Shown one piece after another: positions 1 to 64,000 of a DNA stretch of 64,000 nt. The DNA is from Flavobacteriales bacterium. GTDB taxonomy: Bacteria; Bacteroidota; Bacteroidia; Flavobacteriales_D; Sanyastnellaceae. Under the pieces are notes generated by a model. That model did not search any database, had not been told where the DNA came from, and worked only from the letters and a program-made list of their open reading frames with translations. The DNA is taken from contig JAKVAX010000017.1 in assembly GCA_022447625.1 (NCBI GenBank), positions 1 through 64,000 on the forward strand. Direction: 5' to 3'. Position 1 is the stretch's first letter. Each line of letters begins with the position of its first letter. The translations under genes were made by a program, and so were the position numbers.

Positions 1-68
1 TGAAGACGTTTTCCTGTTTTTATCATGGTGATTTTCCGCTTAAAAGCGGTCAACCTATTTCAGGGAAT

Positions 69-262
69 GACAGAATGTGGAATGAATGAGTTGTTCGTGG
101 ACTGTTGACTGAAACTTTCGTTGCGCCTTGCGCAACGCTCTTGAATGAAGACTACACGTAGAGATTGCCCCGTGGGCAATCTGGTGGAGATAGTTCGTGG
201 TTCGTGGCTAGTAGTGAATGGTGAATCATTATTCATTAATCACGATTCCTGATTTATTATTC
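69..262 (+). repeat. Composite REP-like intergenic repeat, copy A
   Basis: This gene-free stretch upstream of sucD holds one unit of a dispersed repeat. In order it has GTGGAATG-type words, a GTGGACTGTTGACTG segment, hairpin 1 (GTTGCGC-CTT-GCGCAAC, 120-136), a short spacer, then hairpin 2 (arms AGATTGCCC and GGGCAATCT, 162-182) directly preceded by GTAG, then TTCGTGG words and an AT-rich tail around ATTCATTAATCACGATTC. The same order recurs near 5.3, 10.4, 10.5 and 41.8 kb. GTAG next to a palindrome is typical of REP elements mobilised by RAYT transposases; that link is inference. In 1-68 I see only a small hairpin (36-49). Confidence 0.8.
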
Positions 263-350
263 TAACCCGTCCACCACGATCCGAAATCCGCGATCTGAGT
301 TCCTCGTAGAATCTTTCGTCCAATCCCTGTAGATTTTCCTTTTTCCTTTC

Positions 351-358
351 TATTTTCG
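351..358 (+). promoter_or_regulatory. Putative -7 promoter box of sucD
   Basis: TATTTTCG lies 30 bases before the sucD ATG and resembles the Bacteroidota -7 element TAnnTTTG with one change. The identical octamer sits 20 bases before the porE start (54799-54806). I cannot place a clear -33 TTTG. Confidence 0.4.
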
Positions 359-388
359 CGCTCGAATTCACGTAGAAAAAAGATACCA

Positions 389-1258
389 ATGAGCGTACTT
401 GTCAATAAAGATTCAAAAGTGATCGTACAGGGCTTCACAGGAAGCGAAGGAAGTTTCCACGCAGGCCAAATGATCGAATATGGAACGAACGTCGTAGGTG
501 GAGTTACTCCAGGAAAAGGCGGGCAAGATCACCTTGGTAAGCCAGTTTACAACACTGTAGAAGACGCAGTGAAAGCTACAGGAGCAGATGTATCAATCAT
601 CTTCGTTCCACCAGCATTCGCAGCTGACGCGATTCTTGAAGCTGCTGACGCAGGAATCAAAGTAATCGTGACAATTACAGAAGGTATTCCAGTAAACGAT
701 ATGGTTCGCGTGAAGAAGTACATCGACCAACTTGATTGTACGATGATCGGACCTAACTGTCCTGGAATCATCACTGCTGGAGAAGCGAAGATTGGTATCA
801 TGCCTGGATTCATTTTCAATCCAGGACGAATTGGTATCGTTTCTAAGTCGGGCACATTGACTTACGAAGCAGTTGACCAGATCACGAAAGCGGGTATGGG
901 ACAATCAACAGCCATCGGTATCGGTGGTGACCCAATCATCGGAACGACAACCCTAGAAGCTATTCAGCTTTTCATGGACGATCCTGAGACAGACGGTATT
1001 GTTATGATCGGTGAGATTGGTGGCGACCTTGAGGTGAAAGCTGCACGTTGGATCAAAGAGCACGGTACAAAGCCGGTAGTTGGATTTATCGCAGGCGAAA
1101 CAGCGCCGAAAGGTCGTACAATGGGTCATGCTGGAGCGATTGTTTCTGGTGAAGAAGAATCAGCGCAAGCGAAGAAGAAGATCATGCGTGAATGTGGAAT
1201 TCACGTGGTAGATTCTCCTGCACAAATTGGAGCGAAAATGAGTGAACTGATCGCTTAG
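389..1258 (+). CDS. sucD: Succinyl-CoA ligase (ADP/GDP-forming) alpha subunit
   Basis: Alpha subunit of succinyl-CoA synthetase, a cytoplasmic TCA-cycle enzyme that makes succinate and ATP or GTP from succinyl-CoA. The 289-residue length is normal. The N-terminal CoA-binding Rossmann domain shows [16 protein letters not shown] near residue 14 and GGVTPGKGG near residue 38. The C-terminal ligase domain carries the phospho-histidine in [10 protein letters not shown] (His247 here, matching the E. coli active-site histidine region). The beta subunit sucC is not adjacent, which is common in this phylum. The gene stands alone, with repeat copy A upstream and a long gene-free stretch downstream. Confidence 0.97.
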
Positions 1259-2043
1259 AACGCACTTCGTTTCCGATTTCCGATGTTTATTAGTGTTGGC
1301 TGAGATGAGAAATCTCAACCGAACGTCATTTTCTAAGACTGGCCGGTCCTTCGTTATTCTACGTGTTTCTTAGAGGGGGCAACAAACAGGCTAAAAATGA
1401 TACAATCCCGAGTTGTAGGCCATAAAGTAGAGGTCGTAACAGAAGGTCTTTGGGTAAAATTGAATGTAAGCAAGCTCAACAGAATTGTTGATTCATGGCG
1501 AGCTTTCGGTCTAGCAAGGTGCTCGTTTGATTTGCAGGGAAAAGTGTCGTCCAAAACCTGTGCGTTGATTCCGAATGTTTAGCTCGACAATTAGGGTGCT
1601 TCATCGTCTTTGAATAACGCTTCCTCATGCACTTCTTGACGCATGAACACCTGTGCGCAATCCCTATCAAGACAACGAATTCAACTTTTTTAACACGGTT
1701 GAGCAACTATTTGTGGGTCAGGGTAGTGTTTCAAATAGACGCGTGTGCATGACGATTTATCCCATTGACTTTGGCATTGTTGTTTGCACTGCTTGATCCA
1801 CTGGCCTTCCTAAAAGTTAAACCTGGAAAGGTATGTAAGGAAAACATATCTCTTCTTCAAAGCAATCATCCGTTACTTCCAGATGACCAGTGATTGGGGC
1901 AAAGAAGCCCCGATACCTTTCTTCTTGCTAGGCCGTAATCTAATTTCTGGTAAGCAAAAAGCGAGACTAGAATGCTTGTAGATGACCACAAATGCCAGCC
2001 AGAAGGCGACTAAATTCGTTTTTAAACCTAAATAATCGAGGAA
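1259..2043. other. 785-base gene-free region
   Basis: No convincing gene. The short open frames have no signal peptide, recognisable motif or family resemblance. Two small stem-loops are visible: 1298-1320 (GGCTGAGAT/ATCTCAACC, no T-run), which could end the sucD transcript, and 1896-1911 (GGGGC-AAAGAA-GCCCC). The region lacks the dispersed repeats found in other large gaps. It could be a decayed gene or element, but I cannot identify one. Confidence 0.5.
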
Positions 2044-3639
2044 ATGAACAATCTAAATCAAACGTCAATAAATACCTTCAGGTGGTGGAAGCCGTCAGGG
2101 TTTTCTGCGGCTACCGATACCTTTAGAGTATTCACTGTAGTTATGGTCATGATGATGCTCACGGTAACTTCTTATGCACAAACTACTTTCAATGCGCTCA
2201 TCGATGATGATTGGTATAACCCTGATAATTGGACAAATGGCCTGCCAAATGAGAATAACGCTGCTTACATTGAAGGTGGCTTGGAAGTTAACTTTACGGA
2301 AGACATGAGTCTTAATTATAATCTCAGTCTGCTAGAGGATGCAATACTAAACAACTATGCTAATCTGACCATAGGAATCTCCAACGCTCTAAGTGTTTTT
2401 GAATCCGATGCTTCATTTAATAATTACGGGGTGCTAAATGTCGAGGGCATAATGTATAATTTTTCCACTGTCTACTTAGAGAACGAAGTGAATGTAAGCG
2501 GGGTAATAATTAATGCGTACACAGGTTTCCCGGCGGTGTTATGTAACAATGCGAACTTAACGGTTGATTCAATAGGTGAGGTGCAAAATGAAGGCATTTG
2601 GCATAATGAAGCTACCATGAATAACAATGGTGAGATGTTGAATGCGGGCTACCTTTTGTTGTGTGGTGCATGGACAGGTAATGACCCTTCACCTTGGGCA
2701 GGAGCAGGATACATAATCAATGAGGGTTGTGATGATTTTCCGGAGTGCCAAGAATTACAAGAATATTTAGTCTCAGCCGTTGTTGGCTGCACTGACGAAA
2801 CTGCATGTAACTACAATCCTGAAGCGATAATCGATGATGGAAGTTGCTTAGAGGATATAGATAATGATGGTATCTGCGAGGATTGTGAGAATTTTGAAAT
2901 TATTGTTGTCGATTGCGATTGTGAGTTTTTCGACCCAGTCACCTATACTGTGTTTTTTGTGGAGGTGGACGAAGAAATGTGCACACTGATAGAGAACTGC
3001 AATTGTGAATGTATCAACGACATTGATAATGATGGTATCTGCGACGAAAATGAAATTACGGGTTGTACAGACCCTGATGCGTGTAATTATGACCCGAGTG
3101 CTACCGATGATGACGGATCATGCACAGGTGAAGTCGTAGTGTATCCGGTAGAAGGGAATATGTATCCTGAAATTCTTGATGCAACAACCTACATATACTC
3201 AGAGACTGCTGGAAGTGCTTATGAATGGACATGCGATGGTGGAACTATCCTATCTGGAAATGGGACGAATCAAGTGGAGGTTTTATGGGACTCAGTAGAT
3301 ATTGGTCTTTTGTGCGTGACAGAAACTACATCTGAACAGTGCATTGGAACCATGGTTTGCATTGAGGTGTATCCGTCTACTGTCGGAGTAAATGAGTTTT
3401 TATCGCTGGAGGTGGAAATCTACCCAAACCCAGCATCAGAATATGTTACCATCAAATGGAATCAATTCATGGAGGGCGTGACCTATCAACTCCTGGATTC
3501 AAGTGGGAAGTTAGTCCGCCAAGGAATTATTCAAAAACAGGATGTTCGCATAGAAACGTCTGATTTAGCTGCGGGTAAATATGTGCTGCGAACAAAGAAA
3601 AATAGTATGGTAGGTGGTGACATTATCTTCTTAAAATAG
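2044..3639 (+). CDS. Secreted protein with cysteine/Asp-rich GCTD repeats and T9SS type A sorting domain
   Basis: A 531-residue exported protein of unknown function. The N-terminus has a late hydrophobic stretch (about residues 28-45, ending SYAQ) that looks like a signal peptide after a long polar lead. The middle is Asn/Asp-rich. Two modules of the Bacteroidota type GCTDxxACNYxPxAxxDDGSC occur at about residues 257-278 and 339-360, each near DxDNDGIC calcium-binding-like strings. The last ~80 residues form a T9SS type A sorting domain: EIYPNPASEYVTIKW, GKLVRQG, then DLAAGKYVLR and a short basic/hydrophobic end. It should be exported by Sec, translocated by T9SS, and anchored or released at the cell surface. 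A strong terminator follows. Confidence 0.85.
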   Translation: MNNLNQTSINTFRWWKPSGFSAATDTFRVFTVVMVMMMLTVTSYAQTTFNALIDDDWYNPDNWTNGLPNENNAAYIEGGLEVNFTEDMSLNYNLSLLEDAILNNYANLTIGISNALSVFESDASFNNYGVLNVEGIMYNFSTVYLENEVNVSGVIINAYTGFPAVLCNNANLTVDSIGEVQNEGIWHNEATMNNNGEMLNAGYLLLCGAWTGNDPSPWAGAGYIINEGCDDFPECQELQEYLVSAVVGCTDETACNYNPEAIIDDGSCLEDIDNDGICEDCENFEIIVVDCDCEFFDPVTYTVFFVEVDEEMCTLIENCNCECINDIDNDGICDENEITGCTDPDACNYDPSATDDDGSCTGEVVVYPVEGNMYPEILDATTYIYSETAGSAYEWTCDGGTILSGNGTNQVEVLWDSVDIGLLCVTETTSEQCIGTMVCIEVYPSTVGVNEFLSLEVEIYPNPASEYVTIKWNQFMEGVTYQLLDSSGKLVRQGIIQKQDVRIETSDLAAGKYVLRTKKNSMVGGDIIFLK

Positions 3640-3657
3640 AAGCAGACTATCTAAAAA

Positions 3658-3687
3658 TGAAAAGGGAGGCTCAACCTCCCTTTTTTT
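3658..3687 (+). terminator. Rho-independent terminator
   Basis: Stem AAAGGGAGG / CCTCCC with loop CTCAA, followed by seven T on the plus strand, 20 bases after the stop of the T9SS-sorted protein gene. The A-run on the other side could also let it act on transcripts from the convergent GH109 gene. Confidence 0.85.
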
Positions 3688-3753
3688 GTTTGCTATAACT
3701 TCTCATCAATTCTTTTTACCCATAATTTAGAGAGCTTGTATGCGTTGATGGGC

Positions 3754-5127
3754 TTATTTTCTCATGATTTCAAGTCCTCGTTTTTGTTTCCATGTTGTTG
3801 AGGTAAAGTCAGGGATTTGAACAGCGGAACTATTTTGGGCTACAGAGAGTTCAGAGAGGGGAGTAATGGCGCTCCAAAGTATACCGTCATAAACATTCAG
3901 ATCGAGAGCTAATCCTTTGTTCAGGCAGTCAATCAGACGCCACATCATAATGAAGTCCATGCCGCCATGACCAATGCTTTTCGCGCGGGCTTCGTCGCCC
4001 ATCGTCTTCCAGAAAGGGTGCTTGTAACGCTCACGGTATTCTGTATAGGTCGCATCATCCACCCACTGGTGCCAATCCCATGTTGGACCATGGTCGAGGT
4101 ACAGTTTCGACGGGTAGCCTTGATGAACGGCCTTCGTACCGCAAACGGTATTAATACGTGAATAGGGTCTTCCGGTGTGAGTGTCGAATTGCAGCATGAT
4201 GGTCTTCCCACCAAAGGTGCGAATCAAGGTCGTGTTTATATCCCCCTGAGCAAACTGCTGAGGAAGCTCGGTTCCCGCGGTAGCGGCAGACAAGGCGGCC
4301 TCACGCGAACTCATAGAAACCAAATGACTGAAGTAATCGCCACGTCCAATATCAAAGTACATCGCTACAGGACCTAATCCGTGCGTTGTGTAAAGGTTCC
4401 CATTGCGGTCTTCATGATGATACAAGCGCCAACGTTCATGGTAGTACTTCTCATCAATCATCAGCTGACGTAAGTCGTGAATGTAGGCACACTCGGCATG
4501 GGTCAAATCCCCAAACACACCTTCAGAGATCATCTGAAGCACCCATAATTCTTCGTCGTTGTAGCAGCAGTTCTCCAACATGATGTGGTGCACCTGCTTC
4601 TCCTCAGCCAACTGAATAATTTTCCAGCAATCCTCCAGCGTATATGCCGCCGGAACTTCCGAAGCCACATGCTTCCCTTGTTCCATGGCATACAAAGCCA
4701 TCTCCGCATGCAACTCCCAAGGAGTACAAATCACAACGAGATCAACGTCTTCACGCTCCACCACTTGCTTCCAACCCTCAGGTCCTTCCGCGATAGCTTC
4801 AGGAAGCACGGTTTGCTTACCGGCCAAGGCAATGAACCCTTCGGCCACCTTCTCTTCAGAAAGATCACAGATGACACTCACATTGGCCTGTCCGTTCTTG
4901 ATTAATAGCTCGAACATATCAAGCAAGGTCTTCCCACGGTTCCCGATCCCAATAACCGCCACATTCACGGTTGGAATCGGATCCACGGCCAATCTAACGG
5001 CACTACCCGTGCCCTTGGTTTCATTCAATAATTCATTGAGTTGATCGGTCGGGACTTGCGCCCCCGTCGGAAGAGAGAAGAATGCGCCTAGCCCAGCGCT
5101 GAGCTTAATAAACTCGCTGCGTTTCAT
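3754..5127 (-). CDS. Gfo/Idh/MocA family protein, GH109-type (NAD-dependent glycosidase)
   Basis: Probable NAD-dependent glycoside hydrolase of family GH109, whose characterised members remove alpha-N-acetylgalactosamine; the substrate here is unproven. From the ATG at 5127 the protein has 457 residues. Residues 1-24 are a signal-like segment with KR rather than a full twin-arginine. VAVIGIGNRG at 56-65 is the NAD-binding glycine motif. The stretch around LENCCYNDEELW (184-195), HAECAYIHDLR (210-220) and NGNLYTTHGLGP is characteristic of GH109. An in-frame ATG 11 codons upstream (5160) is less likely because the family starts with the MKR-type leader. It stands alone between a T9SS gene and repeat copy B. 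Confidence 0.85.
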   Translation of the reverse strand: MKRSEFIKLSAGLGAFFSLPTGAQVPTDQLNELLNETKGTGSAVRLAVDPIPTVNVAVIGIGNRGKTLLDMFELLIKNGQANVSVICDLSEEKVAEGFIALAGKQTVLPEAIAEGPEGWKQVVEREDVDLVVICTPWELHAEMALYAMEQGKHVASEVPAAYTLEDCWKIIQLAEEKQVHHIMLENCCYNDEELWVLQMISEGVFGDLTHAECAYIHDLRQLMIDEKYYHERWRLYHHEDRNGNLYTTHGLGPVAMYFDIGRGDYFSHLVSMSSREAALSAATAGTELPQQFAQGDINTTLIRTFGGKTIMLQFDTHTGRPYSRINTVCGTKAVHQGYPSKLYLDHGPTWDWHQWVDDATYTEYRERYKHPFWKTMGDEARAKSIGHGGMDFIMMWRLIDCLNKGLALDLNVYDGILWSAITPLSELSVAQNSSAVQIPDFTSTTWKQKRGLEIMRK

Positions 5128-5197
5128 AGTATTGGTGTACTTGTTCGTTAGCTGAGTCACGAAGTTAGTGATTGAGAAGTGAATTCAACTCACCCTT

Positions 5198-5508
5198 TGG
5201 AGGGATTGCAGATCGTGGTGGAACGTTGAATGTGGAATGTTGAATGAAGGAGTTACTCGTGGTTCGTGGACTCTGGACTGTGGACCGTGGACCGTGGACT
5301 GGTTGTTCGTTGCGCCTTGCGCAACGCTTTATCGCTCCTATTGTATGTAGAGATTGCCCCCGTGGGCAATCTATTCCGCGCGAGTTCGTGGTATGTAGTT
5401 CGTAGTTAAGAATGACCCAATTCAAAATTCATTAATCACGATTCATTATTTATTATTCCTTGGGCGCAAGAACGACTTACGCCCTGCGCCCTAAGCCATA
5501 CGCCCAAG
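5198..5508 (+). repeat. Composite REP-like intergenic repeat, copy B
   Basis: The gap between the GH109 gene and folK (5128-5527) is filled by this unit: GTTGAATGTGGAATG words (5224-5245), GTGGACTG/GTGGACCG tandem words (5266-5301), hairpin 1 GTTGCGC-CTT-GCGCAAC (5309-5325), GTAG followed by hairpin 2 with arms AGATTGCCC and GGGCAATCT (5351-5372), TTCGTGG/TTCGTAG words, and the AT-rich ATTCATTAATCACGATTC tail. A separate inverted repeat CTTGGGCG (5459-5466) / CGCCCAAG (5501-5508) abuts it, enclosing TACGCCCTGCGCCCTA. The orientation matches copies A, C and D. Confidence 0.8.
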
Positions 5509-5513
5509 AGTCA

Positions 5514-5521
5514 TATCTTTG
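5514..5521 (+). promoter_or_regulatory. Putative -7 promoter box of folK
   Basis: TATCTTTG matches the Bacteroidota -7 consensus TAnnTTTG exactly and ends only six bases before the folK ATG at 5528. If used, transcription would start at or beside the start codon and give a leaderless or nearly leaderless mRNA. Confidence 0.5.
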
Positions 5522-5527
5522 CCCGCC

Positions 5528-6031
5528 ATGCACAAAGTCACCTTAGGAATCGGCGGAAATCTCGGACAGCGAGAGTTGTTTCTTTTGTATACAAGGAAGC
5601 ATCTGGCGAACTATGTGGGTGCGCTAATAGCGGAGAGTTCGATTTATGAAACAGCCGCTTGGGGAATGGGGGAGGCGCCTGATTTTCTAAATCAAGTGGT
5701 GATCTATGAAACGGCGATGACGGCGGAAGAGGTCCTGAATGAGATTCGTTCGATTGAACGAATGTTAGGTCGCAAACGATCTGCGACGGATGGGTATCAG
5801 AGTCGGACGTGTGATATTGATATTTTGCTTTTTGATGATGAGGTCATTGATCAAGCAGACCTGCTGGTGCCGCATCCTGGAATTCCGAAACGACGATTTG
5901 TGTTGGAACCTTTGAACGAACTCATCCCTGATTTCATTCATCCAGTTCATGGAAGTTCGATAGCTTCGTTGTTGGAAGCTTGTGATGATAATACGGAAGT
6001 AAAGAAATGGCCCTCCCATATAGTTATATAA
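5528..6031 (+). CDS. folK: 2-amino-4-hydroxy-6-hydroxymethyldihydropteridine diphosphokinase
   Basis: HPPK transfers pyrophosphate from ATP to 6-hydroxymethyl-7,8-dihydropterin in folate biosynthesis, in the cytoplasm. Residues 3-13 (KVTLGIGGNLG) are the N-terminal HPPK strand. ETAAWGM lies near residue 45, and the signature region with RTCDIDILLFDD (two catalytic aspartates in DIDILLFD) and VPHPGIPKRRFVLEPL follow. The 167-residue length is typical. I chose the ATG at 5528; a TTG three codons upstream would overlap the promoter box. The 3' end overlaps the deoxynucleoside kinase gene by 25 bases, so the two are probably translationally coupled. Confidence 0.95.
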   Translation: MHKVTLGIGGNLGQRELFLLYTRKHLANYVGALIAESSIYETAAWGMGEAPDFLNQVVIYETAMTAEEVLNEIRSIERMLGRKRSATDGYQSRTCDIDILLFDDEVIDQADLLVPHPGIPKRRFVLEPLNELIPDFIHPVHGSSIASLLEACDDNTEVKKWPSHIVI

Positions 6032-6645
6032 CGATCGAAGGTAACATTGGTGCTGGCAAAACTTCTTTGGCAACACGCTTGGCAGAGAAGAACAATGCGC
6101 GTTTGGTCTTGGAGGAATTTGCAGAGAATCCGTTCCTAGAACATTTCTATAAAAATCCAGATCGATACTCGTTTCCGGTAGAGCTGAGCTTCCTTGCTGA
6201 ACGATTCAGCCAATTGAAAGAAGTACTTGCCAGCAGAAACCTCTTCCAAAGTGAAGTGGTCTCTGACTACTTCATCAATAAATGCTACATCTTCGCTCGG
6301 GCCAATCTGCAACCAGAGGAGTTTGACCTCTTCATGCAGCTTTTCAAAATTGTAGAAAGCAACATCCCGAAACCGGAATTGCTTGTATATCTCTACCTCC
6401 CAATCGAACAGCTCCAGGCCAACATCAAGAAACGCGGCCGAACCTTTGAGCAGGAGATCACAGATAATTACCTCAAGAGCATCGACAAGAGTTACTTCAC
6501 CTTCATGAAGCAACACCGTAAAATGCGCACGGTCATCATCGACACCTCAGACGTTGATTTTGTCAACAATGAAGATGATTTCCTTCGAATGGAGGAGTTG
6601 ATTCGGGCTCCGTACAAGAGGGGAATTACTCGGGTTAAGGCGTAG
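6007..6645 (+). CDS. Deoxynucleoside kinase (deoxyadenosine/deoxyguanosine kinase family)
   Basis: Phosphorylates deoxynucleosides to monophosphates for nucleotide salvage in the cytoplasm. The P-loop ITIEGNIGAGKTSLA is at residues 7-21, the family ExF/EF stretch LEEFAENPFLEHFY follows near residue 36, and YLYLPIEQLQANIKKRGR near residue 130 holds the DRS-like/lid arginine region of dNK enzymes. The 212-residue length fits. The gene overlaps folK by 25 bases; folK-dNK pairing is familiar in Bacteroidota. Substrate preference cannot be read from the sequence. Confidence 0.9.
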   Translation: MALPYSYITIEGNIGAGKTSLATRLAEKNNARLVLEEFAENPFLEHFYKNPDRYSFPVELSFLAERFSQLKEVLASRNLFQSEVVSDYFINKCYIFARANLQPEEFDLFMQLFKIVESNIPKPELLVYLYLPIEQLQANIKKRGRTFEQEITDNYLKSIDKSYFTFMKQHRKMRTVIIDTSDVDFVNNEDDFLRMEELIRAPYKRGITRVKA

Positions 6646-6655
6646 GTCCATACTT

Positions 6656-6767
6656 CTCCGGCGTCCGGCGTCCGTGGGGTGTTGTAGGCTGTAGGCAGTA
6701 AGCAGCCTTACGCTTTGCGTTTGAGTTGTGGCATACAGCTTACTGCCTACCGCCTACTGCCTACAGC
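6656..6767. repeat. Inverted repeat of GTAGGCAGTAAGC/GCTTACTGCCTAC type
   Basis: The gap before sppA contains a tandem CCGGCGTC pair (6656-6674) and then a large inverted repeat. GCTGTAGGCAGTA (6688-6700) pairs with TACTGCCTACAGC (6755-6767), and GTAGGCAGTAAGC (6691-6703) can instead pair with GCTTACTGCCTAC (6738-6750), so alternative folds compete. There is no T-run, so it is not a plain terminator. Part of the word (TACTGCCTACAGCTTAC) recurs at 10652-10668 at the edge of repeat copy C. It is a second intergenic repeat family. Confidence 0.7.
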
Positions 6768-6832
6768 GAACCGCTAGTCCACTCCCTTTTTCCACTCACC
6801 AAAACCCTCGTTTCTCTTGTGAATTCTCCTTC

Positions 6833-6840
6833 TATCTTTG
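6833..6840 (+). promoter_or_regulatory. Putative -7 promoter box of sppA
   Basis: TATCTTTG matches the Bacteroidota consensus TAnnTTTG and ends 18 bases before the sppA ATG, giving a short 5' leader. It is the same octamer as before folK and glnN. Confidence 0.6.
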
Positions 6841-6858
6841 AGATTGTAAAGATGTGCT

Positions 6859-8751
6859 ATGAGTAAAATGACATTCGGAAAAACAGTGTTCGCTTCACTA
6901 GTAGGAAGCGCACTTTCATTCTTGGCAGTAGGACTGCTGTTGATCTTCATCGTAACAGCGATGATTGGGGCTGCGATTAGCGGTGCCATGCAGGATATTG
7001 AAGGAGGTAAAAGTGTCTCAGTCAAAGATCAATCTGTTCTTCACATTGAGTTAAACGACCCAATTGTGGAGCGTGGGAATGACAAAGACTTCAAATTGAA
7101 CTTAAATACATTCGAGCCTGAGGTGAGCTTGGGACTGAACCATATCCTAGAAGACATTGACGCGGCAGCGGGAGATGATCGTATTGAAGGGATCTTCCTT
7201 GATTTGAGTGGTGTGATGGGGGCTCCATCAACACTTCAGGATGTCCGCCAAGCGATTGTGAAGTTTAAGGAAAGCGGAAAGTGGGTAGTTTCTTACGGAG
7301 AAGGATACACACAAAGCGCTTACTACATCGCTTCAGCTGCGGATGAGGTTTACCTCTACCCAGAAGGACAAATGGAATTCTTCGGTCTGTACACAGAGCT
7401 GATGTTCTTCAAGAATATGTTGGATAAGCTCGAAATTGATGTGCAAATCGTCCGTGGTCCGGGTAACAAGTACAAGAGTGCTGTAGAGACCTTTATGTTG
7501 GATGAAATGTCGGAACCAAACCGTGAGCAGGTCGAGGCTTTCCTTGGTGATATCTGGAATCAGATGGTCATCGAAATGGGCGCTTCACGTAACCTATCTT
7601 CTGATCAACTCAACACACTAGCAGATAACCTTGAAATCGGATTGGCAGAAGAGGCAGTTTCAAATGGCTTGATCGATGGTTTGAAGTACCGCGATGAGAT
7701 TATTGATATGCTGCTTGAGCGTTCTGGACGAGCCATAGAGGAAGAAGAAAAAGAAGAAGGAGAGGAAGAGAAGAAACGTAAGTGGGATTTCTCCGATGAT
7801 GGAGAGGTTCGCTTTGTGACACTTCAAGATTACCACTTCGCTGGAGGTAAAACGGACTTCACGGAGGTGGAAGAGCCTTCTGACGATGAAGTAGCAGTTG
7901 TCTACGCTGTAGGTCAGATTGAAAGTGGGGAAGGTGATGATCAAACCATTGGTTCTGATCGAATTGCACGTGCCCTTCATGATGCTCGTTTAGACGACGA
8001 TGTGAAGGCAGTGGTGCTTCGCGTGAATAGCCCGGGCGGTTCCGCGCTAGCGAGTGACGTGATCTGGAGAGAAACACAATTGATCAAGGAAGCAGGCAAG
8101 CCATTTGTAGTTTCCATGGGAGACCTAGCAGCTTCAGGTGGTTACTACATCGCCGCAGGAGCAGACAAGATCTACGCTAACGAAAATACCATCACAGGTT
8201 CTATCGGTGTATTCGGCATCATTCCGAACATGGAGAAGATGTTTGAGAACAAGATCGGAATTACTTTCGATCGCGTGAGTACCAACGGTCACGCAGGAAT
8301 TCTGTCGGCTACGCGTCCACTTGCTGAAGATGAAAAAGAGTGGATTGATGAAATGATCGTCGACGTTTACGATGAATTCTTGCAGCGTGTTGCCGAAGGA
8401 AGAGGCATGACAACGGCAGAGGTTGATTCCATTGCTCAAGGTCGTGTTTGGTCTGGAACTGCGGCTAAGAAAATTGGTTTGGTTGACGAGTTTGGTGATC
8501 TAGAAGACGCTATCGCGGAAGCGGCTGCGATGGCAGAGATAGAGAACTACGAAGTGAAAGATCTTCCGCGCATGGTAGATCCATTTGAAGAGCTATTGAA
8601 GGAATTCGGTGCGACAGCCCAAATGAATGCCTTTATTGAAGAAACAGGAGTGGATGCTGTGTATATTGATCAAATGATGCAAGTGAAGAACATGGCTACC
8701 GGCGAAGAGATGATCCAAGCACACATGCCGTACTTCTTTGTGATCAAGTAA
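6859..8751 (+). CDS. sppA: Signal peptide peptidase SppA, 67 kDa type
   Basis: Membrane-anchored serine protease that degrades cleaved signal peptides. One N-terminal transmembrane segment (about residues 13-38) anchors it, with the catalytic part outside the inner membrane. The two tandem SppA domains of the long type are present. Lys206 in KYKSAVE and Ser426 in LAASGGYYIAAGA correspond to the Lys/Ser dyad. ITGSIGVFGIIPN follows the serine. The 630-residue length fits the 67K class. A Glu/Lys-rich linker (about residues 292-312) separates the domains. One copy of the TTCCGCGCTAGCGA word (8040-8053) encodes SALAS, and a one-mismatch copy is at 8508-8520. The TrmH-type gene starts two bases after the stop. 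Confidence 0.95.
   Translation: MSKMTFGKTVFASLVGSALSFLAVGLLLIFIVTAMIGAAISGAMQDIEGGKSVSVKDQSVLHIELNDPIVERGNDKDFKLNLNTFEPEVSLGLNHILEDIDAAAGDDRIEGIFLDLSGVMGAPSTLQDVRQAIVKFKESGKWVVSYGEGYTQSAYYIASAADEVYLYPEGQMEFFGLYTELMFFKNMLDKLEIDVQIVRGPGNKYKSAVETFMLDEMSEPNREQVEAFLGDIWNQMVIEMGASRNLSSDQLNTLADNLEIGLAEEAVSNGLIDGLKYRDEIIDMLLERSGRAIEEEEKEEGEEEKKRKWDFSDDGEVRFVTLQDYHFAGGKTDFTEVEEPSDDEVAVVYAVGQIESGEGDDQTIGSDRIARALHDARLDDDVKAVVLRVNSPGGSALASDVIWRETQLIKEAGKPFVVSMGDLAASGGYYIAAGADKIYANENTITGSIGVFGIIPNMEKMFENKIGITFDRVSTNGHAGILSATRPLAEDEKEWIDEMIVDVYDEFLQRVAEGRGMTTAEVDSIAQGRVWSGTAAKKIGLVDEFGDLEDAIAEAAAMAEIENYEVKDLPRMVDPFEELLKEFGATAQMNAFIEETGVDAVYIDQMMQVKNMATGEEMIQAHMPYFFVIK
8040..8052 (+). repeat. TTCCGCGCTAGCG word, copy 1 (in sppA)
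   Basis: Exact copy, followed by A (14-mer TTCCGCGCTAGCGA). Read here in the register TCC-GCG-CTA-GCG (Ser-Ala-Leu-Ala), right after the Gly-Gly of the SppA domain 2. Confidence 0.75.
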
Positions 8752-8753
8752 TC

Positions 8754-9302
8754 GTGAGAAGGAAATTAATACTAAGCGACCTCGGTCGCATGACTGAAAA
8801 CGCGTTTAAGGAAGCTAATAAGCTTCCTTTTCGCATTGTACTCGATAACATCCGCAGCGGAAACAACATTGGTTCGGTATTCCGAACGGCTGATGCGTTT
8901 CGTCTGGATCAAATTGTACTGGGAGGAATCACCGCGAAACCACCCCATCGTGATATCTCTAAAACCGCTATCGGCGCTGAGAGCAGCATGGCCTGGAAAC
9001 ACTATGAAGACTTGCCTGCACACCTGCGTTCAATGCAAAAGGAAGGCTGGAAAATTGCCGTGATCGAACAGGTGGAAGGATCAACGATGTTGGAAGACTG
9101 GAAGCCTTCCTCCGATGATAAGTGGGCCGTGGTGATGGGGAATGAAGTCAAGGGGGTAGCGCAAGAAATTGTTGACCTCGCAGACTTGGTCATTGAGCTT
9201 CCTCAATTTGGCACCAAACATTCTTTGAACGTTTCCGTATGCACAGGTATCGTCGTGTGGGAATACATGCGTTGCACAGGACTTTCGAGTTTAAATGTGT
9301 GA
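8754..9302 (+). CDS. TrmH/SpoU family RNA 2'-O-methyltransferase
   Basis: SPOUT-class methyltransferase acting on tRNA or rRNA ribose; the target base is not predictable. Motif 1, LDNIRSGNNIGSVFRTADAF (residues 30-49), contains the conserved Asn and the catalytic Arg. Motif 2 is WAVVMGNEVKGVAQEIVDLAD and motif 3 is LPQFGTKHSLNVSVCTGIVVWE, together forming the SAM-binding knot. The start is GTG, two bases after the sppA stop, so co-transcription is likely. The 182-residue length is on the short side because it lacks an N-terminal substrate-binding extension. The stop overlaps the next gene's ATG by eight bases. Confidence 0.9.
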   Translation: MRRKLILSDLGRMTENAFKEANKLPFRIVLDNIRSGNNIGSVFRTADAFRLDQIVLGGITAKPPHRDISKTAIGAESSMAWKHYEDLPAHLRSMQKEGWKIAVIEQVEGSTMLEDWKPSSDDKWAVVMGNEVKGVAQEIVDLADLVIELPQFGTKHSLNVSVCTGIVVWEYMRCTGLSSLNV

Positions 9303-10329
9303 TAGCTCGACGAAAGTGTTATTTTTGAGAGCATTGAGACCGATCCGTTACATAGTATTACTGGCTTTCGCCTTGGCGTCAATGCCTTCTTCTGCTCAAT
9401 TTTTCGATAAAGACAAGTGGGAAGACAACCGCCATCAACTGTCGATTGGATTTGGTGCATCAAACTTCCTAGGCGAACTCGGAGGGAAGGATGCTATCGG
9501 TACCGATGACTTTCAAGACCTTGAGTTGAGTGAAACCCGTTGGGCGGCCACAATAGGCTACAAATACACACTCTACAAGCAAATCCACCTTCGCGGAGAC
9601 TTCAGTTTCCTCCAAGTTCAGGGAGATGATAAATTGACGGAAGAACCTTTCCGAAACAACCGTAATCTCAACTTCCGTTCGAACATTTGGGAGTTCGCCT
9701 TGATGGCGGAACTAGAGCTTCCTATCAACAAGAAGAAAGGACACATCTACGACATTAAGGGTGCGAAAGGCTGGCGGTACCGAGGAAGTAGTTTCTACGT
9801 TTTTGGTGGGCTTGGAGTTTTCCACTACAATCCAAAAACACTCCTAGATGGCCAGTGGATTGAACTTCGTCCGCTAAGAACAGAAGGCCAAGGATTACCA
9901 GATGGCCCAGATGAGTACGGACGTTTCTCCATGAACATTCCGCTTGGTCTGTCGTACTCTATGCGCCTCTCACACCAAATGAGTTTTGGAATTGAGGTCA
10001 TGTACCGCTACACTTTCACAGACTACATCGATGATGTGAGTACAGACTATTTCGATCCAAACGATATCCAACTATACGTCGGTGGCGACGAAGGGGAAGT
10101 AGCCTACTACCTCTCCAACCCAGCCCTAGGCCCAGCCCAAGGCGGACTAGGAAGCAACGTCACAGCTCCAGGCCAACAACGCGGTGACCCCACAGATGAT
10201 GACGGATACATGACCGCCACCTTCAAAGTACACTTCCTTCTGGCTGATCAGTACCAGAACAAGTTCAATCCAAAGCGCCGCAGATATAAGCCGGTACGCC
10301 GTGGCCGTTCACGGAAGATTATCTTCTAG
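9295..10329 (+). CDS. Outer-membrane beta-barrel protein, PorG-like (DUF6089 type)
   Basis: Likely outer-membrane barrel related to T9SS PorG. A signal peptide spans about residues 18-35 (IVLLAFALASMPSSAQ). The mature part has alternating amphipathic strands and family-like features: SIGFGASNFLGELGG, YVFGGLGVFHYNPKTLLDGQW, LRPLRTEGQG, and FTDYIDDVSTDYFDP near residue 245. The C-terminus is unusually basic (KRRRYKPVRRGRSRKIIF). The gene overlaps the methyltransferase gene by eight bases. PorG joins the PorK-PorN ring in Porphyromonas; equivalence here is inferred from sequence pattern only. The region after it is repeat copy C. Confidence 0.75.
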   Translation: MCDSSTKVLFLRALRPIRYIVLLAFALASMPSSAQFFDKDKWEDNRHQLSIGFGASNFLGELGGKDAIGTDDFQDLELSETRWAATIGYKYTLYKQIHLRGDFSFLQVQGDDKLTEEPFRNNRNLNFRSNIWEFALMAELELPINKKKGHIYDIKGAKGWRYRGSSFYVFGGLGVFHYNPKTLLDGQWIELRPLRTEGQGLPDGPDEYGRFSMNIPLGLSYSMRLSHQMSFGIEVMYRYTFTDYIDDVSTDYFDPNDIQLYVGGDEGEVAYYLSNPALGPAQGGLGSNVTAPGQQRGDPTDDDGYMTATFKVHFLLADQYQNKFNPKRRRYKPVRRGRSRKIIF

Positions 10330-10330
10330 G

Positions 10331-10640
10331 AGTGGACTGTGGACCGTGGACCGTGGACTGAATATTCGCTGCGCTTTGCGCAACGTCTCTTTCTTCTATA
10401 ACGATGTAGAGATTGCCCCTTGGGCAATCTGGTTGAAGGGAGTTCGTAGTTCGTAGTCTTTGGACCGTGGACTGTGGACTGAATTTTTGTTGCGCCTTGC
10501 GCAACGCTTCTGACTATTATAATGATGTAGAGATTGCCCCGGGGGCAATCTGAATGAAGGGAGTTCGTGGTTCGTGGTACCTAGTTCGTAGTGAATGAAA
10601 AATCACAATTCACTTATCACGATTCATTATTAATTATTTC
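10331..10640 (+). repeat. Composite REP-like intergenic repeat, copies C1 and C2 in tandem
   Basis: Two units lie head to tail between convergent genes. C1: GTGGACTGTGGACCG words, hairpin 1 TGCGC-TTT-GCGCA near 10370, GTAG then hairpin 2 with arms AGATTGCCC/GGGCAATCT (10410-10430). C2: hairpin 1 GTTGCGC-CTT-GCGCAAC (10489-10505), GTAG, then hairpin 2 (10531-10551, loop changed to CGG). An AT-rich tail TCACGATTCATTATTAATTA follows at about 10617. Loop differences between units keep the stems intact, which suggests selection or mobility based on the palindrome. TACTGCCTACAGCTTAC (10652-10668) follows. Confidence 0.8.
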
Positions 10641-10676
10641 GGTTCAACGCATACTGCCTACAGCTTACAGTAACAC

Positions 10677-10703
10677 AAAAAAAAGGCCCCGCTAAGCGAG
10701 GCC
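10677..10703 (-). terminator. Rho-independent terminator of the TPR/OmpA-like gene
   Basis: Read on the minus strand: GGCCTCGC-TTA-GCGGGGCC followed by eight T. It lies 25 bases beyond the stop of the lipoprotein gene at 10728. Confidence 0.9.
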
Positions 10704-10727
10704 TCTTCATATCGTTGGTTCTCTTTC

Positions 10728-12431
10728 TTAGAAAGTGAACTGGTCTTTGTAGTTGCGGAATTCAAGATCCATCTTCGCTTTGTTGGCGAGTGATCCGTCT
10801 TTCTCTACTGCTTTCGCTAGGTTGCTCACTACGTCAGCTCCTGTGTTGTTGCGAGCAGCGATGATCGCACGTAGGTAATCAGCCATTGCTGAATCGTCTC
10901 CTGAAGCATCCATTGTAGACTGTGCTCCTGAAACGTCACCGTTCAATACCTGTGCTAGTGCACGGTTGAATGTGTTGTTGTTACCCATGTTGCTGATTGC
11001 TGAATCGTAGTCACCAGTTTGGATCATCACGATTCCTTTGTTGTAGTTCACTGCTGAACCTGCAGCAGAAGCTCCGTTGAACATCTCCATTGCTTTCTCA
11101 CGGTCTCCTTCAAGACGAGCGATACAACCAAGGTTGTTCATTGAAACGGCGTTGCTTTCTAGGTTATTCGCTTTTTCGAACTGGCTCTTCGCCTCACCCA
11201 TCTTGTTCTGCATCATCAAGCAGTACCCTACGTTGTTCGCAGCACGGTAATCGTTCGGGTGAACACGCTCAGCGTTCTCGTAAACTTCTAGCTTGTCGTT
11301 CAAGTTTTCGAACAACGTAGCCGCAAATAGAAGCTCTTCGATAGTAAGGATGTCTGGGTTAGACTTCGAAAGGTCGATCAACTCAGCATCAGTGTATCCT
11401 TCAACGTCGTAGTTAACTACGATCTGTGAACGACGAAGTGATGGAAGGATGTCTTTTTCAATCTCCTTGTATGTCTTAGAGATGTTCTTGATTTCCTGCT
11501 CACGCTTGTTCTTGTCAGAGTACATTGAAAGAACTGAAAGGATCAACTCCTTGTCTTCAATGCTAGACTGCTGCATCAATTCCTTGAATCCTTCCCAGTC
11601 TTCACCCTTAGGTACGTTCATGTAGAATGCATCACCGTTTTCAGGAGCGATTTTACGACGCTTCATTTCCTTGGCGATGATGTTGTTCGCAGACTCAGCA
11701 CGCTCTTGTGCAAGGTCTTCGTTCAACGTGATCTCACCTTCTGGAGATGCGTATGCTTCAACGTTTGTTCCTGTGATCGTGATGCTGTCTTGCTCTGCAG
11801 CAAATTTCACGAACTCTGCCATTTCTTTGATGTCTTGGTCACGAAGCTCAGAAGAACGTACGCTTGAAGAGTTGTAAGCGTAGTTTACTGTGGCTTCCTT
11901 CGTGTATGAAAGAACACGCTGGAAGTTGTCTTCAGCGATCAAGAACATATCGTCACTCTGTACCAAGTATGGAGTAGTGATGACCCCAGTTCCTATAGGT
12001 AGTGGATCGAATGTCGCAGCCTGATTTCCTTTAGTTCCAGAAATACGTAGCTCCAATGTGGAGTTCTCCATTCCTGGCTCGAAAGGAACGCTCTCAGTGT
12101 ATGAGAAGCTCTTTCCTGCTTCGTAAGGAATCACTTCGTAGTTACCAGCAGCGTCTTCACCTTGGTATCCTTGCTTTGGGTAAGCTGACTCACCGCCATC
12201 GTATACCAATACTGGAGTAGCTTCTACTACTACTTTCTTATGGAAGTACTTCTCAGGGAAACGTCCTGTGATGTTCACCTCAACCATGTCACCACGCACG
12301 ATGAGTGGTTCTGGTTCTGCTTTGGCATTCAATTCTTCGATGTGCTTTTCCATCTTACCAAGGCCTCCACAGGCTGATAGAAGAAGCGAAAATGCTACGA
12401 ACGAAAAGACTTGAAAGATCGTCGTCTTCAT
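10728..12431 (-). CDS. TPR lipoprotein with OmpA-like ASPEG region
   Basis: A 567-residue predicted lipoprotein. The signal peptide ends in the lipobox LLLSACGG (Cys21). Residues ~40-165 look beta-rich. A central part with NYAYNSSSVRSSEL and AYASPEGEITLNEDLAQERAESANN (about 190-245) matches the OmpA-family pattern of many Bacteroidota proteins (ASPEG, then a helix with RA). The C-terminal half (about 350-550) holds several tetratricopeptide-like helical pairs with Asn-Asn-Gly/Leu-Gly repeats (AANNVGYCLMMQNK, SMNNLGCIARLEGD). It probably sits on the periplasmic face of an envelope membrane and may contact peptidoglycan. The exact function is unknown. It has its own promoter box and terminator. 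Confidence 0.75.
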   Translation of the reverse strand: MKTTIFQVFSFVAFSLLLSACGGLGKMEKHIEELNAKAEPEPLIVRGDMVEVNITGRFPEKYFHKKVVVEATPVLVYDGGESAYPKQGYQGEDAAGNYEVIPYEAGKSFSYTESVPFEPGMENSTLELRISGTKGNQAATFDPLPIGTGVITTPYLVQSDDMFLIAEDNFQRVLSYTKEATVNYAYNSSSVRSSELRDQDIKEMAEFVKFAAEQDSITITGTNVEAYASPEGEITLNEDLAQERAESANNIIAKEMKRRKIAPENGDAFYMNVPKGEDWEGFKELMQQSSIEDKELILSVLSMYSDKNKREQEIKNISKTYKEIEKDILPSLRRSQIVVNYDVEGYTDAELIDLSKSNPDILTIEELLFAATLFENLNDKLEVYENAERVHPNDYRAANNVGYCLMMQNKMGEAKSQFEKANNLESNAVSMNNLGCIARLEGDREKAMEMFNGASAAGSAVNYNKGIVMIQTGDYDSAISNMGNNNTFNRALAQVLNGDVSGAQSTMDASGDDSAMADYLRAIIAARNNTGADVVSNLAKAVEKDGSLANKAKMDLEFRNYKDQFTF

Positions 12432-12480
12432 TAGGAAGGGATTTAATTAGGTATTCTTAATTACCGATTCAAAATTGCTG

Positions 12481-12488
12481 CAAAAGTA
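12481..12488 (-). promoter_or_regulatory. Putative -7 promoter box of the TPR lipoprotein gene
   Basis: On the minus strand TACTTTTG matches TAnnTTTG, about 50 bases upstream of the start codon at 12431. The same octamer precedes rpsF. I see no clear -33 element. Confidence 0.5.
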
Positions 12489-12577
12489 ACATTACCTGAG
12501 GAGTTTGCGAAATAGTTCTCCGTCGGATTTTGTTCATAACAGCATATGCTTCAGTTGTTCCTATCTAAAGGAGGTCA

Positions 12578-13546
12578 CTATTTTTTTCCTTCGAACACGC
12601 CCATCGCACTGAATTTCTTGATGCGTTGGTCGATTCGCTTGTCTGCCTTGGTTTTCATCAACTTGCCAAGATGCGCCTGAATCTCCTTTTTCACGATACC
12701 AAAGATCGCATCCGGATCTGTATGTGCACCTCCTAAAGGTTTGTTGATGATTCCATCAATCAATCCGTTAGACAGCATGTCTTCTGAAGTCAACTTCAGT
12801 GCACTTGATGCTTCCTTCTTGTAGTCCCAGCTTCTCCAAAGGATAGATGAACAAGATTCTGGAGAGATCACGCTATACCATGTGTTCTCCAACATCAATA
12901 CACGGTCACCAATTCCAATTCCCAAGGCACCGCCAGATGCACCTTCACCAATGATGATACAAATGATCGGAACACGAAGATTGATCATCTCAAACAAGTT
13001 GCGTGCAATCGCTTCTCCTTGTCCGCGCTCTTCCGCTTCTAGGCCTGGGAATGCCCCTGGAGTATCAATAAAGGTCACCACTGGCTTGTTGAATTTCTCC
13101 GCCAACTTCATCAGGCGAAGTGCTTTGCGGTATCCTTCTGGATTCGCCATTCCGAAGTTACGGAACTGACGCATCTTGGTATTTACACCTTTCTGCTGTC
13201 CAATTAGCATGACTGATTGGTCACCAATCATTCCGAATCCACCCACCATCGCCTTGTCATCTTTGACAGTGCGGTCACCGTGGAGTTCAACGAAATTTCC
13301 ATCAGTGATGGCTTCAATGTATGATAAGGTATAAGGACGTTCAGGATGACGTGAAAGCTGAACACGTTGCCATGGAGTCAGGTTCGTGAAGATCTCCTTG
13401 GTCGTCTCTTCTATCAGGCCTTCCAGCTCCTTCGTACGGCTGCTGATATCGCCTTTGATCTGGTCTTTTTCACTGAGCTCGCGAGTTTTCTCAAGCTGCT
13501 CCTTTAGTTCCTTGATCGGTTCTTCAAAATCGAGGTAGATCGCCAT
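12578..13546 (-). CDS. accA: Acetyl-CoA carboxylase carboxyltransferase subunit alpha
   Basis: Alpha subunit of the carboxyltransferase that moves the carboxyl group from biotin to acetyl-CoA, the first step of fatty-acid synthesis. The protein has 322 residues from the ATG at 13546 ([11 protein letters not shown]). Family features: [18 protein letters not shown] near residue 80, [43 protein letters not shown] (oxyanion region) and [21 protein letters not shown] two codons upstream is less likely. accD is not adjacent. It lies upstream of, and separate from, the TPR lipoprotein gene. Confidence 0.97.
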
Positions 13547-13627
13547 ATGCAAATGGTTAGACCGCGCAAGTTACGAAACCCATTCTTTCTCGCGCAATTC
13601 GAAGTCTATGAATGAATAGTTATGTAC

Positions 13628-14212
13628 TTATTGCCCACGTTCACGTAGAAATGTAATCAGCTTTTGAACGGCTAATCCCCGATGTGAAATCAGGTTCTTC
13701 TCGGCCTGTTCCATCTCAGCAAAGGTGCGTGTCTCTCCCACAGGAGTGAATACAGGGTCATACCCAAATCCTTCTGAACCACTTTTCGCTTCCGTGATAG
13801 CGCCTCTACAAATACCTTCGAAGAGATGCTCTTCACCATCAATAATCAAACAAATGGCCGTGCGGAACTGGGCTGATCGATCTTCTTTGCCTTGTAACTC
13901 AGTCAAGAGCTTCGCCATGTTGTCTTCTGCTCTCTTGGCCGGACCAGCATAACGCGCTGTAATGACTCCTGGTGCTCCGTCTAAGGCATCAACTTCAAGG
14001 CCGGTGTCGTCTGCGAATACATTGACGTCGTATTTCTCTGCGATGAACCGCGCCTTGATTTTCGCATTCCCTTCAAGGGTAGGGGCGTCTTCTGGGATAT
14101 CTTCCGTGATCCCAAAGTCTTGCAAAGTTCTGATGTGGTAAGCATCCCCTAACATCTGCGCTACTTCGATGCGCTTGTTTTCATTATTCGTGGCAAAAAC
14201 GATCTCTTTCAT
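13628..14212 (-). CDS. rdgB: dITP/XTP pyrophosphatase (RdgB/HAM1 family)
   Basis: Hydrolyses non-canonical purine nucleotides (XTP, dITP, ITP) to monophosphates and so keeps them out of nucleic acids. The N-terminal FATNNENKRIEVAQML (residues 5-20) is the substrate-binding motif of the family; FADDTGLEVDALDGAPGVITARYAG carries the catalytic aspartates; GFGYDPVF and the C-terminal SHRGLA motif complete it. The 194-residue length is standard. The start overlaps the menE stop by four bases (ATGA), so it is translated as the last gene of the men cluster transcript. Confidence 0.95.
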   Translation of the reverse strand: MKEIVFATNNENKRIEVAQMLGDAYHIRTLQDFGITEDIPEDAPTLEGNAKIKARFIAEKYDVNVFADDTGLEVDALDGAPGVITARYAGPAKRAEDNMAKLLTELQGKEDRSAQFRTAICLIIDGEEHLFEGICRGAITEAKSGSEGFGYDPVFTPVGETRTFAEMEQAEKNLISHRGLAVQKLITFLRERGQ

Positions 14213-15207
14213 TTTCGAATGACCTTTCCGGTGATGGTTTCTTCAAATTGTGGATTGAACTCCACGTTTTTTGGGACTTCAAATCTATCTAGTGCTGCTT
14301 TCATTTGGCCATAGAGGTTATCAACATTTCTCGCAGAGGCCTCGATGACTAAAGTAACAGCACTGCCTAGGGTCGCATCAGGTCTGCCGATGACATAGAA
14401 ACGTTCAGTGATCAACGTACGTAGTTTCTCCTCAATGACTTCTGGCTGCAATTTGATGCCACCTGAATTAATGATGTTATCAGCACGCCCTAACCAGGTG
14501 AAACGATGTTCATCATGAAGATTGATCACGTCTGTGGTTTCAATCGTGCCAAGATGTGGCGTTTCTATGATGAGCGTGTTGTTTTCGCTAGCGCGGAATC
14601 GGACACCCGGTAAGGCTTGGAAAGAAGTACTTAATTCAGGAGATAGTTGTCTGGCTGCAATGTGTGTAATGGTCTCCGTCATGCCATACGTTTCAAAAGC
14701 TCGGACAGGTGTTTCATTCAGTGCTTCGATTAGTTGATCAGAGGCCGGCGCTCCTCCAATGATGAGCGTCTTAATGCTCTGGAAAGCGGGTGCTTCAAGT
14801 GAACACTCCACTTGCATAGGGGTCATGGCTACGAAGTCGAACGACGCACTTAATCCAGCCAGCGGATTTGAGCTAGGTGCAGTTACGTGCACATTCCATC
14901 CAGAATCAAGCGCGCGGTAGAGCATCATTCGTCCTGCAATCTTTGATATTGGCAAGCACAACAACACCTCAGCTCCTTCATCAATTTGAAAGAACGAACG
15001 TGTCATTCGAATGCTTTCCTTCACCGCTTCGAGTGAATGCGTGATGACCTTTGGTTGTCCGGTAGAACCGGAAGTGCTGATCTCCAGGTTCTTCTGATTA
15101 CGCCAATCTTGAAGCGCAGCATTGATTTCATTGACAAAGCTGTCGTCACCAGACAATTCTTCAGTGAGAGGATGGATGCGTTGGTTATGGAAGATCAGTT
15201 TGGCCAT
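14209..15207 (-). CDS. menE: o-Succinylbenzoate-CoA ligase (MenE-like, short form)
   Basis: Adenylate-forming enzyme that activates o-succinylbenzoate to its CoA thioester in menaquinone synthesis. At 332 residues it is shorter than the ~450-residue E. coli type, having a reduced N-terminal part, as in many Bacteroidota. Visible motifs are ISTSGSTGQPKVITHS (P-loop, about residues 43-58), FETYGMTETITHIA (A5), and FTWLGRADNIINSGGIKLQPEVIE (A7/A8 hinge). GKVIRK at the very end holds the A10 lysine. The gene overlaps menC by one base (TGATG) and rdgB by four. It contains one exact copy of the TTCCGCGCTAGCGA word. Confidence 0.92.
   Translation of the reverse strand: MAKLIFHNQRIHPLTEELSGDDSFVNEINAALQDWRNQKNLEISTSGSTGQPKVITHSLEAVKESIRMTRSFFQIDEGAEVLLCLPISKIAGRMMLYRALDSGWNVHVTAPSSNPLAGLSASFDFVAMTPMQVECSLEAPAFQSIKTLIIGGAPASDQLIEALNETPVRAFETYGMTETITHIAARQLSPELSTSFQALPGVRFRASENNTLIIETPHLGTIETTDVINLHDEHRFTWLGRADNIINSGGIKLQPEVIEEKLRTLITERFYVIGRPDATLGSAVTLVIEASARNVDNLYGQMKAALDRFEVPKNVEFNPQFEETITGKVIRK
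14586..14598 (-). repeat. TTCCGCGCTAGCG word, copy 2 (in menE)
   Basis: Exact copy on the minus strand, extended by A to the 14-mer (14585-14598). In menE it reads TTC-CGC-GCT-AGC-GAA (Phe-Arg-Ala-Ser-Glu), a different register from the copy in sppA. Confidence 0.75.
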
Positions 15208-16238
15208 CAGAAATCAAATTTCCATGATGCGTCGCCATAATGCAAGGCAGCATTCTTGACTTCCAGTGGTGAGTCAATGTTATTGTGGAAGAGACGTCCC
15301 GTCCCCAAACCTTGTGGTAGCGGATTTCCAGAGATGGCACACCATTGTGCAATGGCATTGAGGCCAACGTTTGATTCCAGTGCAGAAGTTGCCCACCATT
15401 GGATCCCACGCGATTCCGCGCTAGCGACAAAAGAATCAGCCACCCCCAAACCACCAATAAGACTTGGTTTGAGGATCAGGTACTGCGGCTTGATTTTGTC
15501 AAGTAGAGTATCAATATCCTCACAGTTAATGAGCTCTTCATCCAGTCCGATGGGAATTGGCGTAGCAGCGCATAGTTCAGCCATGGCCTCGTGCTGCCCT
15601 GCTTTGATGGGTTGCTCAATAGAATGAATATCGAAAGGGGCGAGGTCAATCAGTTTAGACAGCGCATTTTCTGGCGTGTAGGCTCCATTGGCATCCACCC
15701 GCAATTCGAAATCAGAAGCGGGATAGCGTTCTCTAAATTTTCTCAAGAAATCAAGTTCCAATTCATGATCTCTCGCGCCAATCTTCATCTTGAGGATGGA
15801 AAAACCTTCAGCAACGAGGCGTTCAATTTGAGTGAATAACCCTTCGTGATCGTCCATCCAGATCAACCCGTTCATCGGAATGTCTTGTTGTCCATTTGTA
15901 AAATTAGAAGGGTAGAGTTTGTATGGATTGTCGGCCTCATAACTTCTCACACAACACTCCATTCCGAAGCGCAAAGCAGGAAGGTGTTGCAGCCATGACG
16001 AATCGAATTTCGCTAAAGAAAATCGTTCGGTGTAAGACTGCAGGGTCTGCTCAATCTCGTCTTCGCGATCGATGCTGAGTGTGGGAATAGTAGAGCATTC
16101 ACCTAAGCCTATGCGCCCCTCGTTATCTTCAAGGATGAGAAACCATGAAGGTTTTTGCATCAAGGTATTCCGCGAAGTCTTTGCGGGAATTTTAAAATCC
16201 AGATCCTGGCGGATCCATCGGAAAGTGGGTTGACTCAT
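15207..16238 (-). CDS. menC: o-Succinylbenzoate synthase
   Basis: Enolase-superfamily dehydratase that forms o-succinylbenzoate from SHCHC. The 343-residue length fits. LKMKIGARD near residue 152 holds the KxK catalytic lysine; FELRVDANGAYTPENAL supplies the first metal aspartate; SIEQPIKAG and GLDEELINCEDID the next two acidic ligands; YLILKPSLIGG the second catalytic lysine. The start overlaps the membrane-protein stop by four bases and the stop overlaps menE by one, so the three are coupled. One copy of the CGCTAGCGCGGAA word encodes ASAE near residue 272. Confidence 0.95.
   Translation of the reverse strand: MSQPTFRWIRQDLDFKIPAKTSRNTLMQKPSWFLILEDNEGRIGLGECSTIPTLSIDREDEIEQTLQSYTERFSLAKFDSSWLQHLPALRFGMECCVRSYEADNPYKLYPSNFTNGQQDIPMNGLIWMDDHEGLFTQIERLVAEGFSILKMKIGARDHELELDFLRKFRERYPASDFELRVDANGAYTPENALSKLIDLAPFDIHSIEQPIKAGQHEAMAELCAATPIPIGLDEELINCEDIDTLLDKIKPQYLILKPSLIGGLGVADSFVASAESRGIQWWATSALESNVGLNAIAQWCAISGNPLPQGLGTGRLFHNNIDSPLEVKNAALHYGDASWKFDF
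15414..15426 (+). repeat. TTCCGCGCTAGCG word, copy 3 (in menC)
   Basis: Exact copy on the plus strand, followed by A. On the coding (minus) strand of menC it reads GCT-AGC-GCG-GAA (Ala-Ser-Ala-Glu). Confidence 0.75.
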
Positions 16239-17272
16239 TTGCGTCCTGAAAGTGCGTTCAATAGTAATTCAACAGGACCGGCGTCAAAACGTTTAAGCCA
16301 AAGTGCTGCGAACAAGATTGAACCGACCGAGATCAAGATACCAAGGATAATCACGGTCTGGGCACCAAAAGTCTCAAGACCTGAAAGGAGCAGCCCTGCA
16401 CAAATACCTCCAAAAGCTTGGAATACCAGCACGGAGTACTTCATTCGACCGAATCGACGGAGCGTGATGAACAGCGGGTTTCCGAGGAATCGATCAGACA
16501 CCTGAAGGGCGATATTGAAGAACATAATACATAATCCTGTTCCTCCAATGAGGAAGGAAGGAAGGAGAAGGTGTAATGCAGTAATTTTCGTGAATGGGTT
16601 GTAATCTGAAATCGCTCCTGTTGAGAGCATACGCTCGAATACGAACTCGAAGGCAAAGGCAACGAGCACAAGCACAAATCCAAGGATAATCTTAAAGTTT
16701 CTTCTGCTCGCTCGAAGGAAATCAGTACGACTGTAAATAGTTCCTACGATCATGAAGAAGAGCCAAGGCATGACGCCGTAGTATCCGTCTCTGACGTAAT
16801 ACTTAATGGTACCAACAGGGAGTTCCTGCCAGGGAACCAAGTTCGTTGGATATTCCGTGAAGAGGTTGAATACTGCAGCGGCAATGGCAATGATTGCGGC
16901 TAGGAAGTACAAGAAGGTGGTGTGCAACGGAAGAAGCACCGCCAGAAGGATAGAACCAATCCCCAATAGAACAAAGAGGTTTGTGGGCCAAATGAGGCTC
17001 ATGATCAATCCGAGGACAATGAAGAAGAAGCCGCGAAGGGCAACGTACTTCTGCACTTGTTTGATTCCTTGGTAGGTAGCGCCGGCAATTCCAGTGGCAA
17101 AGCCAATGAAAAAAAGGAACATGGCAACGGCCCCGTCATAGAAGAGGTGAAATTGATCTCTCAAAAAGAAATCGCGGTTTTGGCCGATCTCCAAGTGATA
17201 ACCATAGTACATGATTAACGGGAGAACGAACGCGAATGAAAGATCGATACCTGTGATTCGAGCTTGTCGCAT
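16235..17272 (-). CDS. Multi-pass membrane protein, YeiB/DUF418-DUF1624 (heparan N-acetyltransferase-like) type
   Basis: An integral membrane protein with about 9-10 hydrophobic segments. The start at 17272 (MRQARITGIDLSFAFVLPL) gives 345 residues; a TTG seven codons upstream is possible. RITGIDLSFAF, the FLFFIGFATG segment, and RGFFFIVLGLIMSLIWPTNLFVLLGIG resemble the DUF1624/DUF418 (YeiB) membrane acyltransferase superfamily, where the early Asp/Arg and the R-G-x-F-x-x-L-G pattern recur. The activity is unknown. It sits between menA and menC and overlaps menC by four bases, so it is expressed with menaquinone genes, but a role in that pathway is only suggested by position. Confidence 0.7.
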   Translation of the reverse strand: MRQARITGIDLSFAFVLPLIMYYGYHLEIGQNRDFFLRDQFHLFYDGAVAMFLFFIGFATGIAGATYQGIKQVQKYVALRGFFFIVLGLIMSLIWPTNLFVLLGIGSILLAVLLPLHTTFLYFLAAIIAIAAAVFNLFTEYPTNLVPWQELPVGTIKYYVRDGYYGVMPWLFFMIVGTIYSRTDFLRASRRNFKIILGFVLVLVAFAFEFVFERMLSTGAISDYNPFTKITALHLLLPSFLIGGTGLCIMFFNIALQVSDRFLGNPLFITLRRFGRMKYSVLVFQAFGGICAGLLLSGLETFGAQTVIILGILISVGSILFAALWLKRFDAGPVELLLNALSGRK

Positions 17273-17407
17273 GATTTCCTGTGGCCATAACAAAGGTAAT
17301 CCATTCCCGCAATGGGAAGGTTTCCTCTGCTTATCAATAATATCTAGCTAGTCATAACGCAATACTGCGTTTACATAGATAAGAAGAATCCCTTGTTATC
17401 CAAAACG

Positions 17408-18304
17408 TTACAGCATTGCAGCAACGAAAAGTAATAAAGAGATTCCAAACGTCGAAAGCGCGATTTTCTTTAATTCAGAATCGAGCTGCTGCGGGTCTTG
17501 TGTGCTAAAGACTTTCTTCAGGTGCACTAAATGCAGTGGCAATGCTGCCATACTAATCCACATCCAAGGAGTGTAGCTGAAGAAAATGAGGTAGCTCAAG
17601 AGACTAAGCCAACCCCCTGTAAACAATAGAGTGTGGTAGATTTTGGCACGTTGAAAGCCCATCATCACCACCAAAGTGCGTTTACCAGAGGCCTCATCGT
17701 TCACATGATCGCGCAAGTTATTCAAATTCAATACCGCGGTAGATAGACACCCAATAGTCGTTGCGGGAAGAAATACATCCCAAGAAATATCTCCAGCGTG
17801 TAAGAAGTACGTACCGGCAACACCGATCAATCCAAAGAATAACAAGACGAATAAGTCTCCCATCCCTCGGTAACCGTAGGGATTTTTACCCGCAGTATAT
17901 TTAATAGCCGCCGCAATTGCTCCTAGTCCTAGAACGATGAACAGGAGCGGCAGTGCCATTCCAGAACGTCCGTTGAATGCTACGTAGACCAAAAGAAGTC
18001 CAGAAACCAAGGCCAATACCGCATTGAGGATGATGGCGTTGCGCATTTCTTTCTTGGTGATTAACCCAGCTTGCACCGCACGTCTCGGACCAACCCGTCC
18101 TTCGTTATCGGCACCATTCTGACTATCTCCATAGTCGTTGGCGAGGTTGGATAGGATCTGTAATAAGATGGTGGTTAACACCGCGAGCCCTAGGATAGGG
18201 AAGAAGCCTTTGTCTCGATCTGCCACCAATGCACTACCCACTAGAACTGATGATAATGAGAGCGGTAACGTACGTAAGCGCATGGCTTCTATCCAGTGTT
18301 TCAT
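17408..18304 (-). CDS. menA: 1,4-Dihydroxy-2-naphthoate octaprenyltransferase
   Basis: UbiA-superfamily integral membrane prenyltransferase that attaches the polyprenyl chain to DHNA and yields demethylmenaquinone. It has 298 residues and about eight transmembrane helices. The first aspartate-rich motif is NLANDYGDSQNGAD (near residue 53), with GPRRAVQAG shortly after; the second is NLNNLRDHVNDEASGKRTL near residue 192. YRGMGDLFVLLFFGLIGVAGTYF is typical of MenA. It is separated from the YeiB-like gene by about 135 bases, so it may have a transcript boundary before that gene. Confidence 0.95.
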   Translation of the reverse strand: MKHWIEAMRLRTLPLSLSSVLVGSALVADRDKGFFPILGLAVLTTILLQILSNLANDYGDSQNGADNEGRVGPRRAVQAGLITKKEMRNAIILNAVLALVSGLLLVYVAFNGRSGMALPLLFIVLGLGAIAAAIKYTAGKNPYGYRGMGDLFVLLFFGLIGVAGTYFLHAGDISWDVFLPATTIGCLSTAVLNLNNLRDHVNDEASGKRTLVVMMGFQRAKIYHTLLFTGGWLSLLSYLIFFSYTPWMWISMAALPLHLVHLKKVFSTQDPQQLDSELKKIALSTFGISLLLFVAAML

Positions 18305-18356
18305 TTGCTTAAGATATTGAGGTGTCCCTTAAATTCTGTAACTTAAGAGTCATACT

Positions 18357-18743
18357 ATGCCCGAAGTAAAACCTACATTAGACTTGGGATCTGCCATTGT
18401 GTGGTTCGATCGGCCAGATTTGGTTTGTGTTTCTGTTCGCACGAATCAACAAATGACGGTGAGTGAAGCATCACAAGTCATTGAGTGGACAACAAGCATT
18501 TCCAAAGGTAATAAGTACAAAATGCTTTACATCCCAGAGCAAGGGGCGAATATTAGTCCTGAGATCCGCGAAACCCTTGCAGATCCATCCCGTGCCGAGC
18601 GTGTGATTGCAGATGCAATGGTTGTTTCAAACTTCCCTCACCGCCTTCTGGCAGACTTTTACCTCCGATTCAACAAGCCATCGGTACCGACGAAATTGTT
18701 CTCGAATGAAGAAGCTGCCAGAAGGTGGCTGGAAACAGTTTGA
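18357..18743 (+). CDS. Small STAS/SpoIIAA-like domain protein, unknown function
   Basis: A 128-residue soluble protein without signal peptide. The pattern (beta strands around VWFDRPDLVCVSVR, helix, YKMLYIPEQGANISPEIRE, then helix and strand with FLRFNKPSVPTKLFSNEEAARRWLE) resembles small SpoIIAA/STAS-like proteins found widely in Bacteroidota; the closing 'LFSNEEAARRWL' is a hallmark of that group. Function is unknown. It is the only plus-strand gene inside the men cluster. Its stop codon directly abuts the menB stop on the other strand (18743/18744), with no room for a terminator between them. Confidence 0.7.
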   Translation: MPEVKPTLDLGSAIVWFDRPDLVCVSVRTNQQMTVSEASQVIEWTTSISKGNKYKMLYIPEQGANISPEIRETLADPSRAERVIADAMVVSNFPHRLLADFYLRFNKPSVPTKLFSNEEAARRWLETV

Positions 18744-19565
18744 TCATGGGAATTTCGGAAACTTCTGGAAGTCTGGGTCACGCTTCTCAAGAAAGGCATT
18801 CTTCCCTTCGTGTGCCTCTTCCATCAAGTAGTACATCAAGGTTGCGTCGCCAGCAAACTCCATCAATCCGCGTTGTCCGTCGAGCTCTGCGTTCAAACCG
18901 CGCTTGATCATACGGATCGCCAATGGGCTGCGCTTCATAATTGTCTTACACCAATGTACTACTTCGTCTTCTAGCTCTGCCAATGGTACTACCTTGTTCA
19001 CCATACCCATCTTTTCAGCTTCTACGGCAGAGTATTGCTCACATAGGAACCAGATCTCACGCGCTTTCTTCTGCCCTACGTGGCGCGCCAAGTAAGAAGA
19101 ACCAAAGCCAGCATCGAAGCTACCTACTTTTGGTCCAGTCTGACCAAAGATCGCATTGTCAGATGCAATGGTGAGGTCACATACTACGTGTAGAACGTGC
19201 CCACCACCAATGGCATATCCATTTACCGCAGCAATCACAGGCTTAGGTAGGGAACGGATCAACTTGTGAAGATCAAGTACATTCAAACGAGGAACTCCGT
19301 CTCCGCCAACGTATCCACCAACACCTTTTACATTTTGATCTCCTCCAGAACAGAATGCTTTGTCACCCTCTCCTGTAAGAACAACTACGCCAATGTCTCC
19401 GCGCTCGCGCACGATTTCCATCGCGTCGATCATTTCCATGTTCGTCTCTGGCCGGAATGCGTTGTAAACACGAGGACGATTAATCGTGATTTTGGCAATG
19501 CCTTCGAAGAATTCGAATCGAATGTCTTCGTACTCCTTAATGGTTGTCCAATTTCTTGTTGCCAT
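18744..19565 (-). CDS. menB: 1,4-Dihydroxy-2-naphthoyl-CoA synthase
   Basis: Crotonase-fold enzyme that cyclises o-succinylbenzoyl-CoA to DHNA-CoA. The 273-residue length is typical. Motifs: [18 protein letters not shown] near residue 24, [17 protein letters not shown] near residue 71 (oxyanion-hole Gly-Gly), [23 protein letters not shown] (second oxyanion loop), [21 protein letters not shown], and the C-terminal [24 protein letters not shown] that closes the neighbouring active site. The start ATG shares one base with the menD stop (TAATG), showing translational coupling. Confidence 0.97.
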
Positions 19566-21253
19566 TATATCTTGATTCGTTTTTTACTTGTTTTAAATGC
19601 TTGTTTCAGCACTTCATCGCTTGCGACATCTCTAGTAAAAACTTCCAGGATGGCGCATTGTTCTGAGGCGTAGAGGCTTTCTATACCTTGCTTCAGTTCC
19701 CTGCGATCTGAGGCTGAAATGTATGTGATTCCAAAATGCTTAGCGAGGTGCGAAGCATCTTGTGCGTGGCGTGTTTCGAAGACCGTTTCCAACGCTGCAG
19801 TACTCGACGGTCCGTCAATGATGCGGAAGATATTTCCGCCTCCATTATTGATGAGAACGATCTTCAGATTCGAAATGTCTTGTTGATGCCACAATCCATT
19901 GACATCGTAGAGGAATGAAATGTCACCACTGATGAGCGTCACTACTTTGTCAGTGGCTACAGCCATTCCTGCAGCGGTGCTGGTGCACCCGTCTATTCCA
20001 CTGGTTCCTCGGTTTCCGTAGTAAAGAATGTTTGAACGTTGCTCGAACAGTTGAATGTAGCGAACCACGCTGCTATTCCCCATCTGGAGAATACTGTCTT
20101 GAGGTAGCGCCGGAAGCACATCTTTGAAGACCTGCAGGTCACTCCAACCAGATTCTTCAGCAATCGATTGCTGAATCGCTTCCAGTTTCACGTGGCGATC
20201 ATACCACCTCGCATGGTAATCACTAGTCACCATTTCCGCGCTAGCGAGCACCCGGAAAAACTCAGAAGGACCGCAGCTTAACACTTCAGAAAGCTGTTTA
20301 AAGGTGTCCATGATTCTTCCGTCTTCATCAATGTGCCAATGTCCTTTAAGCGGTGTTTGGCGCAAGAATGCTTTAATTTTCTTCGAAATAATCTGACTTC
20401 CAAAAGTCACGAGTAAATCGGGTGCGAAACCATCGTGTTCACCGTTTTCAAGGGTCATCAGCAAACGGTCAATGCAACTGATGACTTCTCCTTCGGTGCA
20501 GTTAGACGTTGTCTCTGTAAGAACAACTACGTTTTCGCGGTTGGCAATCGCCGCCACAGCTTTTGTCAAGTCAGGATTCGGGAGATGATGCCCGGTGATA
20601 ATCATGATCTTTTTAAAGCCAGCTAGCTGTTCCTTTAGCTGGGTTTTCTGTGACTCGGTTAAGTGAGCCTCTGAAGGCTTTCGTTGAATGATGTTCGGTT
20701 GACTATCAGGAAACTCCACGAGTTCGTAAAGCGGCTCGCGCAACGGAATGTTCATGTGTACAGGGCCACGAACTCGACCTAGCGCCGTGAGCATGGCTTC
20801 ATTGATCATACGCTGGTTGTGCCATTTGACATCAGCGTGATCATCATCTTGTCTTAATTGAACGCTCTTACGAGCATGCAGATCAAGCAAGCCTTGTTGA
20901 CGAATCGTTTGTCCGTCACCCTGATCTACCCATTCCTCTGGTCGATCAGTCGACATGAACACCAATGGTAGATCTTGATAGTGAGCCTCAGCCATGGCTG
21001 GGCCATAATTGGCAGCAGCTGTACCAGAAGTACAGACGATACCTACGGCTTGTTGAAGTTCTTGAGCTAAGCCTAATGCAAAGTAGCCAGCAGCTCTTTC
21101 GTCAGGAATAACGTGGCAGGTAATTTCTGGATGATGGTAGAAAGAAAGCGAAACCGGCGCGTGGCGTGATCCAGGAGAAATCACTACATGTTGAATGCCA
21201 TGGGCGCTTACTATTCCTATAAGGTCTTGAATGACCGGTTTGTCGCTAATCAT
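19565..21253 (-). CDS. menD: 2-Succinyl-5-enolpyruvyl-6-hydroxy-3-cyclohexene-1-carboxylate synthase
   Basis: Thiamine-diphosphate enzyme joining isochorismate and 2-oxoglutarate. From the ATG at 21253 it has 562 residues. [14 protein letters not shown] (about 22-35) and [14 protein letters not shown] with the ThDP-activating glutamate are in the N-terminal domain; [29 protein letters not shown] follows; the C-terminal ThDP/Mg site is [14 protein letters not shown] ... [12 protein letters not shown] three codons upstream is an alternative start. It is coupled to menB and preceded by menF after a 12-base gap. It contains an exact TTCCGCGCTAGCGA copy encoding ASAE. Confidence 0.96.
20234..20246 (+). 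repeat. TTCCGCGCTAGCG word, copy 4 (in menD)
   Basis: Exact copy on the plus strand, followed by A. In menD (minus) it reads GCT-AGC-GCG-GAA (Ala-Ser-Ala-Glu) in LASAEM. Confidence 0.75.
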
Positions 21254-21265
21254 TCGGCGCAAGTT

Positions 21266-22243
21266 CTACAATTTTTCAATGGGACTCAAAAGGGCATTTA
21301 GCTTATGCCTGGTTTCATCCCATTCCTCGTTGGGCAGCGAGTCAAAGGTAATGCCGCCCCCGGTATATCCTAGTATTCCATTGGAATAGACTTCGAAGCA
21401 TCGAAGGTTCACATAGAAGTAACTATCTCCTTGGTCATCGTGCCATCCCAAATATCCTGTGTACCATTTGCGATCATGGTCTTCTAAGGCGGTGATGGCT
21501 TTGTACGCTGTATCTAAAGGTGTTCCACACACGGCAGGGGTGGGGTGCAATAGATCTAGGGTACGTGAAATGTCATCTGTTTTAAAGCGCAGCTCACTGC
21601 GAATATGCTCAAGATCGCCAAAACGCACTGTTTCCGGACGACTAATTCGGAGCTCTTCTGCACCGCCTTCTTTGAGTCGAGCCTTGATGTAATCAGTCAC
21701 GATTGATTGCTCAAGCGACTCTTTTTGTCCCCATGGAATCGTATCATCTTCGCACTTGCGCGTACCAGCCAACGACATCGTCTTGAATCGATTACCATCT
21801 GCAGAAACAAGAATTTCTGGGGTAGCTCCCATCCAACATCCTGCATCAGGATGGTAAAGACAGTATACAAAGGTGTTGGGGTGATTCGTTTTGAGGCTTT
21901 GCAGCCAATCAGCGCTTGGCTTCAAATTAGCCTTGAAGGTAATCGTTGAAAGCACCACCTTATCCAGGTCACTTTCAATGATCTGCTCAATGGCCTTTTT
22001 AATCTTTCGTTGGTGGCTTAGCTCTTGGGTTTCGCTAGCGTGGAACGCCTGAAGGCTTTGAAATGAGATGTGAAAATCAGCAAGGTCAAACGCGACTTTC
22101 TTTCCATTGAATTCAATGTGCTTTTCCGAAGACTGGAAGGGGGCGAAAAGAAAGTTCCCTCCAGTTCCGGCAGGGTCAACCGTGAAGAATGAGTCTTCGT
22201 GCGGTGGACTCCAGATTACAAATGGCGCTGTTTCTTCGCTCAT
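21266..22243 (-). CDS. menF: Isochorismate synthase
   Basis: Chorismate-utilising enzyme that isomerises chorismate to isochorismate, the entry into the menaquinone route. At 325 residues it is short compared with E. coli MenF (~430), lacking part of the N-terminal region, as common in Bacteroidota. The catalytic core is present: IESDLDKVVLSTI (lysine region), GATPEILVSADGNRFKTMSLAGTR, EQSIVTDYIKARLKEGG, HIRSELRFK, LHPTPAVCGTP and YTGYLGWHDDQGDSYFYVNLRC. It lies between the thioesterase gene and menD with short gaps, in one transcription unit. A near-copy of the 13-mer word occurs at 22033-22045. Confidence 0.93.
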   Translation of the reverse strand: MSEETAPFVIWSPPHEDSFFTVDPAGTGGNFLFAPFQSSEKHIEFNGKKVAFDLADFHISFQSLQAFHASETQELSHQRKIKKAIEQIIESDLDKVVLSTITFKANLKPSADWLQSLKTNHPNTFVYCLYHPDAGCWMGATPEILVSADGNRFKTMSLAGTRKCEDDTIPWGQKESLEQSIVTDYIKARLKEGGAEELRISRPETVRFGDLEHIRSELRFKTDDISRTLDLLHPTPAVCGTPLDTAYKAITALEDHDRKWYTGYLGWHDDQGDSYFYVNLRCFEVYSNGILGYTGGGITFDSLPNEEWDETRHKLNALLSPIEKL

Positions 22244-22248
22244 ATTCT

Positions 22249-22671
22249 TTAACTCCGCGCAACAATCATGACCGTGAGGCGTGCAGTGGCAATCAACTGG
22301 TCGTCTTCATCAACAATATCAATGTTCCAGACGTGCATTCTACCTCCTTGATGAACACAGGTAGCTTTACCTGTAACTAATCCATCTTTTTTACCTCGGA
22401 GGTGGTTTGCGTTGATTTCAATCCCAACGGCCGCTTTCTTCTGTTCAGCAACGAGGAAGTGTGATCCTACGCTACCCAGGGTTTCAGCTAGCGCTGCGCT
22501 TGCTCCACCATGTAACAATCCATAAGGCTGGCGTGTTCTATCGTCAACAGGCATCGTGCCTTCAACATACCTTCCTTCCACCTTGGTGATTTCGATTCCG
22601 AGGTTGGTGCCGAGACTATTGGCGCTCATTGCGGCTAAGGTTTCAGGTGTTGGCTTATTTTGATCGGTCAA
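22249..22671 (-). CDS. Hotdog-fold thioesterase, probable DHNA-CoA thioesterase (MenI/YdiI-like)
   Basis: Likely hydrolyses DHNA-CoA to DHNA, the step between MenB and MenA. The alignment with E. coli YdiI from memory is close: MPVDDRTRQPYGLLHGGASAALAETLGSVG, with His54 and the catalytic Glu63 at the same positions as YdiI if the TTG at 22671 is the start. That agreement supports the TTG; the next ATG (22629) would remove the conserved first helix. The 140-residue length is normal. It is the first gene of the minus-strand men unit and is divergent from the response regulator gene 35 bases away. A generic PaaI-type thioesterase is the alternative. Confidence 0.85.
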   Translation of the reverse strand: MTDQNKPTPETLAAMSANSLGTNLGIEITKVEGRYVEGTMPVDDRTRQPYGLLHGGASAALAETLGSVGSHFLVAEQKKAAVGIEINANHLRGKKDGLVTGKATCVHQGGRMHVWNIDIVDEDDQLIATARLTVMIVARS

Positions 22672-22706
22672 AGCAGTATTTTTGCCAAAGGTACAACGGA
22701 ACAGCT

Positions 22707-23417
22707 ATGCCAGAAGAAGTTTCATATAGGATATTGATCACAGAAGACGAACAACCACTTCGTGAAGGATTGAAGCTCAATCTGGAGCTCGAAGGCTATG
22801 AAGTCATAGAGGCCAGCAATGGTAAAGAGGCTTTGGATGTTTTTCGCAATCAAAAGCTTGATCTCGCGATCATGGACGTCATGATCCCTGATATCGATGG
22901 GTTTAACGTCTGCAAGACAGTTAGAATCGAAGGGAACAATACGCCCATTCTTTTCTTAACAGCGAAGGGAAGCAGTGCCGATCGAGTAGAAGGACTAAAA
23001 ATAGGGGGCGACGATTACCTATCTAAACCTTTCAATCTGGAAGAGCTTATGCTTCGTGTTCAGAAGCTGATTGTACGCCGAGAGCCGGGGGCAAGTCCGA
23101 TTAGCGAGATGGAAGAATACACCTTTGGTGCAAACAAGGTGAATTTTAAAACCTACGTGATCACAGATAAGAATGGAGCACAACAGAATTTAACTCAGCG
23201 TGAGATTAAGTTGCTGAAGTTATTGATCTCGAAAAAAGACGAAGTGGTGAGTCGAGAAGAGATCTTGGAAACGGTTTGGGGCTATGATGTTTACCCGAGT
23301 ACGAGAACCATCGATAACTTCATTTCGGCTTTCAGAAAATATTTCGAACCGAATCCGAGGCAACCCATCTATTTTTTCTCCGTCAGAGGAGTAGGATATA
23401 AATTCTCGCCTCGATGA
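22707..23417 (+). CDS. OmpR/PhoB-family response regulator
   Basis: Two-component DNA-binding regulator of 236 residues. The receiver domain (about 8-125) has the acidic pair in ITEDEQ, the phospho-acceptor Asp57 in LDLAIMDVMIPDIDGF, a Thr in LFLTAKG and the Lys in DYLSKPF. The C-terminal winged helix (about 140-236) shows LTQREIKLLKLLISKKDEVVSREEILETVWG and RTIDNFISAFRKYFE. The ATG at 22707 was chosen; upstream in-frame codons run into the divergent gene. No histidine kinase is adjacent, so it is an orphan in this window. A terminator follows. Confidence 0.92.
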   Translation: MPEEVSYRILITEDEQPLREGLKLNLELEGYEVIEASNGKEALDVFRNQKLDLAIMDVMIPDIDGFNVCKTVRIEGNNTPILFLTAKGSSADRVEGLKIGGDDYLSKPFNLEELMLRVQKLIVRREPGASPISEMEEYTFGANKVNFKTYVITDKNGAQQNLTQREIKLLKLLISKKDEVVSREEILETVWGYDVYPSTRTIDNFISAFRKYFEPNPRQPIYFFSVRGVGYKFSPR

Positions 23418-23528
23418 GAAAAAAAGTTTTCCGATAGAGGCAACCACGAAAAAGATTATACGTCTTTTTAATAGTTGCGCAGTTTCCAGGACTGCGTTGG
23501 TTTCAAAATTTTCCTTGCAGGTTTACAG

Positions 23529-23555
23529 AAAGGGGTTCAATACGGACCCTTTTTT
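23529..23555 (+). terminator. Rho-independent terminator of the response regulator gene
   Basis: GGGTTC (23533-23538) pairs with GGACCC (23544-23549), one G-T pair, flanked by AAAG and a six-T run. It lies 110 bases past the stop codon, just before the convergent rsmG stop. Confidence 0.65.
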
Positions 23556-23572
23556 GCTGCCCTAAAGTCAGC

Positions 23573-24202
23573 TTATTTCATACGAACGTAGATCACCTTT
23601 TTCGTTTCGAAGAACTCATTCGAAAAGTAGTTAGATAGCTGATATTCATCAACTTCCATCTTTGACTCTTTGATCTCTTCGCGAAGATCTCCCCCCTTTA
23701 AATAGAGGATTCCATTGGGAAATGGGTTCAGGTGTCGGTCTAAGAATTTGCCTTTGGTCCATGGAAGGAAACCGGCCAAGCGAGTCACGGCGCGTGACAC
23801 GATAAAGTCATATTTCCCCTTGTGATTTTCTGCTCTTTGCTGTTCCGCGCTAGCGTTTTTTAGACCTAATTGATCAATAATATCATTCACCACCTTAATT
23901 TTTTTTCCAATCGAATCAATCATATGGAAATGAACTTCGGGGTAAAGAATAGCGAGTGGAATGCCAGGAAATCCACCTCCGGTTCCAATGTCAAGTACTT
24001 TGGATCCGTCAGCAAATGGCATCACCATGGCAATACCAAGGGAATGTAAAACGTGATTGATGTAGAGTTGATCAATGTCTTTTCGCGAGACGCAATTGAT
24101 CTTGTTGTTCCAATCTGTAAAGAGCGGACCAAATTGGGCGAATTGCTCCTTTTGTTTGGAAGTGAGGTCGGGAAAGTGCGCTTCAATAAGCGTATGATCC
24201 AT
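23573..24202 (-). CDS. rsmG: 16S rRNA (guanine527-N7)-methyltransferase
   Basis: SAM-dependent methyltransferase acting on G527 of 16S rRNA; loss gives low-level streptomycin resistance in other bacteria. The 209-residue length fits. NKINCVSRKDIDQLYINHVLHSL (about 34-56) and the SAM-binding VLDIGTGGGFPGIPLAILYPE (about 69-89) are diagnostic; DFIVSRAVTRL carries the conserved SRA. The sigma factor gene ends two bases upstream of this start, so they share a transcript. An exact copy of the 13-mer word encodes ASAEQQ near residue 118. Confidence 0.95.
   Translation of the reverse strand: MDHTLIEAHFPDLTSKQKEQFAQFGPLFTDWNNKINCVSRKDIDQLYINHVLHSLGIAMVMPFADGSKVLDIGTGGGFPGIPLAILYPEVHFHMIDSIGKKIKVVNDIIDQLGLKNASAEQQRAENHKGKYDFIVSRAVTRLAGFLPWTKGKFLDRHLNPFPNGILYLKGGDLREEIKESKMEVDEYQLSNYFSNEFFETKKVIYVRMK
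23843..23855 (+). repeat. TTCCGCGCTAGCG word, copy 5 (in rsmG)
   Basis: Exact 13-mer on the plus strand, followed by T. In rsmG (minus) it reads GCT-AGC-GCG-GAA (Ala-Ser-Ala-Glu). Confidence 0.75.
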
Positions 24203-24204
24203 GA

Positions 24205-24813
24205 TCAGATAGTATCCTTCGTGTTCTTCATGATTTGGTAGAGGAAGTCACGCGCTCGGAAAAGCTGCGCTTTCACAGTACCTAATGGAAGATCGAGTTC
24301 TTGCGCGATCTCGTCGTACGAGTATTCTTTGAAGTAACGGAGCTCAATCAACTGACGGTAACGTGGTTTCAAGCGTGTTACGACTTCGCGCATACGCTCT
24401 ACACGTTCCTTCTTCTGAAGTGCTTCAATTGGATCTGGCTTGTTATCTGAGATCGCGATTTCCATCTCGTCACCGTCTTCATTTCTGAATCCGCTGTCAA
24501 GAGAAAGGGCCTTGATCCGCTTCTTACGGATGAAGTCAATGGCATTGTTTGATGCAATCTTGAACAACCAAGTTGAAAAGGCGAACTGAGGTGTGTACTG
24601 CTTCAGGCGTTTGAACGCTTTACCGAAGGCTTCGATCGTCAAATCATCAGCATCTTCTTTGTTGTTCACCATTTTGAGCAACATGAAATAGATCGACTCA
24701 CGGTATCGCTCCATGAGTTCCGCATAGGCACGCTCATCTTTATCGTTCAATGCACGTTGAACGAGTTCGTAATCGCGTTTTGCCTTGTCAGATAAGTGTT
24801 TACTTACTTCCAT
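24205..24813 (-). CDS. ECF-type RNA polymerase sigma factor
   Basis: Sigma-70 family, ECF-like factor of about 202 residues from the ATG at 24813 (MEVSKHLSDKAKRDYEL). Region 2 is RYRESIYFMLLKMVNNKEDADDLTIEAFGKAFKRL with FSTWLFKIASNNAIDFIRKKR. Region 4 is LKPRYRQLIELRYFKEYSYDEIAQELDLPLGTVKAQLFRARDFL. The linker is acidic. Longer starts at 24846 or 24867 would overlap the upstream glycosyltransferase gene by more; 24813 overlaps by ten bases. No anti-sigma gene is adjacent. In Bacteroidota this ortholog group is often found without an anti-sigma partner, so its stimulus cannot be inferred. Confidence 0.9.
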   Translation of the reverse strand: MEVSKHLSDKAKRDYELVQRALNDKDERAYAELMERYRESIYFMLLKMVNNKEDADDLTIEAFGKAFKRLKQYTPQFAFSTWLFKIASNNAIDFIRKKRIKALSLDSGFRNEDGDEMEIAISDNKPDPIEALQKKERVERMREVVTRLKPRYRQLIELRYFKEYSYDEIAQELDLPLGTVKAQLFRARDFLYQIMKNTKDTI

Positions 24814-25949
24814 GTTCTCGGTTTGGATAGCAGGTTCCAGAGCCATAGTGCAGGGTTTATGATCCATAGGGCTCCTTCAAGTACTGGCATTAAAATGGTC
24901 AGATCTTTCTGCTTTGTCTTCACAAAAGACCCTCTAAAAGTAGCCAAATGCACGATATACCTTAAGGTAAGGAGGGAGCCCACTATTAATAATTCACTGT
25001 GTAAAACCGCTAGAAGTACCGCTGTCACCCACATAAGCATGAACGAAAGAGGCCAAAGACCAAGGATTAACTTGATTCCGAACTTGTATTCGGTAGCGGT
25101 GGTAAAATGCCTTCTTTTCTGATGGAACCATGATTGCCAAGTGCTTTTAGGTTCCGAGAGAACGAAGGTGTCTGGATCAAGTGTCACATGTGTATTTTTC
25201 TTCTTAGCAACTTCACTAATGAATAGATCGTCGTCACCAGAGATCAAATGCATGTGGTTCTTGAAACCAGAGTTATCAAAGAAGGTCGCCGTTCGATAGG
25301 CCATGTTTCTTCCTACTCCCATATAAGGTGCGCCTACCAGCGCATAGGAGAGATATTGGATAGCGATTTGAACGGTGTCAAAGCGAATTACTTTATTCAA
25401 GAACCCGCTATGAGGAGCATAGGGGGAAAAGCCAAGAACTACCTCCACATCTTGATTCGTGAAAGGCAGCGCCATCTGCTGTGCCCACGACTTACTGTCG
25501 GGAATACAGTCGGCATCGGTCAGAAGAACGATATCGTTTTTGGCGGCTTTTATACCCATTGTCAATGCAAATTTTTTCCCTCGCATTCGTTGAATGTCTT
25601 CATTCAACGCCACCACATGAAGCTTTGGATAACGAACCTGATATGCATTCAGAGTCGTTAAGGTATCATCCCAACTGCTGTCATCAACGATGATGAGTTC
25701 GAAGTCTGGATGATCTTGCTCCATGAGCAGTGGAACGAGGTCACGAAGGTTCTTCTCCTCGTTCTTTGCGCAAATTACAATGGAGATAGGGGGGATGCGT
25801 GTAGGTGTAAGCCTATCGCGCCATAAGGATAGTCTGATAAAGATGGTCAGATCATAGAGCAGTTGTATCAGCACCATCGCTAAAAACGTGATGCCTAAGG
25901 CTTGTTGAAAGCCATTTTGCTCATTCCACCAGTGTAGGATCTCTTCCAT
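24804..25949 (-). CDS. Membrane glycosyltransferase family 2
   Basis: Processive-type GT2 of 381 residues. An N-terminal membrane helix (about 18-38) precedes the catalytic domain: ISIVICAKNEEKNLRDLVP, LIIVDDSSWDDT, LTDADCIPDSKSW (DxD-type metal site), a GDDDLFISEVAKKK acceptor-site motif and HQKRRHF (QxxRR-like). Two to three C-terminal helices follow (LWPLSFMLMWVTAVLLAV). It probably transfers a sugar from a nucleotide donor to a lipid or polymer at the inner membrane. The product is unknown. It heads an apparent unit with the sigma factor and rsmG. Confidence 0.88.
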   Translation of the reverse strand: MEEILHWWNEQNGFQQALGITFLAMVLIQLLYDLTIFIRLSLWRDRLTPTRIPPISIVICAKNEEKNLRDLVPLLMEQDHPDFELIIVDDSSWDDTLTTLNAYQVRYPKLHVVALNEDIQRMRGKKFALTMGIKAAKNDIVLLTDADCIPDSKSWAQQMALPFTNQDVEVVLGFSPYAPHSGFLNKVIRFDTVQIAIQYLSYALVGAPYMGVGRNMAYRTATFFDNSGFKNHMHLISGDDDLFISEVAKKKNTHVTLDPDTFVLSEPKSTWQSWFHQKRRHFTTATEYKFGIKLILGLWPLSFMLMWVTAVLLAVLHSELLIVGSLLTLRYIVHLATFRGSFVKTKQKDLTILMPVLEGALWIINPALWLWNLLSKPRTWK

Positions 25950-25993
25950 CAGTTGAGTCGAAAATTACTAGATGCAAACCCAAAGGGAAAGAG

Positions 25994-26018
25994 AAAAGGC
26001 GGTCCAAGACCGCCTTTT
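25994..26018 (-). terminator. Terminator (bidirectional) of the protease gene
   Basis: Perfect stem GGCGGTC / GACCGCC with loop CAA, AAAA before and TTTT after. It lies 24 bases beyond the stop of the protease gene. Confidence 0.85.
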
Positions 26019-26041
26019 ATGAACATCGTATATGTTGAGGA

Positions 26042-28300
26042 TTAGTGTCTGATCAACAACTGTCCTGTCATTTTCGCATTGTCACCTTCGGCACGAACGA
26101 AGTACCACCCTGTAGGAAGATCTGCCGTGTTCAGCTGAACTTGATTATCGTTCACTACTGATTGGCTGTGAACGATTTGTCCAACTGCATTCAATACTTC
26201 CAAACGATCAGCTCCAACTGGTAGCTCGATAATCGCGTTTTGGTTGGCAGGGTTCGGGTAAATCTTTAGCTCAGAAGCTTCAAGTGAACCAATACTCAAG
26301 TCTTGAGTACAGAAGTCTACATTGTCTTCATCTGTGAACTCACCTCCAGTAGCGAAGGTTTGTCCGAGGTGGTTGTATAGTTCATATGAGCCTTCACCCC
26401 AACCACAACAGATTCCGTCTCCGAATGCGTCGAAGATGGTGAAAGTGTAACAACCTTCTTCAATGCATAAGTTCACTGTGACCAGTTCTCCGTCTGCATC
26501 ATCAGCGTATGGACCACCATTGTAAACTACTTGGTTGTTCGCATTGCGCACTTCCCACGTAGTCTCAGAACCGTAATCATCTAGTGTAAGCTCAAGAACG
26601 TAATCCAATGTTGGGCCTGTATTCGCTGTGAATTCAAACGTCGCCGAGTTATTCGTGTTGTTTTCGTCGTTCTCAGCATTAGGACCTTCGAGTACAACTG
26701 TGATTTCGTTGTTTCCGTCTTGAAGGTTTGCGGCTGGTAGTGCTACGGTTGTGCTAGCAAACTGCTCCAATGTTCCCGTCCAAGGAATCGTCTGGATTAG
26801 CGTTCCGTTCACGTAGTACTCAATAGTGATTGAGTTTACTGTTGTTGTTCCCATGTTTGAGATGACAACACTCGGGAAAGCAGTGTTTCCACAAACGACT
26901 TCATCAACACCTGTGATCGCGCCTGCTACTACATCGTAAGCCAGGGCCTCGAATCCTTCTGGGTACCCATCAAGAACAGTCGCTCCTGTGTTCAGCGGAT
27001 CCAACCAGTCACGTAAACGTGAGCTTGGTGAGTTACCATCCCAGCTAACACCGAAACGTCCGTACCAGTCAGCGCCACCGTTATTCACGCTTCCGTTACA
27101 CGCAGCGAAACCTCCGTAGAGCTGTCCGATAATGCGGTGGTTCTGATCGAATAGAGGTGATCCAGAAGATCCACCTTCTGTAACTCCATCTTCCCATTCA
27201 TCGATGTACCATACAGCAGCTCCTGCTTGGTTCGCATGGTAAGGATTGTCTTCGTCGAAGCAAATCTTCTTCACGTCTCCTGATGGGTGGTGAATACCTG
27301 TGGTATTCTGCACTGTTTGCTGGTCAGAATTGTCCCATCCTGCGTACTGCACGTTGAAGTCAGCCGGAGGAGTTTCGTTCAATTCAAGAAGAGCCATGTC
27401 ACTACCTGCGCTGCTTGCTAGAAGAGATGATCCACTGACACTTTGGTTGGTAGGCCCGTTAGAACCGTTGCAACCTGCTGTTTCGTGGTTGAAGTAGAAT
27501 ACCCAGTTGTTGTTTCCACCTAGACAGTGGTTCGCCGTAAGAAAGTAAGGCGTGCCATCTTGAGCGGTGTTGTTCACCAGCGCACCACTACACACAGCAA
27601 ACCCTCCGCTCACGATCAGCGCTACTGAGCGGCTTTCTGTTTGCCACATGTCTCCTTCCGGGCAGTTTACATTGATATTACATGCACCAGAATTTCCGAA
27701 AGGTCCACGGTTTGTTTCTGCGCCGTAGCCCACCATTGAGCGGTATCCATGTACAATGGTTCCTACTTCAAGAATACTTTTCCCTGCCACGTCAGCTGGT
27801 TCGTAAAGCTCGATCACAGCTAAATCGCCATCGATCAAACCTACACCGAAGCCGCCGTGCGGTTGGTTACTTTCACTTGTATATGATCCTTTGAAAGCAG
27901 AACGGTCTTCATTCCAGATGAAGAGTTTTGCTCCGTCGGCCAATTTGAAACGGTTGAAGATAAAGCTGATGCTTGTTGCTTCAGGACATTCAATGGCTAG
28001 TTGCCATAGGGAAGCTCCGTTTTCAAGTTCAATTGTGTTACCTACTTCATTGCGATCAAGCGATACTTTCCATTCTTCACCGAAGCGGTATGGTGCTTCT
28101 TTGTATTGGTCAGTCACTTCATCTTGGTTGCGCAGGAGTTCCAGGTCTAGCGCCCCCGTGCTGTAAGTATCGATCGCTGCGCGATCATAGGATTTTTCGT
28201 GCCAGTTAAATGGCGATCCACCGTGTTCGATCTGAGCTGTTACTCCGAAGGTCAAACAGGTCATTAAGAATGTCAGGACAAAGGTTGGTTTCTTGAACAT
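26042..28300 (-). CDS. Secreted lysyl-endopeptidase-like serine protease with T9SS sorting domain
   Basis: An exported trypsin-fold protease of 752 residues from the ATG at 28300 (signal peptide MFKKPTFVLT...GVTAQ, residues 1-23). A propeptide-like region is followed by the S1 catalytic domain: His258 in FLTANHC, Asp301 in AGSDMALLEL, Ser379 in EGGSSGSPLF. This resembles lysyl endopeptidase of Lysobacter/Achromobacter type. After it come a CARDB-like beta domain (about 470-560), a second beta domain with CYTFTIFDAFGDGICCGWGEGSYEL, and the type A sorting domain (LKIYPNPANQNAIIELP ... ADLPTGWYFVRAEGD). It likely digests extracellular protein. It ends at a strong terminator. Confidence 0.92.
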   Translation of the reverse strand: MFKKPTFVLTFLMTCLTFGVTAQIEHGGSPFNWHEKSYDRAAIDTYSTGALDLELLRNQDEVTDQYKEAPYRFGEEWKVSLDRNEVGNTIELENGASLWQLAIECPEATSISFIFNRFKLADGAKLFIWNEDRSAFKGSYTSESNQPHGGFGVGLIDGDLAVIELYEPADVAGKSILEVGTIVHGYRSMVGYGAETNRGPFGNSGACNINVNCPEGDMWQTESRSVALIVSGGFAVCSGALVNNTAQDGTPYFLTANHCLGGNNNWVFYFNHETAGCNGSNGPTNQSVSGSSLLASSAGSDMALLELNETPPADFNVQYAGWDNSDQQTVQNTTGIHHPSGDVKKICFDEDNPYHANQAGAAVWYIDEWEDGVTEGGSSGSPLFDQNHRIIGQLYGGFAACNGSVNNGGADWYGRFGVSWDGNSPSSRLRDWLDPLNTGATVLDGYPEGFEALAYDVVAGAITGVDEVVCGNTAFPSVVISNMGTTTVNSITIEYYVNGTLIQTIPWTGTLEQFASTTVALPAANLQDGNNEITVVLEGPNAENDENNTNNSATFEFTANTGPTLDYVLELTLDDYGSETTWEVRNANNQVVYNGGPYADDADGELVTVNLCIEEGCYTFTIFDAFGDGICCGWGEGSYELYNHLGQTFATGGEFTDEDNVDFCTQDLSIGSLEASELKIYPNPANQNAIIELPVGADRLEVLNAVGQIVHSQSVVNDNQVQLNTADLPTGWYFVRAEGDNAKMTGQLLIRH

Positions 28301-28301
28301 A

Positions 28302-28760
28302 TCAATAGGTGTATACGATCTTTGAGTCATAATTGCGCAGGCGGAGGATTATGGTTCCTTCTTTCCCTGCTCTGATCTTTGAGAGATCAAAAGCAAGAGT
28401 ATCAGTCAGTAGCCCCCTACAAGTATCTCCATTGTTATTGTGACTAAGTGTCAAATTCATCTGTGGTGGCATGCTTTTCATCATGGCACCATTGGTAAAC
28501 AAGGTGAACTCATGATCTTCGCATCCTCCAGAATAACTTACAACCAGTTGAAGGATATCCCCACCGGTACTCGCTTCTTTCACTGAGTATTCAGCACCCG
28601 TCGTAAAGTCTACGCCTTGCTTAATAACAAGTGGCTGTACATCAAGTTTACTCACTTCTTGAGTTGTTGAAGGCTCCGTTTCAGCCACTGCAGTGGTTTC
28701 TTTCTTTGTTCCGCAGTTCAATAGAACTACAGAGAGTGTCAATAGTAGAATCGACTTCAT
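28302..28760 (-). CDS. Small lipoprotein, unknown function
   Basis: A 152-residue predicted lipoprotein from the ATG at 28760. The signal peptide MKSILLLTLSVVLLNCG ends at a lipobox-like LLNC. A low-complexity Thr/Glu linker follows, then a compact beta-rich domain with VSYSGGCEDHEFTLFTNGAMM and a second cysteine in GDTCRGLLTDTLAFDLSKI; the two cysteines could form a disulfide. An upstream in-frame extension has no signal character. The stop lies one base before the protease gene's start, so the two may be co-transcribed. No family name is assigned. Confidence 0.75.
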   Translation of the reverse strand: MKSILLLTLSVVLLNCGTKKETTAVAETEPSTTQEVSKLDVQPLVIKQGVDFTTGAEYSVKEASTGGDILQLVVSYSGGCEDHEFTLFTNGAMMKSMPPQMNLTLSHNNNGDTCRGLLTDTLAFDLSKIRAGKEGTIILRLRNYDSKIVYTY

Positions 28761-28868
28761 AGTTTCAAATTTAATACAGACCATTGGTATGCAAGCCGAT
28801 ACCTTGGTTGTGTTTATTCCACACCTTGGAGTGCAAACAAGGTACCGAAGATACATTTTGGAGTGATA

Positions 28869-30899
28869 TCAGGCTATCTTTTTAGAGGCTAGAAGCTCTT
28901 TCAAAGAGAACATTTCATCGCGTAATCGAGCAGCTTCCATGAAGTCCAGCTCTTTCGCAGCCTTCTCCATGCGCTTCTTGGTTTGTTCCACGAGTTTCTC
29001 AAGTTTTTCAGCGCTCAAGTATTGGATTACTGGATCGGCAGCCATGTTCGGTCCTTGTAATTCAGCCTCGCCAGAATAGATCTTACCGCGATCATCCACC
29101 AAATCAGTTTGTTCGAATAGATTTTTCCTTGTTTTCTTAATCTGTTGAGGAGTGATACCGTGCTTCTCATTGTATTCCACTTGGCGTTCCCGACGACGAG
29201 AGGTCTCATCAATAGTCTGCTGCATACTGTCCGTAATCTTATCAGCATACATGATCACACGTCCATTGACATTGCGCGCTGCACGTCCTGCAGTCTGAGT
29301 AAGCGATCGGTTGCTACGCAAGAATCCTTCTTTATCCGCGTCCATAATAGCCACAAGGGAAACTTCTGGAAGGTCAAGTCCTTCTCGAAGAAGGTTTACA
29401 CCCACCAATACGTCGATGATCCCTTCACGCAACTCACGAATAATCTCGATGCGATCTAGGGTCTTTACTTCTGAGTGCATATATCGACACTTGATGCTCA
29501 GACGGTCAAGGTATTTTGACAGCTCTTCCGCCATTCGTTTCGTCAAGGTAGTTACCAATACACGTTCTCCGTTTTCAATCGTCTGTTGAATCTCACCAAT
29601 CAAGTCATCTACTTGGTTTTCGCAAGGACGTACATCGATTGGTGGATCAAGGAGTCCTGTTGGACGAACGAGCTGTTCAACCACAACTCCTTCAGATCGT
29701 TCGAGTTCGAAATCAGCAGGCGTCGCACTGACATAGATGGCTTGATTCAGTAGCCCGTCGAACTCATCGAACTTCAACGGACGGTTATCCATGGCTGCTG
29801 GAATGCGGAAACCGTAGTCTACAAGGTTAATCTTTCGAGCGCGATCACCTCCGTACATCGCTCCAATTTGTGGAACGGTCACGTGACTTTCATCGATCAC
29901 CATCAAGAAATCTTCAGGGAAATAGTCTAACAAACAGAACGGACGTTCACCAGGCTGTCTGCGGTCGAAGTAGCGAGAGTAATTCTCAATACCGCTGCAG
30001 TACCCCAGTTCTTTCATCATCTCGATGTCATACACCGTGCGCTCTTCGAGACGTTTTGCTTCGAGGTATTTGCCTTGTTCTTTGAAGAAATCTACCTGCT
30101 TGACCATGTCTTGTTGAATCTGCCAAATGGCATCGTTCATCGTGTCGCGTCCTGTAACGAAGAGGTTGGCAGGGTAGATATTGACTTCATCTAGATCGTA
30201 GAGCTTCTGTCCGCTTTCCGGATCAATAGTCTCTAAACTCTCGATTTCATCGCCCCAAAAAGAAATACGCAGCGCATGATCAGCATATGCTAAGAATACA
30301 TCCACCGTATCACCTTGTACACGGAAGTTTCCTCGATTAAACTCTGCTCTTGTGCGTGAGTAAAGACTTTCTACTAGGCGGTGGAGTAGTTTGTTTCGGC
30401 CGATATACTCACCAACCTTCACTGGAATGACGCTTTTGTGGAATTCCACCGGGTTCCCAATACCGTAAATACAAGAAACTGAAGCAACCACGATGACGTC
30501 ACGTCTTCCCGAGAGCAACGAACTTGTCGTGCTCAATCGAAGCTTCTCAATTTCTTCATTGATACTGAGGTCTTTTTCGATGTAGGTACCAGTTACTGGG
30601 ATAAATGCTTCAGGTTGGTAGTAATCGTAATAACTCACGAAATACTCTACCAGGTTATTCGGGAAGAACTCCTTGAACTCGCTGTACAGCTGCGCCGCTA
30701 GCGTTTTGTTATGCGACAAAATCAGGGTAGGGCGCTGTGTTTCCTTAATTACGTTAGCTACCGTAAAGGTCTTTCCGGAACCTGTAACCCCAAGAAGGGT
30801 CTGGAACGGGACACCTTCGTTGATGCCTTGAGAAAGTTCTTTGATCGCTGTAGGTTGATCTCCAGTTGGTTGGAAATCCGAGACGAGGTCGAAGTTCAT
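28869..30899 (-). CDS. uvrB: Excinuclease ABC subunit B
   Basis: DNA-damage recognition helicase of nucleotide excision repair. The 676-residue length is standard. Motifs: Walker A GVTGSGKTFTVAN (about 39-51), the damage-probing hairpin YYDYYQPEAFIP, DESHVTVPQIGAMYGGDRARK (motif II region), and the second RecA half ending in QTAGRAARNVNGRVIMYAD. The C-terminal UVR domain KRMEKAAKELDFMEAARLRDEM contacts UvrC. Regulation is not evident; no LexA-like operator was recognised. Confidence 0.98.
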   Translation of the reverse strand: MNFDLVSDFQPTGDQPTAIKELSQGINEGVPFQTLLGVTGSGKTFTVANVIKETQRPTLILSHNKTLAAQLYSEFKEFFPNNLVEYFVSYYDYYQPEAFIPVTGTYIEKDLSINEEIEKLRLSTTSSLLSGRRDVIVVASVSCIYGIGNPVEFHKSVIPVKVGEYIGRNKLLHRLVESLYSRTRAEFNRGNFRVQGDTVDVFLAYADHALRISFWGDEIESLETIDPESGQKLYDLDEVNIYPANLFVTGRDTMNDAIWQIQQDMVKQVDFFKEQGKYLEAKRLEERTVYDIEMMKELGYCSGIENYSRYFDRRQPGERPFCLLDYFPEDFLMVIDESHVTVPQIGAMYGGDRARKINLVDYGFRIPAAMDNRPLKFDEFDGLLNQAIYVSATPADFELERSEGVVVEQLVRPTGLLDPPIDVRPCENQVDDLIGEIQQTIENGERVLVTTLTKRMAEELSKYLDRLSIKCRYMHSEVKTLDRIEIIRELREGIIDVLVGVNLLREGLDLPEVSLVAIMDADKEGFLRSNRSLTQTAGRAARNVNGRVIMYADKITDSMQQTIDETSRRRERQVEYNEKHGITPQQIKKTRKNLFEQTDLVDDRGKIYSGEAELQGPNMAADPVIQYLSAEKLEKLVEQTKKRMEKAAKELDFMEAARLRDEMFSLKELLASKKIA

Positions 30900-30928
30900 A
30901 GGGTGAAAATACGTCTTTCAACTGTGGT

Positions 30929-31615
30929 TTAGAAGAGGATTCCAAGGCGTAACGCCGAATGAATACCAATCGAGGTGTAGTCCGCCTTAAAGGTATAAGG
31001 AGATTCGCTTCCAACGATGTTGATGTGGTTACCAACCCAAGGGATGAATCCTAGGTTCTCTTCCCAGAACCCGATGTTTGGTTCTGGGCCGGTGGTGGCA
31101 GTCCCGCTCACTTGACCGAAGGCCAATCCGAAGCCAACCAGCGTGAGATCGATTGACCAAGCATCATTTACCACCCATTGAACTCCATATTGCAAACCGA
31201 GTACACTTTGGGTCCATTTGCCTTCAGCGGTATAGGAGGTTCCATCGAATTGATGTGTCACACTGGCATCCCAAATATGGTGTTGGAAGTAACCTGCGAT
31301 GTAGGGTTTGGTGGGTTGTGTTCTACCTTTTCGGGTATAGAAACGATAGGCGAGTTGACCGCCAATCACTTGCGCTTCACTCCTTGAGAGCTCCCAGCCT
31401 GTTTCAAGATTGTTGAATGCCATGTTCGGACCCGATATCCTGGGTCTGTAGGTGGCCGTGAGTTGCCAAGAGAATTGTTTGTCGCGTACTTTCTCAAAAC
31501 TGAATGAGGCGGTACCAAAGGCTGCTGAAGCCACATTGACTTTCGCCACACGGATTTGTGCAGTCGAAGAGAGTGCGAATAATAGACTGAATATGAGAGC
31601 AAGACTTCGTTTCAC
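30929..31615 (-). CDS. Predicted outer-membrane beta-barrel protein, unknown function
   Basis: Exported protein of about 228 residues. I place the start at the GTG at 31615, which gives a clean signal peptide (VKRSLALIFSLLFALSSTAQ); a TTG six codons upstream is also possible. The rest alternates polar and aromatic residues in beta-strand fashion (QLAYRFYTRKGR, KPYIAGYFQHHIWDASV, SIDLTLVGFGLAFGQ) and ends in a hydrophobic strand with C-terminal Phe (GIHSALRLGILF), as in small outer-membrane barrels. I do not recognise a specific family. It lies between the ribosomal operon terminator and uvrB. Confidence 0.65.
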   Translation of the reverse strand: MKRSLALIFSLLFALSSTAQIRVAKVNVASAAFGTASFSFEKVRDKQFSWQLTATYRPRISGPNMAFNNLETGWELSRSEAQVIGGQLAYRFYTRKGRTQPTKPYIAGYFQHHIWDASVTHQFDGTSYTAEGKWTQSVLGLQYGVQWVVNDAWSIDLTLVGFGLAFGQVSGTATTGPEPNIGFWEENLGFIPWVGNHINIVGSESPYTFKADYTSIGIHSALRLGILF

Positions 31616-31633
31616 AGGAGAGGTAAGAAACAA

Positions 31634-31660
31634 AAAAGGACCGGATACTCCGGTCCTTTT
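31634..31660 (-). terminator. Terminator of the rpsF-rpsR-rplI operon
   Basis: Stem AGGACCGGA / TCCGGTCCT with loop TAC, A-run on one side and TTTT on the other. It lies just after the rplI stop on the minus strand. Confidence 0.85.
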
Positions 31661-31682
31661 AATGTTTTATTCAGAGGGAGAA

Positions 31683-32129
31683 TTACTCTCCTACAACTTC
31701 GAATGTAACGTCTTGAGTAACGTTCTTGTGAAGTTTCACTTTCGCTATGTACTCGCCAAGTTCCTTGATGCTATCTTCAGCGATAGAGATGCTACGACGG
31801 TCGATTTCGAAACCGGCTTTGTTCAATGCTTCTGCAATCTGAATAGAGTTTACAGAACCGAAGATCTTACCGTTCTCTCCAGCCTTCGCACCAATGCTAA
31901 GCTTGAGAGCACCCATCTTGTCAGCAATACCCTGTGCTTCCGCAAGGATTTTCTCTTCTTTGTGAGCGCGCTGACGCTGGTTTTCTTCTAGGATCTTCTT
32001 CGCAGACTTCGTTGCAACTTCTGCCAATCCTTGTGGGATGAGGTAGTTACGAGCATAACCCGGACGTACGGTAACGATTTCGTCTTTGCTGCCGAGCTTT
32101 TCAATCTCTTGTTTTAGAATTACTTCCAT
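31683..32129 (-). CDS. rplI: 50S ribosomal protein L9
   Basis: bL9, an elongated two-domain protein of the large ribosomal subunit. The N-terminal domain has MEVILKQEIEKLGSKDEIVTVRPGYARNYLIPQGLA with the conserved GYARNYLIP rRNA-contact stretch. A long central helix (about 40-75) joins the C-terminal domain with GKIFGSVNSIQIAEAL. The 148-residue length is standard. It is last in the rpsF-rpsR-rplI order and is followed by a terminator. Confidence 0.98.
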   Translation of the reverse strand: MEVILKQEIEKLGSKDEIVTVRPGYARNYLIPQGLAEVATKSAKKILEENQRQRAHKEEKILAEAQGIADKMGALKLSIGAKAGENGKIFGSVNSIQIAEALNKAGFEIDRRSISIAEDSIKELGEYIAKVKLHKNVTQDVTFEVVGE

Positions 32130-32143
32130 TGTCTCGGGTTTTA

Positions 32144-32410
32144 TTATTTCAACATGTCAGCAACGTATGGCATTAAAGCCAAGTGACGTGCTTTCTTGAT
32201 TGCCTGAGCCACTTTACGCTGGTACTTCATAGAAGTTCCAGTCAAACGACGAGGAAGAATCTTTCCTTGCTCGTTGCAAAGCATCAATAGGTAATCTGGA
32301 TCTTTGTAATCAATGTACTTGATTCCTGCCTTCTTGAATCGACAGTATTTTTCGCGCTGAGTCTCAATTTGAATTGGATTCAGGTAACGGATATCTCCTT
32401 TCTGTGCCAT
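32144..32410 (-). CDS. rpsR: 30S ribosomal protein S18
   Basis: bS18, a small-subunit protein that pairs with S6 on the 16S rRNA platform. The 88-residue sequence contains the diagnostic YKDPDYLLMLCNEQGKILPRRLTG and the C-terminal QRKVAQAIKKARHLALMPYV. It has one cysteine in the C-terminal part but no zinc-binding set, as in most Bacteroidota. It lies between rpsF and rplI with short gaps. Confidence 0.98.
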   Translation of the reverse strand: MAQKGDIRYLNPIQIETQREKYCRFKKAGIKYIDYKDPDYLLMLCNEQGKILPRRLTGTSMKYQRKVAQAIKKARHLALMPYVADMLK

Positions 32411-32421
32411 GGTCTTCGGAA

Positions 32422-32778
32422 TTAAGCTTCTTTAGATTCAGTTTTCTGATTCTTCTTCTTGTTGCGACGGCTTTCAGCGTACTCGATATGGTACTTGTCC
32501 ATACGTGTAGTCAAAAAGCGGATGATGCGCTCGTCGCGACGGAATTCCGTCTCGTACGGACGAATGCCTTCACCTGGCAATTCGAATTCAAGAAGATGGT
32601 AGAATCCAGTCGTCTTCTTCTGGATTGGGTAAGCCAGTTTCCGAAGTCCCCAGTTCTCTTCATGAACAACTTTTCCTCCGTTGTCCTTGATGAGTCCTTT
32701 GAACTTGGTCACTGTTTCCGCTGCCTGCTCCTCAGACAGCACGGGAGTCATTATGAAAACAGTTTCGTAACGGTTCAT
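32422..32778 (-). CDS. rpsF: 30S ribosomal protein S6
   Basis: bS6 of the small-subunit platform. The N-terminus [22 protein letters not shown] and the later [25 protein letters not shown] are typical. The 118-residue length is normal with a short basic/Glu tail ([13 protein letters not shown]) that is not strongly conserved. It is first in the rpsF-rpsR-rplI operon, with a promoter box shortly upstream. Confidence 0.97.
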
Positions 32779-32803
32779 TGTGTATAAACTTAAAATTGGG
32801 GTG

Positions 32804-32834
32804 CAAAAGTACGTCTTTTCTTAAGAATCTGCAA
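32804..32834 (-). promoter_or_regulatory. Putative promoter of rpsF-rpsR-rplI
   Basis: On the minus strand a TTG (32832-32834), 20 bases, then TACTTTTG (32804-32811), close to the Bacteroidota arrangement TTTG-N19-21-TAnnTTTG. The -7 box ends 25 bases before the rpsF start. Confidence 0.6.
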
Positions 32835-32839
32835 TACTC

Positions 32840-33583
32840 CTACTGTGGTTCCGTCCAAATAGTCAATCCATTGAGGCTATAAGAGGAAACCGGATACCCA
32901 AAAGCATTGAATGCTGTGGGTGTACAACTACCGTCTTCTATGCAGGCAAAAAGGTCAATGAGCGTTTCAAATTTATTGAATTCAACGCGAGGCGAACTGT
33001 GTGCTCCGAAATAGGTGTATTCGCTGCCCAACTCTTGTATGATGCGCTCTGTGGATGCTTCATAAGCAGGAAGGTCATTCCCTGGGAGGAAGGCATAGAG
33101 TGTTCCATTGTACATGAAGTCACCCGCAAAGAAGTACTTTCTATCACTGTCAACAATTGCCACTGATTCTGGAGTATGGCCAGGGATGTTCCACAGAGAA
33201 ATCGTTCGTTCTCCCAAATCAATGGCTTGTCCATCACCCCACCACTCATTCACGACGACTTCAGAAGGACTAGAGGCCAAGACTTCTTGGAAGGTAAATT
33301 CAAAATTTCCTCCGGCATCCGCTCGCTCATGCAAGTATTCGAGATCAATGAACGCATGTTGATCGAACTCCTGAGTGTTTCCCACGTGGTCAAAATGAAA
33401 ATGAGAAAAGACCACAGTAACTGGAACATTGGTTAATGAATCTACGAGATGGTACAGTGAGGCCTCGCCCAGACCAGTATCAAACAACACTGCACGTTCA
33501 TTTCCGGCGATGAGGAAATTGACGTTGTATTGAGAGCCCTGAGGTTCGGCTATTATATAGGTAGCACAATCCACCTTCTCCAC
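32840..33583 (-). CDS. MBL-fold metallo-hydrolase, body of an interrupted lipoprotein gene
   Basis: Metallo-beta-lactamase-fold hydrolase domain of about 247 residues. It has VVFSHFHFDHVGNTQEF (HxHxDH metal motif), GHTPESVAIVD, KYFFAGDFMYNG with the bridging Asp, and AHSSPRVEF near the end. Activity in the fold ranges over lactamases, glyoxalases and lactonases, so substrate is not predicted. The frame stays open upstream to 33622, beyond the GTG used here, and then meets one TGA, after which the same frame encodes a lipoprotein signal (33623-33766). This part alone has no export signal, so it is probably a broken or misread gene rather than a separate cytoplasmic protein. Confidence 0.75.
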   Translation of the reverse strand: MEKVDCATYIIAEPQGSQYNVNFLIAGNERAVLFDTGLGEASLYHLVDSLTNVPVTVVFSHFHFDHVGNTQEFDQHAFIDLEYLHERADAGGNFEFTFQEVLASSPSEVVVNEWWGDGQAIDLGERTISLWNIPGHTPESVAIVDSDRKYFFAGDFMYNGTLYAFLPGNDLPAYEASTERIIQELGSEYTYFGAHSSPRVEFNKFETLIDLFACIEDGSCTPTAFNAFGYPVSSYSLNGLTIWTEPQ

Positions 33584-33622
33584 AAGGAACCAATCATCGA
33601 AGTAGAATGAACCATCCCATGG

Positions 33623-33766
33623 TCATGGGGTACCTCCTATGTCAGGACAAAAAACTTCAACCGGAGCAGGGGTAGAATCGGTTTCGCAAACCACTGGTTC
33701 TGCGTCTTTGTCGCAACTGACGAAGACGATAAAAAGCAAAAGTGCAAGCTTATGGGGTTGACGCAT
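33623..33766 (-). CDS. Lipoprotein leader fragment, 5' part of the interrupted MBL gene
   Basis: A 47-residue peptide: MRQPHKLALLLFIVFVSC is a lipoprotein signal with Cys18 as the lipidated residue, followed by an Asp/Pro-rich linker ending CPDIGGTP, then TGA. The MBL domain continues in the same frame directly after the stop (PWDGSFYFDDWFLVEK). The two parts together make a 308-residue lipoprotein, a plausible whole. Either a nonsense mutation, a sequencing error, or a readthrough site explains the break. The gene is divergent from dnaX. Confidence 0.6.
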   Translation of the reverse strand: MRQPHKLALLLFIVFVSCDKDAEPVVCETDSTPAPVEVFCPDIGGTP

Positions 33767-33889
33767 AGTTCGGTAAGCTAATATTTCCGAATGAATTCGG
33801 GGGTGAAGAGAGCTTCCGGAAAGGGGATTATTTGTGAATAACTCGGCTTTCTCAACCCAAAGAGCTTCACGATATTTGCATACTACCCC

Positions 33890-35026
33890 ATGGAACAACA
33901 ATCATTTCTCGTATCTGCTAGAAAGTACCGTCCGCAACGTTGGGAAACCGTCGTTGGCCAGGATGCGGTGACTTCTACGCTCAAAAAAGCGGTGAATACT
34001 GGCGAGATTGGCCAGTCATACCTCTTCTGTGGGCCACGAGGAGTAGGGAAGACCACGTGCGCTCGCATCTTTGCTCGCGCCATTAATACGGGAGTCATCG
34101 AAGAAGCGGACGCTGCTGCTTCGCTTGATGTAATGGATGGTGGAGACCAAGCTGATGACTGGGCATTCAACATCTTCGAGCTTGATGGGGCATCCAACAA
34201 CAAAGTAGAAGACATTCGCGGTCTAATTGACCAAGTGCGGATTCCACCTCAGAACGGCAAGTATAAGGTGTACATCATTGACGAGGTCCACATGTTGTCT
34301 CAAGGAGCATTCAATGCTTTCTTGAAAACGTTGGAAGAGCCACCACCTCACGCGGTGTTCATTCTAGCAACCACAGAGAAGCACAAGGTAATCCCAACCA
34401 TCCTCTCACGCTGTCAGATTTTCGATTTCAATCGCATCACTGTGACCGGAATGGTAAATCACCTTCAGAAAATTGTTTCTGACAAAGGAGTTACCGCTGA
34501 GCCTGAAGCATTGCACGTGATTGCTCAGAAAGCGGATGGAGCCATGCGCGATGCACTCTCGATTTTTGATCAAGTGGTGGCATTCACCAGTGGTAATCTG
34601 ACGTATGATGCTGTGACCAAGAACTTGAATGTTCTGGGGCATGACCTCTATTTCCGTTTGACAGATCAGATTATCAAAGAAGATATCCCGGCGGCACTGA
34701 AAGAGATCAATGAGGTTGTCAAAAAAGGATATGACCTCCACCACTTCATTAGTGGATTGGCAGGGCACTTCCGAAACCTAGTGATGGCAAAGCAGCCCGG
34801 AGTCATTGATCTCTTGGAAGTTTCTGATACCGTAAAAGGCCAATATTCAGAAGTCGCACAGAACGCGGAAATGCCATTCCTTCAGAATGCATTGAACGAA
34901 CTGCATGAAGCAGACATGAAGTACAAGCAGGCACACAACCCGCGCTTGCATACAGAGCTCTGTCTGATGAAGTTGTGTTCGATCCATCAGCGCATCCGTG
35001 AAAAAAAAAAGGCCGCTTTAGCCTAA
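33890..35026 (+). CDS. dnaX: DNA polymerase III subunit gamma/tau, zero-frame (gamma-like) product
   Basis: Clamp-loader ATPase of the replisome. Residues 1-378: AAA+ domain with Walker A GPRGVGKTTCARI (about 48-60), YIIDEVHMLSQGAFNAFLKTLEEPP (Walker B and following helix), TTEKHKVIPTILSRCQIFDF (sensor 1 and Arg finger SRC), then the lid and the collar domain to CSIHQRIREKKK. The four zinc-binding cysteines of the usual bacterial zinc module are not present in the usual spacing. The frame ends shortly after an A10 run (35001-35010), giving a gamma-sized protein. The rest of tau lies in the -1 frame downstream. Confidence 0.93.
   Translation: MEQQSFLVSARKYRPQRWETVVGQDAVTSTLKKAVNTGEIGQSYLFCGPRGVGKTTCARIFARAINTGVIEEADAAASLDVMDGGDQADDWAFNIFELDGASNNKVEDIRGLIDQVRIPPQNGKYKVYIIDEVHMLSQGAFNAFLKTLEEPPPHAVFILATTEKHKVIPTILSRCQIFDFNRITVTGMVNHLQKIVSDKGVTAEPEALHVIAQKADGAMRDALSIFDQVVAFTSGNLTYDAVTKNLNVLGHDLYFRLTDQIIKEDIPAALKEINEVVKKGYDLHHFISGLAGHFRNLVMAKQPGVIDLLEVSDTVKGQYSEVAQNAEMPFLQNALNELHEADMKYKQAHNPRLHTELCLMKLCSIHQRIREKKKAALA
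35001..35026 (+). promoter_or_regulatory. dnaX slippery A10 tract (frameshift or slippage site)
   Basis: Ten A residues followed by GGCC. In the zero frame the heptamer A AAA AAG (35005-35011) is identical to the E. coli dnaX shift site. A -1 shift passes into the tau frame and avoids the TAA at 35024-35026. A weak hairpin (AGGC/GCCT) lies right after. Polymerase slippage adding one A, as in Thermus dnaX, would have the same effect, and a one-base homopolymer error in the assembly cannot be excluded. Confidence 0.65.
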
Positions 35027-35655
35027 TTCCTATTGTTGGTGCTAAAGTAAAATCAACGGCACCACCCAAAGCTCCCGCTACTGAAACGGCGAGTAATTCC
35101 GGTATTTTCCAAACGAAACCCGAACCAATTGATGCCCCAACAGGCCTCATGAACCGTTCGAACGTTCGTATTTCTGAACAGGAGACCTACCGCCTCAATG
35201 AGAGCTTGATGAAAAAGCGTCTTGAAGCGGCCAAAGGAAAAGAAGAAAGTCTTCGTCCGACCGACATCGATGAAGATCTTCCTACAGAACCTGTCACTGA
35301 AGAGGAAATGGTAGATGCATGGAAGCTCTTCTCAGAAGCGGTGAACACGAGCGGACGACGAAGTCTGTTTGCGACTCTCTCTAGCGAGGAACCACGACTT
35401 GAAGGTTTGATGATCAAATTTAAGATCGCCAATGTAGTTCAGGAGAAAGACATGGAACTAGCACGGGGTGAGCTTATGGAGTTCTTGAGAACACGCTTAC
35501 AGAACTTCTCGCTTGATCTCACAGTAGAACTCAATGCTCAGATTTCCTCCAAAATGAGGTTGTTGACCGAAAGGGATAAGTATGATCAGATGGTTGAGAA
35601 GAATCCTGTCCTTGAAGAGCTGAGAAAACGACTCGATCTCGACCTCCGTCAATAG
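35008..35655 (+). CDS. dnaX: DnaX tau-specific C-terminal part (-1 frame)
   Basis: Continuation of dnaX in the -1 frame, open from the slippery tract. It starts KGRFSLIPIVGAKVK, passes through a Pro/Ala/Thr-rich linker (KSTAPPKAPATETASNSG) and ends in a helical domain (TEEEMVDAWKLFSEAV ... EELRKRLDLDLR) that corresponds to the tau region that binds the polymerase alpha subunit. Joined to the zero-frame part it gives about 588 residues, normal for Bacteroidota DnaX. An internal ATG at 35149 could start a free-standing fragment, but the open frame before it argues against that. Confidence 0.85.
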   Translation, partial: KGRFSLIPIVGAKVKSTAPPKAPATETASNSGIFQTKPEPIDAPTGLMNRSNVRISEQETYRLNESLMKKRLEAAKGKEESLRPTDIDEDLPTEPVTEEEMVDAWKLFSEAVNTSGRRSLFATLSSEEPRLEGLMIKFKIANVVQEKDMELARGELMEFLRTRLQNFSLDLTVELNAQISSKMRLLTERDKYDQMVEKNPVLEELRKRLDLDLRQ

Positions 35656-35739
35656 AGATTTCCCTTTCTTCGCGAACCAATTTCAGCTTTGTGTGTTCCT
35701 ATCCCGTGAATGCACGTAAAAACGCGTTCCCAAACGGCA

Positions 35740-38169
35740 ATGAAACACTTTACGAGAAACAGCTTCCGAGTTGTAGGGCTAATTCTATGGATGTTGTGCT
35801 TTGCGTCTACCGCATTGGCACAATCAGGGGTAATCAAAGGAAAGATTACCAACCTACGAAATAACGAGACCATTCCATTTGCAACGGTCATCGTTCAGGG
35901 GTCTCAAAATGGGGTAACAACAGATATTGATGGGAAGTACGAGATCACCGGACTAGAGCCCGGGCTCTACAATATTGATGTTTCATTCATTGGTTTTGAG
36001 AAGAAAACGGTTTTTGAAATTGAAGTGACCAATGCGCGTGCCGCGTTGATCGATGTCCAGTTGGAAGAAACCTCGGTTGAAATCGAAGCGGCAGAGGTCG
36101 TTACCTCTAGTTTCAGTAATCGTGAAGAAGCACCCGTTTCCGTTCGTAAGATTGGTGTGAATGAGGTCAAGCGAAACCCAGGAGGAAACAGAGATATCTC
36201 AAGAGCGATCCGAGCACTGCCAGGGGTAGCCAGCACACCTTCTTTCCGTAACGACATTATCATCCGTGGAGGAGCCCCGAATGAAAACCGATTCTACATT
36301 GACGGAATCGAAATCCCTAACATCAATCACTTCGCGACGCAAGGAGCAAGTGGAGGACCTGTAGGATTGATTAACGTGGATTTCATTGATGATGTAGAAT
36401 TTTATTCCGGTGCTTTTCCCGCAGCTCGTGGAAATGCCCTTTCATCAGTCCTAGAATTTGGGTTCAAAGAAGGACGCACCGACAAATTCGCTGCGAATGC
36501 AGTGGTTGGTTCGTCAGATTTAGGAATCACCTTTGAAGGTCCAACAGGGGAAAAGAGTAGTATTATCATGAGTGCTCGTCGTAGCTACCTTCAGTTCCTA
36601 TTTCAAGCACTTGGTCTGCCTTTTCTACCTACTTACAATGATTTCCAAGTAAAATGGAGTAGTCAAATTGATAGCAAGAATAGAATAACGGTTCTGGGCT
36701 TGGGAGCCATTGATCAGTTCCAATTGAATACGGAATTGGGGTCAGATACGACTAATGAGGATTTCTTGGAGAACAAGTATATCCTTGACTTCCTTCCTGT
36801 GAATACGCAGTGGAACTATACCACTGGTGTGAAGTGGGAACACTTCGGTGAAAATGGTTTAACGACGGTGGTTGGAAGCCGAAATATGCTGAACAACCGT
36901 GCATTCAAACACGTCGATAACAATGAAAACCTACCGCTTGTATCAGACTATCTGAGCCAAGAAATTGAGAACAAATTCCGCGTTGAGCGAAAACTATATC
37001 TAGATAAAGGGTGGAAGGTCAACATGGGAGTGAACTACGAGTACGCGAAGTATAATACTGATACAGAACAAGATGTGTTCTCTTTCGAGCAAGATACCTT
37101 GGTAAGTGTTGACTTCTTTTCTGAATTCGACATACATAAATACGGAGCCTTTGCTCAGGTGAGTAAGACATCGACTGATCAGCGACTGGTGCTTTCGTTG
37201 GGATTGAGAACTGATGCGAACGAATACAGCGCAGACATGTCTAACCCTTTGGATCAATTGAGCCCAAGGTTTTCTGCCAGCTACTTCCTAACGCCACAAT
37301 TGAGTGCCAACTTTAATACCGGGATTTACTACCAGCTCCCGGCGTACACTGTCTTAGGATTTAGAGATAATGGTGTCCTTGCGAATCGCGAGAATGGGCT
37401 AACCTACATTCGAAACAAGCAGGTGGTGGCTGGATTGCGTTATGATGTTGATTCTCGAAACACCACGATTTCGGTCGAAGGATTCTACAAAGACTATGAC
37501 AACTACCCACAGAGTATTGATCGTCAGCTCTCGCTGGCGAATCTCGGTGCAGACTTCGGTGTGATCGGAAATGAGGCCGTGGAGAGCACTTCAGACGGAC
37601 GTGCCTATGGTATTGAATTCTTATTGCAACAGAAATTATACAAAGGCTTCTACGGCATTATCTCTTATACCTACGTGCGAAGTGAGTTCACGAATGGTGA
37701 AGGCGATTTTATTCCTTCAAGCTGGGACAGCCGTAACCTGATCAGCTTAACTGGTGGGAAGAAATTCAAGAAGAACTGGGAGCTCGGTGCGCGTTTCATC
37801 TATTCAGGCGGAACTCCATTTACACCAGTTGATGTAGAGCAAAGTGTTCAAATTCCAGTTTGGAACGCGACACGATTTGGTCTTCCTGACTACTCTCAGT
37901 TGAATGCTCTTCGCATTGACGACTTCAGCCAATTGGATGTTCGCATCGATAAGAAGTGGTTCTACGAGAAGTGGAGTTTAAATGTATTCTTCGACGTCCA
38001 GAATGTCCTTGGATTCGTAACTCCTCAACCGCCAACAGTGGATGTGGAACGCGATGAAAACGGGAATCCAATTGAAGATCCGAACAACCCTGGATCGTAC
38101 ATTCCTCGCATTCTTGATACCTCTTCGGGTACCGCGCTTCCAACCGTCGGTTTGATTATCGAGTTGTGA
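35740..38169 (+). CDS. TonB-dependent receptor with CarboxypepD_reg-like N-terminal domain
   Basis: Outer-membrane active transporter of 809 residues from the ATG at 35740 (signal peptide MKHFTRNSFRVVGLILWMLC...ALAQ); an ATG ten codons upstream is possible. Residues ~30-115 form a carboxypeptidase-regulatory-like domain (IKGKITNLRNNETIPFATV, TDIDGKYEI, VSFIGFEKK). The plug (about 125-235) has RAIRALPGVAS, FRNDIIIRGGAPNENRFYIDGIEI and GLINVDFIDDVEFYSGAFPAA. The rest is the 22-strand barrel ending GTALPTVGLIIEL. No SusD partner is adjacent, so uptake is probably of iron complexes, cofactors or other small molecules rather than a PUL glycan. The substrate is unknown. Confidence 0.93.
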   Translation: MKHFTRNSFRVVGLILWMLCFASTALAQSGVIKGKITNLRNNETIPFATVIVQGSQNGVTTDIDGKYEITGLEPGLYNIDVSFIGFEKKTVFEIEVTNARAALIDVQLEETSVEIEAAEVVTSSFSNREEAPVSVRKIGVNEVKRNPGGNRDISRAIRALPGVASTPSFRNDIIIRGGAPNENRFYIDGIEIPNINHFATQGASGGPVGLINVDFIDDVEFYSGAFPAARGNALSSVLEFGFKEGRTDKFAANAVVGSSDLGITFEGPTGEKSSIIMSARRSYLQFLFQALGLPFLPTYNDFQVKWSSQIDSKNRITVLGLGAIDQFQLNTELGSDTTNEDFLENKYILDFLPVNTQWNYTTGVKWEHFGENGLTTVVGSRNMLNNRAFKHVDNNENLPLVSDYLSQEIENKFRVERKLYLDKGWKVNMGVNYEYAKYNTDTEQDVFSFEQDTLVSVDFFSEFDIHKYGAFAQVSKTSTDQRLVLSLGLRTDANEYSADMSNPLDQLSPRFSASYFLTPQLSANFNTGIYYQLPAYTVLGFRDNGVLANRENGLTYIRNKQVVAGLRYDVDSRNTTISVEGFYKDYDNYPQSIDRQLSLANLGADFGVIGNEAVESTSDGRAYGIEFLLQQKLYKGFYGIISYTYVRSEFTNGEGDFIPSSWDSRNLISLTGGKKFKKNWELGARFIYSGGTPFTPVDVEQSVQIPVWNATRFGLPDYSQLNALRIDDFSQLDVRIDKKWFYEKWSLNVFFDVQNVLGFVTPQPPTVDVERDENGNPIEDPNNPGSYIPRILDTSSGTALPTVGLIIEL

Positions 38170-38196
38170 TTCCAGCGATTTCCTGACCTTTGTACT

Positions 38197-38556
38197 ATGC
38201 GCATCGACAAGTACATGTGGGCCGTTCGTATTTTCAAAACCCGTACAACTGCTACCACCGGTTGTAAGGAGGGAAGGGTCACCGTGAACGATGAAGTGGT
38301 CAAGCCAGCCCGTGATGTGAAGGTGGGAGAAGTCATCATCATTCGTAAAGGTGCTGTCTACTTTCATTGGAAGGTGATTGACCTTCCAAAAAGCAGGGTA
38401 GGACCCAAGCTTGTCGAGCTCTACGCCGAAGATGTGACGCCTGAAGAGGAAATCTATAAGCTGAATATGATCAAAGAAGGACATAATCAACGTCCAAAAG
38501 GAATCGGTCGTCCGACCAAACGCCAGCGTCGCGATTGGGATAAATATTTCAAGTAA
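38197..38556 (+). CDS. S4-domain RNA-binding protein, Hsp15-like
   Basis: Small cytoplasmic protein of 119 residues. The S4 motif is at the N-terminus: MRIDKYMWAVRIFKTRTTATTGCKEGRVTVNDEVVKPARDVKVGEVIII. A basic C-terminal tail with RPKGIGRPTKRQRRDWDKYF is typical of the HslR/Hsp15 group, which binds stalled 50S subunits with nascent peptide in E. coli. It begins shortly after the TonB receptor gene, behind a GACCTTTG box that ends four bases before the ATG. The GNAT gene follows after three bases. Confidence 0.88.
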   Translation: MRIDKYMWAVRIFKTRTTATTGCKEGRVTVNDEVVKPARDVKVGEVIIIRKGAVYFHWKVIDLPKSRVGPKLVELYAEDVTPEEEIYKLNMIKEGHNQRPKGIGRPTKRQRRDWDKYFK

Positions 38557-38559
38557 ACC

Positions 38560-39012
38560 ATGGAAGTCGTCGTTCTTACCCCGGAAGAAACTCGGCCGCT
38601 AAGGCACAAGGTGCTTTGGCCTCACATTGAGAAAACTGAAGATTGTGTCATCAATATCGATCATCGAGAAGACGCCATCCATCTTGGTGCCATTCATAAT
38701 GATCGGATCGTTGGAATCTGTTCGCTGTTTGAGATGACGACTCAGAAGCTTAATGAGGAGAAGCAGTATCGCCTGCGTGCAATGGCAACTGACCCTGATG
38801 TCAGAGGAACAGGGGCGGGAAGAGCGATTGTAGAAAAAGCACTGGAGATCATCGCATCCAAAGGCTATGATGTGCTTTGGTGTGATGCCCGCAAAGTAGC
38901 TTTGGGTTTCTATGACCGCATGGGCTTTGATCGAATTGATGAGTGGTATGAAGTTCGCAATATTGGCCCGCATCAATTGATGTTCTACCGTTTCAACGCT
39001 AACGCGGAATAG
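38560..39012 (+). CDS. GNAT family N-acetyltransferase
   Basis: Acetyl-CoA-dependent acyltransferase of 150 residues. The core has a strand-loop with HLGAIHNDRIVGICSLF, then MATDPDVRGTGAGRAIVEKALEIIASKGYDVLWCDARKVALGFYDRMGFDRIDEWYEV: the RGTGAGR pyrophosphate loop and the ARxxALGFYxRxGF motif are diagnostic. The acceptor is unknown. It lies three bases after the S4-domain gene and is probably co-transcribed with it. A one-mismatch copy of the 13-mer (CGCTAACGCGGAA, 38997-39009) ends at the stop region. Confidence 0.9.
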   Translation: MEVVVLTPEETRPLRHKVLWPHIEKTEDCVINIDHREDAIHLGAIHNDRIVGICSLFEMTTQKLNEEKQYRLRAMATDPDVRGTGAGRAIVEKALEIIASKGYDVLWCDARKVALGFYDRMGFDRIDEWYEVRNIGPHQLMFYRFNANAE

Positions 39013-39065
39013 TTTGGGATTTAACCCAACGATGGACGTAATTTGTACTCGCAATTTTTTGAAAC

Positions 39066-40295
39066 ATGCCAGGAGTATCACAGAAAGGAATGGCGATGCC
39101 AGCTTCACCAATCAGAAAGTTGGTCCCATACGCCGAAGCAGCTAAGAAAGCAGGAACGAAAGTATTTCACCTGAATATCGGGCAACCCGATATCGAAACA
39201 CCCCAAGTGGTGAGAGATGCTGTACGTGCCTATGATGAAACGGTGCTTGCTTACTCATTGAGTGAGGGAAACCTTTCATACAGAGAAGGTCTTTCTGCTT
39301 ACTACCAGAAGCATGATATTCCTGTAAACGTAGAAGACATCCTCATCACAACAGGTGGAAGTGAAGCACTCAGCTTCGTTTTCAATGCGTGTATGGATGC
39401 CGGTGATGAGGTGATTATTCCAGAACCGTTCTACGCAAACTACAACGGATTCGCTCAAGCTGCGGGAGTGACTGTTCAATCGGTAACAGCTAAAATCGAA
39501 GATGGATTTGCGCTTCCTGCAATTGAAGAGTTCGAGCCTCTTATTAATGGTAAGACGCGTGCTATCCTCATTTGTAACCCAGCAAACCCTACTGGTTACC
39601 TCTACTCTCGTGAAGAGTTGGAGAAGCTACGCGCCCTTGCCCTTGAGCATGATCTATTCCTTATTGCTGATGAAGTGTACCGTGAGTTCTGCTACGATGG
39701 TGAAAAGCCAACGTCAGTAATGAATCTTGACGGACTAGATCAGCACGTGATCTTGATTGATTCGGTATCGAAGCGTTACAGTATGTGTGGTGCACGTATT
39801 GGTGCCATGATCACAAAGAACGAAGAGGTTCGAAATACAGCATTGAAATTCGCTCAAGCGCGATTGAGTCCACCATCCCTAGCTCAACTAGCAGGAGAGG
39901 CGGCACTTCAAACGCCTCAGTCATACTTTGACGAGGTGATCGAAGAATACGTCGAGCGCCGAAATGTATTGGTAGATGGATTAAACGACATTCCAGGTGT
40001 ACGTTGTCCAAAACCAAAAGGAGCGTTCTACTGCATGGCAGAACTTCCAGTAGACGACGCCGAGAAATTCTGTCAATGGCTTCTTGAGTCATTCAGCCAT
40101 AACGGTAACACAGTAATGATGGCTCCTGCAGCAGGTTTCTACAAGAATGCCGAAACAGGACGCAAACAAGTACGTGTAGCCTATGTGTTGAATGTAGAAG
40201 AACTCAAACAAGCAGTTGATTGTCTACGTGCTGCGCTTGATGCCTACCCAGGGAAGGTGTCGGTAGAGCGAGCAGCAACTTCTGGGCAGTTATAA
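39066..40295 (+). CDS. Pyridoxal-phosphate aminotransferase, class I (aspartate aminotransferase-like)
   Basis: Fold-type I aminotransferase of 409 residues. FHLNIGQPDIETPQVV (about 34-49) is the N-terminal Gly/Pro motif; ILITTGGSEALSF the phosphate-binding Gly-Gly-Ser; ICNPANPTGYLYSREEL the NPxNPTG PLP motif; LIADEVYREFCYDG the pyridine-N aspartate and tyrosine; DSVSKRYSMCGARIG contains the Schiff-base lysine (SVSKRYS), and KQVRVAYVLN the substrate-carboxylate Arg. The subclass fits Asp/aromatic aminotransferases. The exact substrate is not determined. It stands alone after the S4-GNAT pair. Confidence 0.92.
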   Translation: MPGVSQKGMAMPASPIRKLVPYAEAAKKAGTKVFHLNIGQPDIETPQVVRDAVRAYDETVLAYSLSEGNLSYREGLSAYYQKHDIPVNVEDILITTGGSEALSFVFNACMDAGDEVIIPEPFYANYNGFAQAAGVTVQSVTAKIEDGFALPAIEEFEPLINGKTRAILICNPANPTGYLYSREELEKLRALALEHDLFLIADEVYREFCYDGEKPTSVMNLDGLDQHVILIDSVSKRYSMCGARIGAMITKNEEVRNTALKFAQARLSPPSLAQLAGEAALQTPQSYFDEVIEEYVERRNVLVDGLNDIPGVRCPKPKGAFYCMAELPVDDAEKFCQWLLESFSHNGNTVMMAPAAGFYKNAETGRKQVRVAYVLNVEELKQAVDCLRAALDAYPGKVSVERAATSGQL

Positions 40296-40297
40296 GT

Positions 40298-41017
40298 CTA
40301 GCTGAGCTCTTGCTCGTCTAGAATGTCTTCAAGCAACGGATCCTGCTCCTTAGTTAGAAGGTATAGTTTCCTGATTCCGTTGAATATGATTAAAACGGCA
40401 ATCGAGCGGAAGAATATTACCAATAATCCAGGTCTGAGATTGAAGTAGAATATGCTGTCAGCGACATAAAGTCCAAGGCCTAAATATCCAAACCAGTATT
40501 TCTTCTGCCTGATCAATAAACCAATGATCGCAAAGCATAAAGGAAGAATACTGGCTATGGCTAGCGACAATTCGAGTGAAAATCCTTGTTCTACTCTAAG
40601 TACATAGTCCAACACATCTGCGGAGGCTAACCCTAGCCTTGTATTCAAGACACCATCTGAATTCAAAAAGAGAGTGAACGCGGTGAATCCAGCGATGATG
40701 AACATCCAATTAGAGGTAGCCTTGATATAGCTATCAAGATTTCGCACCCCGCGCTTAGAGTATGCTTCTCCTTTGGCTTTGTTGAATTGGTCTCGGAAGC
40801 TCTCTACTGGAGGAAGATTCTTCGCCTTCTCCTTGTATTTCAATGTATTGATAGCCACCGTGTCTTCGCTGTAATCCGGACAGCTGTCTTCAAATGTGGG
40901 CGCCTCATTAGTCAGGCTACAAAGAAGAGTGCCCTTCTTGTTGACCTTTCGACGGGCGCAGATACGACAAGTCTCTAGTCGAATTTCTTCAGCTGATTTT
41001 CCTTCCAGTTCGGTCAT
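40298..41017 (-). CDS. Membrane protein with N-terminal CxxC...C...C motif (paralog 1)
   Basis: A 239-residue protein of a two-gene paralog pair. The N-terminal cytoplasmic module has four cysteines: LETCRICARRKVNKKGTLLCSLTNEAPTFEDSCPDY, a pattern of Bacteroidota proteins (CxxC, then LCxLT and FxxxCPxF) that looks like a small zinc ribbon. About four transmembrane segments follow (WMFIIAGFTAFTLFL, LAIASILPLCFAIIGLLI, YWFGYLGLGLYVADSIFYF, LLVIFFRSIAVLIIF). Function is unknown. Its start overlaps the paralog's stop by four bases; both are on the minus strand. Confidence 0.75.
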   Translation of the reverse strand: MTELEGKSAEEIRLETCRICARRKVNKKGTLLCSLTNEAPTFEDSCPDYSEDTVAINTLKYKEKAKNLPPVESFRDQFNKAKGEAYSKRGVRNLDSYIKATSNWMFIIAGFTAFTLFLNSDGVLNTRLGLASADVLDYVLRVEQGFSLELSLAIASILPLCFAIIGLLIRQKKYWFGYLGLGLYVADSIFYFNLRPGLLVIFFRSIAVLIIFNGIRKLYLLTKEQDPLLEDILDEQELS

Positions 41018-41649
41018 AGCGATGCGCTGTCAAGTATGTTCTCCCCAATTTCTGGTTCACTAGGTTTCACTGTGTCAATGAGTCGGTATCCTCGAATCAT
41101 GAGGAAGAGGACGATCCCGTGAATGATAATTGGAATCCATGCCACGAAGACCAGCATAATGAGTGTATCGATTCCGTAAAGGATAATTCCAATGATGAAA
41201 GCAGTTTTTGAGAGTTTACGAGCATAAATGCCAATCGGTAGAAAGATAGAGCTGATCAATACGCTTACGGTAATTGCAAGAGTGTCTAACGGTCCCACGA
41301 ATGCTAAGTATATCTGTTCCCAAACCGTGGTCATTCCGAGACCGAACAGGAAATTCCAACTACTGCCAGCGGCAAGAATGGCCGTATTCAAAATTGAGAG
41401 AAGGAAAATCCACAAGAACCATGCGGCTGCGCTCATCACTTTGTTATTCTCTTCTGAGACTAAGGCTTCCGCATGCCTTTTCTTATCGCGTTCTTGGGCA
41501 CGCGCAGCGTATTCGTCTAATTCGAAGGTCTCACACTTTCCTTCAAAATTCGCGTAATCATCAGTTAAGGCGCAAAGCATCCCTCGTTCCAGATTAGGCT
41601 TTTTATGTCTGCAAATTCTACAAGACTCTAGTCGTTGCTCTCTAGTCAT
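41014..41649 (-). CDS. Membrane protein with N-terminal CxxC...C...C motif (paralog 2)
   Basis: A 211-residue paralog of its downstream neighbour, from the ATG at 41649 (MTREQRLESCRICRHKK). The four cysteines are in SCRICRHKKPNLERGMLCALTDDYANFEGKCETF, same spacing as in paralog 1. Four to five membrane helices follow (AAWFLWIFLLSILNTAILAAG, IYLAFVGPLDTLAITVSVLI, TAFIIGIILYGIDTLIMLVFVAWIPIIIHGIVLFLM). Longer in-frame extensions upstream are translation of the repeat DNA (STVH... words) and are rejected. The four-base ATGA overlap suggests coupled translation and a shared complex. The function is unknown. Confidence 0.75.
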   Translation of the reverse strand: MTREQRLESCRICRHKKPNLERGMLCALTDDYANFEGKCETFELDEYAARAQERDKKRHAEALVSEENNKVMSAAAWFLWIFLLSILNTAILAAGSSWNFLFGLGMTTVWEQIYLAFVGPLDTLAITVSVLISSIFLPIGIYARKLSKTAFIIGIILYGIDTLIMLVFVAWIPIIIHGIVLFLMIRGYRLIDTVKPSEPEIGENILDSASL

Positions 41650-41710
41650 AATTGATGTTAGCGCCATGAAAATAATCGAAACCTTGAAGCGAGGCAAGGA
41701 CGTTCTTGGT

Positions 41711-41960
41711 TGGTGGACTGTGGACCGTGGACTGTGGACCGTAGACTGTGGACTGACTCTTCGTTGCGCTTTGCGCAACTCTTCATTATTAAAACGTGTG
41801 TGTAGAGATTGCCCCGTGGGTAATCTGGGTTGAAGAGGTTCACGGATTGCGGATTGCGGTGGAACGTGGAATGTGGAATGAATGGGTGGTTAGTGGATCG
41901 CGGTGCGTAGCACCAGTTATAGTTTATAGATTATCGGTTATCGATGAGACTCTCGTCACT
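41711..41960 (+). repeat. Composite REP-like intergenic repeat, copy D
   Basis: Fills the divergent gap between the Cys-motif gene and the glycosyltransferase cassette (41650-42032). GTGGACTGTGGACCG tandem words (41713-41754), hairpin 1 GTTGCGC-TTT-GCGCAAC (41763-41779), GTAG then hairpin 2 with one mispair (arms AGATTGCCC and GGGTAATCT, 41806-41826), then GTGGAACGTGGAATG words (41859-41880). The order and orientation match copies A-C. The C-to-T change in the second arm leaves a G-T pair, so the RNA or single-strand fold survives. Confidence 0.8.
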
Positions 41961-42032
41961 CGACTAAGTTTACGGTTTCGTTAGAATTCCGTGAAGCCCC
42001 AACATGTATCGAATAGCTACATTTGCCCGTCT

Positions 42033-42725
42033 ATGATAATCGACGTAATCATACCGGCCTGGAATGAAGAGAAGAGCATTGGGCATGTCGTAAGCGATAT
42101 TGATCGCGAACTTGTGCGCACTGTGGTGGTGGTGAACAACAATTCCAAGGATGATACTGCTGCTGTAGCCGCTTCCGCGGGAGCAAAAGTGGTGACAGAA
42201 TTGAAGCAGGGATATGGCTCGGCATGCCTCAAGGGAATTGAGGTGGTGAATAACCACGACCCCTTGGCTGATATCATCGTGTTCATGGATGCAGATTATA
42301 GTGATTATGCCAGTGAGATGCCTGATCTGATCAAACCTATTCTGGATGGATCGGCTCATATGGTCATTGGGTCACGAGCCCTTGGCAAAAAAGAAAAAGG
42401 GGCCATGACACCCCAACAAGTCTTTGGAAACTGGCTCGCTACCTGGATGATCAAGAAGATCTACAAATATCAGTACTCTGACCTTGGTCCGTACCGCGCG
42501 ATTAAACTAAGCAGTCTGAATGACCTTGGTATGCGCGACCCTGATTATGGCTGGACTGTCGAAATGCAAGTAAAAGCTCTACATAAGAAATTGAACGTCG
42601 ACGAAGTAGCGGTGAACTATCGAAAGCGCATTGGCGTGTCGAAAGTCTCTGGCACTCTGAAAGGTACTATCTTAGCGGGCTATAAGATCATAACCACCAT
42701 TCTGAAATACGCGAAGTGGACCTAA
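42033..42725 (+). CDS. Glycosyltransferase family 2, dolichol-phosphate-mannose-synthase-like
   Basis: Soluble or peripheral GT2 of 230 residues from the ATG at 42033. IIDVIIPAWNEEKSIGHVV at the N-terminus, VVNNNSKDDT, a GYGSACLKGI stretch, and the metal site MDADYSD are typical of polyprenyl-phosphate glycosyltransferases (DPM1/DPG type), here without C-terminal membrane helices. It probably loads a sugar onto undecaprenyl phosphate on the cytoplasmic side. It overlaps the next gene by ten bases. With the two following genes it forms a coupled cassette. Confidence 0.88.
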   Translation: MIIDVIIPAWNEEKSIGHVVSDIDRELVRTVVVVNNNSKDDTAAVAASAGAKVVTELKQGYGSACLKGIEVVNNHDPLADIIVFMDADYSDYASEMPDLIKPILDGSAHMVIGSRALGKKEKGAMTPQQVFGNWLATWMIKKIYKYQYSDLGPYRAIKLSSLNDLGMRDPDYGWTVEMQVKALHKKLNVDEVAVNYRKRIGVSKVSGTLKGTILAGYKIITTILKYAKWT

Positions 42726-44185
42726 CTATACTGATCATATATGGGTTGTTTCTAACCTTCATTCTGTTGTACAGCTTCATGCAGTTGAATCTGACCATTG
42801 CTTACCGTGCTCGTCATCGAAAGCAGGAGGAGTGGCAGAAAGAAGACCCAGACCATTTTGAATGGCCGCGAGTAACGGTTCAGCTTCCGGTGTACAACGA
42901 ATTGTATGTGGTGGAGCGTTTGATCGATGCGGTTGCTAAACTCGATTATCCGCTAGACAAGCTTGATATTCAAGTATTGGATGATGGCAACGATGAATCT
43001 GTAGAAGTAGCGGCGAGAAAAGTAGCATACTGGAAATCGCAAAGACTAGACATTGAACACATTCGTCGTGAAGACCGTGTTGGTTTCAAGGCTGGAGCGT
43101 TGGAATACGGTTTGGGCATCGCTAAAGGAGAATTCACCGCTATTTTCGATGCAGATTTCATCCCTGATCCGCAGTTCCTTCGCAAGACAATGCCTTACTT
43201 CAAGTCGGGCAACAAAATAGGTGTTGTTCAAACCCGTTGGGAACACCTCAACGAAGATTACTCCATCTTGACAAGGCTACAAGCCTTTGGATTGGATGCG
43301 CACTTCACCATTGAGCAACTCGGTCGAAATGCACGTGGTCACTTCATCAATTTCAATGGTACCGCAGGGGTGTGGCGCAATGAATGCATTAAAGATGCGG
43401 GTGGTTGGCAACACGATACCATTACCGAAGATCTTGATTTGAGCTACCGTGCTCAATTGAAAGGATGGAACTTCGTTTACCTAGAGGAAGTGGGGTCTCC
43501 AGCAGAGCTCCCTGCGGAGATGAATGCCCTCAAAAATCAACAGTTCAGATGGACCAAAGGTGCGGCTGAATGTGCCGTAAAGAACCTACCATCGGTAATA
43601 AAGAAACGTGGTATTGGCCTCGGCACGAAGGTGCATGCGGTCTTTCACCTGATGAACAGCTTCATTTTCATCTGTGTCTTGGGTTCAGCGCTCTTGAGTC
43701 TGCCTATTCTACTGGTGAAGATTGGGACTTCTGATTACGATCTCATGTTCAACTTGGCCAGCGTATTCTTGTTCAGCTTCATGGTATTGGCTTACTATTA
43801 CTGGACTTCCAGAAAGTACAGAGGTGATAGCTTCCTGACTTTCCTTCGTGATTTCCCGTTGTTCTTAGCGGTGAGTATGGGAATGTCTTTGCACAATAGT
43901 ATCGCTGTAATTGAAGGGTACCTAGGAAGAAAGACACCTTTCGTTAGAACACCCAAATTCGCCATCAGTGGGGAAGGAGATGGATCTTGGTCTGATAAAA
44001 AGTACCGCGCTCTCAAAGCGAACCCACTCACCATTATAGAGGCGTTGTTGGCGATTTACTTCTTTGGCGGTGTCGTTCTAGGAATCTATCATCAAGAGTT
44101 TGGAATGCTCCCATTCCACATCATGCTATTCATCGGATTCACCTACGTAGCCTGGTTATCCTTCAAGCATACTCGCGTTGCTTAA
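42716..44185 (+). CDS. Membrane glycosyltransferase family 2, cellulose/glucomannan-synthase-like
   Basis: A 489-residue processive-type GT2 starting with GTG inside the previous gene. One N-terminal helix, then the catalytic domain with VQLPVYNE, VLDDGNDES, FDADFIPDPQFL (DxD), GTAGVWRNE, TEDLDLSYRAQLKGW (base Asp) and QQFRWTKGAAE (the QxxRW motif). Three to four C-terminal helices follow (FHLMNSFIFICVLGSALLSLPILL, MFNLASVFLFSFMVLAYYY, LFLAVSMGMSLHNSIAVI, IIEALLAIYFFGGVVLGIY). The motif set is complete. The polymer made is not known. It overlaps the third gene of the cassette by eight bases. Confidence 0.92.
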   Translation: MDLTILIIYGLFLTFILLYSFMQLNLTIAYRARHRKQEEWQKEDPDHFEWPRVTVQLPVYNELYVVERLIDAVAKLDYPLDKLDIQVLDDGNDESVEVAARKVAYWKSQRLDIEHIRREDRVGFKAGALEYGLGIAKGEFTAIFDADFIPDPQFLRKTMPYFKSGNKIGVVQTRWEHLNEDYSILTRLQAFGLDAHFTIEQLGRNARGHFINFNGTAGVWRNECIKDAGGWQHDTITEDLDLSYRAQLKGWNFVYLEEVGSPAELPAEMNALKNQQFRWTKGAAECAVKNLPSVIKKRGIGLGTKVHAVFHLMNSFIFICVLGSALLSLPILLVKIGTSDYDLMFNLASVFLFSFMVLAYYYWTSRKYRGDSFLTFLRDFPLFLAVSMGMSLHNSIAVIEGYLGRKTPFVRTPKFAISGEGDGSWSDKKYRALKANPLTIIEALLAIYFFGGVVLGIYHQEFGMLPFHIMLFIGFTYVAWLSFKHTRVA

Positions 44186-45560
44186 CCGCCTAAGCCCGGT
44201 TGTTTCGCGCATCGCGTTCATTCTGAGCCAATATGTGGCCTACCTATTCATGGGCTACGGCGTAGATCGATCAAACTTCTTCGAAGTATTTGTGGGCTTT
44301 GGCTTCCTCTTCGGAGGGATGATCATATTTATGCGACGCAAGCACGAAATGGGATGGAAAGAAATCTTCTGGATTGCGCTTCTATTCCGTTCAGCATTTA
44401 TTTTCAGTGAACCTCGATTATCTGATGATTACTACCGATTCACTTGGGATGGACTATTGACTGTGCAAGGAGAGAATCCTTACCTAATTCTACCACAAGA
44501 TTTCATCTCTGATGAGCGTGCCGCTGAATGGCAATTGGATGGGCTGTACGACGGATTAAATTCCAAACAATACTACACCGTTTACCCACCGGTGAACCAA
44601 ATGATTTTCGCGGCGAGTGTTTGGTTAGGTCAAGGCTCGTTAGCAGGTGCGGTCTTTTTCCTACACTTATTCATTCTGTTGGGTGAAGCGTTACTCCTTT
44701 TCTTGATCGCGCGACTACTCAGCTATTTTGAATTGCCCTATTGGTGGTCCATTGGTTACGCATTGAACCCCTTGGTCATCGTTGAGCTTTCCGGCAACGT
44801 CCACTTTGAAGGCATGGTGATGTCTTTCTTAGCCTTGAGCGTTTGGTTGGCTTGTTGTTTTCGCTATCGCGGAACGGCGATGCCTTTCTTAGGTGGGATT
44901 CCTTTTGCCTTAGCCGTATCTGTAAAGTTGACGCCGTTGATGTTGGTGCCTTTGGTTTTCGTGATCTTGAAACGCAGGGCATTCGGATTTGGAGCCATAG
45001 CGCTGTTCACGCTTGTGTTGACCTTTTTGCCGTTTTATTCTTCAGAATTAATTGCCCATTGGCAAACAAGTATAGAGCTCTACTTCAAGTCGTTTGAGTT
45101 CAATGCGTCAATCTATTACCTCGTTCGAGCCATAGGAGAGGCCATCCTTGGATATAATCCTATTCAGACTCTTGGACCTTGGATGTCACTGTTCACCTTA
45201 AGTTTGATCTTGCTCGTGGCCTTCTCCAGATGGAACAACAAAGGCACCCGGAAAGAACAAGTTGTTCGCTATGGAACGGCATTAACTTTGACCTATCTCG
45301 TTTACTACGCGATGACAACAACCGTGCATCCGTGGTATATTACGATGATTTCCGCCGCTGCGGTATTCTCCAATCGCAAGGCCATCTGGTTCTGGAGCTT
45401 CCTGGCCGTATTCAGTTATGCCCATTATGATGGGGGTGGATTTCAAGAGAATTACTTCTGGATCATTGCGGAATACGTGATTCTGGCTGCGGCACTTTTA
45501 GCTCCGCTACCGATCAAAGAAGCATTTAGTAAAAAGGTGCTTAACGGATGGCGCGAATGA
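44178..45560 (+). CDS. Polytopic mannosyltransferase-like GT-C glycosyltransferase (GT87/DUF2029 type)
   Basis: A 460-residue membrane protein with about 12 helices that starts at a TTG inside the upstream gene. LSDDYYRFTWDGLLTVQGENPYLI (about 76-99) is the GT-C style acidic periplasmic loop of polyprenyl-phosphate-dependent transferases. ISAAAVFSNRKAIWFW and repeated hydrophobic segments complete it. It probably moves a hexose from a lipid-linked donor to an acceptor outside the inner membrane, which suits the polyprenyl-phosphate glycosyltransferase two genes upstream. Its last 20 bases overlap the 3' end of the convergent FGase-DUF1704 gene. A one-mismatch 13-mer is at 44862-44874. Confidence 0.82.
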   Translation: MLNRLSPVVSRIAFILSQYVAYLFMGYGVDRSNFFEVFVGFGFLFGGMIIFMRRKHEMGWKEIFWIALLFRSAFIFSEPRLSDDYYRFTWDGLLTVQGENPYLILPQDFISDERAAEWQLDGLYDGLNSKQYYTVYPPVNQMIFAASVWLGQGSLAGAVFFLHLFILLGEALLLFLIARLLSYFELPYWWSIGYALNPLVIVELSGNVHFEGMVMSFLALSVWLACCFRYRGTAMPFLGGIPFALAVSVKLTPLMLVPLVFVILKRRAFGFGAIALFTLVLTFLPFYSSELIAHWQTSIELYFKSFEFNASIYYLVRAIGEAILGYNPIQTLGPWMSLFTLSLILLVAFSRWNNKGTRKEQVVRYGTALTLTYLVYYAMTTTVHPWYITMISAAAVFSNRKAIWFWSFLAVFSYAHYDGGGFQENYFWIIAEYVILAAALLAPLPIKEAFSKKVLNGWRE

Positions 45561-47544
45561 TGTAATCGTAGATTGGATTGTTCTCCTCAGTGCGTGGCTC
45601 CACGATAGCGCGTGATAGATACTTCGGTTGCTTCAAAATTCCTCGCTCAATCATTTCTAGGATGGTTCCATAGTGCTCCAAAGAAGTCTTGCCAATAAGC
45701 AACGGCCGAAGATCATTTCCTTCATTCCAGAAGCGATACATTTCGCTCAATCCTCTGAGGTATAAATGATCTTTGGTGAATCCTCCGCCGCGGTAGATGC
45801 GTGTGGTCAAGTAGAACGCTTCATCTACATCCATCTCTAAGTCATTGACCATGGTGCGGTAGGTCTTCTTGAAATCAGCTCCTTTCACCATCATGTCGGT
45901 GGCAATCACGCGCTGACCCAATTCCTTTAGACGGCGTAAGGTGATGTTTCCGCTCAAGTACTCAGACAGAACGGCCAATCCTTCTTGTGTCATCGTGTTC
46001 ACCGGAAAGCCTAGGTTAAACACCTTCAATGGCTGAAGATTACTGTTCATGGTAGTCACCATGTGCACACCAATCTCGTGGTGCACAAGGAATCGCAGTT
46101 CCTTCGGACGGAAAGTCGCGCCTTTCTTAATCAAGACCTTCTTCTGATGGTTGATCACCATCGCGTCAGCCACCATATTCCGAGAAACTTCAATCTTTCC
46201 CTTGAAGCCGTATTCTTCGAAACTCTCTTTAAATAACTCCACTGCTTCTGGTACACCCAATCTCGGTTCCGCGGTAGCGACTTCAACCTCTGGAAGATGC
46301 TGAAGGAACCACGCATTCTTCAGGTCCTTTTCAGAGGGCTCACCGAAATAGCGCATGGAGTTGTACAAGAACTTACTGCTGCCAATAGATGAGAGCATGT
46401 CGATCTTGTCGCTGAAGGCATTGATCACATCTTGGTAAAGACGTTGGATATGCACATCCGTGATCTTCTCAATCTCCAATCGGTGAATCTTCCGTTTCAG
46501 TTGGAAAGGATCGAATCCAATTGGCTTGTATTCGAATTGTGGGTTGATTGTACAACGTGACTCAAAGAATCGTTTCTTCTCTTGAGCTACGTTGATGGGA
46601 TTTACCATAGATAACAGCTCGAAATTCTTCAACAATTCATGCAGTGCTGAATCTACCTCGAGAATCGCTTCCTGAAGATCATTCGAGAGGAGGCGACCTT
46701 GTTTCTTATGTTCCCAATTAGTGAACTCTCGTGCAAAGTCATGCGCGTGATTTAGAATGGCACGCTTGAGCTGTCCCTTGATTGAAGTGATGACTGCAGG
46801 GAATGGCTCAGCCGTTTCTTCGTTACAGTAGATCTTCGAAACTTCGGTCGCAAGAACTAAGGTGTTGTCGAAGCTTTTGGTAATGAAGGCAAGGTTGTAC
46901 CCGCGTCCGAAGAAAGTATCATTGATAGCAGCGCGCTGTGGGATGCCGTTAGGCAACTCAATATCTGAGAGTTGACCACGCCACTTTTCCACGCTAGTGC
47001 CAAAGCGATCATTATCAATACGCTCAGAACCAATATTCCAAACAGGTACTTCACGATCCCAACGACGCCAATTGTAAGAGTGCATGTCGTAAACCACACA
47101 AGCGCCGAAAAGCTCTTCTAGCTTGGCGATCAGTGCGTATGTCACTCGATAGTAAGCGTCATGCTTCTTGCGCGAACGTTCGCGTTCGGCTTTGGTCAAG
47201 GCTCGTTTCCAGACCTTTTTACCCCAAGCCTCTTCATAGACACAAGTCTCAGGTTCTCGGTTGAGATCATATTCAAAACGGCTATCCAAACCAATCAGTT
47301 TGATCGGCATGGAAGAAATGAAGGCACCGGTATAAGGGTCTTCTTCGTACCAGCGTTCAAATTCCGAAAGGCGCGTTTTGATCTTCAGCTCATCGCGAAA
47401 GCGATGACCATCATGAATGGCCGTGCATACATACGGCACGTATTCGTTAATCGAGATCCTAAAACCAGCATCACTGCTTTCCGCCTCAAAGGTTAGTCCC
47501 TCTTGGATGCGGCGAATGATCTCTTCACAACTTAGTTTACGCAT
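45541..47544 (-). CDS. Fused N-formylglutamate amidohydrolase-like / DUF1704 (QEGLA) metallopeptidase
   Basis: A 667-residue two-domain protein. The N-terminal ~290 residues resemble N-formylglutamate amidohydrolase: AIHDGHRF near residue 43, YDMHSYNWRRWDRE near residue 154, with a conserved DxHS. The C-terminal part is DUF1704, the 'flavohemoglobin expression-modulating QEGLA motif' family: a gluzincin-type HEIGVH at 489-494 and Glu521 in TMTQEGLAVLSEYL as a third metal ligand. Eukaryotic relatives are the MATCAP tyrosine carboxypeptidases. It is probably cytoplasmic, as no signal is seen. The start lies inside the ATP-grasp gene's end (eight-base overlap). The substrate is unknown; see the finding on this pair. 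Confidence 0.85.
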   Translation of the reverse strand: MRKLSCEEIIRRIQEGLTFEAESSDAGFRISINEYVPYVCTAIHDGHRFRDELKIKTRLSEFERWYEEDPYTGAFISSMPIKLIGLDSRFEYDLNREPETCVYEEAWGKKVWKRALTKAERERSRKKHDAYYRVTYALIAKLEELFGACVVYDMHSYNWRRWDREVPVWNIGSERIDNDRFGTSVEKWRGQLSDIELPNGIPQRAAINDTFFGRGYNLAFITKSFDNTLVLATEVSKIYCNEETAEPFPAVITSIKGQLKRAILNHAHDFAREFTNWEHKKQGRLLSNDLQEAILEVDSALHELLKNFELLSMVNPINVAQEKKRFFESRCTINPQFEYKPIGFDPFQLKRKIHRLEIEKITDVHIQRLYQDVINAFSDKIDMLSSIGSSKFLYNSMRYFGEPSEKDLKNAWFLQHLPEVEVATAEPRLGVPEAVELFKESFEEYGFKGKIEVSRNMVADAMVINHQKKVLIKKGATFRPKELRFLVHHEIGVHMVTTMNSNLQPLKVFNLGFPVNTMTQEGLAVLSEYLSGNITLRRLKELGQRVIATDMMVKGADFKKTYRTMVNDLEMDVDEAFYLTTRIYRGGGFTKDHLYLRGLSEMYRFWNEGNDLRPLLIGKTSLEHYGTILEMIERGILKQPKYLSRAIVEPRTEENNPIYDYIIRAIR
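46267..46280 (+). repeat. Near-copy of the 14-mer: TTCCGCGGTAGCGA
   Basis: One mismatch from TTCCGCGCTAGCGA (G for C at position 8), inside the FGase-DUF1704 gene. The variant TTCCGCGGTAGCG recurs on the other strand at 49363-49375 in the PNGase F-like gene. Confidence 0.5.
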
Positions 47545-48568
47545 TCTCTACAGCTTTCCTCAGCTCGCTTCTTCTACTTCGTAGAGATTCACGCGATCGG
47601 ATTACATCGTCACAGTAATCGATGATCTTACGTTGAAGTTTGACTTTGTTCAACTTATTGATGTAGTTGATTCCACCTGGGCTCAAAACATTTACCTCGA
47701 TAAGCTTTCCGCCGATGAGGTCAAGTCCGGCAAAGTACAATCCGTCTTGAACCAACTTAGGTCCGACCCATTTACAGAGTTTCTTCTCAGCTGCTGTTAA
47801 GGTGTGTTTTTGAATGGAACCACCAGCCGCCACATTGGAACGGGCATCTCCTTCTGCAGGCACTCTTCGCATGGCACCAATAGGTTCACCATGGAGCATC
47901 AATACACGAATATCACCCAGCTCAGCGCCTTCCACGTAGTCTTGGAGTATCACATAGTTGCTCTCTCCGTCTTTGCGACTAATGTAGAAGTCAAGCAAAG
48001 AGTTCATATTGGAGCTAGCCCCTTTTTCAAGAACGATAACTCCGGAGCCACCATAGCCATTCAATGGCTTCATGATCATCTTTTCAGAGTTACTCTCTTT
48101 GATCACACGCTTCAAATATTCCTTATTCTTAGAAACGTGGGTTGCTGGAATGACCTCATTCTTCGGATCGTAGAAAGCTGCTGTGTAAAGCTTGTTGTTC
48201 GCCTCACGTAGCCCTTCAACATCATTGATGATGAAGACGTCATCTTTGACAGAATCCAAGAAGTTCAAGACGATGTTATCAAGCGGCGGGTTCGCGCGCA
48301 TGAAGATCACATCGAATCCAGCAAGCGGTAGCATCTCTTCCTTGAACTGCGCGTTCTTGTAGAAGGAGTTGATAGACTTCGACACCTTGTCTTGGTTTTT
48401 AAGAACCTTCGCAAAGGTCATCGCCATGCAATCACGGATGGTCAAATTTGCCGCTGTGGTTAGGGCAACTTTATAGCCTCTTGAGGCTACTTCATGAATG
48501 AGCTGTAGGGAAGAATCAGCATTCGGATCGATATCCTCCCATGGGTACATGATGAAAAGATAGTTCAT
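47537..48568 (-). CDS. ATP-grasp ligase, glutathione-synthetase/RimK-like
   Basis: A 343-residue ATP-grasp carboxylate-amine ligase. The N-terminal domain starts MNYLFIMYPWEDIDPNADSS, as in GshB-type enzymes. The ATP-grasp core has EKMIMKPLNGYGGSGVIVLEKG (phosphate-binding glycine loop, about 168-189), VILQDYVEGAELGDIRVLML, RVPAEGDARSNVAAGGSIQKHTLT, and the metal-binding ends LDLIGGKLIEVNVLSPGGI. It should join a carboxylate to an amine via an acyl phosphate. True glutathione synthesis is not supported because no gamma-glutamylcysteine ligase is nearby. It overlaps the FGase-DUF1704 gene by eight bases and has a near-consensus promoter upstream, so the two form a two-gene operon. Confidence 0.88.
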   Translation of the reverse strand: MNYLFIMYPWEDIDPNADSSLQLIHEVASRGYKVALTTAANLTIRDCMAMTFAKVLKNQDKVSKSINSFYKNAQFKEEMLPLAGFDVIFMRANPPLDNIVLNFLDSVKDDVFIINDVEGLREANNKLYTAAFYDPKNEVIPATHVSKNKEYLKRVIKESNSEKMIMKPLNGYGGSGVIVLEKGASSNMNSLLDFYISRKDGESNYVILQDYVEGAELGDIRVLMLHGEPIGAMRRVPAEGDARSNVAAGGSIQKHTLTAAEKKLCKWVGPKLVQDGLYFAGLDLIGGKLIEVNVLSPGGINYINKLNKVKLQRKIIDYCDDVIRSRESLRSRRSELRKAVENA

Positions 48569-48589
48569 GCGCTAAAGGTTAAAGCCGAT

Positions 48590-48619
48590 CAAAAATAGAC
48601 CAAAACACGATGCGACAAA
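48590..48619 (-). promoter_or_regulatory. Promoter of the ATP-grasp/FGase-DUF1704 operon
   Basis: On the minus strand TTTG (48616-48619), 18 bases, then TATTTTTG (48590-48597), matching TTTG-N~19-TAnnTTTG. The -7 box ends 21 bases before the ATG at 48568. Confidence 0.65.
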
Positions 48620-48718
48620 GTAAAAGGTGCGATTTTCAGCCTCTCCATATTAAGTCGGCATTAAATAGTTCATCTGGCGCTCTGTTAGTATCTTACGACT
48701 CCAAAATCTTAAACCAAC

Positions 48719-51700
48719 ATGCTAAAGAGAGCGATCCTAGGGCTGCTTGCAGTTTTCGCGAGCACTGCGATGATGGCCGATCCCGGTGATACACTGGTGG
48801 TACAGACCTACACATTCGAAGATCAAAACAACCCGGATACTAATTATGATAGTCCGGGTAGACGTACCTTCACATTCCCTGAAAATGACGGTACGACGTA
48901 CCAAAAAATCCTGATGTACTATACCCTGAAATGTTTCGAAGACGGAACAGCAGGAGGTCTCGGGTTCCCTTGTGGAGAGTGGGATTATCTAACCTACAAT
49001 TACCTCTACGATTACACAGGAGTGCTAGACTCGAATTTCTTGACGCATCCTTTCATGTTGATCGATAATCAAGATTTTGAAACACAAGATCTTGTGGTTG
49101 ATCCGCTCTACAATTTTATTCAGTACGATTACGAAATCGCGAATGAAGTCACTGTAGAGAATGAAGTGATGGTTACGTTCGCTGAAGATGGAACGGTGAA
49201 TCCGGCCCCAGTTCGAACAGATACGCACCGCAGCCGTTTTCAATTCTTATACACAGCACAAGAGTTGTTAGATATGGGGCTGACTGCTGGTGAGATTGGC
49301 TACATCGAACTTGAAATTGATGATGCGTGGGATTTGGCAGACCTTCTTCGTTTGAAAGTTGGCGCTACCGCGGAAGAAGATTTGACCTCTTGGTATGATG
49401 GAGATATGACCGAAGTTCGCGTAGGTGAATTTATGCCTGGCGGCGAAGGGTGGTACCCGTTCCAGTTCACGGAAGCCATCATGTGGGATGGAATGAGCTC
49501 ATTGGTATTTGAATTAAGTGCGCATGTAGAAGAAGCTCTTTCTCCGACGCAATTCAAAGGGGTGAACTCTACGATCAACTCTGTTTCGGCAGCGAGCAAT
49601 GATCGCTATATCGCGTTCAATAACGTAGACGAGGTGAAAGTTCCAGGAGAGGCTTTCGCTGGCGTACAAGATGAAATTACCATTGCCTTTTGGGTGAATG
49701 GAGATGAAGATATTCAGCCGAGCAACAGCACAGTATTCGAAGGCGTAAACAGCAGCAACCAGCGCGTTGTGAATAGCCACCTTCCATGGGGTAATGCTCG
49801 TGTGTACTGGGATGCTGGTCAGTCAGGAGGCTACGATCGCATCGACAAAGCAGCGAACACCGCTGACTTTGAAGGACGATGGAACCACTGGGCATTTACC
49901 AAGAATGCAGTAACGGGTGAGATGTACGCGTACTTGAACGGAGAACTCTGGCATTCAGGAACAGATCGCTTCCGTACGATGGAAGACATTGTGAAGTTCA
50001 GTATTGGTTCGGCTGCAGGTTGGTCAAACTTCTACAACGGAAAGATGGACGAATTCGCCATCTGGGATGTAGCCCTCAACGAGGAAACAATCGCTGCTTG
50101 GATGAACCGTTCAATTACAATGGATCACCCGAACTACGATGACCTAGTGGTTTACTACGACTTCAATGAAGTGAACGGAGAACCTGTACTTGATCACAGT
50201 GGAAACGGATTTGACGCAGCTCCGCACGGGGCTCCAGATCGCCAGTATCACAATGGAGATGATCTATTCTTGAATCCTGAATTGGTGGCATTCCGTCCTT
50301 CAATTCAAATCCAACAAGGAGATTACACGATTAACACAACTACAGATAGCTACACAGAACAAGTAATGGTAGCTCCAGTTTCGGTGTCATCATGGGATGT
50401 AGAGAACTACGATGTATATGTTACAGACATTGATTACTACTGGCTTCCTCAAGACACTTATGTATACGACGAGGATGGGAATATTTTAGAAACGATTCCT
50501 TTCGAAGGAGATGCGGTTCCATTTGTAAACCAAACGCTAGAATACTACGGTGCTCCTTATGAAGTAGTTGATCGCTATGAAATCGGACGATTCATCACTC
50601 CGTACGGAATCAACCTTGATCTAGAAGAAGGGTGGACTTGGATCTTCGATGTTACCGATTACGAGCCATTACTTCATGGAGAGGTAGAGCTTGAAGCAGG
50701 AAACTGGCAAGAGCTATTGGATATGAAGTTCATGTTCATCGAAGGAACTCCTCCACGTGACGTGAAGCGAGTAGAAGCATTCTGGAAGGGAACATACAAC
50801 TTGAACTCCTTTGATGACAACGTAACGGCCTATCAGATTGATGTAGAAGAAGGGGAGGAGACTTTCCGTTTAAAAACGCGTGCTTCTGGACATGGCTTCG
50901 GACAAGGAAACAACTGTGGCGAGTTCTGTTACAACACGCATTCAGTGAAAGTGAATGGTGAAACACAGTGGAGCTGGGAAATCATGCAGGAATGTGCAGA
51001 TAACCCTCTTTACCCACAGGGAGGTACATGGATCTACGACCGCGCTGGTTGGTGTCCGGGAGCTCCTGTGAAAACTCAAGACTTTGAATTGACCCCACTT
51101 GTAGACAACATGGATTCGTTCACCGTTGATTACGACATCGAATATGATCCGGACGGGAACTACCGATTCGAAGGACAAGTAATCGCCTACGGAGAGCCAA
51201 ACTTCACCACGGATGTGGAAATCGAAGAAATCATGGCGCCTAGCGATATGCGCATCTTGAGTCGTATGAATCCAATTTGTGATGATCCAGTAATCCGCAT
51301 TAAGAACAATGGTTCTGCGCCATTGACCAGCTGCGAGATTACCTATGGTATCGGTGAAAACATGAATACGTATACCTGGACAGGTGAACTTGGGTTCCTA
51401 GAGTCTGAAGACGTGACGGTGAGCTACGATGATCCAGGGTTCTGGAATGGCGACGAAGAAGAAGTGTTGGTTTTCGAAGCAACCGTAACATCTGCCAACG
51501 GTGTGACTGATGACAACCAGTTTAACAACCACGCAACATCAACATTCAATCGTCCACCTGTGTATACCTATGGGGATGAAGATGACAACCGCATCATCAT
51601 CTGGACAAAAACGAACAACACACCTTGGGAGACGGAGGTCCGTATTGAAACAATGAACGGAACAACAGTTTACTTGCGTGATGATTTCGATGAGGCCAAT

Positions 51701-52177
51701 ACGAACTACCGCGATACCATTGCACTGAACGCAGGGTGTTACAAGTTCATCCTTTCCGATTCTGATGATGATGGGTTGAGCTTCTTCGCGAACAATGATG
51801 GAAACGGAACATGTCGTCTGAAGAAAGTGGCTGGTTCAACGTTCATTCAGTTCGAAACTGATTTCGGAAAAGAGATCGTTCACTACTTCAACTTCCAAAC
51901 AGATCTTGTATCTGTTGACGAAGAGTTCAAGCCAGAGCCAACGGTAGTGGTATTCCCTAACCCAGGTACAGATCGTTGTAACGTTAAAATCTCTGGAATG
52001 GAGCAAGACATTAGTTACCGCATGTTCGATGTGAACGGTAAGCTTGTGGCTTCAGGAAACCGAAAACTAGCCGGAGGAGGTTTGCTTTCTATAGATACGT
52101 ATGATCTCCCTGCCGGAATGTACTCAGTCATCATCGACGACGGTGAACAATACGTCACCAGAAGATGGTTGAAATAG
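48719..52177 (+). CDS. Secreted PNGase F-like protein with LamG insertion and T9SS sorting domain
   Basis: A 1152-residue exported protein (signal peptide MLKRAILGLLAVFASTAMMA). Residues ~25-290 resemble the N-terminal part of peptide-N-glycosidase F relatives (MYYTLKCFEDGTAGGLGFPCGEWDYLTYNYL). A concanavalin/LamG-like domain is inserted at about 295-510 (FAGVQDEITIAFWVNGDE, RWNHWAFTKNAVTGEMYAYLNGEL, GKMDEFAIWDVALNEETIAAWM, VVYYDFNE). The second PNGase-like domain follows with ASGHGFGQGNNCGEFC, THSVKVNG, NPLYPQGGTWIYDRAGWCPG. A CARDB-like domain, a CYKFILSDSDDDGLSF module and a type A sorting domain (TVVVFPNPGTDRCNVKI ... DLPAGMYSVIIDDGEQYVTRRWLK) close it. It likely acts on glycoproteins at the surface. 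Confidence 0.88.
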   Translation: MLKRAILGLLAVFASTAMMADPGDTLVVQTYTFEDQNNPDTNYDSPGRRTFTFPENDGTTYQKILMYYTLKCFEDGTAGGLGFPCGEWDYLTYNYLYDYTGVLDSNFLTHPFMLIDNQDFETQDLVVDPLYNFIQYDYEIANEVTVENEVMVTFAEDGTVNPAPVRTDTHRSRFQFLYTAQELLDMGLTAGEIGYIELEIDDAWDLADLLRLKVGATAEEDLTSWYDGDMTEVRVGEFMPGGEGWYPFQFTEAIMWDGMSSLVFELSAHVEEALSPTQFKGVNSTINSVSAASNDRYIAFNNVDEVKVPGEAFAGVQDEITIAFWVNGDEDIQPSNSTVFEGVNSSNQRVVNSHLPWGNARVYWDAGQSGGYDRIDKAANTADFEGRWNHWAFTKNAVTGEMYAYLNGELWHSGTDRFRTMEDIVKFSIGSAAGWSNFYNGKMDEFAIWDVALNEETIAAWMNRSITMDHPNYDDLVVYYDFNEVNGEPVLDHSGNGFDAAPHGAPDRQYHNGDDLFLNPELVAFRPSIQIQQGDYTINTTTDSYTEQVMVAPVSVSSWDVENYDVYVTDIDYYWLPQDTYVYDEDGNILETIPFEGDAVPFVNQTLEYYGAPYEVVDRYEIGRFITPYGINLDLEEGWTWIFDVTDYEPLLHGEVELEAGNWQELLDMKFMFIEGTPPRDVKRVEAFWKGTYNLNSFDDNVTAYQIDVEEGEETFRLKTRASGHGFGQGNNCGEFCYNTHSVKVNGETQWSWEIMQECADNPLYPQGGTWIYDRAGWCPGAPVKTQDFELTPLVDNMDSFTVDYDIEYDPDGNYRFEGQVIAYGEPNFTTDVEIEEIMAPSDMRILSRMNPICDDPVIRIKNNGSAPLTSCEITYGIGENMNTYTWTGELGFLESEDVTVSYDDPGFWNGDEEEVLVFEATVTSANGVTDDNQFNNHATSTFNRPPVYTYGDEDDNRIIIWTKTNNTPWETEVRIETMNGTTVYLRDDFDEANTNYRDTIALNAGCYKFILSDSDDDGLSFFANNDGNGTCRLKKVAGSTFIQFETDFGKEIVHYFNFQTDLVSVDEEFKPEPTVVVFPNPGTDRCNVKISGMEQDISYRMFDVNGKLVASGNRKLAGGGLLSIDTYDLPAGMYSVIIDDGEQYVTRRWLK
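49363..49375 (-). repeat. Near-copy of the 13-mer (CGCTACCGCGGAA)
   Basis: One mismatch from the CGCTAGCGCGGAA word; identical to the variant at 46267-46279 on the opposite strand. It lies in the PNGase F-like gene. Confidence 0.45.
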
Positions 52178-52190
52178 CATCAAGAGAAAG

Positions 52191-52217
52191 AAAAGGGTGC
52201 CAATTGGCGCCCTTTTT
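52191..52217 (+). terminator. Rho-independent terminator
   Basis: AAAAGGGTGCC pairs with GGCGCCCTTTTT (one G-T pair, AATT loop), 14 bases after the stop of the PNGase F-like gene. Confidence 0.85.
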
Positions 52218-52225
52218 ACGTTTTT

Positions 52226-52342
52226 GAGGGGGTTAAGGGGGAGGAGTTCGTAAGATTTTTCTGAAAGGGGGTGTTTTTGAGGGGGTGTTCAAAAGAATTT
52301 GCAAAAAATTCATACTGACCCCCTCTCGTTTGTCTATCTTTG
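52226..52342 (+). promoter_or_regulatory. glnN upstream region: G-tracts, inverted repeat and -7 promoter box
   Basis: Four runs of five G lie at 52228-52232, 52237-52241, 52267-52271 and 52281-52285, enough in principle for a G-quadruplex. GAGGGGGT occurs twice (52226-52233, 52279-52286), and the second pairs with ACCCCCTC (52318-52325) as an inverted repeat around an A-rich loop. TATCTTTG (52335-52342), an exact TAnnTTTG box, follows 28 bases before the ATG. The inverted repeat overlaps the promoter and could be an operator for nitrogen control. No regulator was identified. Confidence 0.5.
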
Positions 52343-52370
52343 CGTCAGAATTTTAAAAAATCTCGGACTA

Positions 52371-54557
52371 ATGCCAACTTTTCGCAGTAAAGCCCTGGAA
52401 GATGTATTCCATCGCAAACCACTAGTAGTGGAGCCAGCAGGTAAGATTTCAGAATTTTACGGAGAGAACGTATTCAACCAACACACGATGCGTGAGTACC
52501 TCACAGACGAGGCTTACGAGAAGGTGATGGACGCAACGATCAACGGTACACGTATTGAACGTGGAATCGCGGATCAAGTAGCGACGTCCATGAAAGACTG
52601 GGCTACTTCACGCGGAGCAACGCACTACACTCACTGGTTCCAACCTTTGACTGGAGCAACAGCAGAGAAGCATGATTCATTCATGCAGCCTACTGGAGAC
52701 GGACGTGCGATTGAGAAATTTGATGTTTCTCTATTAGTCCAGCAAGAGCCGGATGCCTCTTCATTCCCGAACGGAGGTATTCGTAATACATTCGAAGCTC
52801 GTGGTTACACGATCTGGGATCCTTCATCTCCAGCTTTCGTGATTGGTAATACACTATGTATCCCTACGATCTTCATTTCATACACAGGACATGCACTTGA
52901 TAACAAGGTGCCGTTGTTGCGTGCGATTGCAGCAGCAGACAAAGCAGCAACGGATGTATGTCAGTACTTCGACCGTGATGTCAAGAAAGTAACAATCACA
53001 CTTGGTTGGGAGCAGGAGTACTTCCTCATCGACCGTGCATTGTTTAATGCTCGTCCTGATATCGCATTGACAGGTCGTGCGCTCTTCGGACACGCACCTG
53101 CGAAAGGTCAGCAATTGGATGATCACTACTTCGGATCTATTCCTGATCGCGCAATGGCGTTCATGAAAGACTTCGAAACTGAAGCACACCGTCTTGGAAT
53201 TCCTGTAGCAACACGTCACAACGAGGTAGCTCCAAATCAGTTCGAATGTGCGCCAATCTTCGAAGAAGCGAACTTGGCAAATGACCACAACCAGCTGTTG
53301 ATGGACCTTCTCGATAAGGTAGGTCGTAAGCACGATTTCCGTGTACTTCTTCACGAGAAGCCATTTGAAGGATTGAACGGTTCAGGTAAGCACAACAACT
53401 GGTCACTAAGCACAAATACAGGAGTTAACCTTCTGAAGCCAGGGAAGAATCCTAAGAGCAACATGCGCTTCTTGACATTCTTCGTGAACACGATTGCTGC
53501 TATTCACAAGAATGCAGACATTCTTCGTGCGGCGATCGCTGGTGCAGGTAACGATCACCGTTTGGGTGCAAACGAAGCACCTCCAGCAATCATCTCTGCG
53601 TTCATCGGTTCTCAGTTGACTGAGGCACTGGATGCGCTTGAAAAGAACATCAAGGCTGGAAAGATGACACCAGACGATAAGACAGCGTTGAAGTTGGAGA
53701 TCGGACGAATTCCTGAAGTTCTACTCGACAACACTGATCGTAACCGTACTTCACCTTTCGCTTTCACTGGAAACAAGTTTGAGTTCCGCGCAGTAGGTTC
53801 TTCAGCTAACTGTTCGAATGCAATGATCGCATTGAATACAATCGTTGCAGATCAGCTGATTGAGTTTAAGAAGAACGTCGATGCACGCATCAAGAAAGGA
53901 GAGAAGAAAGACGAAGCAATACTGAAGGAATTGCAGAAGTTGATCAAGGCGTCAAAGAACATCCGCTTCGAAGGAAATGGATACAGTGACGATTGGGTGA
54001 AAGAAGCGAAGAAGCGCGGTCTTTCTAACCTTGTGAATACACCACAAGCGTTGAGCGTACTGAAGCGCAAAGAAACACGTGACATCTACTCAGCAATGGG
54101 AGTTCTGGCTCCTGAAGAGCTAGAAGCACGAGTGGAAGTAGAATTCGAAAACTACATCCTAAAGCGTCAGATCGAGGCGCGTGTGGGAGCTGATCTTGCA
54201 CAGAATCACATCATCCCTACAGCGATTGCATACCAGACTCGTTTGGTAGAAAATGTGAAGGGTTTGAAAGACATCATGACTGCTGCTGAATTCAAGAAGG
54301 CGAGCAGCACTCAAGTGAAGTTGATCAAAGAGATCTCTGAGCACTTGTCAGCAGTGAAAGACGACGTAGATTCACTACGTGCAGAGCGCAAGAAAGCTGA
54401 TAAGATGACTGACGTTGAGAAGATTGCAAACCTATACGCTGATAAGGTTATGCCGTTGTTGAACAGCGTGCGTGAGCACTCTGACCGACTTGAAATGTTG
54501 ATCGATGATGAGATGTGGCCATTGCCAAAGTTGCGTGAGCTACTTTTCACTCGCTAA
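52371..54557 (+). CDS. glnN: Glutamine synthetase type III
   Basis: GSIII, the long glutamine synthetase common in Bacteroidota and cyanobacteria; it makes glutamine from glutamate, ammonia and ATP. The protein has 728 residues from the ATG at 52371 (MPTFRSKALEDVFHRKP). The class signatures are present: THYTHWFQPLTGATAEKHDSF, TLGWEQEYFLIDRALF (metal Glu), ATRHNEVAPNQFECAPIFEEANLANDHNQLL, HEKPFEGLNGSGKHNNWSLSTNTG and LLDNTDRNRTSPFAFTGNKFEFRAVGSS. The start at 52299 would add 24 residues of no family character. The gene has its own promoter region with G-tracts and ends at a strong terminator. Confidence 0.97.
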   Translation: MPTFRSKALEDVFHRKPLVVEPAGKISEFYGENVFNQHTMREYLTDEAYEKVMDATINGTRIERGIADQVATSMKDWATSRGATHYTHWFQPLTGATAEKHDSFMQPTGDGRAIEKFDVSLLVQQEPDASSFPNGGIRNTFEARGYTIWDPSSPAFVIGNTLCIPTIFISYTGHALDNKVPLLRAIAAADKAATDVCQYFDRDVKKVTITLGWEQEYFLIDRALFNARPDIALTGRALFGHAPAKGQQLDDHYFGSIPDRAMAFMKDFETEAHRLGIPVATRHNEVAPNQFECAPIFEEANLANDHNQLLMDLLDKVGRKHDFRVLLHEKPFEGLNGSGKHNNWSLSTNTGVNLLKPGKNPKSNMRFLTFFVNTIAAIHKNADILRAAIAGAGNDHRLGANEAPPAIISAFIGSQLTEALDALEKNIKAGKMTPDDKTALKLEIGRIPEVLLDNTDRNRTSPFAFTGNKFEFRAVGSSANCSNAMIALNTIVADQLIEFKKNVDARIKKGEKKDEAILKELQKLIKASKNIRFEGNGYSDDWVKEAKKRGLSNLVNTPQALSVLKRKETRDIYSAMGVLAPEELEARVEVEFENYILKRQIEARVGADLAQNHIIPTAIAYQTRLVENVKGLKDIMTAAEFKKASSTQVKLIKEISEHLSAVKDDVDSLRAERKKADKMTDVEKIANLYADKVMPLLNSVREHSDRLEMLIDDEMWPLPKLRELLFTR

Positions 54558-54574
54558 TTAAGAAATCAATAGTT

Positions 54575-54608
54575 GAAATGGTCCTGCTTGTCAGGACCAT
54601 TTCTTTTT
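54575..54608 (+). terminator. Rho-independent terminator of glnN
   Basis: Perfect 12-base stem GAAATGGTCCTG / CAGGACCATTTC with loop CTTGT followed by TTTTT. Confidence 0.95.
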
Positions 54609-54798
54609 GCACTAATATTGAAGATTCCTACGTTATTTGTGGGAAACGGATAATGCCAGATAGTGAGTTGTAGCGCTTGCAGGAATAGGGATTCCAACCA
54701 CTTTTGACGGTTTCTTAGAGCAAGATGACTGTTGAAAACCGTTGAATCTCGCGTCTGCTGTGGCTTTCGCTTATTTGCAATTCCGTGTATTATTTAGT

Positions 54799-54806
54799 TA
54801 TTTTCG
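54799..54806 (+). promoter_or_regulatory. Putative -7 promoter box of the PorE-like gene
   Basis: TATTTTCG, identical to the box before sucD, ends 20 bases before the chosen start at 54827. The rest of 54609-54798 shows no further signal that I can name. Confidence 0.45.
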
Positions 54807-54826
54807 CTTCCTGTAATCGGAAAAAG

Positions 54827-56416
54827 ATGCAAAAAACCAACACCAAACACGCTGTGCGACGTTACTCCCTACTTTTATTGTTCGCATTGTTCTGCTCTGT
54901 AGCCTTCGGTCAGAAGAACTACACTGAGGATGCAGACCTTGCTTTCGAAAACAAAGCCTACCACGAAGCGGCGGCTGACTACCTCCGCGTTTATGGAAAG
55001 CTCAGTGGAGTCGCTGAGAAAGGAGAGGTGAACTACAAGATCGGTGAATGTTACCGTCTGATGCTGGACCACAAAGGGGCAGAAGACTACTACAAAAAAG
55101 CGATCGGGTTCCGTTTCGATGAAACAGACCCAGTAGTGCACTACAACTACGGTGAAGTACTTCGCGCTCAAAACAAATTTGATGACGCAATCCAGAAGTA
55201 CAATGACTACATGGAGAAAGGTGGCGACAAGACAAGAGCTCGCGCTGCCATCGAAATGTGTGAAAAGGCTGCACTCGAAATGGATGAGCCATCAAGTCGT
55301 TACGTTGTAGATCAAATGCCTATCCTAAACTCTGAGCAGTTTGATTATGGCCCAGCATGGAGTGGTAAGCGTTACGATGAGATCATCTTCGGATCTGCTC
55401 GTCCTTCGTCAGCAGGTTCTTCTGATGACCCGATCACTGGGGAGTCTTACATGGACCTCTTTATCTCTGAACGTGATAAGAAAGGAAAGTGGTCAACACC
55501 AGTTCCGGTAAACAATACAATCAACACGCAGCACAATGAAGGTGCAGCATGTTTCGATAAGAAATTCTCTACGATGTACTTCACTCGTTGTATCGACGAG
55601 AAGGATGCACGTTTCGCTTGTGATATCTACTACGCGCGTCGTCAAGGAAAAGACTTCGGTCCTGCAGAGCCAATGAACCTGATTGATCGTCAGGAAAACG
55701 ATTCATCTCAAGTTGGTCAGCCAGCGCTTTCTCCAGATGATATGTACATGGTTGTCGTTTCTGACATGCCAGGTGGTTTCGGTGGACGTGACCTATGGTA
55801 CGTAGAGTACGACAATAAAGGCAAGTCGTGGGGCAAGCCTAAGAACATGGGTGACAAAGTGAATACGAAAGGAGATGAGATGTTCCCATCATTCAAAGTA
55901 GATGGAACACTTTACTTCTCTTCTGATATGCACAGCAGCATGGGTGGACTTGATATCTTCATGGCAACGCGCTCTGGAGAAGACATGACTATCGCCGAGG
56001 TTGAAGGAATGCCTGCACCGATCAACAGTTCTTCTGATGATTTCGGAATCATCTGGGAAAAAGACCTAGATCAAGGGATGTTCACTTCTAGCCGTCCAAA
56101 CGGAAAAGGTAAAGACGATATCTACGAGTTCAAGATGCCTCCACTGGAGTTTGCATACATCGCGAATGTATACAACTACGATACGGGTGTGCCATTGGCC
56201 AACTCAAAAGTTACTGTGCAAGGAACTGACGGTCAGAGCTACAACTTGACTACAGATGGAAATGGCGGAATTTCTCTCGATAATGGAGAAATTATTGCTT
56301 CAACAAACTACGCTGTAGACGTGGCACTTGATGGCTTCATCGGCACCTCTGACCAATTCTCAACAGAAGGTCTTGCTGAGTCTACGACATTTGCCCGTGA
56401 GTACTTCCTAAAATAA
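54827..56416 (+). CDS. porE: PorE-like T9SS protein, N-terminal part (TPR, PD40 propeller, CarboxypepD-like)
   Basis: An exported protein of 529 residues from the ATG at 54827 (signal peptide with RRYSLLLLFALFCSVAFG, about residues 10-27). Residues ~30-165 hold three TPR-like helical pairs (LAFENKAYHEAAADYLRVYG, GAEDYYKKAIGFR, AQNKFDDAIQKYNDY). Residues ~170-435 are a PD40 beta-propeller (FDYGPAWSGKRYDEIIFGSAR, HNEGAACFDKKFSTMYFTR, QPALSPDDMYMVVVSD, MFPSFKVDGTLYFSSDMHSSMGGLDIF). Residues ~445-525 are a carboxypeptidase-regulatory-like fold. This order is that of PorE/PG1058. An in-frame TAA (56414-56416) cuts off the OmpA domain. PorE links the T9SS core to peptidoglycan, so the break should matter. 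Confidence 0.85.
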   Translation: MQKTNTKHAVRRYSLLLLFALFCSVAFGQKNYTEDADLAFENKAYHEAAADYLRVYGKLSGVAEKGEVNYKIGECYRLMLDHKGAEDYYKKAIGFRFDETDPVVHYNYGEVLRAQNKFDDAIQKYNDYMEKGGDKTRARAAIEMCEKAALEMDEPSSRYVVDQMPILNSEQFDYGPAWSGKRYDEIIFGSARPSSAGSSDDPITGESYMDLFISERDKKGKWSTPVPVNNTINTQHNEGAACFDKKFSTMYFTRCIDEKDARFACDIYYARRQGKDFGPAEPMNLIDRQENDSSQVGQPALSPDDMYMVVVSDMPGGFGGRDLWYVEYDNKGKSWGKPKNMGDKVNTKGDEMFPSFKVDGTLYFSSDMHSSMGGLDIFMATRSGEDMTIAEVEGMPAPINSSSDDFGIIWEKDLDQGMFTSSRPNGKGKDDIYEFKMPPLEFAYIANVYNYDTGVPLANSKVTVQGTDGQSYNLTTDGNGGISLDNGEIIASTNYAVDVALDGFIGTSDQFSTEGLAESTTFAREYFLK

Positions 56417-56419
56417 ATC

Positions 56420-56833
56420 GTGATTGGTATCGAGTACGATCTTCCACTGGTACAATATCCATATGACGAAGCAACGCTTCTTGTAAATCAAGAAGTGAAC
56501 TCTGCCGATTCATTGAACTTCCTTTTCGATCTTCTCTTAACGAACGGCAACTTTGTGATTCAGCTTGAAGCACACACAGATACGCGTGGTAAGGTCGGAT
56601 ACAACCAGGAGCTTAGCCAGCGTCGTGCACAAACTTGTGTAGACTACCTGGTGTCGAAAGGAATTTCTAAAGATCGCATGGTGGCAGTAGGTAAAGGTAA
56701 GAGCGAGCCTAAGATATCTGATAAAGAAATCAACGCAATGGCAACTGAAGAGGAGAAAGAGGCAGCTCACCAGGTGAACCGTCGTACGATCTTTAAGATC
56801 CTCCGATACGATTACGTACCGAAGGAAGAATAA
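56420..56833 (+). CDS. porE: PorE-like T9SS protein, OmpA-like C-terminal part
   Basis: Encodes the OmpA/MotB peptidoglycan-binding domain that normally ends PorE: YDLPLVQYPYDEATLLVNQEV, FVIQLEAHTDTRGKVGYNQELSQRRAQTCVDYLVSKGI and KDRMVAVGKGKSEPK, with the conserved Asp and Arg of HTDTRG and SQRRA. It is in the same frame as the upstream part and separated from it by a single TAA and one codon. The GTG at 56420 could restart translation, but the product would have no signal peptide and would stay in the cytoplasm. The pair is best read as one gene with a nonsense change or a sequence error. Confidence 0.8.
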   Translation: MIGIEYDLPLVQYPYDEATLLVNQEVNSADSLNFLFDLLLTNGNFVIQLEAHTDTRGKVGYNQELSQRRAQTCVDYLVSKGISKDRMVAVGKGKSEPKISDKEINAMATEEEKEAAHQVNRRTIFKILRYDYVPKEE

Positions 56834-56860
56834 CGACAGTTCCATAAAACGAATTAACTT

Positions 56861-56892
56861 GCGGGGCGATTTGAAAATCGTCCCGCTTTTTT
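56861..56892 (+). terminator. Rho-independent terminator of the PorE-like gene
   Basis: Twelve-base stem GCGGGGCGATTT / AAATCGTCCCGC (one G-T pair, GA loop) followed by TTTTTT. The purM-like gene starts eight bases later. Confidence 0.9.
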
Positions 56893-56899
56893 ATTTCCC

Positions 56900-58075
56900 A
56901 TGAGTGATTCTCGCTACCAACAACGCGGAGTTTCCGCATCCAAAGAAGACGTCCACGCAGCCATTAAGAACGTGGATAAAGGTCTATTCCCTCACGCCTT
57001 CTGTAAGATCGTACCTGATACGCTAACAGGCTCTGATGAGCACTGTATTGTCATGCACGCTGATGGAGCAGGTACGAAGTCCTCACTGGCTTACATTTAC
57101 TGGAAGGAAACAGGTGATGCTTCCGTGTGGAAAGGAATTGCGCAGGACGCCCTCGTGATGAACCTCGATGACCTCCTTTGTGTAGGAGCTACAGATAACA
57201 TCTTGCTTTCTTCTACGATCGGACGAAACAAGCATCTCATTTCGGGTGAGGTCATTTCTGCTATCATTAATGGTACTGAAGAGTTGCTTGACGAGCTAAG
57301 GTCTCAAGGCATTGGCATCAAGTCAACAGGTGGTGAAACTGCTGATGTAGGCGACCTCGTTAGAACCATCATTGTTGATTCTACGGTTGTGTGTCGTATG
57401 CGTCGTGATGAAGTCATTGACAATGCGAACATTGCGCCAGGACAAGTCATCGTTGGACTATCTTCTTTCGGGCAAGCGAACTACGAGACAGAATACAATG
57501 GTGGAATGGGAAGCAATGGCCTAACATCTGCCCGACACGATGTCTTCCATAAGGTATTGGCTGATCGTTACCCAGAAACTTATGATCCAGATGTACCAAA
57601 GGATTTGGTTTACACTGGTAGCAAACAACCTACGGAAGCGGTCGAAGGTGTCCCAGTAGACGCTGGTAAGTTGGTTCTTTCTCCAACGCGTACTTATGCG
57701 CCTGTGATTAAGGCGATACTTTCGAAGCACCGAGATGCAGTTAAAGGTATGGTACATTGTTCAGGAGGAGCTCAAACGAAAGTGCTGCACTTTGTGAATG
57801 ACGTTCATGTCATCAAGGACCAACTATTCGACTGTCCTCCCTTGTTCAAATTGATTCAAGAGCAATCAGGTACAGATTGGAAAGAGATGTACAAAGTCTT
57901 CAATATGGGGCGCCGTATGGAGATTTATACTGATGCCGCTAGCGCGGAAGCGATGATTGAAATTGCGAACTCATTTGGAGTTGAGGCGCAAATCGTCGGA
58001 CGCGTGGAAGAAGGTTCAGGCAAGCACCTGACCATTTCTTCAGAGTTCGGAACCTTCGAATACAAAGAAGCTTAA
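56900..58075 (+). CDS. purM: Phosphoribosylformylglycinamidine cyclo-ligase family protein (AIR synthase-related)
   Basis: ATP-dependent cyclisation of FGAM to AIR in purine synthesis. The 391-residue protein is longer than E. coli PurM (345) and of the Bacteroidota subtype. HADGAGTKSSLAY (about 52-64), QDALVMNLDDLLCVGATDNILLSSTIGRNK, GIKSTGGETADVGDLVRTIIVDSTVV, and PGQVIVGLSSFGQANYETEYNGGMGSNGLTSARH are the AIRS motifs. A CSGGAQTKVLHFVNDVHVIKD stretch and FNMGRRMEIYTDA follow. It lies four bases before prfA, so prfA and pyrF may share its transcript. It has an exact 13-mer word encoding ASAE near residue 349. Confidence 0.9.
   Translation: MSDSRYQQRGVSASKEDVHAAIKNVDKGLFPHAFCKIVPDTLTGSDEHCIVMHADGAGTKSSLAYIYWKETGDASVWKGIAQDALVMNLDDLLCVGATDNILLSSTIGRNKHLISGEVISAIINGTEELLDELRSQGIGIKSTGGETADVGDLVRTIIVDSTVVCRMRRDEVIDNANIAPGQVIVGLSSFGQANYETEYNGGMGSNGLTSARHDVFHKVLADRYPETYDPDVPKDLVYTGSKQPTEAVEGVPVDAGKLVLSPTRTYAPVIKAILSKHRDAVKGMVHCSGGAQTKVLHFVNDVHVIKDQLFDCPPLFKLIQEQSGTDWKEMYKVFNMGRRMEIYTDAASAEAMIEIANSFGVEAQIVGRVEEGSGKHLTISSEFGTFEYKEA
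57937..57949 (-). repeat. TTCCGCGCTAGCG word, copy 6 (in purM)
   Basis: Exact 13-mer on the minus strand. In the purM frame (plus) it reads GCT-AGC-GCG-GAA (Ala-Ser-Ala-Glu). Confidence 0.75.
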
Positions 58076-58078
58076 CAC

Positions 58079-59158
58079 ATGAACCAGTTGATCGATAAAC
58101 TCGTAGCGATTGAGGATCGTTACCGTGAGGTCAGCATGCTCATTGTTGACCCAGAAGTGATCGCCGATAACAAGCGATACGCTACACTCATGAAGGAGTA
58201 CAAAGACTTGGGGAAAATCGTTGATCTCTCAAAACGATACCGCAACGTCGTAGATAATATTGCTTCGAGTCGTGAAATGCTCGAAACCGAGACAGATCCT
58301 GAAATGAAGGAGATGGCTCAAGAAGAATTGCTGTTACTCCAAGACGAAGAATCTTCTCTTCAAGAAGAGGTGAAAGTTGCCTTGATCCCTAAAGATCCTG
58401 AAGACAGTAAGAACGTCATCGTCGAGATTCGTGCTGGAACAGGAGGTGACGAAGCCAGCATCTTCGCAGGTGACCTCTTTAGAATGTACACCAAGTACCT
58501 CGAAACCAAAGGGTGGTCTACGGAAGTAGCCAACTTGAACGAAGGGACAGCAGGTGGATTCAAGGAAATCGTATTCAGTGTTTCTGGTGAGGATGTGTAC
58601 GCAACAATGAAGTACGAGTCTGGTGTGCACCGTGTTCAACGTGTCCCTGCAACAGAATCTCAAGGACGTGTGCACACCAGCGCAGCCACGGTCGCTGTGC
58701 TTCCGGAAGCAGATGAAGTGGATGTCGAGTTGAACATGTCAGATGTGAAGAAAGACACCTACCGCGCAAGCGGGGCAGGGGGTCAGCACGTGAACAAGAC
58801 GGAATCTGCTGTGCGTTTGACGCACCTTCCAACTGGGGTGGTAGTAGAATGTCAAGACGGACGTTCACAGCACAAGAACTACGAAAAGGCATTGCAAGTA
58901 CTTCGTTCACGTTTGTACGAGCAGGAGCTTGCAAAGAAACAAGCCGAACGTGCTGCTGAACGCAAGAGCTTGGTTTCAACAGGAGACCGCTCTGCGAAGA
59001 TTCGTACCTACAATTACCCGCAAGGACGTGTAACTGATCACCGAATCAACCTCACGCTCTACAATTTGCAGAACATCATCGATGGTGATATCAACGAAAT
59101 CATCGAAGCATTGAAGGTGGCTGAGAACGCCGAAAAAATGAAAGAAGGACAGGCATGA
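58079..59158 (+). CDS. prfA: Peptide chain release factor 1
   Basis: RF1, which recognises UAA and UAG in the ribosomal A site. The 359-residue length fits. The stop-recognition region [28 protein letters not shown] has the RF1 PxT-type tripeptide rather than the RF2 [39 protein letters not shown] contains the catalytic GGQ near residue 230. The N-terminal helices precede it. It starts four bases after the purM stop and overlaps pyrF by four (ATGA). Confidence 0.97.
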
Positions 59159-59955
59159 CAAGACAAGAAATGATCGCGCAGATTCAAGAGAAAGGAAGCT
59201 ACCTATGTGTTGGATTGGATACTGACCTAAATAAGATCCCGTCTCATCTGCCAAAAACAGCTGAAGGGATGCTTACTTTCAATAAAGCAGTGATCGATGC
59301 TACGGCTGACCTATGTGTTGCGTACAAGCCCAACCTAGCGTTCTATGAACAATATGGAACAGAAGGTTGGGAAGTCTTGAAAGCAACAGTAGACTATATC
59401 CCAGATCATTGCTTCGTGATTGCTGATGCAAAACGAGGTGACATCGGAAACACAGCTGCAGCGTACGCAAGAGCACTATTTGATGATCTTGGTGCCGATG
59501 CTATTACAGTGGCACCATACATGGGGCGTGACGCTGTCACACCATTTCTAGAGCACGAAGGCAAGTGGACTATCGTCCTTGGTTTGACTTCGAATCCCGG
59601 CGCTGCAGACTTCCAATACCACGGAGAGCCTAAGCTCTACGAACGTGTCATCAGAGCATGTGCAGAATGGGGTAGCCCAGAGCAACTGATGTATGTGATT
59701 GGTGCTACGCGTCCAGAAGACATGAAAGAAGTACGCGACATGGTTCCGGATCACTTCTTCTTAGTACCAGGAGTAGGCGCACAAGGAGGGAGCTTGACTG
59801 ATGTGAGCAATGCTGCACTAACAGCAGACGCCGGTCTCTTGGTGAACTCTTCTCGCGGTATTATCTACGCTGGACAAGGCGAAGACTTTGCAACAGATGT
59901 TCGCCGAGCTGCGAGCACGCTTGCTGAGCAGATGGCTCTATTCCTAAAGGCATAA
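59155..59955 (+). CDS. pyrF: Orotidine 5'-phosphate decarboxylase (subfamily 2)
   Basis: Decarboxylates OMP to UMP in pyrimidine synthesis, a TIM-barrel dimer. The 266-residue length and [16 protein letters not shown] start mark the subfamily 2 (longer, bacterial/mycobacterial-like) type. The catalytic lysine/aspartate block is [45 protein letters not shown] near the end binds phosphate. It overlaps prfA by four bases and ends at a terminator. Confidence 0.96.
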
Positions 59956-59978
59956 AAAAAGGAGCCGAAGCTCCTTTC
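59954..59978 (+). terminator. Bidirectional terminator of pyrF and the convergent lipoprotein gene
   Basis: Stem AAAGGAGC / GCTCCTTT with CGAA tetraloop, A-run upstream. It lies between convergent stops. Confidence 0.75.
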
Positions 59979-60007
59979 AATATTTTAAGTCGATAGACTC
60001 TGCGCGA

Positions 60008-60541
60008 TTAGTCAATCTCTGCAGTTACCGTCAAGTCAGAAACTACCTGGAACACGAAGTGTACTGGTACATCTGTTACAAGTCCGTCAGCAGAAACGCG
60101 AATCTGATCGTCATTCAACAACGCGGCCAAAATCACATCTTTCTGATCTTGTGTCATTGGGAAGTCAGTGTGATCCGGATTTTCGCTTAGGTCGTATAGG
60201 TTCGATTCTTCTAGTACATATTCATAGAGATTCTCTCCGCTAAGTGACTGTAGGCGAACTGTACCGCTGACCATTACTTCTTGTGGTCCGGCGTATTCCC
60301 ACACTTTCCACTTGATGTTACGGATACCGTAGTTCACGATTGATTCTTTAACATCAGCGATGTCTTCGTTTGATAGAGCATTGAGTACTTCTTCAGCGTT
60401 GAATTGAGTAGTTCCGCTGTTCTCATCGATATCGATGGTGAAATTCTGGATAAACTGCGCACCCAAGGTCGTTTGTTTCAGTTTGTCACATCCGGCAAAA
60501 ATGAATGCAACAGACACGAGGAGTAGAAAAAAGCTTTTCAT
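60008..60541 (-). CDS. Small lipoprotein, unknown function
   Basis: A 177-residue predicted lipoprotein. The signal MKSFFLLLVSVAFIFAGCDK ends in a clear lipobox (FAGC, Cys18). The mature part looks like a beta-rich fold with strands IDIDENSGTTQFN, IRNIKWKVWEYAG and MVSGTVRLQSLSG, and ends VHFVFQVVSDLTVTAEID. It may face the periplasm or outer surface. No family was recognised. It stands alone, convergent with pyrF. Confidence 0.75.
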   Translation of the reverse strand: MKSFFLLLVSVAFIFAGCDKLKQTTLGAQFIQNFTIDIDENSGTTQFNAEEVLNALSNEDIADVKESIVNYGIRNIKWKVWEYAGPQEVMVSGTVRLQSLSGENLYEYVLEESNLYDLSENPDHTDFPMTQDQKDVILAALLNDDQIRVSADGLVTDVPVHFVFQVVSDLTVTAEID

Positions 60542-60629
60542 TGTATAGTTGATTTAACGCACACAAGATAATCATTCGCGTCCATAAAACGCTTGTCGAA
60601 CCAGTCTTAGCTCTTCCCATCTTCGTTAT

Positions 60630-61922
60630 ATGAACGAAGACTACCTACAGTATTTGTGGCGTTTCCAACAGCTTGGAAATACCCAATTAACCACCACTTC
60701 AGGCAAAGATGTCAGTGTGTTATTTCAAGGCCACTGGAATCGAAATGCCGGACCGGATTTCCTTGAGGCTAAACTTCGAATCGGAAAAGAACTCTGGATT
60801 GGGAGTGTTGAGATCCATCTACGATCTTCTGACTGGCGAAGGCACCATCACGCGCATGATCCTGCCTACCAAAATGTGATTTTACATGTGGTGTATGAAG
60901 ATGATGAGCCACTGGTCAATGCAGCAGGGCAGGAAGTACCTACGCTTATCGTTGAGCGTCATTTGGACAGCGATCATTACAACTACTACTGCCATTTTGT
61001 TGAACACCATTCCGCGCTAGCGTGTGAAAAGAACTTAGGAGAAGTAGATGAATTCAAACGTAACAATTGGCTTCACCGCATGGCCATTGAACGATTGGAA
61101 AGACGAACAGAACGCGTGAAGGCATTGCTCGAACGCTACCATCAAGATTGGAACGCAGTGTGGTGGCATATGCTCTGCCGGTCATTCGGCTTCGGATTAA
61201 ATCAAATCGCCTACGAACAATTAGCCATGACCTTGAATTGGAAGTGGCTCGCTAAGATGGTTGGGAATCCGCAGAAGATTGGAGACGTGTTGCTTTGCCA
61301 TTCCTCTTGGATCGAATTAGATAAACGACTGGAGTCACATCAAAAGCCACGTGAAAACTACCAACACTTTCAGCGTTTGCATGAGGTGACTCCTATAGCT
61401 CCTTCGAATTGGCGTCGGGGTAAAATGAAACCCGCAAATCACCCCAGGGTGCGGCTCGGACAGTTGACTGCACTCATTGAAAATGGCTGGTTGCAGTGGA
61501 GAATAGCCAGCATGTGTGAAGACCTAGATGAACTAATGAAGGTACTTGATGTTAGTATTACAGTTGATCGCCTCACGCTTCAGTTAGAAGCACGTGAAAC
61601 AGCACGAATAGGAAGGGCAGCACGAGAGCGCATTATTACCAATGCGATTATCCCTGTTGTTTTCTATTTCGGAAGACTCCACGGAGATCAAAAGCTGATT
61701 GATCGAATGCTCGATTGGCAAGACCGACTAAAACCAGAAGACAATCGGATAATCCGAATGTGGACGCAGACCGGATGGAAACCGCGAAGCATGCTCGAAA
61801 CGCAAGGACAACTCCATTTATTCGAGCAATATTGCAGCGGAAAAAAATGCTTATCTTGCCTCATTGGGATTACACTGTTGAATGACCACAAAAATGATCC
61901 AACGAATACTCGACATCTTTGA
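60630..61922 (+). CDS. DUF2851 family protein
   Basis: A 430-residue soluble protein of the DUF2851 family, common in Bacteroidota. The N-terminus NEDYLQYLWRFQQLGNTQLTTTSGKDVSV, then FQGHWNRNAGPDFLEAKLRIGKELWIGSVEIHLRSSDWRRHHHAHDPAYQNVILHVV are the family signature; the acidic and histidine-rich pattern resembles a nuclease-like site (GPDFLEA...GSVEIH), which is only a suggestion. The C-terminal part has FFLxCS-like KKCLSCLIGITLL. The gene overlaps the PspC-like gene by 41 bases. It has an exact 13-mer word near residue 129. Confidence 0.85.
   Translation: MNEDYLQYLWRFQQLGNTQLTTTSGKDVSVLFQGHWNRNAGPDFLEAKLRIGKELWIGSVEIHLRSSDWRRHHHAHDPAYQNVILHVVYEDDEPLVNAAGQEVPTLIVERHLDSDHYNYYCHFVEHHSALACEKNLGEVDEFKRNNWLHRMAIERLERRTERVKALLERYHQDWNAVWWHMLCRSFGFGLNQIAYEQLAMTLNWKWLAKMVGNPQKIGDVLLCHSSWIELDKRLESHQKPRENYQHFQRLHEVTPIAPSNWRRGKMKPANHPRVRLGQLTALIENGWLQWRIASMCEDLDELMKVLDVSITVDRLTLQLEARETARIGRAARERIITNAIIPVVFYFGRLHGDQKLIDRMLDWQDRLKPEDNRIIRMWTQTGWKPRSMLETQGQLHLFEQYCSGKKCLSCLIGITLLNDHKNDPTNTRHL
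61010..61022 (+). repeat. TTCCGCGCTAGCG word, copy 7 (in the DUF2851 gene)
   Basis: Exact 13-mer on the plus strand, followed by T. Reads TCC-GCG-CTA-GCG (Ser-Ala-Leu-Ala), the same register as the copy in sppA. Confidence 0.75.
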
Positions 61923-62121
61923 AATCAACGCCTTCGGGGTGTGCGCTTGGTGGGGTAATAAACTCGGGATCAAGGCGCATCGTGTACGATTGTCGTTCAT
62001 CTATCTTTCATTCATCACACTTGGTTCACCGATCATCATTTACTTGATCATGGCCTTTATCCTTGAAAACAAGCATTATTTCAAACCTTCACGTAAGAGA
62101 AGAACTATCTGGGAACTGTAA
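61882..62121 (+). CDS. PspC-domain-like small membrane protein
   Basis: A 79-residue protein with one long hydrophobic stretch (LSFIYLSFITLGSPIIIYLIMAFIL, about 38-62). The pattern FGVCAWWGNKLGIKAHRVRLSFIYLSFITLGSPIIIYLIMAF resembles the PspC module (GVCGGLAEYFGIDPTLVRL...). In other bacteria PspC proteins sense membrane stress; the role here is not established. The start lies inside the end of the DUF2851 gene and the K+ channel gene begins eight bases after its stop, so the three are likely co-expressed. The basic tail KPSRKRRTIW suggests a cytoplasmic end. Confidence 0.7.
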   Translation: MTTKMIQRILDIFEINAFGVCAWWGNKLGIKAHRVRLSFIYLSFITLGSPIIIYLIMAFILENKHYFKPSRKRRTIWEL

Positions 62122-62128
62122 TTCTTAA

Positions 62129-63154
62129 GTGAGGAATGAGGTAAAAATATTCTCGCGAATTTTCTTCGCGCTGAGTCTCCTACTTGGAATCGTACTTCTG
62201 GGAAGCATCGGATATATGTTCCTTGAAGATTACACCTTCATTGAGGCCTTTTACATGACGATGATCACCATCTCGACGGTGGGTTATCGTGAAGTCCATC
62301 CTCTTTCGAATGCTGGGATGATCTTCACCGCTATGTTGATCCTTACTAGTATCGGTACCTTTACCTATGCGATTTCCGCAATTACAACGTATTTTGTTGC
62401 CGGAGAATACCGAAACCGATTCAAAGCCGCCAAAGTGAAAAAAGAGATCGAGAAATATGAAAACCATGTCATCGTTTGTGGCTTTGGTCGTGTCGGGCAA
62501 ATGGCTGCGAGTCAGTTAGAGTCTCATGACCAACAAGTGGTGGTAATTGAAATGGATGAAGGAAAGATCGATCTGATCAATGAAACCAAGCCTTATTGGT
62601 GTATTCATGGAAATGCTACGCAAGATGAACTTTTGCAACGCGCTGGAACTGATAAGGCGCAGGCATTGATTACAACCCTTCCAGATGATGCGGCCAATCT
62701 ATACGTAGTACTCACGGCGAAAGAGCTCAACAATCGCTTGACCTTGATTAGTCGAGCATCTAAATCGGAATCGGTAAAGAAGTTGCGCATCGCTGGTGCA
62801 GATAACGTAATCATGCCTGATAGCGTGGGTGGGGCACACATGGCTTCGCTTGTCGTGACACCAGATGTGATTGACTTCATCGACCATATTCGTATTCAAG
62901 GAGAAGGGGAAATCAACCTCGAAGAAGTTGCCTTCACTGATCTTCCACCTGATTTCCAGTACCAAACTTTGGGTGAACTGGATGTGCGTAATCGCATCGG
63001 AGTCAATATCATCGGCTTTAAAACTACTGATGGTCAATACATCATTAACCCAGGGTCTGAAACCCGCATTGTTCCGAACTCAAAACTTTTCGTCCTCGGA
63101 AACCCGAAGCAGATCAAACTGCTGAATCGTATCTTCGGCATCCAAGCGACTTAA
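62129..63154 (+). CDS. Potassium channel with TrkA (RCK) NAD-binding domains
   Basis: A 341-residue K+ channel or potassium-uptake regulator, starting with GTG. The membrane part (about 1-95) has helix FALSLLLGIVLLGSIGYMFL, the pore loop and filter TMITISTVGYREVHPLS (TVGY is a selectivity filter) and a third helix. The cytoplasmic RCK N-domain begins HVIVCGFGRVGQMAASQLESHDQQVVVIEMDE (GxGxxG, about 112-140) and a TrkA-C-like domain ends ...NSKLFVLGNPKQIKLL. A single pore loop per chain implies a tetramer. Gating ligand is not known. It follows the PspC-like gene closely. Confidence 0.92.
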   Translation: MRNEVKIFSRIFFALSLLLGIVLLGSIGYMFLEDYTFIEAFYMTMITISTVGYREVHPLSNAGMIFTAMLILTSIGTFTYAISAITTYFVAGEYRNRFKAAKVKKEIEKYENHVIVCGFGRVGQMAASQLESHDQQVVVIEMDEGKIDLINETKPYWCIHGNATQDELLQRAGTDKAQALITTLPDDAANLYVVLTAKELNNRLTLISRASKSESVKKLRIAGADNVIMPDSVGGAHMASLVVTPDVIDFIDHIRIQGEGEINLEEVAFTDLPPDFQYQTLGELDVRNRIGVNIIGFKTTDGQYIINPGSETRIVPNSKLFVLGNPKQIKLLNRIFGIQAT

Positions 63155-63172
63155 ATGAACCTCGTGTTTGGT

Positions 63173-63180
63173 TATATTTG
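63173..63180 (+). promoter_or_regulatory. Putative -7 promoter box of the alanine symporter gene
   Basis: TATATTTG matches TAnnTTTG exactly and ends 21 bases before the ATG at 63202. Confidence 0.55.
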
Positions 63181-63201
63181 GCCGACACCAATCCTTAATC
63201 C

Positions 63202-64000
63202 ATGATCAAATCAATACTGAGACTAAGCCTCATTCTGTCATTTTTTGCCTTTTCTGTGCCGCAAATGGTATGGGCTCAAGACGAAGATGTTCCAACGATT
63301 AGCGAAGCACAAGAAACAACGGTGCCGGCAAATGAAATGGAGCCGCAGGAACGCACATTTAATGATGCGATCAATGATTTCATGGAGCCGATTACAGGTG
63401 CCGTGGGTATGGTGATCTTCTTCACTGTTCCGCTTTTTGGTCAAGACATTCCTTTCGTATTGATCTGGCTGATTACTGGGGCCTTGATCTTCACGGTCTT
63501 CTTTAAGTTCATCAACTTCAGAGGGTTCAGGCATGCTTTGGACGTGGTCCGAGGAAAGTACGATGATCCGAACCACGCTGGTGAGGTATCACACTTCCAG
63601 GCACTGACTGCAGCACTTTCAGGAACAGTAGGTGTAGGTAATATCGCAGGGGTGGCCGTGGCAATCTCGCTCGGTGGGCCTGGAGCGACCTTTTGGATGA
63701 TCATGGCCGGCTTGTTCGGGATGTCATCGAAGTTTGTTGAATGTACACTCGGCGTGAAGTACCGTAATAAGAACGAAGATGGATCTGTTTCAGGTGGACC
63801 GATGTACTACCTGAGCAAAGGACTGGCTGCTCAAAACAAGGCTGGATTCGGTAAAGTATTGGCCATCATTTTTGCGATTGCTTGTATCGGGGGATCACTT
63901 GGAGGTGGTTGTATGGTTCAAATTAACCAGGCCACAGGTCAGCTGATTACTGTAACTGGAGGTGAGTCAAGCTTCCTTGCCGGACAAGGTTGGATGTTTG
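63202..64000 (+). CDS. Alanine:cation symporter family protein, 3'-truncated by window end
   Basis: First 266 residues of an AgcS-type sodium (or proton)/alanine symporter; the gene runs past the window. A signal-like hydrophobic N-terminus ([25 protein letters not shown]) precedes a Glu-rich segment that is unusual for the family, where the first helix normally comes earlier. The family region starts at [21 protein letters not shown], with [58 protein letters not shown] (the AGCS signature), [12 protein letters not shown]. Expected further helices lie beyond 64000. The promoter box upstream suggests it is transcribed on its own. Confidence 0.9.

Follow-up and report, generated by a model that had tools for sequence, protein, structure and literature searches.

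The DUS of Neisseriaceae and the USS of Pasteurellaceae are DNA uptake sequences, and the known uptake receptors bind duplex DNA. To our knowledge, uptake sequences come from two proteobacterial families. Among other repeated or folded sites, Chi and KOPS are stemless short words of duplex or single-stranded DNA, the REP sequences have a hairpin after a short head, occur in many copies and are associated with RAYT transposases, and the promoters of phage N4 are folded single-stranded DNA sites. The integron attC is reported to be a folded single-stranded DNA site (PMC6393395). Among the matches listed by our literature search, there was no Bacteroidota uptake sequence, hairpin uptake sequence, related word or 8-mer; Riemerella columbina is reported to prefer its own DNA, with top k-mers that are A/T-rich and unproven as signals (PMC7965970). 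Here we describe a repeated word of a Bacteroidota genome, from the order Flavobacteriales, that is comparable in several respects to DUS and USS and whose stem covaries.

Abundance of the Word

The window, that is, the whole stretch of 64,000 nucleotides that was analysed, had been reported to contain seven exact copies of the 13-mer TTCCGCGCTAGCG, four of them followed by A, and six one-mismatch copies. All of these were found with their positions and strands (Table 1), and the 13 matches at one mismatch or fewer compare with a mean of 0.05 and a largest value of 2 in 100 dinucleotide shuffles. The 13 copies lie in open reading frames, as the original prediction stated for the seven exact ones; two opposite ORFs overlap at 38997, which leaves the gene there uncertain. 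The registers SALA, ASAE and FRASE were all recovered, and we agree that the word is not accounted for by conservation of the proteins.

The 3.9-Mb genome contains 371 exact copies of TTCCGCGCTAGCG (201 and 170 on the two strands), whereas the reversed word, taken as control, gave 0 and 0. With base 8, which lies in the loop described below, left free, there were 360 and 307 copies genome-wide against 0 and 1 for the reversed control. The comparison with codon-shuffled genes, proposed with the original prediction as a test that could refute it, gave a clear excess instead: 373 sampled genes (418 kb) contained 49 exact copies, whereas 60 runs of a codon-preserving, synonymous, within-gene shuffle yielded 0.23 on average and never more than 2. 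The repeat is thus confirmed and is larger than the window alone reveals. It is a short polar word strongly over-represented on both strands of the genome, at about one hairpin per 3.8 kb and with random spacing; its polarity and its membership among genome-wide signal words, both proposed earlier, were borne out.

Table 1: Hairpin words located in the window.
Positions	Strand	Form	Gene context	Remark
4273..4285	+	TCC-CGC-GGTA-GCG		variant head TCC
8040..8052	+	TTC-CGC-GCTA-GCG, exact	SppA gene 6859-8751, reads SALA	G001: same peptide, other codons
8508..8520	-	loop GATA		G002 identical
14586..14598	-	exact	reads FRASE	
15414..15426	+	exact	antisense, gene ASAE	
20234..20246	+	exact	antisense, gene ASAE	
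22033..22045	-	TTC-CAC-GCTA-GCG, near-copy	ORF 21266-22243	stem pair broken; intact in G002
23843..23855	+	exact	antisense, gene ASAE	
35379..35391	-	TTC-CTC-GCTA-GAG, paired stem variant		G002 identical
38997..39009	-	loop GTTA	two opposite ORFs overlap	G002 identical
44862..44874	-	loop GATA		G002 identical
46267..46279	+	loop GGTA		G002 identical
46987..46999	+	TTC-CAC-GCTA-GTG, paired stem variant		not kept in G002
49363..49375	-	loop GGTA		G002 identical
57937..57949	-	exact	antisense, gene ASAE	
61010..61022	+	exact	gene reads SALA	

Hairpin Architecture and Stem Covariation

The word is a polar mini-hairpin formed by the head TTC, a stem of 3 bp closed by a C-G pair, the loop GNTA and then an A-rich tail. 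The second base of the loop, which is base 8 of the word, is free to be any base; five of the six copies first taken as near-copies differ solely there and are full members. The head is sometimes TCC, which ranks second of 64 heads for stem pairing in both genomes, G000 and G002. With the counts of these two genomes added together, 61 one-step stem variants were changed on both sides and 13 on one side, and the shuffle tests of covariation gave 35 against a mean of 6.1 and 54 against 8.7. Among copies with non-dominant stems the flanking DNA is unrelated. Covariation was also found in G058 (27 of 59 paired, against 8.0 in shuffles), and all 70 copies listed for G058 and G008 together were paired, with none mixed, whereas mixed ones made up 4 of the 10 chance copies from other genomes. 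These results strongly support a hairpin, and the covariation points to a reader of folded DNA.

The original prediction had placed the emphasis on the palindromic core CGCTAGCG and on a resemblance to HIP1. This palindrome-centred reading was dropped: CGCTAGCG is not what is conserved, since any base can stand at position 8 and other complementary stems replace the usual one, the letters varying while pairing is kept. A 3-base periodicity of A after the word, considered as a filament-binding signature, was also discarded: when the copies were split by register, it turned out to reflect codon position in the dominant one, and a generic A-rich stretch remained 3′ of the word in the non-dominant ones. 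The stability of the G000 forms calculated with a DNA folding program was modest (−2.4 to −2.7 kcal/mol, z about −1.5), and the two strands of the word were not told apart by this program.

Origin and Maintenance of the Copies

In the comparison of G000 and G002, 21 of 22 and 21 of 24 word sites were identical, against 36-37% in controls, so the copies are kept better than the neighbouring DNA. They originate by substitution: proteins of G001 could be aligned at 8 of 15 window sites, and the alignment ran ungapped through the word in seven, the eighth having a one-residue gap adjoining it. By gene context, 178 of 270 copies were antisense, 70 sense and 22 intergenic. Background three-mismatch sites in relatives without the word favour the dominant register as well, with 59 of 194 sites in it, more than in any other. 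When the copies in 735 kb of G002 were oriented by GC skew, 90 fell on one strand and 103 on the other, so that no strand bias was seen.

Distribution in Relatives and the Filament Locus

The search of relatives proposed with the original prediction showed that the word is lineage-specific. Of 399 sampled genomes of the order, only G000 and G002 had more than three copies; G001, of the same genus, had one. Other words are carried by G008 and G058; the commonest of G008 (138 copies) does not form this hairpin. The genus g7 has its own covarying words, with 440 and 70 copies, and also the filament ATPase. These dialects share the architecture, with a T-rich head, a C-G-closed stem and a loop GNTA, GNAT or GNA, while their letters differ. 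A search of 188 kb of G029, 214 kb of G034 and 96 kb of G077 gave no own words, also with a hairpin-aware scan, which did not pick up the mixed hairpins of G008. The scan also scored high in G001, G007 and G013, but there the scores came from local or long repeats with one or two stems and not from many exchanged stems.

A full-length PilB/GspE-type ATPase and a word occur together in G000, G002, G008 and G058, all of one family, and both are absent from G001 (its single copy aside). Because words were found in two genera only, the independent cases of this co-occurrence are few, and a full-length PF00437 ATPase is also present in G029, G034 and G077. The filament-locus pilin, of 133 aa, scored above the Pfam ComP_DUS cut-off (28.9 against 27.3 bits); ComP was not among the 22 solved structures that it matched. 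The peptidase and minor pilin candidates gave matches below the Pfam cut-offs. For the ATPase the PilB and GspE models scored alike, and for the secretin GspD scored higher than PilQ; these models do not separate a type IV pilus from a type II secretion system, and the locus is not clearly a competence pilus. G000 and G002 each have one full-length PF00437 protein, and no PilT-type ATPase was seen there. ComEC (38 of 40 relatives) and DprA (8 of 8) are too widespread to discriminate the word-bearing genomes. Y1 transposases, considered as readers, do not track the word: there is one in G000, one in G001 and a weak partial match in G002.

Possible Function of the Hairpin

Of the purposes first proposed, DNA uptake became our leading explanation. 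We give about an even chance to the reading that the word marks self-DNA for natural transformation and is recognised in folded form. Copies would appear within genes through ordinary substitution, mostly in registers of low protein cost, and would then be retained. A type IV filament system with ComEC and DprA may prefer hairpin-bearing DNA, and related DNA would be taken up or processed in preference to foreign DNA. This would parallel the uptake sequences known in Neisseria and Haemophilus, except that a hairpin would be the recognised form. Recognition could take place on single-stranded DNA as it enters the cell, or once a protein has extruded the hairpin from the duplex; both this step and the attribution of the reader to DNA uptake are what we infer. 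Since the known receptors bind duplex DNA, covariation is unexpected for an uptake signal, and this counts against the proposal. That the words form a new class of self-DNA signal, made of hundreds of intragenic mini-hairpins per genome selected as folded single-stranded DNA, with compensating stems, a filament-linked uptake reader and dialects, in Bacteroidota, seems to us possible, at somewhat less than even chance.

The covariation points to a reader without naming it, and the hairpin could be the site of a DNA-hairpin or single-stranded DNA-binding protein outside uptake, acting in repair, recombination, replication restart or nucleoid organisation, with a coincidental filament link. The random spacing and the three genomes with the ATPase and no detected word agree with this alternative; the joint presence of words and ATPase in four genomes of the family, and the lack of both in G001, do not, and a replication-coupled use would predict the strand bias that is not seen. 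We regard it as unlikely, though the likeliest of the alternatives. A duplex read by a symmetric dimer, whose matching half-sites merely resemble a stem, would account for the perfect palindrome CGCTAGCG in the C-loop form and for arms that are always symmetric in position. Independent half-sites, however, predict many mixed sites, and one-sided changes are rare and mixed copies absent among those listed for G058 and G008; head and loop are conserved, yet asymmetric, which leaves this reading improbable. Slightly less probable still is a signal acting in transcripts: the copies are mostly intragenic and antisense, but copies are common in either orientation, background sites too favour the dominant register, and the loops GNTA and GNAT match reported motifs of stable DNA tetraloops.

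Methylation, Chi- or KOPS-type words and inserted elements fit the data poorly. Enrichment of CGCTAGCG by a methylase or a repair bias, as for HIP1, would explain why no other 8-mer is as enriched in the window or in the samples of G000 and G002. Forms with A, T or G in the loop and other paired stems, which are not CGCTAGCG, are also enriched and kept, and head and tail are conserved; a free base 8 and exchanged stems do not suit a methylase site of fixed sequence, and we consider this very improbable. A Chi- or KOPS-type word for recombination or chromosome segregation has in its favour the polarity and the many genome-wide copies; it is disfavoured by the even counts on the two strands in the sampled part of G002 and by the covarying stem, and is among the least probable readings. 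Equally remote is a REP/RAYT-like or other inserted mini-element: the short head before a hairpin recalls REP sequences, but the aligned G001 proteins are uninterrupted at seven of eight sites, few copies are intergenic, the flanks are unrelated and the Y1 transposases do not follow the word.

If the uptake reading is true, a hairpin-coded uptake word in Bacteroidota would be a different route to self-DNA recognition, and natural transformation would become testable in a large marine group. It would also be one of few cases in which secondary structure of DNA, and not of RNA, is under compensatory selection across a genome and within its genes; should uptake be wrong, the reader of several hundred selected DNA mini-hairpins per genome would still be worth finding.

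Comparison with Described Systems

Like Chi and KOPS, the word is polar and genome-wide, but it has no strand bias and its stem covaries. With HIP1 of cyanobacteria it shares high repetition, intragenic location and, in the form seen most often, a palindrome of 8 bases; unlike HIP1, it is polar, with a free loop base and exchangeable paired stems, and its core is not a fixed palindrome. The short head before the hairpin and the many copies are as in REP/RAYT, whereas here the copies are mostly intragenic and made by substitution, and Y1 transposases do not track them. In integron attC and phage N4 promoters a small DNA hairpin is the recognised form, as it may be here; our hairpins lie by the hundreds inside genes across the chromosome, and no integrase or phage polymerase is implicated. 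From DUS and USS the word differs in its lower density, in its Bacteroidota host and in a stem covariation that points to probable hairpin recognition. It resembles them in its hundreds of polar copies on both strands, here mostly intragenic, in its lineage specificity with dialects, in an A-rich flank as beside USS, and perhaps in the ComEC, DprA and type IV filament genes of the genomes that carry it.

Abundance and Distribution of the Word

The source genome of the window (G000) is a draft of 3.9 Mb in 76 contigs. Its assignment to the Flavobacteriales rests on type IX secretion domains and on the closest loci with names, of which 7 of 8 carry that label. The positions originally noted for the word and its near-copies were borne out when the window was searched again. 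Genome-wide, the word had 371 exact copies (201 on the forward strand, 170 on the reverse), whereas its reversed pattern never occurred; with base 8, in the loop, left free, there were 667 copies against one for the reversed control. The original prediction held that protein conservation does not account for the word, and a codon-preserving check upheld it. Exact words numbered 49 in the 373 sampled genes (418 kb), whereas 60 within-gene synonymous shuffles averaged 0.23 and never exceeded 2; for hairpins with five named stems the count was 101, and the shuffles averaged 1.27 and never exceeded 4. Considering that these counts are far above those of the shuffles, the excess is not due to protein sequence or codon use.

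TTCCGCGNTAGCG, with 667 copies in G000, had 770 in the close relative G002 and at most 3 per genome in the other 397 of the 399 genomes of the order examined, which are a sample from a larger group; G001, placed in the same genus, had one copy. When the first 19 kb of the window were queried, identity was 93-94% with G002 and about 64-71% in the matching pieces of G001.

Hairpin Architecture and Stem Covariation

In TTC-CGC-GNTA-GCG, three base pairs form the stem and four bases the loop. All TTC-NNN-GNTA-NNN sites, picked on head and loop alone, were collected from 474 kb of G000 and 736 kb of G002. The stem CGC/GCG was present at 90 of 460 and 137 of 674 sites, respectively, and the next stems were also paired: GGC/GCC (10 and 20 sites) and then CAC/GTG (8 and 10). 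Where the CGC/GCG stem differed by one step, both sides had changed and were still paired at 22 sites in G000 and 39 in G002, versus 9 and 4 sites with a one-sided change; a few of these sites are the same place in both genomes. Once sites with a CGC or GCG half were set aside, pairing was seen at 35 of 350 sites in G000 and 54 of 523 in G002, while the averages over 2000 shuffles were 6.1 and 8.7 and the highest values 14 and 18. In both genomes, TTC ranked first and TCC second of 64 heads by stem pairing, and GNTA ranked first among loops represented by 20 or more sites. The flanks of sites with stems GGC, CAC, CTC, and CCC were unrelated (highest pairwise identity 0.5); therefore, each is a site of its own rather than a copy of a longer repeat.

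The C-G pair closing the stem was nearly fixed. C(GNTA)G matches d(cGNNAg), and the loops of G058, from another genus of the family, match d(cGNABg); both are among four stable DNA tetraloop motifs that Nakano et al. (2002) name in their title. The predicted folding energy of the G000 forms was -2.4 to -2.7 kcal/mol for the strand carrying TTC and -2.5 for its complement, so the folding program does not pick a strand; for the G058 forms it was -4.4 kcal/mol. That the word is a hairpin is well supported.

Placement, Origin, and Maintenance

Reading registers were surveyed at 270 sites, excluding G002 stretches aligned to G000. Antisense phase 2 was dominant (157 sites), with 18 in antisense phase 1, 3 in antisense phase 0, 35 each in sense phases 0 and 2, none in sense phase 1, and 22 intergenic. 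TAG falls in frame in sense phase 1 and antisense phase 0, which explains the lack of sites in the one and their scarcity in the other. The dominant register was also the commonest, less strongly, among three-mismatch background sites of word-less relatives (59 of 194). Of 170 copies in an initial sample, 15 lay between genes, 91.5-92.8% of the DNA being counted as coding. Outside the dominant register the A fraction was 0.53 at positions 14-20 versus 0.35 at 25-45, and C occupied position -2 in 60% of all 270 sites. In 735 kb of G002, 90 copies of the word were on the G-rich strand and 103 on the opposite one. The 218 spacings from G000 and G002 averaged 3.76 kb and fitted an exponential (KS p 0.46).

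G000 and G002 were aligned over 88.7 kb; of the hairpins there, 21 of 22 from G000 and 21 of 24 from G002 were identical in the other genome, versus 36-37% of nearby control 13-mers of the same phase (P 8.5e-9 and 4.5e-7). A protein alignment with G001 was available for 8 of the 15 window sites and was ungapped across the word in 7. Since G001 proteins aligned through the sites, the words arose by substitution, not insertion. Individual sites and other repeats are collected in the table.

Coordinates of word sites, other repeats, and neighboring features
Stretch	Position	Observation
Window	8040	Word site; peptide SALA shared with G001, codons different
Window	20234	Eighth aligned word site; one-residue gap directly beside the word
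Window	159; 5274-5360; 10332-10638; 41714-41815	Clusters of other short repeats; units include GTCCACAGTCCA, GGACCGTGGAC, and the complement of GGGGCAATCTCTA
Window	10332-10638	Repeat part matching at many G002 places
L051-L070, L103-L108, L113-L122, L124 (G002)		16-base perfect palindrome GGCACGCATGCGTGCC; found at 11 places in G002 (735 kb) and 2 in G000 (474 kb)
L071-L074 (G001)		Dispersed longer repeats whose flanks averaged about 0.84 identity; 25-28 copies (both strands, 80 kb)
L116 (G002)	2928-13517	3529-aa open reading frame adjoining the filament locus
L132 (G008 contig 5)	near 11334-11559	G008 word in intergenic inverted pairs about 32 bases apart

Words in Other Genomes

G008 and G058, of the same other genus, had words of their own. 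Copies of CATTTGSCGAATGSC numbered 440 in G058 and 70 in G008, and none of the remaining 112 genomes of the family had more than one. Every copy listed (35 of the 440 and 35 of the 70) was GGC-GAAT-GCC or GCC-GAAT-GGC, with none mixed, while 4 of 10 single copies in other genomes were mixed. Of the 59 ATTT-NNN-GNAT-NNN sites in 89 kb of G058, 27 were paired, against 8.0 in shuffles (maximum 15), and one-sided near forms numbered 3. Further hairpin forms of G008 were GCC-GAA-GGC and GCC-GGA-GGC. Its commonest word, GCACAAGGCAAATG (138 copies genome-wide, 69 + 69; control 0), has GGCAAATG in common with the hairpin words, yet forms no such stem. No comparable dispersed word was found in 50, 38, and 60 kb of G007, G010, and G013, all without the filament ATPase, and 80 kb of G001 gave only words with alike flanks, derived from longer repeats.

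Filament Locus and Competence Genes

Among 40 relatives searched with PF00437, a full-length PilB/GspE-type filament ATPase (E of 1e-116 or lower) was present in G000, G002, G008, G029, and G034; it was not found in G001. G000 and G002 had one full-length PF00437 protein each, and no PilT-type ATPase was seen in them. Family-wide, 5 of 114 genomes had the filament ATPase (G000, G002, G008, G058, and G077). The locus of G000 and G002 encodes, above Pfam cut-offs, a 133-aa pilin, the ATPase, a secretin, and a T2SSF protein, and, below them, a candidate prepilin peptidase (21.1 v 26.5 bits) and a candidate second N-methyl pilin (16.7 v 21.2 bits); two more proteins at the PilM/N and PilO positions matched no Pfam family. 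The 133-aa pilin exceeded the ComP_DUS cut-off (28.9 v 27.3 bits) and resembled solved type IV pilins, chiefly over its N-terminal half; ComP was not among the 22 solved structures listed for it. With NCBIfam models, type IV pilus and type II secretion could not be told apart at this locus. The G008 and G058 loci were orthologous (secretin 50%, ATPase 50-51% identity to G000), and secretin identity to G000 was 31% in G029, 32% in G034, and 22% in G077. ComEC was found in 38 of the 40 relatives and DprA in 8 of 8 tested.

Possible Function

The word might be read by a duplex-binding dimer, be explained by methylation, act as a Chi/KOPS-type word, serve as an RNA signal, or be an inserted element; each of these fits at least one result poorly. 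The best explanation, to which we give about an even chance, is a self-DNA signal in natural transformation, because words and filament ATPase co-occur in four family genomes and both are absent from G001. Against a self-DNA signal stand the three genomes with the ATPase in which no word was found (G029, G034, and G077; 188, 214, and 96 kb), the restriction of words to two genera, the lack of any PilT-type ATPase seen, and the preference of known uptake receptors for duplex DNA.

The self-DNA signal reading also draws on the likeness to uptake sequences, in that the words are polar, dialect-forming, and mostly intragenic. An inverted-pair arrangement is known for uptake sequences in terminators, and the intergenic inverted pairs of the G008 word are like these.
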